Shown: positions 1 to 34,899 of the stretch, piece by piece | Position numbering within the stretch: the first letter of the stretch is position 1 | Layout of the letters: each line of letters opens with the position of its first letter | DNA from: Burkholderiales bacterium | Lineage (GTDB): Bacteria > Pseudomonadota > Gammaproteobacteria > Burkholderiales > Usitatibacteraceae | DNA: 34,899 nucleotides | Assembly: GCA_025360815.1 (NCBI GenBank) | Contig: JANYBL010000053.1 | Coordinates: forward strand, 1 to 34,899 | Direction: 5' to 3' | Translations under genes and position numbers: made by a program | Notes under the pieces: model-generated | Database searches by the model: none | What the model saw: the letters and a program-made list of their open reading frames with translations, nothing else | What the model was told of the DNA's origin: nothing

Positions 1-303
1 ATGATCGTGTTTGTCATCTTCGTGCTGATGCTTTATGTAACGATGGTTTACGGCCCGATTGCGGCGATGCTGGTGGAGTTATTTCCAACCAAGATTCGCT
101 ACACATCGATGTCGTTACCGTATCACATTGGTAATGGTTGGTTCGGTGGTTTCTTACCGTTTACAGCGACCTTCTTGTCGATTTCCTACGGCAACATTTT
201 CCAAGGTCTGTGGTATCCAATTGTTATTGCTTCGATGACATTTGTGATCGGTGCCTTGTTCTTGCCTGAAACCAAAGATTACGCCATGGTGCGGGACGAG
301 TAG
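1..303 (+). CDS. MFS metabolite:H+ symporter, C-terminal fragment (cut by window start)
   Basis: The 100 visible residues are the last part of a major facilitator transporter; the gene begins outside the window. The segment ELFPTKIRYTSMSLPYHIGN followed by GGFLPFTATFL, and the ending LPETKD, are typical of the metabolite:H+ symporter (ProP/KgtP-like) subgroup of inner-membrane permeases. Three hydrophobic segments can be seen (about residues 1-22, 48-65 and 70-88), which fits the last transmembrane helices. The substrate cannot be told from this end. A strong terminator follows the TAG stop, so the gene ends its own transcription unit and is not joined to lptG. The family call is fairly safe; the subgroup is an inference from the conserved tail. 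Confidence 0.8.
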   Translation: MIVFVIFVLMLYVTMVYGPIAAMLVELFPTKIRYTSMSLPYHIGNGWFGGFLPFTATFLSISYGNIFQGLWYPIVIASMTFVIGALFLPETKDYAMVRDE

Positions 304-330
304 CCTAGGTTGTAACTCACCGTAAGATAT

Positions 331-359
331 AAAAACGCCGGGATTGCCCGGCGTTTTTT
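331..359 (+). terminator. Intrinsic terminator after the MFS gene
   Basis: A perfect 7-bp GC stem (CGCCGGG / CCCGGCG) with loop ATTG is flanked by AAAAA on the left and a run of six T on the right. It lies 30 nt after the MFS stop codon. The flanking A and T runs make it look bidirectional, but no minus-strand gene ends here. Confidence 0.93.
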
Positions 360-416
360 ATGGCCGGATCGTTTTGGAATTAAAGCGCGCTAAATGTCGG
401 TTAAACTTGTTGAAAT

Positions 417-1520
417 ATGACGACGTTCTTTCGATACCTTGCCAAAGAAATTTTTGTAGCGACCGGTTTGCTGCTGCTGGCACTGCTGGCGCTGTTTGCG
501 TTGTTCGATCTCATCCGCGAGCTGGGTGACCTGGGCAAAGGCGCCTACAACCTAACTTCTCTATTGCTTTACGTCACGCTCTCGCAGCCTTCACATGTTG
601 TGGTGATTTTTCCGATTGCAGCGCTCTTGGGTACGTTGCTCGCGATCTCGCGGCTATCGGCAAATTCTGAATTGACGGTGATGCGGGCATCGGGTTTGTC
701 GCTCAATAAGCTGGCAATTTTTGCAAGCATTATCGGTTTGTTTTTTTCTGTTCTGACGTTTACGTTTGGTGAATATGTCGCACCCGCTTCGGAGGAAGCA
801 GCGAAACGGTTGCGATTGGCCGCGACTAGCTCGGTAGTGGCGCGCGAATTTCGCTCTGGGTTCTGGGTAAAAGACGATCTATCGTTTGTCAATATTCAAA
901 CCCTCACCCCCGAAACGGAGCTGCTGAATATGCGCATTTATGAGTTTGACCGTGCTTATCGGTTGCTGTCGATCAGTATTGTGAAAAGCGCAAAATACGA
1001 CGCCCAAAATCGCTGGGCGCTCAACGGTGTGGAAAAAACGACTTTTGAGGGTGACCGTGTCCGCATCAATAATTTGCCGATCGCGACATGGAATTCTGTG
1101 ATGACGCCGGATTTATTATCGGCTTTGCAGGTTAAGCCCGATGAAATGTCGATCAGTAATTTAAACGCCTATATCGACCATCTACGCGGTAACAAACAAA
1201 GCACCGTACGTTATGAATTAGCGCTTTGGACGAAGGTTCTGCAGCCTGCAGCCGTGGTGATTTTGATGTTGCTAGCGATCCCTTTCGCGATCCAATCGGC
1301 ACGTTCTGGCGGCGTTGGCGCACGCTTGGTGTTGGGTATCATGGTGGGATTGGTGTCGTACATTTTCAATCAAATGGCATCAATCTTAACAACCCTCAAT
1401 GATTGGCCGCCGCTGCTGGCTGCGGCCACACCACTGGTGGTATTTCTGCTTGTCGCCTTGGGGATGATTGCGTGGAAAGAATACGGATACCGCAAGACGC
1501 GGTTTACCGCACCGGCTTAA
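417..1520 (+). CDS. lptG: LPS export ABC transporter permease LptG
   Basis: This 367-residue inner-membrane protein matches LptG, one of the two permease subunits (with LptF) of the LptB2FG machine that extracts lipopolysaccharide from the inner membrane and passes it to the LptC/LptA bridge. The N-terminus has a helix (about 10-35), then a second (about 58-78) ending in the family pattern LLGTLLAISRLSANSELTVMRASG, a third helix (about 97-120), a large periplasmic beta-rich region (about 130-265), and three C-terminal helices (about 270-360). The length is normal for the family. LptF is usually the neighbouring gene, but here a terminator and an MFS gene lie upstream and a convergent RDD gene lies downstream. 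The start at 417 is the first in-frame ATG giving the standard N-terminus. Confidence 0.9.
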   Translation: MTTFFRYLAKEIFVATGLLLLALLALFALFDLIRELGDLGKGAYNLTSLLLYVTLSQPSHVVVIFPIAALLGTLLAISRLSANSELTVMRASGLSLNKLAIFASIIGLFFSVLTFTFGEYVAPASEEAAKRLRLAATSSVVAREFRSGFWVKDDLSFVNIQTLTPETELLNMRIYEFDRAYRLLSISIVKSAKYDAQNRWALNGVEKTTFEGDRVRINNLPIATWNSVMTPDLLSALQVKPDEMSISNLNAYIDHLRGNKQSTVRYELALWTKVLQPAAVVILMLLAIPFAIQSARSGGVGARLVLGIMVGLVSYIFNQMASILTTLNDWPPLLAAATPLVVFLLVALGMIAWKEYGYRKTRFTAPA

Positions 1521-1599
1521 TTTAAACTTGGTGCGCGGGCGCGATTGCGCCGCTTGTTGATCGGCCAGCGCGCCGACGGTTGTTGAGCAACCACATGGC

Positions 1600-2169
1600 T
1601 TATTGTTTCGCCATCGTCTCGGCTAGAGCGTTAACCAACATCGTGCCGGACAGATGATCATGCAAAAATTGCCGCTCATGATCAAATTTTGCCCACCATA
1701 TTGTTGCAACCATTGGCAAAAACATCCACATGGTGACTGCTAGATTCACCCGCGCGGGGAAAAACAGCAAAACCAAGCCTGCCGCCGCCGGACCAAAAAA
1801 TAAGATCGCGATGGCAAACCGTTTTAGGGCTTCGGCAACCGTGAGTGAGTTGCCGTTGCGGTTCACGACTTTGAAGCGCCATGTTTTCATTGGCAAGGTT
1901 TGCCCACCGTGTGTCCATAGCCACCCAAAATAACCCGCCGTAATCAGCAGTAGGTAAAGTTGATAAATCAAATGCGGGATACCGTCTAAGGTGTAGCCTT
2001 TGAGTCCGGCAATGGGGAATGAAGCGATGAGCAATAGGGCCAACAGCAGCAAGCCCTCGTATGGGATCGTGGCGACGCGTCTGAGAATGCTAGGAACAAA
2101 CGCTGCCGCATTTTTTTCTGAAGAGACCATCGCAACGCTCTCGGTCTTACTGGAATCAGGTGAACCCAT
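1600..2169 (-). CDS. RDD-family membrane protein
   Basis: A 189-residue protein with four hydrophobic stretches (about 36-54, 66-85, 115-135 and 143-160). The RDD family is named after conserved Arg and Asp residues in the first and later helices: here Arg-Arg precedes helix 1, GGQTLPMKTWRFKVV is a typical family loop, and HDHLSGTMLV is the typical ending. Function is unknown in general; some RDD proteins have been linked to ion transport. It is the last gene of the sigma factor / DUF3619 / DUF3106 / RDD cluster, and its ATG lies only 3 nt after the DUF3106 stop, so translation is probably coupled. Residue 14 (Met) is an alternative start. It converges on lptG. Confidence 0.83.
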   Translation of the reverse strand: MGSPDSSKTESVAMVSSEKNAAAFVPSILRRVATIPYEGLLLLALLLIASFPIAGLKGYTLDGIPHLIYQLYLLLITAGYFGWLWTHGGQTLPMKTWRFKVVNRNGNSLTVAEALKRFAIAILFFGPAAAGLVLLFFPARVNLAVTMWMFLPMVATIWWAKFDHERQFLHDHLSGTMLVNALAETMAKQ

Positions 2170-2172
2170 TGA

Positions 2173-2781
2173 TTATTTTGCGGCGCTATCGGCGTTTGTG
2201 GCTGCAGAATTAGGCGACGCTTTTTCCGCTTTTTCCGCTTTCTCGTTCCAGCGCTCGCGCAACTCGTATTGCTTTTGCGGGGGCAGGCTTGATAGATGTT
2301 GAAATTTATCTCGTGCCGCGCGGCGCTGCTCAAGCGTCAGCCCGGCCCATTCTTTAATACGTTCCTGAAAACGCTCCTGCTGGATCGGCACGAGCTTCGG
2401 GTAGGCTTTCGCGGCGCCAATCAATTTGCGCTGCTGCATGCCTGGCAACTGTGCCCAATCTTTTTCCAGTGGTGCCAACACTTTGCGTTCTGTCTCGGGG
2501 ATTTTTTTCCAATCCACCGGCGGTGCGGGTTTTTTGGCATCGCTCGCCTGCTGCTGCTTCGGCGGGGTTTTGGATGTTGCAGATGCCTGCGCTGAGTTGG
2601 GTGCCGCAATCGACAAAGCCACAAACGACAAAACCGCCAGTGTCATGCAGCTGGCGGCTGTTGTGTTTTTTAGGGAGGTCCGTTCGACGGTAGGTTTAGC
2701 AGCAGTGATCGCTACGGATTCTACGGGTGGGCGGGCCGACAATACGGTTCGCAAGTTTAGCGAGAAGAATCTTTCACCCAC
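2173..2781 (-). CDS. DUF3106 domain protein, probably exported
   Basis: A 202-residue protein recognised as DUF3106 from its position and from its charged C-terminal half (about residues 87-190), which has repeated W-K, L-P-x-x-Q-Q and E-R-W-type motifs. A hydrophobic stretch near residues 45-65 ending in a small-residue site looks like an uncleaved or cleaved export signal; with the first ATG it would be preceded by a long 44-residue lead, so Met46 is a credible alternative start. The annotated ATG overlaps the upstream DUF3619 gene by 25 nt, which supports an operon but also makes the exact start uncertain. No enzymatic motif is visible. The tail is rich in Ala, Lys and Glu. It probably acts in the periplasm (inference). 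Confidence 0.78.
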   Translation of the reverse strand: MGERFFSLNLRTVLSARPPVESVAITAAKPTVERTSLKNTTAASCMTLAVLSFVALSIAAPNSAQASATSKTPPKQQQASDAKKPAPPVDWKKIPETERKVLAPLEKDWAQLPGMQQRKLIGAAKAYPKLVPIQQERFQERIKEWAGLTLEQRRAARDKFQHLSSLPPQKQYELRERWNEKAEKAEKASPNSAATNADSAAK

Positions 2782-3131
2782 GATTGGAAATCCTTGTCCA
2801 AGAATGCATTAATCGGTAATTCGCCCGTCAAAAGCTGTGCATCAAGTGCGCCTGAATCATCAACGATATCGTCATCCATTGCGTTATAAGCGATAGCGGC
2901 AGCGGCAATCGCTAAAATAGGTAACCAAAACAATGGCTTAGTCATCCAGCTCGAAAGATTCAAGGTTTGACCAGAAACAGTCACCAGTCCCATAAGGTTG
3001 ATCGGCTCACGGTAGTTTGCCATCGCTTTTTGGCGCGCGGTGCGGAGTTTGGCGACGTTCGATTCTTCCATACGGGAAACACCGTAATCGAGGGTTTGGG
3101 TGATTTTTTTTGCTATCTCGTTTTCGTTCAT
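2757..3131 (-). CDS. DUF3619 single-span membrane protein, candidate anti-sigma partner
   Basis: A 124-residue protein with a charged cytoplasmic N-terminal half (about 1-60), one hydrophobic helix (about 66-84) and an acidic extracytoplasmic tail containing DDDIVDD. This is the DUF3619 layout. It starts 58 nt after the sigma factor stop and overlaps DUF3106. A one-helix protein directly downstream of an ECF-like sigma factor is the usual place for an anti-sigma factor, so that role is a reasonable inference; no zinc-binding HxxxCxxC motif is present, so it is not a ZAS-type anti-sigma. It is widespread in Burkholderiales as part of this four-gene cluster. Confidence 0.8.
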   Translation of the reverse strand: MNENEIAKKITQTLDYGVSRMEESNVAKLRTARQKAMANYREPINLMGLVTVSGQTLNLSSWMTKPLFWLPILAIAAAAIAYNAMDDDIVDDSGALDAQLLTGELPINAFLDKDFQSWVKDSSR

Positions 3132-3189
3132 GATCTTGTGCCTATGTGTGTATGGTGTTTACGGCCGAGAGTTTTGTGTTTTATTTGAT

Positions 3190-3762
3190 TCAGTGGGGCT
3201 TAGGCATGGTGTCAAGCGTAATGCCTTTGGCTTTCAGTAACAACGACAATGCGTGAACGGCGCGGGAGCAGTGAGTCTTAACACTTCCTTCTGAGCAACC
3301 CATCGCATCCGCCGTTTCTGAAACATCGAATTCCTCCCAATAACGCAACATAAACGCTTCGCGTTGACGCGCGGGTAATTTCTCAACGGCTTCTTCAATA
3401 ATTTTCAGGGTTTGTGACTGTTCGAGTTGGTCGATCGGTGTCACGGGAATGCTGGACGTGTTTTCGGCCTCTAAGGTCTCCAAAAAATCGCGTTCATCGT
3501 CATCATCGTTGTTGCTGCCAAACGACGAGAACAGCGTTGTCCAAGTTGTCCGAACCTTGCTGCGGCGATACCAGTCGCGGATCGTATTTTGCAAAATACG
3601 CTGAAACAGCATTGGTAGCTCCTCGGCGGGCTTGGTAGCGTATTTTTCCGCGAGTTTCATCATCGAGTCTTGAACAATATCCAAGGCGGATTCGTCCTGC
3701 TTGACCGCAAAGACAGCCTGTTTGAACGCTTTTCGTTCAGCGGATGCTAAAAAATCCGCCAT
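3190..3762 (-). CDS. RNA polymerase sigma factor, sigma-70 family (ECF-like)
   Basis: A 190-residue protein with the two regions of a small alternative sigma factor. Region 2 spans about residues 10-75 (ALDIVQDSMMKLAEKY, then a W-Y-R-R segment that fits the promoter -10 recognising helix). Region 4 spans about 125-185 (LPARQREAFMLRYWEEF, followed by a helix-turn-helix and SVKTHCSRAVHAL). An acidic linker with DDDDE joins them. It leads the operon with DUF3619, DUF3106 and RDD, and it is divergent from ilvI. The ATG at 3762 has only a weak AAAGAA upstream. The regulon cannot be told. This is a chromosomal core gene in many Burkholderiales. Confidence 0.9.
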   Translation of the reverse strand: MADFLASAERKAFKQAVFAVKQDESALDIVQDSMMKLAEKYATKPAEELPMLFQRILQNTIRDWYRRSKVRTTWTTLFSSFGSNNDDDDERDFLETLEAENTSSIPVTPIDQLEQSQTLKIIEEAVEKLPARQREAFMLRYWEEFDVSETADAMGCSEGSVKTHCSRAVHALSLLLKAKGITLDTMPKPH

Positions 3763-4180
3763 TTCTTTTGCAGTAGCCAGAGCATTCCTCGCGGGTGAAA
3801 TTCATGTTTCAAGACAAAATGATGCATAACTGCGTCAGAGTCTAACAACTTTTCGTGCAACCGGCATAGGGTTGTGCATCGTTATGCTTGACCAGTTGGC
3901 ATCCAATCGGTAAGGTAGCAGATACTGCACTGCACAATTCACCGGGCGACCCCCGAAAAACGTTAATTCATGTGAACTGCACAGCGCGAATAGGCTAGGG
4001 ACTTTCGGCTGCCTCACAATGGTGCCAACCCCTGCATAGCCATACCTTTTAGGGGAAACGATTGCCTAAATTGCCAGAATTGCCCGGGTTTCTCCTAGGG
4101 CAACATGGCGTGCGGAAGTGTTTCCAGTTTGCATTATATTTGTTACTTTTTTTGCCACCCTCGGCACTCGGCGAATCCAT
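3763..4180. other. Divergent intergenic region between the sigma factor and ilvI
   Basis: About 420 bases hold the control regions of both divergent units. I see no convincing gene and no clear sigma-70 promoter pair; a short CAACC/GGTTG inverted repeat sits at 3858-3874. A short leucine-rich frame ends across the ilvI start (listed separately). A reverse frame at 3835-4017 has no start signal and no recognisable product. Confidence 0.5.
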
Positions 4181-4184
4181 ATGA
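4110..4184 (+). other. Possible leucine-rich upstream ORF overlapping the ilvI start
   Basis: GTG at 4110 opens a 24-codon frame with six leucine codons, four of them in a run of five codons (TTG TTA CTT TTT TTG). Its TGA overlaps the ilvI ATG as ATGA. It has no clear ribosome binding site and lacks the Val and Ile codons usual in an ilv leader, so it could be chance. Confidence 0.2.
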
Positions 4185-5962
4185 AACTCTCAGAACTCCC
4201 CCATTCTCAAACCAAATCCGCCAATTTCGCGGTGGACAAGCCTGTCGTATCCGGCGAAATCCTGTCTGGTGCAGAGATCCTTTGCCGCGCTTTAAAAACC
4301 GAAGGCACCGAATTCGTCTTTGGCTATCCTGGCGGCGCGGTGCTGGCGATTTACGATGAAATTTACAAACAAGACGCTTTCAAGCACATTCTGGTACGCC
4401 ATGAACAAGCTGCCGTGCACGCAGCCGATGCCTATTCCCGGTCCACCGGTCGTGCCGGTGTTGCGCTAGTCACGTCGGGTCCAGGCGTCACCAATGCGGT
4501 GACGGGTATTGCTACTGCCTACATGGATTCGATCCCGATGGTCATTATCACGGGGCAAGTGCCCACTTACGCTATTGGTCAGGATGCATTTCAAGAGTGC
4601 GATACGGTTGGCATCACGCGTCCGTGCGTAAAACATAATTTTTTGGTTAAAGATGTGGCTGATTTAGCCATCACATTGAAAAAGGCTTTTTACATCGCCA
4701 CCACTGGCCGCCCTGGGCCGGTCGTTGTGGACATTCCCAAAGATGTGTCGATGGCGAAAACGCCATATCACTATCCTGGATCAGTCGAAATGCGTTCCTA
4801 TCGACCGCTTACCAAAGGGCATAGTGGGCAAATTCGCAAAGCAATGCAAATGTTGCTTGATGCCGAGCGTCCGATGATTTACATCGGTGGAGGCGCGATT
4901 TTGGGCGACGCATCGTCCCAAGTCACTGAGCTGGTCAGGCTCTTAGGCTATCCGTGTACCAACACATTGATGGGTTTGGGAGCATATCCGTCGTCAGACA
5001 AGCAATTCCTCGGCATGCTTGGGATGCACGGCACCGTCGAAGCAAACATGGCGATGCAAAACTGCGATGTGCTGTTTGCTGTTGGTGCGCGGTTTGATGA
5101 TCGTGTGATTGGCAATCCCGAGCACTTCAATGCGGGAAACCCGACTCGCAAAATTATCCATATCGATATTGATCCCTCGTCAATCTCCAAACGCGTCAAG
5201 GTTGATGTGCCGATTGTCGGCGGCATTAAAGACGTCATGATCGACTTGTTGGCGCAGTTAAAAGCCGCTGAGCAAAAGCCAAATAAAATCGCCGCATGGT
5301 GGAAACAAATTGAAGCGTGGCGCGGCAAAAATTGCATGCGCTATAAAATGTCCGACACCATCATCAAGCCACAATACGTCGTGCAAAAGTTGCATGAAGT
5401 CACCAAAGGCGATGCAATTGTTACCTCTGACGTTGGTCAGCACCAAATGTGGGCGGCACAATACTACGGCTTCGAAAAGCCGCGCCGTTGGATCAATTCT
5501 GGCGGCTTGGGAACGATGGGCGTAGGCTTGCCCTATGCAATGGGTTGCAAATTGGCATTCCCTGAATTGGACGTTGCCTGCATCACTGGCGAGGGCTCCA
5601 TTCAAATGAACATTCAAGAGCTTTCAACTTGCAAACAATACGACATCCCGTTGAAGGTAATTTTGCTCAATAATCGTTACCTCGGTATGGTGCGGCAGTG
5701 GCAGGAGTTTTTTCATGGCAACCGGCATTCCGAGTCCTATATGGATGCGCTGCCCGATTTTACGAAGTTAGCGGAAGCTTATGGTCACGTCGGTATGAAG
5801 ATTGAAAAGCCCGGCGATGTGGAAGGGGCATTGAAAGACGCATTTGCGATGAAAGACCGTTTGGTGTTCCTGAATTTCGTCACTGACCAAACCGAAAATG
5901 TGTTCCCGATGGTGCCTGGCGGTAAAGGCATTTCGGAAATGATTTTGGCCGAAGATTTGTAA
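4181..5962 (+). CDS. ilvI: Acetolactate synthase, large (catalytic) subunit
   Basis: A 593-residue thiamine diphosphate enzyme that joins two pyruvates to acetolactate, or pyruvate and 2-oxobutyrate to acetohydroxybutyrate, the first common step of branched-chain amino acid synthesis. It has the three ThDP-fold domains: the N-terminal domain begins GAEILCRALKTEG and carries the catalytic glutamate in HEQAAVHAADAY (Glu75); the central FAD domain includes GARFDDRV; the C-terminal ThDP domain has GEGSIQMN through NNRYLGMVRQWQ. An in-frame GTG at 4118 would add 21 residues, but the ATG at 4181 matches the usual length, so I chose it. The ilvH gene follows after 20 nt. Feedback inhibition would come through IlvH. 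Confidence 0.95.
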   Translation: MKLSELPHSQTKSANFAVDKPVVSGEILSGAEILCRALKTEGTEFVFGYPGGAVLAIYDEIYKQDAFKHILVRHEQAAVHAADAYSRSTGRAGVALVTSGPGVTNAVTGIATAYMDSIPMVIITGQVPTYAIGQDAFQECDTVGITRPCVKHNFLVKDVADLAITLKKAFYIATTGRPGPVVVDIPKDVSMAKTPYHYPGSVEMRSYRPLTKGHSGQIRKAMQMLLDAERPMIYIGGGAILGDASSQVTELVRLLGYPCTNTLMGLGAYPSSDKQFLGMLGMHGTVEANMAMQNCDVLFAVGARFDDRVIGNPEHFNAGNPTRKIIHIDIDPSSISKRVKVDVPIVGGIKDVMIDLLAQLKAAEQKPNKIAAWWKQIEAWRGKNCMRYKMSDTIIKPQYVVQKLHEVTKGDAIVTSDVGQHQMWAAQYYGFEKPRRWINSGGLGTMGVGLPYAMGCKLAFPELDVACITGEGSIQMNIQELSTCKQYDIPLKVILLNNRYLGMVRQWQEFFHGNRHSESYMDALPDFTKLAEAYGHVGMKIEKPGDVEGALKDAFAMKDRLVFLNFVTDQTENVFPMVPGGKGISEMILAEDL

Positions 5963-5982
5963 ATAGAAATTAAATAAAAAAT

Positions 5983-6474
5983 ATGCGTCATATCCTTTCT
6001 CTACTGATTGAAAACGAAGCTGGCGCTTTGTCCCGCGTCGCAGGGCTGTTCTCGGCTCGTGGCTATAACATTGAATCACTCACGGTCGCACCGACTGAAG
6101 ATGCAACGCTGTCGCGGATGACGATTGTCACCTCTGGTTCTGCAGACGTAATCGAGCAAATTACCAAGCAGGTTAATAAGCTGATTGATATTGTCAAAAT
6201 CGTCGACCTGAACGAGGGCAAACACGTCGAGCGCGAACTGATGTTGGTAAAATGCCGCGCTGTCGGCAAAGACCGCGAAGAGATCAAACGGACTGCCGAT
6301 ATTTTTCGCGCCCGTATCATTGATCTCACCGAAAAAACCTATGTCATCGAGCTGACCGGTACCGGCGACAAGCTCGACGCGTTTTTAGAAGCGCTTGATC
6401 GGGCGCTGATTTTAGAAACCGTTCGCACCGGCGCTTGCGGCTTGGGGCGTGGCGAGTGGGTGATTAAAGTATAG
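5983..6474 (+). CDS. ilvH: Acetolactate synthase, small (regulatory) subunit
   Basis: A 163-residue protein of normal length for IlvH. The N-terminal ACT domain is clear (MRHILSLLIENEAGALSRVAG, then RGYNIESLTVAPTED), which binds valine and gives feedback control to the catalytic subunit. The C-terminal ALS_ss domain (about 85-160) ends in VRTGACGLGRGEW, close to the family consensus. It follows ilvI by 20 nt and precedes ilvC by 72 nt, so the three genes form one operon. The ATG at 5983 has no strong Shine-Dalgarno sequence, which suggests coupling to ilvI translation. Confidence 0.95.
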   Translation: MRHILSLLIENEAGALSRVAGLFSARGYNIESLTVAPTEDATLSRMTIVTSGSADVIEQITKQVNKLIDIVKIVDLNEGKHVERELMLVKCRAVGKDREEIKRTADIFRARIIDLTEKTYVIELTGTGDKLDAFLEALDRALILETVRTGACGLGRGEWVIKV

Positions 6475-6513
6475 AACGCTACCAACAGCTCACAACAGCA
6501 ACAATTCAATTAA

Positions 6514-7563
<1,050 letters not shown>

Positions 7564-7610
7564 TCACCGCTTTCTGCGCGGCATCGTTCTGCTTCGTTGC
7601 GTTTTTTAAG

Positions 7611-7639
7611 AATAGGGCCGCATTGCGGCCTTATTTTTT
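7611..7639 (+). terminator. Intrinsic terminator of the ilvIHC operon
   Basis: An 11-bp stem (AATAGGGCCGC / GCGGCCTTATT, one G-T wobble) with loop ATT runs into a tail of T residues. It lies 48 nt after the ilvC stop and separates ilvC from psd. Confidence 0.92.
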
Positions 7640-7714
7640 GAACGAAAATTGTTCCATATTGCCTTGCACACCCGCCGGGTGTAACTGCCTGAAGATCTGC
7701 GCCAGTAACGGGGT

Positions 7715-7745
7715 TTGCCGTTTACAGGTGGCCGACAGCTATAAT
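7715..7745 (+). promoter_or_regulatory. Candidate sigma-70 promoter for psd
   Basis: A perfect -10 box TATAAT at 7740-7745 lies 28 nt before the psd GTG. The best -35 candidate is TTGCCG at 7715-7720, with a rather long 19-nt spacer. It sits downstream of the ilvC terminator, so psd probably has its own promoter. Confidence 0.55.
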
Positions 7746-7773
7746 GTCTTATGTTAATTTTTAGAGTGAAGTC

Positions 7774-8628
7774 GTGTCCGACTGCCTAGCTGTACTCCCG
7801 CAATACCTTCTGCCCAAACAAGCCCTAACCATGCTTGCCGGTAAAATCGCCGGCGCAAAAGCGGGCGGCTTTACAACACGCTTGATTCGCTGGTTTGTCG
7901 CCAAATATCAAGTCAACATGGCCGAGGCCGCCAACCCCGACATCGAAAGCTACGCCAGCTTTAACGAATTTTTTACGCGTCCCCTGCGAGAAGGCGCTCG
8001 GCCGTTGGCGCAAGGTGTCGGGGCTGATTTTATTTGCCCCGTCGATGGCGCAATCAGCCAATTTGGCGCCATCGAAAAAGATCAAATTTTCCAAGCGAAG
8101 GGCCATCACTATTCCACCACCGCCTTGGTCGGTGGTGATGCCGCGCTGGCGGCTCAGTTTCAGGACGGTCAGTTCGCCACGCTTTACCTAAGTCCCAAGG
8201 ATTATCATCGCATCCACATGCCCCATGATGGCCGCCTGACCCGTATGATCTATGTGCCTGGTGCGTTGTTTTCCGTCAACCCAACCACGGCTCGTGGCGT
8301 GCCAGGCCTGTTTGCGCGGAACGAACGGGTGGTGTGCGTGTTCGAATCGGATCGCGGCTCCTTTGTGCTGACGCTAGTCGGCGCAACGATTGTCGGCTCC
8401 ATGGCAACCGTCTGGCACGGTATCGTTAACCCGCCCCGCGGTGGAGCAGTGCGGGAATGGAAATATGAAGATCAAAACATTACCCTTAAAAAAGGCGATG
8501 AAATGGGACGGTTTTTATTGGGTTCAACGGTGGTGATGTTGTGGCCGAAAGATACAATGAAATTTAATACAGCGTGGGAGCCTGCAGGAGAAATACGGAT
8601 GGGCGAGGCGATGGGGCGCGATAGCTGA
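7774..8628 (+). CDS. psd: Phosphatidylserine decarboxylase proenzyme, membrane-bound bacterial type
   Basis: A 284-residue proenzyme that converts phosphatidylserine to phosphatidylethanolamine at the inner membrane. The LGST motif (Gly250-Ser251) is the self-cleavage site that makes the pyruvoyl group on the small subunit. Asp91 in PVDGAISQFG and His148 in YHRIHMP complete the processing triad, matching D90/H147/S254 of the E. coli enzyme. FFTRPLR and FARNERVV are also family motifs. The length and motif set are those of the long E. coli-like form; many Burkholderiales instead carry a short (about 214-residue) decarboxylase next to pssA. The start is a GTG with a weak GAGTGAAG upstream. The partner gene pssA is about 21 kb away on the other strand. 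Confidence 0.95.
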   Translation: MSDCLAVLPQYLLPKQALTMLAGKIAGAKAGGFTTRLIRWFVAKYQVNMAEAANPDIESYASFNEFFTRPLREGARPLAQGVGADFICPVDGAISQFGAIEKDQIFQAKGHHYSTTALVGGDAALAAQFQDGQFATLYLSPKDYHRIHMPHDGRLTRMIYVPGALFSVNPTTARGVPGLFARNERVVCVFESDRGSFVLTLVGATIVGSMATVWHGIVNPPRGGAVREWKYEDQNITLKKGDEMGRFLLGSTVVMLWPKDTMKFNTAWEPAGEIRMGEAMGRDS

Positions 8629-8654
8629 ACTCCGCGCCAGTACTAGTGTTTCAG
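8625..8654 (-). repeat. Dispersed TAGCACTGGY hairpin element, copy E
   Basis: On the minus strand: arm CTGAA, A, CAC, loop TAGTACTGGC, GCG, GAG, arm TTCAG. The outer arms pair perfectly; the inner triplet has one A-C mismatch (a G-T wobble if read as plus-strand RNA). The loop differs from the other copies at one base. It overlaps the psd stop codon and lies just downstream of the convergent EamA gene. Confidence 0.6.
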
Positions 8655-8668
8655 GCAGTTTCCTTTTT

Positions 8669-9655
8669 TCAAGCACCTGCGGATCCCACCCCAAGCTTGG
8701 GCGCGAATTTGGGTACAACCACCGTTACCAATCCCGCCCCCACAATCATCGCGCCACCCACCCAATCTTGCAGCCGCGAAACTTCGTTTGCCAAATAATG
8801 CGCGGCGACCGCGGCAACCACTAGCTCGAATAATAGAATCACCGCTGCATGATTTGCGGTCAGTTTGCTTAAGCCAAATTGCAGCGCAACGCTGGTGGAA
8901 ATGAGGATCACGCCAACGATAATGATGAGCAGCGTATGCGGTGCCGCGAGCGAGGCCCATTCATTTAAGTTTGGTCCCAAAAACAATGCCACGGGCAGCG
9001 AAACGATGAAAACGCCCATCGCACCGGCCAACGATTTCGCCTCCGGCGATATGTGATCGGCACCTTTCACCAACACATTGCATAGCGCAAACATGAACCC
9101 TGCCGAAAGTCCCAGCCATTCGTAGCCGTTCCGCGGTGCGGGGAGCCCCAGCTCGGGACGCCATAGCATCACGACCGCACCAGCCATCGCCAGCGCCATG
9201 GTTGCGTAGCCTGCGAGGGTCAATTTCTCTCGTAAAATCCATCGTGCCAGCGGTACGGTCCACAGCGGTGCCAAATAAAAAAGCAGCACAATTCGTAGCA
9301 CTTCAGCCTCCATGATGGCGACCAAATAAGACACATTCGACACCCCGATGGAGAGCCCAATCCCTAGCATCCACGCGGTGTTCCGACTGTTTTCTGTGTT
9401 GGAAAAAGCCGGAAATTCGCGCCAAGCGCGTCTGAAGACAATGCCGCCCACTGTAATCGACACGATATAAGTTAGCACCGTGGCAACCGGCGCTACCAAG
9501 CCATTGGCCTGCATGATGCGGTACGGATACCAGAGAATGCCCCACGACGTCGCGCCAATCAACAGCGCAAGAATTGGTTGGTACGTAGAGGTTGAATTTG
9601 ATGCGGAATGTGAAGAAGGAAGCGCAGACACGAGTGAGCCTTTATAATGAGCCAT
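8669..9655 (-). CDS. DMT superfamily transporter (EamA domain)
   Basis: About 328 residues with ten predicted membrane helices in two EamA repeats, the layout of drug/metabolite exporters. Repeat one starts with ILALLIGATSWGILWYPYR and ends with a P-L-W-T-V-P-L-A helix and WILREKLT; repeat two begins near NGYEWLGLSAGF and ends with ELVVAAVAAHYLANE, the usual EamA repeat ends. The substrate is unknown. Starts are ambiguous: the frame is open from a TTG at 9685, with ATGs at 9667, 9658 and 9655, and none has a clear ribosome binding site. It is divergent from dapD and converges on psd. Confidence 0.85.
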   Translation of the reverse strand: MAHYKGSLVSALPSSHSASNSTSTYQPILALLIGATSWGILWYPYRIMQANGLVAPVATVLTYIVSITVGGIVFRRAWREFPAFSNTENSRNTAWMLGIGLSIGVSNVSYLVAIMEAEVLRIVLLFYLAPLWTVPLARWILREKLTLAGYATMALAMAGAVVMLWRPELGLPAPRNGYEWLGLSAGFMFALCNVLVKGADHISPEAKSLAGAMGVFIVSLPVALFLGPNLNEWASLAAPHTLLIIIVGVILISTSVALQFGLSKLTANHAAVILLFELVVAAVAAHYLANEVSRLQDWVGGAMIVGAGLVTVVVPKFAPKLGVGSAGA

Positions 9656-9732
9656 CATTCTAACCATTCGGGTCCGCAGCAACAAACTGCATCAACGGAT
9701 CGCGTCAACAATAACCATGAAACAGACAGCAT

Positions 9733-10566
9733 ATGACCAACGATGAATTAAAAATGGTGATTGACAGCGCTTGGGAAGACCGCGCCAATTTAAACCCTAA
9801 CACCGATAACAATCATCTGCGCCAAGCGGTTGAGCACACCATCCAACAACTCGATTCCGGCCTGCTGCGCGTTGCTGAAAAAATCAACGGCGAATGGTTC
9901 ACCCATCAGTGGGCCAAAAAGGCCGTACTGCTTTCGTTTCGTCTTAACGACAATCAAGTGATGGCCGACTCTGCGCAACCTACCGTTGCGTATTTCGACA
10001 AAGTACCGACCAAATTTGCCAGCTACAGCGACGCCGATTTTAAAGCGGGCGGCTTCCGCGTAGTCCCCCCAGCTGTCGCGCGGCGCGGCGCGTTCATCGC
10101 CAAAAATGTCGTGCTGATGCCGTCGTATGTGAACATTGGCGCGTATGTTGATGAAGGCACGATGGTTGATACTTGGGCGACAGTCGGTTCTTGTGCGCAG
10201 ATTGGAAAGAACGTGCACCTGAGTGGTGGCGTGGGCATTGGCGGTGTGTTGGAGCCGTTGCAAGCGAACCCGACCATCATCGAAGATAATTGCTTTGTCG
10301 GCGCGCGTTCTGAAGTGGTGGAAGGCGTGATCGTCGGCGAGGGTTCGGTCATTTCGATGGGTGTGTTTATCGGCCAATCGACTAAAATTTATAATCGTGC
10401 GACTGGCGAGATAAGCTACGGTAAAGTGCCGCCATATTCAGTGGTAGTGGCGGGCAGCTTGCCGTCTGCAGACGGAAAATACAGTTTGAATTGCGCGGTA
10501 ATTGTGAAGCAGGTGGATGCGCAGACGCGGTCTAAAACCAGCATTAATGATTTGTTAAGAGCATAA
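9733..10566 (+). CDS. dapD: 2,3,4,5-tetrahydropyridine-2,6-dicarboxylate N-succinyltransferase
   Basis: A 277-residue cytoplasmic enzyme of the succinylase branch of lysine and meso-diaminopimelate synthesis; it succinylates tetrahydrodipicolinate using succinyl-CoA. The N-terminal helical domain contains IQQLDSG and FDKVPTKF. The C-terminal left-handed beta helix has hexapeptide repeats with [35 protein letters not shown] and [14 protein letters not shown], all typical of DapD trimers. The length is standard. It is followed by pilU after 60 nt. No other dap gene (dapC, dapE) is in the window. Confidence 0.97.
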
Positions 10567-10626
10567 TTTTTAACGATTTTTCAATACCAATACCCCACTT
10601 GTAAAGCCAACAAGGAGAAAAATAGC

Positions 10627-11769
10627 ATGGTGATTCTCGAAAAATTATTCCGCTTAATGGCTGAGAAAAACGCATCAGATATTTTTGTCTCGGCAGGGGC
10701 GGCGATCCATATCAAAATCAACGGCAATTCGATGCCAATCAATCCGCAATTGATGACGCCCGAAGATTGCAAACGGGTTTGCTATGAAATATTAAAGCCG
10801 AATCAAATTGAAAAATTTGAAAAAGAGTTGGAGTTAAATTTTTCTTATCCAATCATCGGCATCGGCAATTTTCGCGTCAACATGATGATGCAAAAGGCCA
10901 GTGTTGCTGCGGTGGTGCGCTTCATTAGCAACCAGGTGCCGCCGTTTGAAACGCTGGAACTGCCCAACGTCCTGCGTCAAGTGATTATGGAAAAACGTGG
11001 ACTGGTGCTGGTGGTGGGCGCGACGGGTTCCGGTAAATCGACGTCGCTGGCGGCGATGATTGATTTTCGCAATCAAATGAAAACTGGCCATATCTTGACG
11101 TTTGAAGATCCAGTCGAGTTTATGTTCACTTCGAAAAAATCAGTCATCAATCAGCGGGAAATCGGCACTGACTCCCATTCGTTTCACGACGCGATGCGCA
11201 ACGCATTGCGTCAAGCGCCGGATTGCATTTTGGTCGGCGAGATTCGCGATATTGAAACCATGAAAATGGCGATGATGTATTCGCTTTCCGGCCATCTGTG
11301 TTTGGCTACACTGCATGCCAACAATAGCTACCATGCGTTGAATCGAATTATCAATTTTTTCCCACTCGAACAGCGCGCCGTGCTGCTCGGCGATTTGGCT
11401 GTCGCGCTGCGTTGCATCATGTCACAGCGATTGGTGAAAAACGTCGAGGGCACACGCACGCCCACGGTAGAGATTTTGATGAATACGCAAAATATTGCCG
11501 ATCTGGTTGAGGAAGGGCGGGTATCGGAGATCAAAGAGGCGATGGAAAAATCGCTCACGCCGGGCTCGCAAACCTTTGAACAAGATTTATTCCGCCTAAT
11601 TAAAGCCGGAAAAATTTCAGTTGAAGAAGGCATGTTAAATGCCGATTCGGCCACTAACCTATCGCTGCTCGTCGGCAATAGCGGCATGATGGAATCATTT
11701 AAAGCCAGCGATCTGCCAGCCAGGCCAGGCTTGGGTGGGCCAAATTTTAGCGAATTTAAAATTAGCTAA
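10627..11769 (+). CDS. pilU: Type IV pilus retraction ATPase family, PilU-like
   Basis: A 380-residue hexameric motor ATPase of the PilT/PilU group that helps retract type IV pili from the inner-membrane base. The N-terminal PAS-like domain covers about residues 1-105. The Walker A motif GATGSGKST is at 131-139, the Asp box ILTFEDPVEF at 155-164, Walker B DCILVGEIRD at 199-208, and the His box HLCLATLHANN at 223-233. The length of about 380 and the extra C-terminal tail favour PilU over PilT (about 345). AAGGAGAAA precedes the ATG as a good ribosome binding site. It follows dapD by 60 nt, an arrangement I recall from Burkholderiales, where dapE often comes next; here dapE is missing. No pilT or other pilus gene is near. 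Confidence 0.9.
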   Translation: MVILEKLFRLMAEKNASDIFVSAGAAIHIKINGNSMPINPQLMTPEDCKRVCYEILKPNQIEKFEKELELNFSYPIIGIGNFRVNMMMQKASVAAVVRFISNQVPPFETLELPNVLRQVIMEKRGLVLVVGATGSGKSTSLAAMIDFRNQMKTGHILTFEDPVEFMFTSKKSVINQREIGTDSHSFHDAMRNALRQAPDCILVGEIRDIETMKMAMMYSLSGHLCLATLHANNSYHALNRIINFFPLEQRAVLLGDLAVALRCIMSQRLVKNVEGTRTPTVEILMNTQNIADLVEEGRVSEIKEAMEKSLTPGSQTFEQDLFRLIKAGKISVEEGMLNADSATNLSLLVGNSGMMESFKASDLPARPGLGGPNFSEFKIS

Positions 11770-12092
11770 GGATATAGTCGATATTGTCGTCTCGCTTGTT
11801 GCTGCCATTGTTCTTTCAGAACGCTAGCACTGGCGCGGCTTTCAAGGCGTTTCCAATATTATTCACCGCATTTCTGTACGTCGTGCCAAGCGCCAAATCC
11901 TAGATGCGCCGTCCGTGCGGTAGCGTCTCGTCCGCTAAATTGGTGGCGAAGCGTTAATCTCAGTAATCGCGATAACAGGCACGAAGAGCGTGTCGTTCCC
12001 GATTAGGTTGGCTCTCCAGCTGCCCGTTATTTCTTATCCTTTCGCTAGGTCGTCGCTTGATGACTGTTTATTGTTTGTCCCGGAGGTTCAAC
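11770..12092. other. Intergenic region downstream of pilU
   Basis: About 320 bases without a supportable gene. It contains repeat copy A (11819-11843), and the ribosome binding site GGAGG at 12082-12086 of the following gene. No U-run terminator was found after pilU. Confidence 0.6.
11819..11843 (+). repeat. Dispersed TAGCACTGGY hairpin element, copy A
   Basis: GAA, CGC, loop TAGCACTGGC, GCG, GCT, TTC: inner stem CGC/GCG and a partial outer stem GAA/TTC. It lies 50 nt after the pilU stop, on the same strand. Confidence 0.75.
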
Positions 12093-12701
12093 ATGCAACG
12101 ACGCATTCCCCACATCATCACAACGATCACGCTGGCGTTTGCAGCCACCGTGCCGACATCTGCCAATTTGGCCTACGCTGACAAGCCCGAATGGGCTGGG
12201 CAAAAGGAGGGCAGGGAAGGAAAGGAAGGTAAGGAAAATAAGCACGAGGGCAAGCACGAGAAAAAGGAGAAAAAAGAAAAAGGGGGAAATGACGAAGGAC
12301 GTTCAGAGCGCGGCCGCGACGGTCAGGATGACAGAGACGGTAGAGAAGGTAGAGGGGGACACCGCGATAGAGATGAAGATCGCCATGGCGACCATTATTT
12401 TACCGAACAACATCGCGTCGTAATCCGTGAATATTACGCTGAGCAATATCGCGAAAAGCGCTGCCCGCCCGGCTTGGCTAAAAAGAACAATGGCTGCTTG
12501 CCGCCCGGACAAGCCAAGAAATGGTTTGTCGGCAGGCCAATCCCGCGCGACGTCATCTACTATGAAGTGCCGCAACCGGTGGTGATCCGCCTCGGCCCAC
12601 CTCCCTCCGGTCAGCGCTATGTTCGTGTGGCATCCGATATTTTGCTGATCGCAATTGGAAGCGGTATCGTGCTCGATGCAATTAATGATTTAAATCGGTA
12701 A
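12093..12701 (+). CDS. CigR/RcnB-like exported protein with charged low-complexity region
   Basis: A 202-residue protein. Residues 1-29 are a Sec signal ending in ANLAYA before DKPEW. Residues 30-107 are a low-complexity stretch of Lys, Glu, Gly, Arg and Asp. The C-terminal domain has the pattern CPPGLAKK-N-GCLPPGQAKKW and then a hydrophobic end YVRVASDILLIAIGSG, which I associate with the RcnB family and with CigR, an anti-virulence protein in Salmonella; a role in metal homeostasis or in the envelope is only inference here. GGAGG at 12082-12086 fixes the ATG at 12093; an in-frame ATG at 12057 would add 12 residues without a binding site. The C-terminal hydrophobic segment could insert in a membrane. 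Confidence 0.8.
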   Translation: MQRRIPHIITTITLAFAATVPTSANLAYADKPEWAGQKEGREGKEGKENKHEGKHEKKEKKEKGGNDEGRSERGRDGQDDRDGREGRGGHRDRDEDRHGDHYFTEQHRVVIREYYAEQYREKRCPPGLAKKNNGCLPPGQAKKWFVGRPIPRDVIYYEVPQPVVIRLGPPPSGQRYVRVASDILLIAIGSGIVLDAINDLNR

Positions 12702-12712
12702 CGCCGTTTTGG

Positions 12713-12739
12713 GCATCCGTCCGTGTAACGGGTGGATGC
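12713..12739 (+). terminator. Imperfect hairpin after the CigR-like gene
   Basis: GCATCC and GGATGC pair around a second stem CCGT/ACGG with loop GTA. It lies 11 nt after the stop. There is no T-run, so a terminator role is uncertain. Confidence 0.4.
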
Positions 12740-12837
12740 TTCGAAAGGTAGGCTAGACGACTGGCTTTAAGCTTAGCAACTCGGGCAAGCATATTTTTGG
12801 TTACGGGACGTCACATTTAATTTATGATACCGATGCC

Positions 12838-12865
12838 CATCGATATTCAATCGATCGCCAATCGA
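12838..12865 (+). promoter_or_regulatory. Three phased ATCGA repeats before the triple-TonB_C gene
   Basis: CATCGA at 12838, CAATCGA at 12848 and CAATCGA at 12859 recur every 10-11 bases, i.e. on the same face of the helix, just upstream of the ATG at 12880. They may bind a regulator. Confidence 0.35.
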
Positions 12866-12879
12866 CAGAACAGGATTAA

Positions 12880-14940
12880 ATGAAAAATTCACTACGGCTC
12901 GTTGGTAACCGTTATCCTGCTGCCGAGCTTTGTCTAACGTTTTTTGCGGCCCTCACATTTTCTCTTGCGTCCGTATGGGCTTATGCGGAACCGACTAAAT
13001 TAATGACACTGCAAACTGTCGACGTTGACGGAAAAAGCACGAAAATTATTGAAGAAACTGATTCTCCAGGCACCGTTGCGAAGTCGATTTCGATCGGTGA
13101 AGAAATTAGGCTGTCGAAGATTTTAACCTCTGCAAAGACAGTGATTACTGTCCGTTCTCTCAACCATAATGTGATCCAATTAAACGGGGAGAGCCAGATT
13201 ACAGCGCCAATCGTGCATCGTGCAGGAGAGCGCTACAATCTAAAGCGAGGCAGCGCAGACTTTGATGTGACGGCGCCACTTAGTTTTTTTCAAGTGGAGA
13301 TTGATTCGGTCACGGTCAGTGCCCGGGACGCAAAATTCCACCTTGAACGTGTCGCAGGCGCCGATGGCGACGTCATACATGTTGATGTACTTCGCGGCGA
13401 AGTTTCTGTAGCTCGCCCTTTTGAAATTAACATTGCCAATGTTGCTGCCAAGCCAATTGTTGATATGAGCGAGTCATTGGCAATTACGCAAAGCGGCGCA
13501 TCAAATAGCCAATTCAGTAGCAAAAGGCCCACGCTAATTAAGTTTGAAAGCACCAACGCGGCAGAATTATTTTTTAAAAATTCTGTAGGCGTAGCTGTCA
13601 AATCAACCGAGCCGGACAAAATTCGCGATGCGCTCCTATCACGTGCCAGCTTTTTTTCCGGGTTGAATAAACATAAAGAAGCAATTGAAAGCCTAAATAG
13701 TGCCCGTCAATTTACGGTTAGCAATAATTATGCCCTGTACTCGATCATGATCAAATTGGGAAAGGAATATTCGTCGCTTGGAGATGCGTCAACCGCACTT
13801 CCTTATTTTGAGAACGCATTGTTTTTAGCTGAGAACGGCTACAGCGGGAGCGCAACACCGCTTTATCGCTTGTTGGCAGACTCATATACGAAACTACAAG
13901 ACGCTCCTGCCGCAGCGCGCTATTCGGCATTTGCAGAAGCATCCTCATTTAAAACTTCGAAAACTTCGCTAAATACTTATAAATTCCCAAGCGTTTTGAA
14001 ACGCCCACCCCCTGAATTTCCGACGAGCATGCGCAAACGAGGCTTGGATGGCGAAGTCGTACTAAAGGGAGTAATAACACCGGAAGGGAAATACGAATAT
14101 ATTCAAGTAACAAAAGCAGCGCATCCGGCCTTTGAAAAAGCGGCTGTAAGTGCTATGTTTGGAATCAGTATTGAACCAGCAACTCTTGATGGGAAACCTA
14201 TTCCGCAAGTAGCGCAAGTACCATTTAATTTTCTACTCACAGACGTTGGCAGATATGCCCGACCGGAAGTAGATCCAGATCGATCAGCGTACTACTTTCC
14301 CAAAGCACTACCCGAACAATATGATTTTGCGCCTGTCGTCCGTATCCTCTCCCTGCCAACATACCCTTATGACTTGGCGCTTGATGATCAGACTGGGAGC
14401 GCCGTCGTAACCGTAACGATTGATGCCACTGGCGAAGTCCGTGATGCAAAAGTCGTCGAGGCAAGCCAACCCGCTTTTGGCGAATCGTTAAAAGCGATGA
14501 TTCAAAATTGGAAGATTGAACCCGCGCTTAAAAATGGAAGGCCCATTTCGGTTCAGTTCAAGCATAAACATCGATTCAATTCGGAAGAGTGGAGCAATAT
14601 TATTAACAAGGAAACAAGCGCGCTAAAAACGAATATAAAATCTCACCCCGAGCGTATTTTCAGTTTTGACCAGCTCGATTCAGTTCCAAAATTGCTTTAT
14701 CAACCACAGCCCGTTGACACCCGTTCTGCCAGCGCTGTTAGCGCTACACCCGATAAAATTAAAATTGAATTTTTTATAGACCGCGAAGGCAGTGTTCAAC
14801 TACCGCGCACCATTAGCGCAACCAATACTGACTTAGCATGGTCCATCATGACGGTGATGAACCGATGGATATTTGAAGTGCCAAAAGTGAAGGGCGAACC
14901 AGTTTTCGCCAGACGGCAAATGATTTTTGAATATCCATAG
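12880..14940 (+). CDS. Periplasmic protein with FecR-like, TPR and three TonB C-terminal-like domains
   Basis: A 686-residue exported protein with an unusual layout. Residues 1-36 look like a long signal sequence ending in AYA. Residues about 65-185 resemble a FecR-type beta domain (ITVRSLNHNVIQLNGES, then LRGEVSVAR). Residues about 245-355 hold tetratricopeptide-like helices. Then come three TonB_C-like units: about 372-453 (PPPEFPTSMRKRGLDGEVVL to PFNF), 488-566 (LPTYPYDLALDDQTGSAVV to KHRF), and 600-686 (a weaker copy with IEFFIDREGSV and MNRWIFEVP). There is no N-terminal TonB transmembrane anchor with a proline-rich linker and no ExbBD nearby, so it is not a standard TonB. A role in envelope protein interaction or energy-independent scaffolding is only a guess. 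Codon use is more AT-rich than that of its neighbours. Confidence 0.75.
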   Translation: MKNSLRLVGNRYPAAELCLTFFAALTFSLASVWAYAEPTKLMTLQTVDVDGKSTKIIEETDSPGTVAKSISIGEEIRLSKILTSAKTVITVRSLNHNVIQLNGESQITAPIVHRAGERYNLKRGSADFDVTAPLSFFQVEIDSVTVSARDAKFHLERVAGADGDVIHVDVLRGEVSVARPFEINIANVAAKPIVDMSESLAITQSGASNSQFSSKRPTLIKFESTNAAELFFKNSVGVAVKSTEPDKIRDALLSRASFFSGLNKHKEAIESLNSARQFTVSNNYALYSIMIKLGKEYSSLGDASTALPYFENALFLAENGYSGSATPLYRLLADSYTKLQDAPAAARYSAFAEASSFKTSKTSLNTYKFPSVLKRPPPEFPTSMRKRGLDGEVVLKGVITPEGKYEYIQVTKAAHPAFEKAAVSAMFGISIEPATLDGKPIPQVAQVPFNFLLTDVGRYARPEVDPDRSAYYFPKALPEQYDFAPVVRILSLPTYPYDLALDDQTGSAVVTVTIDATGEVRDAKVVEASQPAFGESLKAMIQNWKIEPALKNGRPISVQFKHKHRFNSEEWSNIINKETSALKTNIKSHPERIFSFDQLDSVPKLLYQPQPVDTRSASAVSATPDKIKIEFFIDREGSVQLPRTISATNTDLAWSIMTVMNRWIFEVPKVKGEPVFARRQMIFEYP

Positions 14941-14945
14941 TGAGA

Positions 14946-14966
14946 GCGGGCTGACCCCATAAACGC
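14946..14966. repeat. REP-like CTGACCCCAT ... TAAACGC motif, copy 1
   Basis: CTGACCCCAT at 14951-14960 runs directly into AAACGC. The same two blocks recur at 34744-34764 separated by a few more bases. The reverse reading ATGGGGTCAG resembles short extragenic repeats often linked to Y1 (RAYT-type) transposases; this is family knowledge and not proof. It sits 10 nt after a stop codon, between convergent genes. Confidence 0.45.
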
Positions 14967-14992
14967 GCAGGTTTGCCGGATCGTTAGAAATA

Positions 14993-16126
14993 CTACCCAG
15001 CCATCTCAATAAACTTCGCACTCATCAGCATGGCATCTGACCGCCCTACCGGCTCTTTGTACTTCATCAAATGCTGCACCATTTGCAGCGCGGTTTTATC
15101 TGCGGGCGGCAGCTCGATGTCGCTCGTCGCAATCGGCGTGACGCGATCGCCCCAGCGGATCAGATGCGTGCTCAACGTCAGTCCCGCACCAAAGGCGGGG
15201 ATGAGTACGAGGCCATTTGCTTTGACGCGGCCCGCTTCAATCGCCTCGCAAAGCGCGACCGGCGCCGTGGCAGCGCTCATATTGCCGTATTTGTGTACGG
15301 TTAAAAATACTTTATCCATCGGCGCACCAGCGCGTTTAGCCACCGCTTCAATAATGCGCAAATTGGCTTGGTGTGGCACAACGACATCGATATCGTCAAT
15401 CGTCACACCTGCTTTGGCCATCACGGCGATGCTAGCTTCACCCATGCCGGTAACGGCTTTCTTGAAAATTTCTTGCCCGTCAAAATCCCACATCGTGTCG
15501 CCGTATTGCATGCCTTTGTTGACGTAGGCAGCACCTTTACCGCGCACGCGAAGTGTCTGTCGGGCATCGGCGAAGCATTGAAGTTTCTCGGCAATCACGC
15601 CGATGCCGGTTTCACTCTCTGTCGCTTTCAACACAAACGCCGCTGCGCCATCGCCAAAGAGCACTGACACATTGCGGTTATGCCAATCCATGAACTGTGA
15701 AATGACTTCCACGCCGATCACTAATACGTTTTTGGCAGCGCCTGATTTAATCATCGCGTTAGCAGTGGACAGGCCGTAGAGAAAGCTGGTGCAGGCGGTG
15801 TTGATGTCCATCGCTGCCGCGTTTTTGGCGCCGAGTTTGACTTGAATGCCCGACGCGCAGTTCGGCACATGTTCGTCAAATGAGCAGCTGCCGTACAAAA
15901 TCATGTCAAGCTCTTCAGCTTCCATGCCTGCGCAGGCGAGCGCGCGCACCGCCGCCGTATAAGCAAGCGTGATGCCCGGCACATGTGAGATCCGGCGCTC
16001 TTTCATGCCGGTGCGTGAGGTGATCCAATCGTCATCGGTCGGCAAAAAGGTGGCGAGATCGGCGTTGGTTAAAACAGCGGGTGGCAGGCATTTTCCCCAT
16101 CCGACGATTTCGGCGTGGGTTGACAT
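14993..16126 (-). CDS. Beta-ketoacyl-ACP synthase III-like (FabH family) enzyme with extended C-terminus
   Basis: From ATG 16126 this is 377 residues of the thiolase-fold KAS III family, which condense an acyl-CoA with malonyl-ACP. The catalytic triad is complete: Cys112 in INTACTSFLYGL, His252 in VVPHQANLRI and Asn282 in YGNMSAATAP. Cys112 has the same number as in E. coli FabH, which supports this start over ATG 16159 (11 more residues). About 55 residues follow the usual FabH end (after HLIRWGDRV), rich in charged and helical residues. It is alone, not in a fab operon, so it may be a second, specialised FabH copy (for example for secondary metabolite or storage lipids) and not the housekeeping enzyme. 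Confidence 0.87.
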   Translation of the reverse strand: MSTHAEIVGWGKCLPPAVLTNADLATFLPTDDDWITSRTGMKERRISHVPGITLAYTAAVRALACAGMEAEELDMILYGSCSFDEHVPNCASGIQVKLGAKNAAAMDINTACTSFLYGLSTANAMIKSGAAKNVLVIGVEVISQFMDWHNRNVSVLFGDGAAAFVLKATESETGIGVIAEKLQCFADARQTLRVRGKGAAYVNKGMQYGDTMWDFDGQEIFKKAVTGMGEASIAVMAKAGVTIDDIDVVVPHQANLRIIEAVAKRAGAPMDKVFLTVHKYGNMSAATAPVALCEAIEAGRVKANGLVLIPAFGAGLTLSTHLIRWGDRVTPIATSDIELPPADKTALQMVQHLMKYKEPVGRSDAMLMSAKFIEMAG

Positions 16127-16275
16127 CTGCTTGCCCTGATTGGCGGTTTGTTGTGTCATGATATTTTTATGTGATTATTTTAGGTTGACGAATGAGAACG
16201 AGCGGAATAATGAGTTTCCAAGCGCGTTTCGCAAAGTTATATTAAGCGCATTTCTAAGTGAGCGGAACAAATGAC

Positions 16276-16300
16276 AAACTCTAGCACTGGTGAGGATTTT
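16276..16300 (+). repeat. Dispersed TAGCACTGGY hairpin element, copy B
   Basis: AAA, CTC, loop TAGCACTGGT, GAG, GAT, TTT: inner stem CTC/GAG and outer AAA/TTT. It lies between the divergent FabH-like and TesA-like genes. An ATG at 16271 would read through it, which argues for the later start at 16331. Confidence 0.75.
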
Positions 16301-16330
16301 CAGCCGTTTTTGCCCCGAAACGCCCGCCGA

Positions 16331-16924
16331 ATGGCGTGTTTCTTGTTTTTATGCTTTGCGTTATTCGGGTGCAGCAAACCGCCGGCATTGCCTGCGCTTG
16401 ACGCAAATGCGACGGTGTTGGCATTCGGCGATAGCCTCACTTTCGGCACGGGTGCTGCGGTGAATGAATCGTATCCCGCGCAGCTCAAAACGCTCATTTC
16501 ACGCACCGTGATTCCCGCCGGTGTACCAGGCGAGACCTCTGCCGATGGCTTGGCGCGGCTGCCGGGCGCGTTGGATGAGCATCAACCGAAGCTGTTGATT
16601 TTGTGTCATGGTGGCAATGATTTTTTGCAAAAGCTGGGTGACGACAAAGCGGCCGCCAATGTGCGGGCGATGGTGAAGCTGGCGAAAGATCGCGGCATCG
16701 CTGTGGTGCTGATCGCCACGCCCAAGCCCGGACTTTCGCCAACGCCGCCGGATTTTTATGTGGCCATTGCAAAAGAATTTTCGATCCCGGTTGATGATAC
16801 GGTGCTCAAAAAAGTACTGACGGATAGCGATCTGAAATCCGATCTTGTCCATCCGAATGCGAGCGGCTATCGCGTAATTGCAGAAGTGATGGCGAAGCTA
16901 TTGAAAAAAGCGGGGGCAGTTTGA
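16331..16924 (+). CDS. GDSL-family arylesterase / acyl-CoA thioesterase-like lipoprotein (TesA type)
   Basis: A 197-residue SGNH hydrolase, probably a periplasmic lipoprotein. Starting at ATG 16331 the N-terminus is MACFLFLCFALFGC, a hydrophobic segment with a lipobox-like LFGC site. The catalytic blocks are GDSLTFGTG (Ser nucleophile), the Asn in LCHGGNDF, and DLVHPNASGY (Asp and His). This is the TesA/arylesterase subgroup that cleaves short acyl esters, thioesters or lysophospholipids. The frame is open up to ATG 16271, but those extra codons come from repeat copy B, so I prefer 16331. No operon partner is seen. Confidence 0.85.
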   Translation: MACFLFLCFALFGCSKPPALPALDANATVLAFGDSLTFGTGAAVNESYPAQLKTLISRTVIPAGVPGETSADGLARLPGALDEHQPKLLILCHGGNDFLQKLGDDKAAANVRAMVKLAKDRGIAVVLIATPKPGLSPTPPDFYVAIAKEFSIPVDDTVLKKVLTDSDLKSDLVHPNASGYRVIAEVMAKLLKKAGAV

Positions 16925-17025
16925 TTTGCGGGTGCCGATTCTGCAAAAGCCGATCATCAAAAACCGCAAACGAAGTTAAGCGCTGATCGGTAATATTGAA
17001 TTGTCGCCAAACTAACAGCCGCCGC

Positions 17026-17919
17026 ATGAAATCCATCACCCGCGAAACCTACGCCAAACGAATTGAGCATGTGCTGAACTTTATCGTCAATCAGTTGGAT
17101 GGTGGCGACGAGAGTGTGCTTGATATTCATCGCCTCGCTGAGATTGCATTTTTATCGCCATATCATTTTCATCGCGTATATATGGCGATGATGGGCGAGA
17201 CGGTGGCGGATACGGTTCGTCGTCACCGCCTACATCGCGCAGCGATCAAGCTGACGGCATCAGCCACACCGATTAATACACTTTCAGCGGAGGCTGGCTA
17301 CGGCAGCGTGCAGGCATTCACGCGAGCGTTTCGAGCGGCCTATGGGATTCCACCAGCGCAATATCGTCTGCACCGTGTGTTGTCGGCAGCGCTCAACAAT
17401 AACCAAATGTTTACCCATAAGGATTTACCCATGTTTAAGATAAACGATGTTCATATTCAAACCCTGCCTGCAATTCCGGTTGCCGCGTTTTCGCACCATG
17501 GTGATTACCAGCTAATTGGCGCGACCTTTGAGCGGCTCATGGTATGGGCCGCGGGAAAAGGGCTGATCAAAGCAGGAACCCGCACCTTTGGTGTGTACTA
17601 CGATGATCCGAAATCGAAACCGGTCGATGCATTGCGCTCAAATGCCTGCGTAGAAATTCCGCGCGATGATGAAGTGCACCCGTCCGACCATGCCGACTTG
17701 CGCATCACCGAAACCGCCAGCGGGCGATGCGCCGTGTTTATTTTTACCGGCCCCTATTCTGAGTTGGAAAAACCCTACCGCTGGCTCTACGATACTTGGC
17801 TGCCGCAGAGCGGGGAAGAGCCGCGTAATGAACCGTGCTTCGAAGAATATTTAAACGATGCGCGCATCACCGCTCCCTCAGAATTGAAGACGGCGATTTG
17901 TATGCCGTTGGTTGAATAA
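17026..17919 (+). CDS. AraC-family regulator with GyrI-like effector domain
   Basis: A 297-residue transcription regulator. Two helix-turn-helix units lie in residues about 5-110 (LAEIAFLSPYHFHRVYMAMM and the second HTH AGYGSVQAFTRAFRAAYGIPP). A linker follows and then a GyrI-like ligand-binding domain (about 138-297) as in Rob and the SbmC group; the DNA-binding part is at the N-terminus, as in that subgroup. It probably senses a small hydrophobic or drug-like compound (family inference). The start is the ATG at 17026; the frame is open from a TTG at 16996. The small membrane ORFs follow at once (13 nt) on the same strand. Confidence 0.9.
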   Translation: MKSITRETYAKRIEHVLNFIVNQLDGGDESVLDIHRLAEIAFLSPYHFHRVYMAMMGETVADTVRRHRLHRAAIKLTASATPINTLSAEAGYGSVQAFTRAFRAAYGIPPAQYRLHRVLSAALNNNQMFTHKDLPMFKINDVHIQTLPAIPVAAFSHHGDYQLIGATFERLMVWAAGKGLIKAGTRTFGVYYDDPKSKPVDALRSNACVEIPRDDEVHPSDHADLRITETASGRCAVFIFTGPYSELEKPYRWLYDTWLPQSGEEPRNEPCFEEYLNDARITAPSELKTAICMPLVE

Positions 17920-17932
17920 ACGTGAATCGCGC

Positions 17933-18103
17933 ATGAAACCGCATCGGTATTGGCGGCTATTTTGTGTGATGACGACTTGGTGGACGCTGTTTTTCATCGT
18001 CGGCTTTCCCTGGGATGACGACCTGTAAACGCCGGTTTGGATGATGACTATTTTTGGCATCCTTTTTCCTGCCGTAGTAATGATGCGATATGCGTACCGC
18101 TGA
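17933..18103 (+). pseudogene. Small two-helix membrane ORF interrupted by an in-frame TAA
   Basis: ATG 17933 opens a frame with 31 residues (a hydrophobic helix containing MTTWWTLFFIVGFPW), then TAA at 18026, then 24 more codons in the same frame forming a second helix (TPVWMMTIFGILFP) up to TGA at 18103. A change of one base in the TAA, for example to a Tyr codon, would restore a 56-residue protein. The end overlaps the next ORF by 14 nt. It could be a recent nonsense mutation, a sequencing error, or chance. No family was recognised. Confidence 0.45.
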
Positions 18104-18350
18104 AGTAATCGGTTACGACCTACGCTATGCAAAGTGTTTATGGATTGCGTTTTATGCAACGGCGCCGCTGTTTGTGTATGACTATTTGTATCTCGCAATT
18201 CACCAAGCGCGCGGGCTGGCATTTTTAAAATCGTATTGGTATTTAACCGTGTTTTATGTTTTGCCGTGGGCGGTTTTACCGCCTATTGCGATGATTGCCG
18301 GAAGAGGCAACAACACATCCTCCTCCGACCGTTCGTTATCCCCACACTAG
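18090..18350 (+). CDS. Hypothetical small membrane protein
   Basis: An 86-residue ORF with two hydrophobic helices (about 14-36 and 50-70) and a polar Ser/Asn-rich tail. The start overlaps the preceding interrupted ORF, suggesting they were translated together. I do not recognise a family. The next feature is a terminator hairpin 1 nt after the stop, which supports it being a transcribed gene. Confidence 0.5.
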   Translation: MRTAEVIGYDLRYAKCLWIAFYATAPLFVYDYLYLAIHQARGLAFLKSYWYLTVFYVLPWAVLPPIAMIAGRGNNTSSSDRSLSPH

Positions 18351-18351
18351 C

Positions 18352-18372
18352 GCGGCGTTACGCCGCTTTTTT
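18352..18372 (+). terminator. Intrinsic terminator between small membrane ORF and AhpD-like gene
   Basis: GCGGCG, loop TTA, CGCCGC, then six T: a compact plus-strand terminator. It overlaps the stop codon of the minus-strand AhpD-like gene. Confidence 0.88.
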
Positions 18373-18903
18373 CCACTCAACGCGCGGGAAATCAATGTCG
18401 GTTGCCGCAATGTGGTTGGTGTAGTTAGTCAAAATATTGAGCACCACATTCGTTAGCACTTCGAGAATGTCTGCATCGCTCAAACCTTGCGCTTTATAAC
18501 CACTGACTTCCGCCGGGCTCAGATGTCCGCGTTGTTCTGCAATGCGAGCGGCGAGTGACAGGATGGCTGACTCTCGGGCATTGCCAGATTGCGCGTTGCG
18601 AGCGGCAGCAATCTCGTTTGCTTTCAACCCAACCATATCGCCGATTACAGTGTGCGCGGTGACGCAATACTCACAGGAATTTTTTTCGCCGACAGCAAGC
18701 GCGATTTGTTCGCGCAGTTTTGCACTCAACGTCCCTTTCGACGTGACGCCAGAAAGTTGCATATAGCCATTCAGCGCCACTGGCGAATGCGCCAGTGTGA
18801 GAAACATGTTGGGGATCACGCCGAGACTGGCTTTAACGGCATTGAGTGTAGCGGCTGTCGCGGGATCGGCTTGGGCGAGGTTGATGGGATTGATGGTTGG
18901 CAT
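18358..18903 (-). CDS. AhpD-like alkylhydroperoxidase / carboxymuconolactone decarboxylase family
   Basis: A 181-residue helical protein of the CMD family. The redox active site is CEYC with Cys77 and Cys80, and His84 follows, in the usual C-x-x-C-x-x-x-H pattern; Glu65 in REQIALAV fits the conserved acidic residue. Such proteins reduce peroxides with a partner dithiol donor. The open frame runs on to 19134, but the ATG at 18903 has AAAGGAAACC just upstream and begins like family members, so I use it. The adjacent, divergent AraC-type regulator (19049) is a likely controller. Confidence 0.88.
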   Translation of the reverse strand: MPTINPINLAQADPATAATLNAVKASLGVIPNMFLTLAHSPVALNGYMQLSGVTSKGTLSAKLREQIALAVGEKNSCEYCVTAHTVIGDMVGLKANEIAAARNAQSGNARESAILSLAARIAEQRGHLSPAEVSGYKAQGLSDADILEVLTNVVLNILTNYTNHIAATDIDFPRVEWKKAA

Positions 18904-18988
18904 GTTGGTTTCCTTTGGTTTCGTTGAGTCGGTTTGATCAATTCGTGCAGATTGCACAACCCGAACTTTACGCAAGATAGAAAGACGA

Positions 18989-19025
18989 TTGATGATATAA
19001 AATACGATAAATGATACTATTCGTA
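18989..19025 (+). promoter_or_regulatory. Candidate promoter and operator for the AraC regulator
   Basis: TTGATG at 18989 and GATACT at 19013 with an 18-nt spacer form a fair sigma-70 promoter. A TACGA at 19004 and TCGTA at 19021 form inverted half-sites around the -10 region. This is between the divergent AhpD-like and AraC genes. Confidence 0.4.
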
Positions 19026-19048
19026 TAAATTGCCATCCGGAGATCCGA

Positions 19049-19876
19049 GTGAGCCTCGACCGATTAGAAGCATTACTGCAGCGCTTCTCCATGAACACCC
19101 GGCTGTTCCACTCGGGGGTGCTCTGCGGCAGCATCGATTTTGGTGAAAGCGACCAATGCGGTTATTTGCATTTGGTGCGGCGAGGTCCGCTGGAAGTGCG
19201 CCATCGTCAAGAACGTACCATCCAGATCGATCAACCCACGCTGCTGATGTATCCGCGTCCCATGGGGCACCAATTTATCTGTGACGAACTGGTCGGCGCA
19301 GATCTGGTCTGTGCCTCAGTGGAATTTGCTGGCGGCGCGATCAACCCAATTGCCAACGCACTACCCTCGATTGTGGTCACGCCGCTCAACGAGTTGACGA
19401 TGCTCTCGACCACCCTTGAACTGCTGTTTTCGGAGGCGTCCACCCAACAATGCGGACGGCAGAGTGTGATGAATCGTCTTTTTGAAGTGGTGTTAATCCA
19501 GTTGCTGCGCCTTGCTATGCAAAAAGGTGCGGTTGACAATGGCATGCTGGCCGGACTTTCGCATCCGCAGTTACAAAAAGCGCTGGTGGCGATGCATGAA
19601 GACCCAGCCCGCGAGTGGACGCTCGAAGCATTGGGCGACATCGCAGGCATGTCGCGCTCAAGCTTTGCCAATACCTTCCGAGACAGTGTGGGGCAAACCC
19701 CGGGCGATTATCTAATGGCATTTCGGGTTGGCGTGGCGCAAGATTTGTTGAAGCGCGGACGACCACTCAAGCATGTCGCCGCCGATGTTGGCTACGGGAG
19801 TCCGGTTGCGCTATCGCGGGCATTCAAGGCGCGCACTGGCATGAGTCCGCGCGATTGGCTCTTGCGCCAAGCTTGA
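19049..19876 (+). CDS. AraC-family transcription regulator, cupin type
   Basis: A 275-residue regulator. The N-terminal half (about 10-160) looks like the AraC_N cupin sensor domain of the CadC/YqhC-like group (HSGVLCGSIDFGESDQCGYL, LMYPRPMGHQF). The C-terminal HTH_18 domain (about 172-270) has two HTHs, with WTLEALGDIAGMSRSSFANT and AADVGYGSPVALSRAFKART. The start is a GTG preceded by GGAG. It is divergent from the AhpD-like gene, suggesting that it regulates it. Confidence 0.9.
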   Translation: MSLDRLEALLQRFSMNTRLFHSGVLCGSIDFGESDQCGYLHLVRRGPLEVRHRQERTIQIDQPTLLMYPRPMGHQFICDELVGADLVCASVEFAGGAINPIANALPSIVVTPLNELTMLSTTLELLFSEASTQQCGRQSVMNRLFEVVLIQLLRLAMQKGAVDNGMLAGLSHPQLQKALVAMHEDPAREWTLEALGDIAGMSRSSFANTFRDSVGQTPGDYLMAFRVGVAQDLLKRGRPLKHVAADVGYGSPVALSRAFKARTGMSPRDWLLRQA

Positions 19877-19902
19877 ACGTAAAATAAAAAATGAAAAACG
19901 AG

Positions 19903-20391
19903 CTAATAGCCCTTCGCTTTTTTCGGCGGTTGGGATTTATAGTCCGCAATGGCTTTTGCCAAATCCACATACTCTTCGCAGCTTCTACCGCAGATTTTTT
20001 CGAGTTTGGCTAAATGTACTCTAGCTTGGTCGGGTTTATCGACTTTCAGGTAGGCAACACCAATGTACTCATGCGCGCCTTTGTGGTTAGGCTCCAGCCT
20101 GAGCGCTGAGTTGTAATGCGAAAATGATTCGTCCATTTTGCCGGTCCAACGGTAGGCATAACCCAGGAAATTATGTGCATCGGCATTCGCAGGATTGCGC
20201 GCCACGACCTTACTGAACGCAGCGATGGCAGCGTTCCAATCTTTGGTATCAATTGCTTTTTTACCTACCGCGAAGTCAGCATCCACTGCGTTCTCGGTTG
20301 GCGTGACTTCAATGCCTGCTGCCAACAACGCATCTGAACTAACCGCAATTGAGGTCATGAGCGCTGCGGCAATCAGTAGATTTTTAAGCAT
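19903..20391 (-). CDS. Exported TPR protein
   Basis: A 162-residue protein. Residues 1-25 are a Sec signal (LLIAAALMTSIAVSSDALLA). Three tetratricopeptide-like helix pairs follow (about residues 34-130), for instance FLGYAYRWTGKMDESFSHYN and EYIGVAYLKVDKPDQARVHL. The C-terminus has CGRSC, which could form a disulfide, and ends in basic KKAKGY. GGAG 10 nt before ATG 20391 favours this start over ATG 20403. A periplasmic scaffold role is inferred. Confidence 0.82.
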   Translation of the reverse strand: MLKNLLIAAALMTSIAVSSDALLAAGIEVTPTENAVDADFAVGKKAIDTKDWNAAIAAFSKVVARNPANADAHNFLGYAYRWTGKMDESFSHYNSALRLEPNHKGAHEYIGVAYLKVDKPDQARVHLAKLEKICGRSCEEYVDLAKAIADYKSQPPKKAKGY

Positions 20392-20459
20392 GGGGTACTC
20401 CATTAAATCATCTATTGTGCAATAACGTGGTGGCGCATTGGACGAAGAATCGATGCGAG

Positions 20460-20481
20460 CGTCGCTGTATTGCTAGCGACG
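20460..20481 (-). terminator. Hairpin after the 84-residue ORF
   Basis: A perfect 7-bp stem CGTCGCT/AGCGACG with an 8-nt loop, 26 nt past the 20507 stop on the minus strand. No T-run, so it is only a candidate terminator. Confidence 0.4.
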
Positions 20482-20506
20482 ACATATTGCCCAGCACATT
20501 TAAATA

Positions 20507-20761
20507 CTACTGCGTCAGCCCCAACGCTTCCATTTCACCAATTTCGAGCATTTGTAGCTTCGATAAATAGTGTCGATCAATGCGCCAATCTTTGAGTATA
20601 CCGATAGCCAATTCAAATTCTTCATGGCCTAATTCATAAAGTTCGCCAAGCGCGTAGGCGTTGTTGGTTTCGATGGCGACTGCCAGATTAGCCAGTACTT
20701 TCGCGCCGGGCTTGCCCGGATTTTTGTAAATATACTTGGCAGCTTTTTTGATTGCGTTCAC
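20507..20761 (-). CDS. Hypothetical 84-residue protein
   Basis: A basic N-terminus (MNAIKKAAKYIYKNPG) followed by acidic, helical sequence (AVAIETNNAYALGELYELGH). The start is a GTG with AGGAG 8 nt upstream, which is a strong sign that it is a real gene. No membrane helix, no known motif. Function unknown; it could be a small soluble regulatory or stress protein. Confidence 0.7.
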   Translation of the reverse strand: MNAIKKAAKYIYKNPGKPGAKVLANLAVAIETNNAYALGELYELGHEEFELAIGILKDWRIDRHYLSKLQMLEIGEMEALGLTQ

Positions 20762-21111
20762 GACGACTCCTAAAATTCTTGAGTGGCAAAATGTGTTGTT
20801 GATTTTATTTTATGACAGCAGGCAAGAGTTGCACACAATGTGATAAAACACAATTGTCATATTAGTGAAACATCAGGTGCCGTCCGAGGTAAAAAAGGCA
20901 GCGCTGCCGGGCGCTGAAATGGGCGCCGAAATCGACGGACAAGACCAAACGGTAAATTTAGAGGTCTGCCGCAGTTCCACCTCGCCAGCCGCAAGCGCGG
21001 CGGTAACGCATGCCTAAATTCCGCTATCGTTCCAACGTAACGTTCCCAAATATCATTTCAAAGTATCATTTACTACCGCTGTTGAACCGACAAGTTGCGT
21101 TACTCACCGTT
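20762..21111. other. Divergent intergenic region
   Basis: About 350 bases between the small ORF and the deacetylase. A perfect 12-base palindrome GGCAGCGCTGCC sits at 20897-20908. The deacetylase frame is open from ATG 21010. No other gene is supported. Confidence 0.5.
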
Positions 21112-22629
21112 ATGCCGAAGCCATCTAAAAATTCGAATCTTTTGCGCTTGCCAGCGTTCTCAACGGGTGTATTCGTCGCAACTGGAGCGGCCGCAATAGT
21201 CATTGCCATCGCTTGGCACAAGCCCGTGCTTGCCCAAGAAACCCTGACGGCCTCATTGCCAAACGCCGTAGCGGCCGACGTAACCATCAGCACAACACTT
21301 GCCGATGAAATCATCGAAAACTTTCGGCGGGTAATTGTGCTCCATGAGGCAGCACCGGCAAAGCTCAGTCGTGAATCCAGCATTGCGGGACATCAGCTAT
21401 TTTTTAAAAATCGCGTGCTCGCTACCCGGCTAATTAACCTCGCCACCACCCGGCCAAACGAATGCAATGCCTTGGCCGCCCAATGGGAATCCAACCCGGA
21501 CTGGCGTGAAGTAGATCGCATCGCGCTGGGCGGGGTATTAAGCGAATTGGCGCTAAAGCTGCTTTCGGAAAATAGCGCGGGAACGGGCGCACCAGCAATC
21601 TCAGCAGCAACCACAGCAAGTTCAGCGACCTCGGCGACCTCACCAACAACATGCCTAAGCCGTATTCGTGCCGCACGGGACGCCGCAGCCAACCTGCGCC
21701 ATCACTACAGCCAAGAAATCACGGCAGCGCTTGATGAGCGCGCCGCCACCAAACCCTCGCCGCGCGGAGATTGGGCGCTTTATCGCCAATTCATTCAAGG
21801 CCGCTATAACGTCAAGGATATTTTGGCGGCGTTTAATTTCAATACAGGGCCAGCTGCCGATAGCTCTGTGAAACCTACCCAGCCAATCCAACCGGGTAGG
21901 AAACCAAACCGTCCGGCTGATTTGCGCGATGAATGGAACGACGGCGGCTTGCCAGCAAAGGCGGTGTTGCTGACGTTTGACGATGGCCCACATCCGATAC
22001 ACACCCCGCTTATTTTGGATGTGTTGGATCGCTACAACATCAAAGCGGTATTTTTCATGGTGGGTAACAACATCGGGAGTATCGACGCGAACAATGAGGT
22101 GACCATGCGCGAACCCGCGCTGATTTCGCGGATATTAAAAGCGGGCCATCACATTGCCAACCACACACTCACGCACCCCTTGCTGCTGAAACTCGACGAA
22201 GTGCAACTAACGGAAGAGATTGATCGCACCGAGCGACTACTTACCGCCGCGACGCCCGGTGGCGTTGGGCGTGCGCTGCTATTTCGCCCGCCCTACGGCG
22301 CACGCAACGATCTGGTCTTGACCGAAGTGGCGGCACGCGGCCTGCGCTCGGTGATTTGGAATATTGATTCGCGTGATTGGGCGGACCCGATTCCGCAATC
22401 GGTCGCCCGGCGGGTTCTGCAAGATGTCGCGAATGAAGGGCGTGGCATTATTTTGTTCCACGATATTCATGCGCCGGCGGTTGAAGCGTTGCCAATCGTG
22501 ATCGATGCATTGCTAAAGCGTGGGTTTCAGTTTGCGCGCTTTGAGGACGACAAGTTGGTGGTGGATCCGCCTGCCGCTCCCGCTGCTCCTGCACCTAGTG
22601 CTGCTCCTCTCCCAAAAACAACGCCGTAG
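21112..22629 (+). CDS. Membrane-anchored or exported polysaccharide deacetylase (NodB homology)
   Basis: A protein of 505 residues from ATG 21112 (539 from ATG 21010). A hydrophobic segment (GVFVATGAAAIVIAIAW) near the N-terminus is a signal or anchor. A helical region with Ala/Thr/Ser-rich low-complexity patches follows, then the NodB catalytic domain (about residue 318-510 in the longer numbering). Its carbohydrate esterase family 4 motifs are TFDDGPH, HTLTHP with the metal histidines, RPPYGAR, and ILFHDIH. Such enzymes deacetylate peptidoglycan, chitin or exopolysaccharide N-acetyl groups. The Pro/Ala-rich tail ends in PLPKTTP. The start is uncertain because neither ATG has a clear ribosome binding site. 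Confidence 0.87.
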   Translation: MPKPSKNSNLLRLPAFSTGVFVATGAAAIVIAIAWHKPVLAQETLTASLPNAVAADVTISTTLADEIIENFRRVIVLHEAAPAKLSRESSIAGHQLFFKNRVLATRLINLATTRPNECNALAAQWESNPDWREVDRIALGGVLSELALKLLSENSAGTGAPAISAATTASSATSATSPTTCLSRIRAARDAAANLRHHYSQEITAALDERAATKPSPRGDWALYRQFIQGRYNVKDILAAFNFNTGPAADSSVKPTQPIQPGRKPNRPADLRDEWNDGGLPAKAVLLTFDDGPHPIHTPLILDVLDRYNIKAVFFMVGNNIGSIDANNEVTMREPALISRILKAGHHIANHTLTHPLLLKLDEVQLTEEIDRTERLLTAATPGGVGRALLFRPPYGARNDLVLTEVAARGLRSVIWNIDSRDWADPIPQSVARRVLQDVANEGRGIILFHDIHAPAVEALPIVIDALLKRGFQFARFEDDKLVVDPPAAPAAPAPSAAPLPKTTP

Positions 22630-22728
22630 CGAGATTTATGCGCCAGCAGTGACCACTGCGTTCCAACAGCGACCAATGCGTAATTTCATGTGGTCGAGGT
22701 ATGCGTTCATTAGAGGTCTCGCGTAGCC

Positions 22729-22753
22729 AAAACTCTAGCACTGGCGAGGCTTT
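22729..22753 (+). repeat. Dispersed TAGCACTGGY hairpin element, copy C
   Basis: AAAA, CTC, loop TAGCACTGGC, GAG, GC, TTT: inner stem CTC/GAG, outer AAA/TTT. It lies about 100 nt after the deacetylase stop and before the convergent isomerase. Confidence 0.75.
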
Positions 22754-22795
22754 CCAAAGGGTCTGTCAGCCGTTCCAAGCGCTGCGCCACAACGG

Positions 22796-23779
22796 TTACT
22801 GCGGTTTTGCGCGCACCGCGATCGGCACATTGCAAAGCTCAATGTAGCCGGCAGGCACTTTGTACCAATCGTTTTTACCGCCGCCGCGATTTCGTAGCGC
22901 TTCAACCATGGCTTTGAATTGCGGCGTATCGGTGCGAATAATTTCCAGCTGGCTGCGCTCGGCTGGTGGCGTGTCGGCGGCAACCCGCATCGACTTGATC
23001 GGTACGCGCTGCTCCGGCTTTTCATAAAAACCCATTTCTTTGGTGCCGCGCGGCAACACAGTAAGCAATGACATGCCTTGCACAATGCGGCCAACCAGCG
23101 CGATATTCCGGTCAAGCTGGCGTGGCGCATGGCCAGTCACCACATAAAGCTCGGAACCGCTGCCTGAATCAAGCTCGTTATCGCGACCCACGCCCAGTGC
23201 GCCGGTGCAATGCGTGAGCCAGGTTTGCTTCAGTCTCGGATCGCGTCCTGCATGGAATCCATTGGCAAACCCAACCTGCTTGGCATAGCCATCCGCGTCG
23301 GGAAGCGGCGTGAACGCCATTCCGGCTTGCAGCGGCACCGTGAATTCCGGCGGCAGCTTCGCCTTGCCATTTATCATCGGCTTGTTACCATCGGCATCAC
23401 CAAATTGCACGACATAGTTTTCCTGTACGCGCATCACTGAAGTGCCGTCAAAAAACCCTTCACGCACCAAGGTTTTAATATTCGCAACATGCAACGGCGA
23501 AAACGCCGGTGCGAGCTCAAAGACCACACGACCTGTGGCGAGCTCCATGTAGAGCGTATTGTCGTCGTCAATTGGCCGCCAATCGGTGGGCGCGGCGGAT
23601 TTTAACAACTCGGCATAGGTGGGCTTCGCGGTTGCGGCGGCCACAGTGGTTGCTGCCGCGGCCGGTTTAGCGGGTTGGGCAGGTTTCGCGAACGAGGCTG
23701 GCGCTGAGCCAGCCAATATGGCAACGAGTGCCAATGCCCGAGCGAATATTTCGACCTGTTGACCAGTATAAAAATGCAT
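22796..23779 (-). CDS. Exported cyclophilin-type peptidylprolyl isomerase
   Basis: From ATG 23779 this is a 327-residue protein. A signal sequence (about 1-31, ending SFA) is followed by an Ala/Pro linker and a cyclophilin fold (about 65-280) with MELATGRVVFELAPAFSPLH, REGFFDGTSVMRVQENYVVQ and a late GRIVQGM. Cyclophilins catalyse prolyl cis-trans isomerisation; the export signal places this one in the periplasm. GGAGG before ATG 23779 decides the start over the upstream ATG at 23860. The C-terminal 45 residues are charged and lack a known motif. It is divergent from a TonB-dependent receptor. Confidence 0.87.
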   Translation of the reverse strand: MHFYTGQQVEIFARALALVAILAGSAPASFAKPAQPAKPAAAATTVAAATAKPTYAELLKSAAPTDWRPIDDDNTLYMELATGRVVFELAPAFSPLHVANIKTLVREGFFDGTSVMRVQENYVVQFGDADGNKPMINGKAKLPPEFTVPLQAGMAFTPLPDADGYAKQVGFANGFHAGRDPRLKQTWLTHCTGALGVGRDNELDSGSGSELYVVTGHAPRQLDRNIALVGRIVQGMSLLTVLPRGTKEMGFYEKPEQRVPIKSMRVAADTPPAERSQLEIIRTDTPQFKAMVEALRNRGGGKNDWYKVPAGYIELCNVPIAVRAKPQ

Positions 23780-23852
23780 GTGCGACCTCCAAAAATGATG
23801 CGTCCAACAAAACAGTATCAGAGATAAAACATTAACACTGTTGCGAATATGC

Positions 23853-23896
23853 AACGTCATAATTCGTTTAATGACATGTTTATCATAACGTCATAA
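23853..23896. promoter_or_regulatory. Repeated AACGTCATAA box between isomerase and TonB receptor
   Basis: The 10-mer AACGTCATAA occurs at 23853 and 23887, 34 bases apart, about three helical turns. A partial inverse, TTAATGAC, lies between (about 23868-23875). It lies in the divergent control region. Confidence 0.4.
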
Positions 23897-24058
23897 AATG
23901 AAACATTGGATTTTCGGGCTTTTCAGCGCGTTTTTCTGCCAGAGTATCGCCCTAGCAATTGCCATTTTACGTTTTTTACAACATCGTTTTACCGCTTCAC
24001 CCTCTCGGTTTTCATGTGCCTCGTCAAACCACCATCACCTCATCAGGGAGCTTTTTAT

Positions 24059-26401
24059 ATGCGCCAAACGATCCACCAAAAATCATTAGCGAGGGCTGTT
24101 GTTCAAACGCTGCAGCAGCGCACATTCGTACATCGCGCATTATTCGCGGGCTTAACGGGCTTAACGGGCTTAATCGTCGCGGCGGGGTTGCCGATCACTG
24201 GCGCGGTTGCACAACCCGCTGCGCCCGCGAAGGACGCCAAACCCGGCCAGCTCGAGACGATCACCGTAACGGCTGAGCGCCGTTCGGAAAATATTAAGGA
24301 CGTCCCGAATTCAGTCACCGCGCTGCGTGGCGAAACGCTCGATGTTATCAACTCCAGCGGTCAGGATATTCGCATGTTGGCCAGCCGCGTGCCAAGCTTG
24401 AATATTGAATCGTCATTTGGTCGTGCGTTTCCGCGTTTTTATATTCGCGGCCTCGGCAATACAGATTTTGATTTGAATGCATCACAGCCGGTGTCGTTGG
24501 TGTATGACGACGTGGTGCAAGAGAATCCGATTTTGAAGGGTTTCCCAATTTTCGACATTGAGCAGATTGAAGTTCTGCGCGGACCCCAAGGCACCTTGTT
24601 TGGCCGCAATTCGCCAGCGGGTGTGGTGAAATTTGATTCTGTGAAGCCGCGTCAGGCGAATGAGGGTTACCTCAATTTATCGTATGGCACCTATGCCACG
24701 ATCAATTTGGAAGGTGCCGCCAACTTTGTTCTTAACAAAGAATGGGCTGCGCGTATTTCGGTGCAAAGCCAGCGTCGTGACGATTGGGTGACCAATACCA
24801 ACAAGTCTGGCCCTACGAGCAAGCTTGAAGGTTTTACCGACACCGCTGCGCGTGCACAGTTGATGTATCAACCCAATACCGATTTCAGCGCCTTGTTCAA
24901 TGTGCATTCACGGGATTTGGACGGCAGCGCCCGCCTATTCCGCGCGAATATCATCAAGAAAGGCACGAACGATATTGTTGATGGCTTTGAACCCAGCAAA
25001 ATTTCTATCGACGGTATAAACCAACAAAACCTGCGCAGTACTGGTGGTAGCGTACGCGTGAAATGGAATTTGAATGATGTCACCTTGAATTCGATCACAG
25101 GCTACGAAACGGTCACCTCGTTTAGCCGGGGCGATATTGATGGCGGCTTTGGCGCAGCATTCTTGCCAGTAGGCTTGAGTGGCCCCGGCTTTATTCCTTT
25201 TACAGCGGAATCAGCCGACGGTTTGCCAAACCATAAACAAGTCTCACAGGAGTTCCGGCTTGAATCCCGTGAGAAAGGGCCGTTGAAATGGTTGGCGGGT
25301 CTATATTACTTCAATGAAAAAATTGATATTGATAGCTTTAACTATGATTCACTCGCCGGCGGCAAGATCAACGGTATCGCCAAGCAGAATCAGGATAACA
25401 AAGCGTACGCCGTATTTGGCTCGATGAATTACGCCTTCACAGATGCGTTCACGGTGCGCGGTGGCCTACGCTACACCAGTGACAAAAAAGATTTTTATGC
25501 AGATCGTTTATTGGCGCCCCCGTTCAGCCCGACTTTTATTGGTCGTATTAAAACCAATACCAGCGCATCCGATGTGAGCTGGGATTTCAGCGGCACTTAT
25601 GCGGTAAGTGGAGACACCAATTTCTATGCGCGTGTCGCCAAAGGCTTCCGCGCACCGTCAATTCAGGGTCGTTTACTGTTTGGTGATGTCGTGTCGGTGG
25701 CAAACTCAGAGAAAAACATCTCAACGGAAGTCGGCATTAAATCGGATCTTTGGGAAAAGCGTGCCCGAATTAGCGCCAACTTATTTCACTATGATTTGAA
25801 AGATGCGCAGCTTACCGCCGTCGGCGGCGGTGCCAACTTTAACCAGCTGTTGAACGCTGCCAAAGTGACGGGTCAAGGCGCTGAGGTCGATTTCCAAGCG
25901 TACCTCACCGACAACCTACTGTTTTCGGTCGGCGGTAGCATTAACGACACCGAGATCAAAGATGCCAACCTACGGACAGTGGTTTGCGGTTCTGGATGCA
26001 CGTTCACCGATCCCGTTGTCGTCCCCGGTGTAGGCTTTAACCCGCCGACTGTCTCCATCAACGGTAACCCTCTGCCACAGGCACCGAAGTACGTTGCCAA
26101 CGCCACCCTCAGGTACACTATCCCGATGGCAGGCGGCGAGTTTTTTGTGCTGACCGATTGGACTTATCGCAGCAAGATCAATTTTTTCTTGTATGAAGCG
26201 AAGGAATATACCGGTAAATCGCTGATCGAAGGCGGTCTGCGGCTTGGTTATAAATGGGCAGACGGCAAGTATGAAGCTGCCGTTTATGGCCGTAATATCA
26301 CCAATCAAATTCGCGTCGTTGGCGGTATCGACTTCAACAATTTGACTGGCTTTATTAACGAGCCACGCTTTATCGGCGCGCAATTTAAGGCAAACTTCTA
26401 A
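24059..26401 (+). CDS. TonB-dependent outer-membrane receptor
   Basis: A 780-residue outer-membrane protein with a Sec signal (about 1-46), a TonB box-like ETITVTAERR (about 61-70), a plug domain (about 75-190) with FPRFYIRGLGNTDFD and IEVLRGPQGTLFGRNSPAG, and a 22-strand barrel to the C-terminal Phe. CAGGGAG before ATG 24059 sets the start; the open frame begins at 23906. Receptors of this group import large nutrients or siderophores; the substrate is unknown, though the plug resembles the FecA-like/CirA class of xenosiderophore and carbohydrate receptors. A strong terminator follows. A GGCTTAACG unit is repeated in tandem in the signal-coding region (24149-24172). Confidence 0.92.
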   Translation: MRQTIHQKSLARAVVQTLQQRTFVHRALFAGLTGLTGLIVAAGLPITGAVAQPAAPAKDAKPGQLETITVTAERRSENIKDVPNSVTALRGETLDVINSSGQDIRMLASRVPSLNIESSFGRAFPRFYIRGLGNTDFDLNASQPVSLVYDDVVQENPILKGFPIFDIEQIEVLRGPQGTLFGRNSPAGVVKFDSVKPRQANEGYLNLSYGTYATINLEGAANFVLNKEWAARISVQSQRRDDWVTNTNKSGPTSKLEGFTDTAARAQLMYQPNTDFSALFNVHSRDLDGSARLFRANIIKKGTNDIVDGFEPSKISIDGINQQNLRSTGGSVRVKWNLNDVTLNSITGYETVTSFSRGDIDGGFGAAFLPVGLSGPGFIPFTAESADGLPNHKQVSQEFRLESREKGPLKWLAGLYYFNEKIDIDSFNYDSLAGGKINGIAKQNQDNKAYAVFGSMNYAFTDAFTVRGGLRYTSDKKDFYADRLLAPPFSPTFIGRIKTNTSASDVSWDFSGTYAVSGDTNFYARVAKGFRAPSIQGRLLFGDVVSVANSEKNISTEVGIKSDLWEKRARISANLFHYDLKDAQLTAVGGGANFNQLLNAAKVTGQGAEVDFQAYLTDNLLFSVGGSINDTEIKDANLRTVVCGSGCTFTDPVVVPGVGFNPPTVSINGNPLPQAPKYVANATLRYTIPMAGGEFFVLTDWTYRSKINFFLYEAKEYTGKSLIEGGLRLGYKWADGKYEAAVYGRNITNQIRVVGGIDFNNLTGFINEPRFIGAQFKANF

Positions 26402-26438
26402 GCAAGATCGCTTTAGTTCACGAAGCAGAAAATCAAAG

Positions 26439-26470
26439 CGCCGCAGCCCGTCAAGGGCGCGGCGTTTTTT
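26439..26470 (+). terminator. Intrinsic terminator after the TonB receptor
   Basis: Stem CGCCGC/GCGGCG plus inner GCCC/GGGC with one bulged A and loop GTCAA, followed by six T. Confidence 0.92.
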
Positions 26471-26624
26471 GTTGCGCTATCGCCAAAAAAATTGCGCTCA
26501 AGAGGCCCGTCATGTCAAAATTAGCCTACTGAGCTTTGGCATACTCGATTTGAGTCGGTTGCCGATCACTATTGAAATCGTCTACGGATGATGGAACCCT
26601 GCATTCACAGCCGAAAGTCGTGCC

Positions 26625-28001
26625 ATGCGCCTGCCAATCGATCACCCCCAACGCTACATGCTCAACAACGAGATTCATGCCCGCGCCTCGCGGGAAGTTG
26701 AAGCGCCAGAGCAAATTTCGTTTTTAGCATTCACCTATTCGTCCGCGCATGTGGATGCACATGCGGATTCGGATTCTACTGCCGCTAAGGCGGCCTCGGC
26801 GAGCAGCCCCGCAATCGATATTGTGTTCGATGATCTATGCCGCCTATGTGAACTAGCCGGTGCACCGTCCCCACCACCCGGTGCTATGCATTTTCGCGCG
26901 CACCTCGGCCAACTGGAGTTGAATTGGGAACGGCACACAGAATTGGTGACCTATGCGTTTGGGCGGCGCATGGCTTTCGACCATCCTTTCAAATCGACCG
27001 CCATCCAACAGGTTCCCGAACTATGGCTCGACAGCGTTCGCGGCGAATTACTGGTGGGCATTCACCTCGCGGTACGTGATCAAGGTTTGGTAAAGCCCGA
27101 TCTCCGCGATGCAGCCGTAGATTTTTCCGGCAACTATCTGGTTGGGGCAAATGTGGGTAGTGATACCGCCATTGTGCTGACGGATTTTCGTATTCACGAG
27201 GATGGTTTCAGCCGCATGCTGTTGTTGGCTACCAAAATGGGAAAAGCCCAAGGCGGGCGTATTGTGCAGCGGCTGTTGGAGATCGAAACTTATCGCATGG
27301 CGTGCCTGCTGGCGCTGCCTGTCGCCCGCCAAGTCGTACAAACGGTGGCCAAGGCAGAGATTGAACTGGCGGCGCATACGAACGCATTGACCACCTCCGT
27401 CACCACATCGCCAAACTTTAACGAAGCCAACGATGAGGCTGCACTGCTCAAGCAACTCATCACATTGGCTGCCACCGTTGAAAACCAATTAGCAGCAACC
27501 AACTTTCGCTTCGGTGCGGCACGTGCTTACTACGCGCTCGTGAAACGGCGTATCGCTGAGTTGCGCGAGGAGCGATTGCCGGGCGTGCAAACCATTGAAG
27601 AATTTATGGAACGTCGCTTGGCCCCCGCCATGAACACCTGCGAGTCGGCCGCACAACGATTGTTTGATTTATCCGAACGTATCTCGCGTGCCAGTGCGTT
27701 GCTCAGAACCCGGGTCGATATTGAGCGCGAACAACAAAACCAAGCATTGCTAGCGTCAATGAACCGTCGCGCGAAAACCCAATTGCGCTTGCAAGAAACC
27801 GTCGAAGGCTTATCGATTGCGGCCATCATCTACTACGTGGTTGGCCTGATTGGCTACTTTGCGAAAGGCTTGAAAGCGGCCGATCTGCCGGTGAACCCCG
27901 ATATCGCAATGGCGGCGTCAATGCCGTTGGTGGCGGGATTAATATTGTTTGGACTTCGCCGTTGGCGTAAACGAAATGAATCGCAAAACGATGGCCGCTG
28001 A
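26625..28001 (+). CDS. DUF3422 family membrane protein
   Basis: A 458-residue protein of the DUF3422 family, recognised from the start DHPQRYMLNNEIHARASREV and the closing pair of helices (about 390-412 and 425-445). A long charged region contains coiled-coil stretches (about 270-380, rich in Glu, Arg, Leu). The C-terminal helices anchor it, with a large cytoplasmic N-terminal domain. Function is unknown. No operon partner. It converges on leuA, and two hairpins lie in the 168 nt between the genes. Confidence 0.85.
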   Translation: MRLPIDHPQRYMLNNEIHARASREVEAPEQISFLAFTYSSAHVDAHADSDSTAAKAASASSPAIDIVFDDLCRLCELAGAPSPPPGAMHFRAHLGQLELNWERHTELVTYAFGRRMAFDHPFKSTAIQQVPELWLDSVRGELLVGIHLAVRDQGLVKPDLRDAAVDFSGNYLVGANVGSDTAIVLTDFRIHEDGFSRMLLLATKMGKAQGGRIVQRLLEIETYRMACLLALPVARQVVQTVAKAEIELAAHTNALTTSVTTSPNFNEANDEAALLKQLITLAATVENQLAATNFRFGAARAYYALVKRRIAELREERLPGVQTIEEFMERRLAPAMNTCESAAQRLFDLSERISRASALLRTRVDIEREQQNQALLASMNRRAKTQLRLQETVEGLSIAAIIYYVVGLIGYFAKGLKAADLPVNPDIAMAASMPLVAGLILFGLRRWRKRNESQNDGR

Positions 28002-28061
28002 GTGCCGCTGAATTTTGCTGCCAAAGCTGCGTCCTGCCCGAATGGCTTTTTGGTGAAGATT

Positions 28062-28101
28062 GAGGATGAAATCGTCCAACACTGCCAGCGATTTCATTCT
28101 C
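28062..28101. terminator. Strong 13-bp hairpin between DUF3422 and leuA
   Basis: Arms 28062-28074 and 28089-28101 pair along 13 bases with a single G-T wobble and a 14-nt loop. No T-run on either side. It lies 60 nt after the DUF3422 stop. Confidence 0.5.
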
Positions 28102-28118
28102 ATTGGCCCGACACAAGA

Positions 28119-28147
28119 ATGCCCCGGGCGGATTGAGGCCGGGGCAT
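28119..28147 (-). terminator. Candidate terminator of leuA
   Basis: A perfect 9-bp stem ATGCCCCGG/CCGGGGCAT with an 11-nt loop, 22 nt past the leuA stop; the minus-strand tail is T-rich but weak (TCTTGTG). Confidence 0.55.
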
Positions 28148-28169
28148 GTTGGTACAGTTGTGGGCTTGT

Positions 28170-29705
28170 TTAATCCCCTTGCGGATTAACCCGATCATGC
28201 CGCGCGGCCATTTTATTTAGCGCGTTCAGATAGGCCTTGGCAGACGCAATCACGATGTCCGTATCCGAACCTACGCCGTTCACAATACGGCCATCCTTAG
28301 CGAGTCTGACTGTCACTTCTCCTTGCGAATCGGTGCCTTCAGTAACGTTATTCACCGAGTAGAGTTGTAGTTCTGCATGAGAGTGCAGAATTGACTCCAG
28401 CGCCTTGAATGTGGCATCAACGGGCCCAGCCCCTTTGGCCTCGCATTTGACTTCCTTGCCGTGATCGGCAATGACTAATTTCGCGTAAGGCTCTTCGCCG
28501 GTTTCCACGTGGGCTACCATCGAAACCAAACTGTATTGCTCGACTTCCGGCGTGACGGCTTCGTCCGACACCAGCGCATGCAAATCTTCATCAAAAATAT
28601 CGTGTTTTTTGTCGGCCAATTCTTTGAATTTTTTGAACGCGACATTGAGGGATGATTCACTTTCCAACACAATGCCCAATTCGCCTAAACGCGATTTGAA
28701 GGCGCTGCGCCCAGAGAGTTTGCCGAGTGTCAAGCGATTGGCATTCCAGCCCACATCTTGCGCACGCATGATCTCGTAAGTCTCGCGATGCTTCAGCACA
28801 CCGTCTTGGTGAATGCCTGATTCGTGTGCAAATGCATTCGCACCCACCACCGCTTTATTTGGCTGCACTGGATAGCCGGTGATGGTGGAGACCATCCGCG
28901 AGGCTGCCAGAATTTGCGTTGCATCAATTCGCGTTTCGACATTAAACAAATCTTTGCGGACCCGTACCGCCATCACGATCTCTTCAAGCGAGGCGTTGCC
29001 CGCGCGCTCGCCTAAACCATTGATCGTACATTCAACTTGTCGCGCACCCGCCTGCACAGCGGCTAGCGAATTAGCAACGGCCATGCCGAGATCATTGTGG
29101 CAATGGGTTGACCACACGGCTTTATCCGAATTTGGAATGCGGCTGAGCAGCTGGCGGAACCGTTCCGCCCATGCGTCGGGAATCGAATATCCCACGGTAT
29201 CGGGCACGTTGATGGTTTTTGCGCCGGCATTGATAACAGCCTCAAACACGCGACATAGAAAATCCATATCGGACCGCACCGCATCTTCAGCCGAAAACTC
29301 AACATCATCGGTAAGCGTTCGCGCGAATTTCACCGCATCAACCGCCGCCACCAATACTTGGTCTGGTGTCATGCGCAGCTTGTGCTGCATGTGGATCGGC
29401 GAAGTGGCAATAAAGGTATGAATGCGGCCTTGTGCAGCGGGTTTGATCGCATCACCTGCTTTTTGAATATCGCCCACTTGCGCACGGGCAAGCGAGCAAA
29501 CAGTAGAATCGCGCACTGCCGTCGCCACCGCTTGAATCGCTTCAAAATCACCTTGGCTCGCGGCTGCGAAGCCAGCTTCGATCACATCCACTTTCATTTT
29601 TTCCAGATGCTTGCCAATGCGAACTTTTTCCTCTTTCGTCATCGAAGCGCCGGGGCTTTGCTCACCATCGCGCATGGTGGTATCAAAAATGATTAACTTA
29701 TCCAT
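28170..29705 (-). CDS. leuA: 2-isopropylmalate synthase
   Basis: A 511-residue enzyme that condenses acetyl-CoA with 2-oxoisovalerate, the first step committed to leucine. The TIM-barrel motif [15 protein letters not shown] (residues 8-22) and [13 protein letters not shown] (metal and catalytic residues) are intact. The C-terminal LeuA allosteric domain (about 390-505) is present, so leucine feedback is expected. AGGA precedes the ATG. Upstream (29706-29972) lies a leader region with a leucine-rich peptide. In many Burkholderiales leuA lies in one cluster with ilv, psd and pssA genes; here it is inverted and about 20 kb away from ilvC. Confidence 0.96.
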
Positions 29706-29744
29706 AAAAATCCTAACTATTCAACAAGAGGCCAAAACCGCGCT

Positions 29745-29759
29745 CACCTCAGTGAGGTG
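29745..29759 (-). terminator. Hairpin in the leuA leader (candidate attenuator)
   Basis: CACCTC and GAGGTG flank a 3-nt loop, followed on the minus strand by GCGCGG and a short TTTT. The GCGCGG (29738-29743) could instead pair with CCGCGC (29811-29816) at the end of the leader peptide, giving two exclusive structures. The assignment of terminator and antiterminator is inference. Confidence 0.4.
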
Positions 29760-29804
29760 TGCAAACGATAAAACGAAAATACAGCAAAATGGGGGTGTGG
29801 GGGG

Positions 29805-29888
29805 TTATGTGCGCGGCGTGCGCAGCAGCAGGCCTAGAGCTAGGCTGGCAAGAAGAGTTTCAATAAACGGTACAGACGAACATCGCAT
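29805..29888 (-). CDS. leuL: Leucine-rich leader peptide upstream of leuA
   Basis: A 27-codon frame from ATG 29888 to TAA 29805. Residues 12-22 hold seven leucines (codons CTT CTT ... CTA ... CTA ... CTG CTG CTG), including a final run of three. Such a leucine run just upstream of leuA is the hallmark of transcription attenuation by leucyl-tRNA supply. A -10 box lies directly before it, so the A of the ATG falls at the expected transcription start; there is no room for a Shine-Dalgarno sequence, so the peptide may be translated from a leaderless mRNA. The gene is too short for ordinary ORF calling. The CCTAG/CTAGG inverted repeat in the leucine codons may form a pausing hairpin. Confidence 0.72.
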   Translation of the reverse strand: MRCSSVPFIETLLASLALGLLLRTPRT

Positions 29889-29894
29889 GACAAG

Positions 29895-29923
29895 AATATA
29901 GCGTGAAGTGTTTATTTTGACAA
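29895..29923 (-). promoter_or_regulatory. Sigma-70 promoter of the leuA leader
   Basis: On the minus strand TTGTCA (29918-29923) and TATATT (29895-29900) are separated by exactly 17 nt. The predicted start falls on or next to the ATG of the leader peptide at 29888. Confidence 0.75.
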
Positions 29924-29972
29924 GCGTCCGGTGCTGATAATGCAAGCGGTACCAGGCAATCGCCGGCTTAGT

Positions 29973-30788
29973 TCATTCTGAAGTAGGTGGTTTTGGTTCC
30001 GCGGGTTGCGCCTGCTCGGGCGGCTTTGCTACGCGCGGTTCGTCACCACGCACCATCTCGACAGCCGCGATAAAATAACCCGATAGCGCATAGCAAATAA
30101 ACAAACCAAACAGCACCTTCGCAGGATCAATCGTCACCACTAAATAGCCCACCAAAATCGCCGGCACGACCCAAAACGGCACGCTCTTGCGGAGGTTAAA
30201 CTCTTTGCCGCTGTAGAACTTGATGTTGGTCACCATTGTCACACCGGCAAAAACAGTCATGCCCCACGCGAGCCAATTGACATCGTTGCCGACTACGCCG
30301 TGATCGTTGAGCACCCAAATCATGCCCGTCACCAGCGCAGCGGCAGCGGGGCTCGGGATTCCCTGAAAATATTTTTTATCAATGATGCCGATGTTGGTGT
30401 TGAACCGCGCGAGCCGCATCGCCGCGCAGGCCACATAAATAAACGCCGCCACCCAACCCCATTTGCCCATCGGCTTCAGCGCCCATTCGTACATAATGAG
30501 CGCGGGTGCGGCACCAAACGAAACCATGTCCGAGAGCGAATCAAACTGTGCGCCAAAATCGCTTTGCGTACGCGTCAAACGGGCAACACGGCCATCTAAA
30601 CCGTCCAACACCATTGCCACAAAGATAAACATACAAGCGCGTTCAAATTGGCCGTTCATGCCCTGCACAATGGCGTAGAAGCCCGCAAAAAGCGCCGCTG
30701 CCGTGAACAAATTCGGCAAAATATAAATGCCCTTGCGGCGACGTTCCGGGTCGAGCAAGCCTTTTTTCTTTGGAGTGATGACTGACAT
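29973..30788 (-). CDS. pssA: CDP-diacylglycerol--serine O-phosphatidyltransferase
   Basis: A 271-residue inner-membrane enzyme from ATG 30788 that makes phosphatidylserine, the substrate of Psd. The CDP-alcohol phosphatidyltransferase motif is complete: DGLDGRVAR, eight residues, then G-AQF-D-SLS-D. Eight hydrophobic helices fit the type II PssA of most bacteria. The open frame extends to 30926, but the family N-terminus (Lys-rich, then RRRKGIYILPNLFTA) argues for 30788. A Pro-rich acidic tail closes the protein. leuA follows after the leader region, on the same strand. Confidence 0.94.
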   Translation of the reverse strand: MSVITPKKKGLLDPERRRKGIYILPNLFTAAALFAGFYAIVQGMNGQFERACMFIFVAMVLDGLDGRVARLTRTQSDFGAQFDSLSDMVSFGAAPALIMYEWALKPMGKWGWVAAFIYVACAAMRLARFNTNIGIIDKKYFQGIPSPAAAALVTGMIWVLNDHGVVGNDVNWLAWGMTVFAGVTMVTNIKFYSGKEFNLRKSVPFWVVPAILVGYLVVTIDPAKVLFGLFICYALSGYFIAAVEMVRGDEPRVAKPPEQAQPAEPKPPTSE

Positions 30789-30864
30789 TGGGCGTAAACG
30801 AACTTTCAAAAGTGGTGAATTGACTGTGCCGCCGCGATCATGATGCAGCCACAATGATACTGCC

Positions 30865-30902
30865 ACGAGACTGTAGCTACGAGGCTGTAGCCATGAGACT
30901 GC
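30865..30902 (+). repeat. 14-bp tandem repeat, about 2.7 copies
   Basis: Units ACGAGACTGTAGCT, ACGAGGCTGTAGCC and ATGAGACTGC follow one another in the 300 bases between pssA and the phosphatase gene. Otherwise I see nothing there except the divergent control regions. Confidence 0.65.
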
Positions 30903-31090
30903 TATTCCGTGCTGCATACCGTACACTTTGCTTGCATCTTTACTGCATTCTAGCGTAACGACCCTTGTCGGGGGTTAGACCGACATTTCAGGCGACAAGC
31001 TGCCGCAAGCAGACATCGGCGCGACCGTTGTCAAAGCATATTGTTTTTCAACCGACGCTCAATTTTTTAATCTACCGCAGGGCGACCACC

Positions 31091-31882
31091 ATGCAGCGAT
31101 TGCCATTTTATTTTCCCAATAAGCGCGCTCGTCAGTTCGCCGCTGGTTTGCTTGTTGTTCTCATTGAATCGACTGCGTTTTGTGCTCAAGCCGCACCGCC
31201 CGAGGCACTTCCCGACGCACTTCCGCCCCCGACACTGACACCGACACCGCCTTCGCCAGGAACGTCGGCGGTGCAAGCAAGCAACCATTGCCGCAACAAC
31301 CTTCAATCACCCATCATCAATTTTTGTGAAGTCGCGCCCAATACCCTCTGGCGCGGTGCGAAGCCGGATGAAGAGGGCGCCGCTTGGCTGGTGGCGCATG
31401 GCGTTCGCACGGTCGTCAATCTGGAGCTGATGCATGATGACCTTGCCAATTTTGGTGCCGCGAAAAACGTCGATCCGAATGCCCCGCCGATAAAAATCGA
31501 CATTCAATATTTCCGTCTTCGCGATTGGGAGCCGCTGGCCATTTTCGTACCAGCGCTAACCGATCAACACGTTGTGCAATTCTTGGCCATCATGAAACAA
31601 AGCCCGAAGCCTGTTTACGTACACTGCCGCTCGGGACAAAACCGCACCGGTGTGATGGTCGCGGCCTATCGGCTCCTGATTGAAAACGCCGACCTTGAAA
31701 AAACAATTGCGGAGATGAAGCACTATCACGGCTTTTGGTCGTTCGCGGATTCGCGTTACCTGCGCGATTTAGTCAAGCGGCGCGATGCTGTGTTGCGGCA
31801 AGCCGATATGAACACGCCCAAACGAGACGCGACGATTAGCTGCAGCGACAGCATCTGCAAGATCGAGCCGCTCGATCCTTAG
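31091..31882 (+). CDS. Exported dual-specificity/tyrosine phosphatase
   Basis: A 264-residue protein with a Sec signal (about 1-34, ending CAQA) and a proline-rich linker (about 36-57). The catalytic loop HCRSGQNRTG (Cys179, Arg185) is the CX5R signature of Cys-based phosphatases. The order of strands before it (TLWRGAKPDEEG, VRTVVNLELMH) is that of the dual-specificity/tyrosine phosphatase fold, and Asp145 could be the general acid. A periplasmic phosphatase of this type may act on phosphoproteins, phosphoinositides or nucleotides; that is open. The frame is open from 30965; ATG 31091 gives the signal peptide. Confidence 0.85.
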   Translation: MQRLPFYFPNKRARQFAAGLLVVLIESTAFCAQAAPPEALPDALPPPTLTPTPPSPGTSAVQASNHCRNNLQSPIINFCEVAPNTLWRGAKPDEEGAAWLVAHGVRTVVNLELMHDDLANFGAAKNVDPNAPPIKIDIQYFRLRDWEPLAIFVPALTDQHVVQFLAIMKQSPKPVYVHCRSGQNRTGVMVAAYRLLIENADLEKTIAEMKHYHGFWSFADSRYLRDLVKRRDAVLRQADMNTPKRDATISCSDSICKIEPLDP

Positions 31883-32072
31883 CGTCCGCTACGCATTCGA
31901 CGCTCTTCTGTCTGCGCCATCAACGCAATGCCGCATCGTGAAGTGCGATCAGAGGCACGATCAAGGGAAAAAAGGCGCGACCTGAGCGGTGGGGGGTAGG
32001 GTGCGATATGGAGGAGGTAGGGCGTGAAAAACGTGATGGCCCATCGCGAGTGGGTTGCGGTATAGTAATGCC

Positions 32073-32366
32073 ATGAGTTCAGCCCACCAACCACCTAAAC
32101 CCCAATCGGCTCCGACTATGTCCGCACCACAAACTGGCGACCACGCTGTTCAAGCGTTGGCGACAAGTATTTATATTCAACTCGTCAAAGAGGCCGTCGT
32201 GATTGACGCTACCCACAAAGTCTCCATCAGCGTCGATCCCGCGGCGCTCGCCAAACTAAGTTATGTCTTGGCCGAATCGTTCATCGATACGGGTGAAGCC
32301 ATCAAAGCCAGCGCCAAGCCAAAAACCGAAGTGTTCGACGTGAATAAGATGGATTTCGGCATTTAG
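32073..32366 (+). CDS. Hypothetical 97-residue protein
   Basis: Starts at ATG 32073 (the frame is open from 32055). A polar, Pro/Gln-rich head (MSSAHQPPKPQ) is followed by a helical region (about 25-75) with AVQALATSIYIQLVKEAVVI. No membrane helix or known motif. TATAGT at 32061-32066 lies 6 nt before the ATG, so this may be a leaderless transcript, but no -35 match was found at the right distance. Repeat copy D follows 19 nt after the stop. Confidence 0.6.
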   Translation: MSSAHQPPKPQSAPTMSAPQTGDHAVQALATSIYIQLVKEAVVIDATHKVSISVDPAALAKLSYVLAESFIDTGEAIKASAKPKTEVFDVNKMDFGI

Positions 32367-32384
32367 GTTTTGCGATCACAATTG

Positions 32385-32413
32385 CCAAACGCTAGCACTG
32401 GTGCGGTATTTGG
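32385..32413 (+). repeat. Dispersed TAGCACTGGY hairpin element, copy D
   Basis: CCAAA, CGC, loop TAGCACTGGT, GCG, GTA, TTTGG: the best-paired copy, with perfect inner (3 bp) and outer (5 bp) stems and a 3-nt bulge. It starts 19 nt after a stop codon, same strand. Confidence 0.8.
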
Positions 32414-32593
32414 GGCTATTTTGAAAGTTTGGCGCACTGTAAAAAATCAAGAATCGCAGGCAGACTTTTGATTTACATTGATTTTATTTGCCATACACTG
32501 CACGGCATCATCTTTACGCAAACTTAGTTCAATGCCATGTTTTCGCTGCGTGGTTAGCTGAATGCAACCATTTACAGCCGCGATTGGCGCTTA

Positions 32594-33022
32594 TTAATGG
32601 AAACAGCGAGCAAAGAATAGTATCCCTACTGCGAATAGACCGTATTCCTTCACCACTCTAGGCAACGTGTCCCAGTAAGCAAGGAGAAGCACCGACACCG
32701 GTGCAATCAGCAGGACTTGCATCACCTTTATCGCCCAGTACCATACCGCCGTGAGAAGCGGAAAGAGTTGTGTCGACCATTACCAAAGATGCGTGCTGTA
32801 GCTGAAGGATAAAAAGTCAAAACGTCTCCCAAGCTCCCCAAACAAGACCACCACCACCAACACAAGGAAACCTCGACCAACCTCCGACACGGTAGCTGTT
32901 GGGTTCCATTCCATCAACAGTGCGCATGCATGAAATAAAAGTATTAGCAGCAGATGGGATGCCACACACAACACGTAGAACCGTTGCCTGCTTTGGATGC
33001 CTGTAATCTTTTTTTGAAGCAC
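32594..33022 (-). pseudogene. Four-helix membrane protein gene interrupted by one TAA
   Basis: GTG 33022 opens a frame of 80 residues with two hydrophobic helices (around LCVASHLLLILLFH and GRGFLVLVVVVLFG). TAA at 32780-32782 stops it, but the same frame continues for 61 more codons with two further helices (VWYWAIKVMQVLLIAPVSVL and YGLFAVGILFFARC) up to TAA at 32594. One base change would give a 142-residue protein. Its size and helix number resemble the candidate Rhs immunity protein upstream (33399-33944), so it may be a dead or orphan immunity gene of the second Rhs tip. Confidence 0.6.
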
Positions 33023-33228
33023 TGCTTAGCGCAGGCTAATGCGCGACCTGCAAGCTCTTTGCCGAATGAGCCGGTAAGCAATCCTGCTTGGAAAGAGCCC
33101 CCAAGCCTCACCGCTTCAGCTTTGAATTCGGCAGTGAAGGTACGACGGCGAATACGTTTCATATTGGCTCCTAACAAGTTAATAAAGTAACATCAACTTG
33201 CCCGTCCACAATTTCGGGCCCCGCCCAA
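32944..33228 (-). mobile_element. Insertion sequence remnant (IS3-type orfA start and left end)
   Basis: ATG 33162 with AGGAG upstream starts MKRIRRRTFTAEFKAEAVRL, the first 20 residues of an IS3/IS911-like OrfA helix-turn-helix protein. After that the frame runs on to 32944 in unrelated sequence, so the IS is broken. About 65 nt upstream, GGGGCCCGAAATTGTGGACG (minus strand, ending near 33228) looks like an IS terminal inverted repeat. No transposase orfB is present. Confidence 0.6.
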
Positions 33229-33264
33229 CTTTTTGACGCCCTTATTTTGTGTGGGGATTACCGT

Positions 33265-33396
33265 GAGGCCTGACGGATTCCCATTCGGATCAGTCTCCCC
33301 AAACGGCAAACTGTCCCACTTCCAGATCGACACATGCTGATTTTATCCATTCACCCGTGTGAGTTCCCTCGGCGTATTCAAGTGATCGGTCCAACA
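33265..33396 (-). pseudogene. Broken Rhs core tip (second, degenerate copy)
   Basis: Translating the minus strand gives TDHLNTPRELTRVNG, a TAA, then NQHVSIWKWDSLPFGE and TDPNGNPSGL. This is the Rhs core (YD-repeat) segment that also starts the intact tip at 34708 (TDHLNTRREI, then SLWKWDSLPFGETEPN). The internal stop and the loss of the rest (no DPLGL end, no toxin domain) mark it as dead. It begins 3 nt after the immunity stop codon and is cut by the IS remnant. Confidence 0.8.
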
Positions 33397-33398
33397 AT

Positions 33399-33944
33399 TT
33401 ATCCCGACGCCTTTGACCGCACAATACGAAAGACCCCGTAATTTACAATGATTAGCGCACTACTCAGAATTGCCGCGTAGTACATTGCTGATATTAAAAT
33501 AGCGACCGCCCAATGCTCGATGGTCATATATTTCTCTGGACGACAGTAGCTCTTCCCCATCTCAGCAATCCCGGTCCACTTATCAAGGCAAAACCCGAGA
33601 TCGCGAGCGAGATTGATAAAAATGCTGTAAAGCAGCGTTAAGAGCAAAAGCCACAGCACAGCGTTCTTGAGATTCAGGTGCCCGCCCGACAACCTCTTTT
33701 GCAAGTAAGTGCTACCGAAAAAAGTGATGATTGCAAAACCAATGATGACGGCTAACGGCGCCTGCCAGAAAAGTTGCCTAAATGGCAACGCTAAAAAGCC
33801 AAACTTGGTGTCGCCCGTAAATACCAGCAAAAATGCAAGTAGCAGACTTGTTGCAAGAAACGCGTTTAGTATTTCGCGTTCAATTGAGCGGCCCAAATTA
33901 GCGCGCTCCCCGGATACAACAGTTTTTTCAGGAATCATTTGCAT
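33399..33944 (-). CDS. Four-helix membrane protein, candidate immunity to the Rhs tip toxin
   Basis: A 181-residue protein with four hydrophobic helices (about 24-44, 60-82, 92-112 and 145-170) and a Cys-containing loop (FCLDKWTGIAEMGKSYC). No family was recognised. It starts inside the end of the Rhs tip gene: ATG 33944 overlaps its stop by 10 nt, and Met3 (33938) overlaps it as ATGA. Immunity genes for polymorphic toxins normally lie directly downstream and are often coupled like this; a membrane immunity protein would suit a toxin acting at the envelope. The role is inferred from position. Confidence 0.7.
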   Translation of the reverse strand: MQMIPEKTVVSGERANLGRSIEREILNAFLATSLLLAFLLVFTGDTKFGFLALPFRQLFWQAPLAVIIGFAIITFFGSTYLQKRLSGGHLNLKNAVLWLLLLTLLYSIFINLARDLGFCLDKWTGIAEMGKSYCRPEKYMTIEHWAVAILISAMYYAAILSSALIIVNYGVFRIVRSKASG

Positions 33945-34708
33945 CCCTGCGCCAGTTTGCTTAAGTCACTCGCGAGGCCAGAGGGAGTAAAGCTCCTGCC
34001 AATGTCTTTAAATGGGCCGATTCCCTTGATAGCGCCGGATGTAGCAATCGTACAAAATCCGCCGTTCTGTCCGCTACGAACCTCCGCATTTTTTGCAATT
34101 TTCGCCTCATCCGGAGATGTTGTATCAATCCTGAAAACCTTCACATTATTGGAAGTGACATAACCATCCGCGCCTCTGGGATTATCCCTTTCCTGAAACT
34201 TGATGTAATCGGCAATGTTTACATCTTTGCCATAGAGTGCGTTGCCTGAACCCGCATTTACCCCGCCGAAACTTCCAGCCGGATCGTAAAGCATTGATTT
34301 GCCATCGGGTCCATTGTCGACGTAGACGCCTGCGTGTCCTAAGCCATTCAGGTTGACCACCACAATCGTGCAAAGTCCCAGCTTGTCATGGCCATTTATC
34401 GGACTGCCAAAAACATAGTTAAAGGTATTTGTCCCTCCTCGCAATCCTAAAGGGTCGCTCGTCACATACCTGCCAATCTTCGCATCATAGTCTCGGTTCC
34501 AATTCTGATTGAGCCCCGTCTCTTGATCGTAATACTGCCCAGGGAAACGATGGTTGAATGCCATAGTGCCCAAGTTCGATGGGTTGGCATTGGGCTCGGT
34601 TTCTCCAAACGGCAGTGAATCCCACTTCCAGAGGCTGGCATAACTGCTCGCGTTGTAGCTGTTGGCTGCACTGGCGCCTATCCGCACGATTTCCCTCCGT
34701 GTGTTCAA
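33935..34708 (-). CDS. Orphan Rhs C-terminal tip with putative papain-like toxin domain
   Basis: A 257-residue open frame (TTG start; in-frame stop just upstream at 34733, so the long N-terminal Rhs shell is missing). Residues 1-112 are Rhs core: FNHRFPGQYYDQETGL, then IGRYVTSDPLGLRGGTNTFN, the RHS-associated core ending in DKLGL. Residues 113-257 are the variable tip. It has GHAGVYVDNG (His125), LYDPAGSFGG and GGFCTIATSGA (Cys219). A His-before-Cys pair in a small fold suggests a circularly permuted NlpC/P60- or LRAT-like cysteine peptidase or acyltransferase. It lacks a normal start and shell, so expression needs recombination into a full Rhs gene. REP-like sequence lies at the truncation point. 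Confidence 0.75.
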   Translation of the reverse strand: MNTRREIVRIGASAANSYNASSYASLWKWDSLPFGETEPNANPSNLGTMAFNHRFPGQYYDQETGLNQNWNRDYDAKIGRYVTSDPLGLRGGTNTFNYVFGSPINGHDKLGLCTIVVVNLNGLGHAGVYVDNGPDGKSMLYDPAGSFGGVNAGSGNALYGKDVNIADYIKFQERDNPRGADGYVTSNNVKVFRIDTTSPDEAKIAKNAEVRSGQNGGFCTIATSGAIKGIGPFKDIGRSFTPSGLASDLSKLAQGCK

Positions 34709-34735
34709 ATGATCGGTGAGCAGAAACAGCAGTTA

Positions 34736-34764
34736 AATGGAGTCTGACCCCATTTTCTAAACGC
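34736..34764. repeat. REP-like CTGACCCCAT ... TAAACGC motif, copy 2
   Basis: CTGACCCCAT at 34744-34753 and TAAACGC at 34758-34764, matching 14951-14966. GGAGTC ... GACCCC forms an imperfect palindrome. It touches the point where the Rhs tip loses homology. Confidence 0.5.
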
Positions 34765-34843
34765 CTTTATTGGCGCGGAGTTTGAGAATATCGACCCTGG
34801 CCCCTTTGAGTTGCGGAATAGTCGCTAAGGAGAAACACATCAG

Positions 34844-34860
34844 CGCCCGCGCAGCGGGCG
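34844..34860. other. Short GC hairpin near the window end
   Basis: CGCCCGC, loop GCA, GCGGGCG, a perfect 7-bp stem. The T-rich tract after it (plus strand) is separated by about 12 bases, so a terminator is possible but unproven. No gene reaches it in the window. Confidence 0.45.
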
Positions 34861-34899
34861 TTGGAGGGGGGTTTTCTTTTTAATAAAGAGAGAAACAGC

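Follow-up and report, generated by a model that had tools for sequence, protein, structure and literature searches.

Five copies of a repeat in the window

The window, a stretch of 34,899 nucleotides from a genome of the Burkholderiales (G000), contains five copies of a repeat whose unit is a 20-bp core, AAACTCTAGCACTGGCGCGG, within a looser 36-bp motif with the consensus CCAAAC-TCTAGCACTGGCGCGG-CGTTTGAGGCATTT. The copies are listed with the score of the core, the score of the slot for an inverted partner, and the bit score of the model.

8617..8654 (-), core 8632-8651: copy E, in the 40 bp separating the convergent genes of a phosphatidylserine decarboxylase and an EamA-family protein; core 29.8, partner slot -43.4, model 24.5 bits
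11816..11853 (+), core 11819-11838: copy A, core 49 bp past the stop codon of a gene for a type II/IV secretion ATPase (Pfam T2SSE); core 30.8, partner slot -45.4, model 34.4 bits
16273..16310 (+), core 16276-16295: copy B, between the divergently read genes of an ACP synthase III-like and a GDSL lipase-like protein; core 31.7, partner slot -12.6, model 32.3 bits
22727..22764 (+), core 22730-22749: copy C, between the convergent genes of a polysaccharide deacetylase and a cyclophilin-type isomerase; core 33.2, partner slot -37.1, model 31.2 bits
32384..32421 (+), core 32387-32406: copy D, core 20 bp past the stop codon of a short predicted gene; core 34.1, partner slot -57.8, model 36.2 bits

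The inner end of copy E overlaps the final codons of the decarboxylase gene. The secretion ATPase gene upstream of copy A is presumably PilT/PilU-like, and the short gene preceding copy D has no Pfam match. Exact TAGCACTGG occurs on the plus strand at 11825, 16282, 22736 and 32393, with a chance expectation of 0.06 in the window. The original prediction had named these four copies and a fifth on the minus strand, and all five were found in place. The ten-base loop that it called invariant is however constant in only four of them, because the fifth copy reads TAGTACTGG at 8637-8645 (-). Its description of the gene context was correct: copies A, C and D follow plus-strand genes, copy E follows a minus-strand gene, and copy B lies in a divergent gap. 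No Rfam family reaches its gathering score in the window, which is consistent with the statement that no named element of this kind is known. A second inverted arm is absent from all five copies (partner scores -12.6 to -57.8); given the value of -12.6, a trace of a partner is possible at copy B.

Copy number, distribution and arrangement of the motif

Throughout the 3.74 Mb of G000, 218 copies of the motif were found with at most three mismatches, compared to 15 for the reversed pattern. With at most two mismatches the numbers are 104 and 1, so that 114 copies stand against 14 controls at exactly three mismatches; the excess is thus graded by similarity to the consensus. The ten-base loop alone shows no genome-wide excess (39 versus 35). 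The motif is therefore not a random repeat, as had been predicted, and many more copies exist than the five of the window. The model, for which 42 rows were collected (one was excluded from its alignment but kept in the score matrix), gave at least 135 matches in G000, with 150 of 2961 candidates scored. The copies are split evenly between the strands (110 forward, 108 reverse, over 129 contigs of arbitrary orientation), and regular spacing was not seen in 50 gaps on 29 of the 129 contigs, where the distances look Poisson. According to gene calls made with our own codon-score finder, 30 of 110 copies lie within genes, on either strand, although the coding share of the loci is 81%; the predicted preference for intergenic sites is thereby borne out. 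The extended consensus of the others is also largely shared by the copies within genes. In gaps between tandem genes, 27 copies run along the gene direction and 18 against it.

A search of 61 genomes found many copies only in one genus, that of Betaproteobacterium UKL13-2. With at most two mismatches, its 13 genomes contain 4 to 495 sites, the latter in the richest congener, and the 48 other genomes 0 to 2 (their controls 0 to 6). There are 83 to 178 sites in G000, G004, G006 and G011, and 169 in G012; the contig scan across genomes comprised at least 114 stretches, and its counts are lower bounds. This survey of the genome and its relatives, which the original prediction had proposed together with a count of positions, was decisive. 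Single matches in records of Bacteroidales, Duganella, Hyphomicrobiales and Sulfuricellaceae are close to chance (4 by our own estimate), and none of seven matches in viral contigs has an inverted partner. A 400-kb sample of the low-copy genome G003 contains other, longer repeat families, with no second short dialect obvious; in 240 kb of G010 no repeat as strong as those of G003 was seen.

The arrangement of the motif differs between species. For G000, 116 half-sites were defined by a core score of at least 15 in loci around search matches, a subset of all copies; 111 of them lack an inverted partner and 5 are paired. In G002, 130 of 153 half-sites are paired, and in sister species the motif occurs mostly as inverted pairs at one fixed spacing of 46 bp. 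Half-sites at other distances exist as well, which might flank an autonomous parent element. Five genomes have many exact pairs (G001, G002, G006, G011, G012), and eight have almost none. The paired shares of G001, G006 and G011 mean little, since their loci were mostly fetched by the pair pattern itself; the loci of G002 and JAJAYN came mostly from a single-core scan. Of three G004 copies, one is paired. The distribution of pairs is in keeping with an unrooted tree of 12 species (G006 left out), calculated from two proteins that were chosen because they bear the motif. Pairs of G002 lie at a median of 16 bp from adjacent 3' ends, and 64 of 68 do not overlap called genes. None of 199 paired half-sites belongs to a pair that lies wholly within a called gene. 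In the sister species, two inverted copies at the 46-bp spacing make a true long hairpin: the mean folding energy of pairs is -39.5 kcal/mol, and -17.9 kcal/mol after a single mononucleotide shuffle of each pair (n=98). The outer flanks of pairs are T-rich (3.1 T per 8 nt), and variants at core position 5 tend to be the same in both arms (z 4.3). Of the unpaired G000 copies, 17 of 111 score between -20 and 8 in the partner slot, which is possibly the remnant of a lost partner.

Folding of single copies and origin of copies within genes

The original prediction had suggested a folded RNA or a protein-bound hairpin on account of compensatory changes and a constant loop. The combinations G-C and T-A do occur at the inner pair of copies A to D. 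Over the 111 partnerless G000 copies, however, this position is a Watson-Crick match in 26% of cases versus 25% after shuffling, and the commonest combination is T with C (34/111). The outer arms, which had been thought to pair, do so only at the level of shuffles (z 1.0 to 1.4), RNAalifold yielded no consensus structure for 41 copies, and folding of the window copies is within the range of their shuffles (z -1.1 to +1.5). Compensatory change is thus not borne out, and a folded RNA with covariation was rejected. Recognition by a putative protein is still likely, with the motif read as sequence. The hairpin reading was plausible but wrong, and rested on five copies.

Two genes that contain the motif were compared closely across the genus. 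In the prolyl-tRNA synthetase gene, no gap occurs at the motif site in 12 species, i.e. that of the window plus 11 relatives (for G006 there is only a fragment), nor in comparison with PDB chain 5ucm. The site is motif-like in G000, G005 and G007, decayed in G004, and absent in eight. The site in the Methyltransf_28 gene is likewise gapless in 12 species (again its own and 11 relatives; G006 has no match); G000 and G005 have the motif exactly, G004 and G007 nearly so, and eight species lack it, and residues of the protein were altered to fit the motif. Since both sites are gapless across 12 species, sequence comparison indicates that the motif arose in these two genes by substitution: point changes, not an insertion, gave rise to it.

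Comparisons at other loci gave a mixed picture. In an RluC-like gene the core is gapless relative to G010, and a 9-nt indel lies at its outer edge. The protein of L344 has a 13-residue gap over the site in comparison with a G012 sequence of 40% identity, and that of L069 a 14-residue gap in comparison with a paralogue of 29% identity. An RlmI-like protein exceeds PDB chain 3c0k by 5 residues; ValRS is 7 residues longer than its G002 counterpart, but only 1 residue longer than 1gax. The copy of L341 adjoins a 36-nt length difference. Between genes, some sites are longer by 85 to 143 bp and others shorter, so that the differences go in both directions; element-sized differences were found for L295 versus five species, L191 versus L171, and L219 versus L456.

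A candidate uptake label and its alternatives

It is tentatively proposed that the motif is a sequence-specific DNA recognition motif, driven most likely by biased uptake of self-DNA in natural transformation. We infer a binding protein, uptake, and use as a terminator. A putative outer DNA receptor would favour fragments with the motif, so that alleles approaching it would be imported more often, a molecular drive as proposed for the uptake sequences DUS and USS. By mutation and recombination, a few hundred copies per genome would build up on both strands, between genes and wherever genes tolerate them. In the species of the window the usual unit would be a single half-site, in the sister group an inverted pair of half-sites with a fixed 46-bp spacing; the pairs of G002, mostly placed just 3' of stop codons, may form hairpins that also terminate transcription. 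It is rather doubtful that the genus, betaproteobacterial and outside the Neisseriaceae, has independently evolved a self-specific uptake system in two forms, a single asymmetric 36-bp site and a phased 46-bp inverted pair, where the switch would confine a coding-tolerant label to gene ends and let it double as a terminator.

Uptake sequences are well known in two families, the Neisseriaceae (DUS) and the Pasteurellaceae (USS), and neisserial inverted DUS pairs near gene ends act as terminators. The motif resembles them in having numerous copies dispersed over both strands, in and between genes, a conserved core with looser flanks including T tracts, a similarity-graded excess, forms that may follow the species tree, and inverted pairs near gene ends. 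Like uptake sequences, it arose in place by point changes in the two genes compared closely. USS have been correlated with minor-pilin sequences (PpdA/ComN) in PMC12616744. In contrast to DUS and USS, it is longer and much sparser, its host belongs to neither family, and its pairs are held at exactly 46 bp and are the rule in some sister species. Genomes with DUS or USS contain thousands of copies according to PMC3630211, a density reached neither by the 218 copies of G000 nor by the 495 of the richest congener. According to PMC1939737, uptake sequences are not palindromes and some 10% of them stand in inverted pairs, whereas G002 is mostly paired. ComEC, the sole transformation gene tested, is present in 12 of 13 genomes of the genus and was also matched in 10 of 14 control genomes; it occurs in species with few copies, and no match was obtained in G012 (80% complete, 169 sites). 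Low density, Poisson spacing, this distribution of ComEC, the pairing in G002, paired half-sites kept out of genes, the lack of an obvious second dialect in the G003 sample and the less fitting cases of L344, L069, RlmI, ValRS and L341 speak against uptake. No literature linking DNA uptake sequences with Burkholderiales was found, and titles among the matches listed for the ten-base core string were unrelated.

Selection might instead act on the function of an intracellular DNA-binding protein that organises or segregates the chromosome or forms a roadblock at gene ends. The same core occurs in species in which the PilT/PilU-like protein shares only 73-94% identity with the one encoded in the window, the exact phasing of pairs fits a protein complex, the G002 pairs sit 3' of stop codons, and a gapless origin within genes fits equally well. 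We nevertheless consider this unlikely: neither a strand excess (on arbitrarily oriented contigs) nor non-random spacing points to a positional role, and a range from 495 to 4 copies among congeners is odd for a housekeeping site. A folded RNA in the 3' regions of mRNAs, or an RNA hairpin bound there by a protein, or a terminator, would account for the strong folding and T-rich outer flanks of pairs and for their after-stop placement in G002; with single copies that show neither covariation nor a folding signal, orientations of 27 to 18 in tandem gaps, and 30 of 110 copies in genes on either strand, it is very improbable.

A REP/REPIN-like palindrome, mobilised by a transposase and leaving single copies as halves of decayed pairs, is considered just as unlikely as an intracellular protein site. 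It would agree with inverted pairs of variable inner sequence as in REP dimers, species-specific copy number, the shared arm variants, the possible partner remnants, the element-sized differences at L295, L191 and L219, and the gap in the L344 protein; the pairs near 3' ends recall the REPs described in PMC3733652. One motif pair lies 33 bp behind the stop of a RAYT gene in G002 (199 bits to NF047646; 4er8, E 7.6e-41). That case lost weight because this RAYT has its own flanking GTAG repeats, of the CGTAGGGCGGACCAGTCCGCC type, with the pair further out; the RAYTs of G002, G008, G012 and G005 are all closely flanked by other, GTAG-bearing inverted repeats, and none is flanked by the motif alone. 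The motif consensus has neither a GTAG nor a CGTC tag. No relative of the G002 RAYT was found in G000, G004, G006 and G011 despite their 83 to 178 sites, and the only RAYT-like gene of G000 is cut by a contig end, scores 66.5 of the 80 bits of the family cut-off and lacks the motif in its available flank. Matches to the motif (E<=0.001) in 5 of 30 Y1-transposase loci are roughly what density predicts by our own estimate. Of 48 tests for target duplications one gave z 3.7 and the rest stayed below 2.5 in size, none reproducibly; the closely compared coding copies are gapless, and intergenic lengths differ in both directions. That the motif is a REP/REPIN is therefore not shown, the genuine RAYTs of the genus having other repeats. 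In G001, elements were also seen behind RAYT-like genes, at 43 and 148 bp. IS200 genes as movers were dismissed, with no match above the model threshold around L061 and L062 and one weak match (score 11.5) in L061.

Rickettsia palindromic elements are repeats within protein-coding genes that keep frames open and are described as inserts. Copies of the motif also lie inside genes in open frames, but both genes compared across the genus (2/2) show no change in length, unlike perhaps L344. The Rickettsia elements are named in PMC3733652.

If biased uptake of self-DNA is the correct reading, the genus would represent a further uptake lineage, in which congeners with many, few or paired copies would allow a fresh test of the drive model and of receptor coevolution. 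The two forms in sister species are a natural comparison. Even with an internal recogniser, a long DNA site built by substitution in conserved genes, at the price of changed residues, would be unusual.

Over-representation of the motif and the proposed hairpin

The original prediction of five hairpin copies with a constant loop stood in part. The window contains four exact TAGCACTGG sites, where 0.06 are expected; the loop is not constant, as the fifth copy has one change. Window positions 33935-34687 hold a gene end with what we take, from its translation, to be an RHS-repeat-type motif. TAGCACTGGY, the loop by itself, is not enriched genome-wide (39 sites versus 35 for the reversed pattern); over-representation appears, in the window and in the whole genome, only once its flanking bases are included. 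The longer motif AAMKCTAGCACTGGYGMGG has 218 sites in the whole genome at up to three mismatches, compared to 15 for the reversed pattern. This excess is graded by similarity, with 104 sites versus 1 control at up to two mismatches and 114 versus 14 at exactly three. A sequence-only model built from 41 copies yielded at least 135 sites at E ≤0.001, with 150 of 2961 candidates scored. Copy spacing, examined in 29 of 129 contigs, looks Poisson. The repeat is real and of greater interest than a five-copy hairpin.

The predicted covariation of the inner stem pair (G-C or T-A) fails. Among the 111 copies of the source genome (G000) that lack an inverted partner, this pair is Watson-Crick in 26%, versus 25% after shuffling, and its commonest combination is T with C; pairing of the outer arms is at the shuffle level (z 1.0 to 1.4). 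RNAalifold found no consensus structure in 41 copies, and the five window copies are no more stable than shuffled sequences (z -1.11 to 1.51).

Single and paired forms within the genus

We searched 61 genomes (the source genome, 12 of its genus, 15 of the family and 33 of the order) at up to two mismatches. The 13 genus genomes contain 4 to 495 sites each; the 48 others contain 0 to 2, their reversed controls 0 to 6.

Sites at up to two mismatches and exact pair patterns in G000 and 12 other genus genomes. The reversed pair pattern occurs once in G011 and in none of the others.
Motif-rich genomes
G002: 495 sites, 48 pairs
G011: 178 sites, 7 pairs
G012: 169 sites, 21 pairs
G006: 139 sites, 6 pairs
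G001: 109 sites, 4 pairs
G000: 104 sites, 1 pair
G004: 83 sites, no pair
G005: 59 sites, no pair
G007: 48 sites, no pair
Motif-poor genomes
G009: 16 sites, no pair
G010: 6 sites, no pair
G003: 5 sites, no pair
G008: 4 sites, no pair

Among 298 strong half-sites in the collected loci, 184 are matched on the opposite strand by a partner offset by exactly 46 bp, and three more by one at 45; no other offset within 140 bp reaches three cases. Partners accompany 5 of 116 half-sites in G000, 130 of 153 in G002, 22 of 30 in G012 and 21 of 25 in MAG CAN_BIN11 (JAJAYN). The 26 bp separating paired cores are variable in sequence and constant in length. Between the arms of 98 inverted genus pairs, core position 5 alone matches clearly above shuffled arms (z 4.3), position 3 doing so more weakly (z 2.5); the very centre is a non-palindromic A or T tract. 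Single G000 copies are conserved out to position +33, approximately the centre of a pair, and not beyond. At the expected partner position, 94 of the 111 partnerless G000 copies score below -20; the 17 scoring between -20 and 8 are perhaps remnants of pairs.

An unrooted tree of 12 species, based on two proteins, groups G001, G011, G002 and G012, and likewise G003, G008, G009 and G010, with both groups separate from G000, G004, G005 and G007. The paired form fits this tree imperfectly: one of three G004 copies inspected has a partner.

G003 also contains other repeats. In a 400 kb sample (L431-L450), the separate CTAGCCTGAANATTTCATGGG family has 41 matches at up to four mismatches versus 0 reversed controls, often as inverted pairs of variable inner length; it has one match in 240 kb of G010, and the samples of G000 and G002 contain no match. 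A longer, MITE-like repeat with conserved flanks around GGGACACGTACCCAGTGTACGGCGAG has 16 copies in the 400 kb (L431-L434, L436, L438, L440, L443, L444, L447-L450). At about 8200-11700 (per-strand offsets) in locus L441, 291-bp units that contain CTGTCATTCCGA and GAGGAATCTCATCC are repeated in tandem.

Placement and origin of copies within genes

Called genes overlap 34 of the 107 G000 copies that were tested; the remaining 45, 21 and 7 lie in tandem, convergent and divergent gaps, respectively; 30 of 110 (27%) are inside well-scoring genes. Over most of the extended consensus (-3 to +32) these in-gene copies agree with the other 75 unpaired copies; position +25 differs. In G002, four of 68 pairs overlap a called gene, and the median distance is 16 bp from the adjacent 3' end versus 90 bp from the adjacent 5' end. 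For none of 199 paired half-sites does the whole pair lie within a called gene.

Two in-gene loci were compared across the genus. The prolyl-tRNA synthetase and Methyltransf_28 genes are each gapless at the motif site in 12 species (for the synthetase, the own and 11 relatives). In the synthetase gene, G000, G005 and G007 carry the motif or a close approach to it, G004 has a decayed version and eight species lack it. In the Methyltransf_28 gene, G000 and G005 match the motif exactly and G004 and G007 nearly, eight species are without it, and the protein changes from RQQQ to RQTQ in G000, G005 and G007, as the motif requires. Compared with G010, an RluC-like gene has an ungapped core, at whose outer edge lies an indel of 9 nt; a presumably acetyltransferase-like gene has its motif site in common with a named MAG. 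At the motif site, an RlmI-like protein has five residues more than PDB chain 3c0k; ValRS, whose motif is common to G004, has seven more than in G002. A gap scan of 24 in-gene proteins against collected loci revealed, over the motif site, a gap of 13 residues for the L344 protein relative to a G012 sequence of 40% identity, and one of 14 residues for the L069 protein relative to a paralogue of 29% identity; the L341 copy adjoins a 36-nt length difference. Because these last five cases are less clear or contrary, origin by substitution is shown for two copies and not for all.

Transposition, protein binding or DNA uptake

A REP element mobilized by a REP-associated tyrosine transposase (RAYT) was considered. 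G002 carries a true RAYT with CGTAGGGCGGACCAGTCCGCC-type repeats of its own close on either side; RAYTs in G008, G012 and G005 are flanked by other inverted repeats with GTAG. G000, G004, G006 and G011 contain no relative of the G002 enzyme, an absence that weighs less for the incomplete G006 and G011 assemblies. One RAYT-like gene of another subfamily in G000, cut by the contig end, scores 66.5 bits (cut-off 80) and has no motif copy in its sequenced flank. Motif matches at E ≤0.001 occur in 5 of 30 Y1-type transposase loci. With other repeats flanking the RAYTs of G002, G008, G012 and G005, and no relative of the G002 enzyme seen in four genomes, a link of the motif to a RAYT is not established. 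Loci L307, L308, L309 and L310 hold RAYT genes with 36-46% identity to the G002 gene, and a GTAG-containing inverted repeat of its own flanks each of them. RAYT genes of G001 are fragments, some with stops; two RAYT-like genes of another subfamily there are followed, after 43 and 148 bp, by motif copies (L260:2212-2247 and L269:1038-1069), a proximity that may be due to chance.

A mobile element appears unlikely; it gains a little, and the uptake reading loses a little, from the gap seen for the L344 protein and the pairing of one G004 copy. Copying is a possible source of the pairs: some intergenic sites are 85 to 143 bp longer with the element (L295 versus five species; L191 and L219 versus one each), but others are not longer where it is present. 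An internal binding protein recognising the motif explains most of the data as well.

We tentatively favour an uptake-sequence-like DNA label, somewhat short of an even chance. Biased uptake of self DNA, the molecular drive outlined in PMC1939737, would build up sites through substitution in genic and intergenic DNA alike. Substitution origin, genic and intergenic sites, restriction to one genus and forms broadly tracking the tree are as such uptake predicts; the graded excess fits too, although decay would look similar. PMC1939737 places 65% and 35% of uptake sequences of two species in reading frames, compared to 27% here. Counted against uptake are the low density and Poisson spacing, the occurrence of ComEC in low-copy species too and the failure to find it in G012, no sign of a further dialect in G003, and the fact that palindromic pairs predominate in certain species. 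Uptake-sequence dialects are described in PMC3630211. That the genus has a further, independently evolved self-specific uptake system, with single and paired (46 bp) forms, is rather improbable, yet it may be so.
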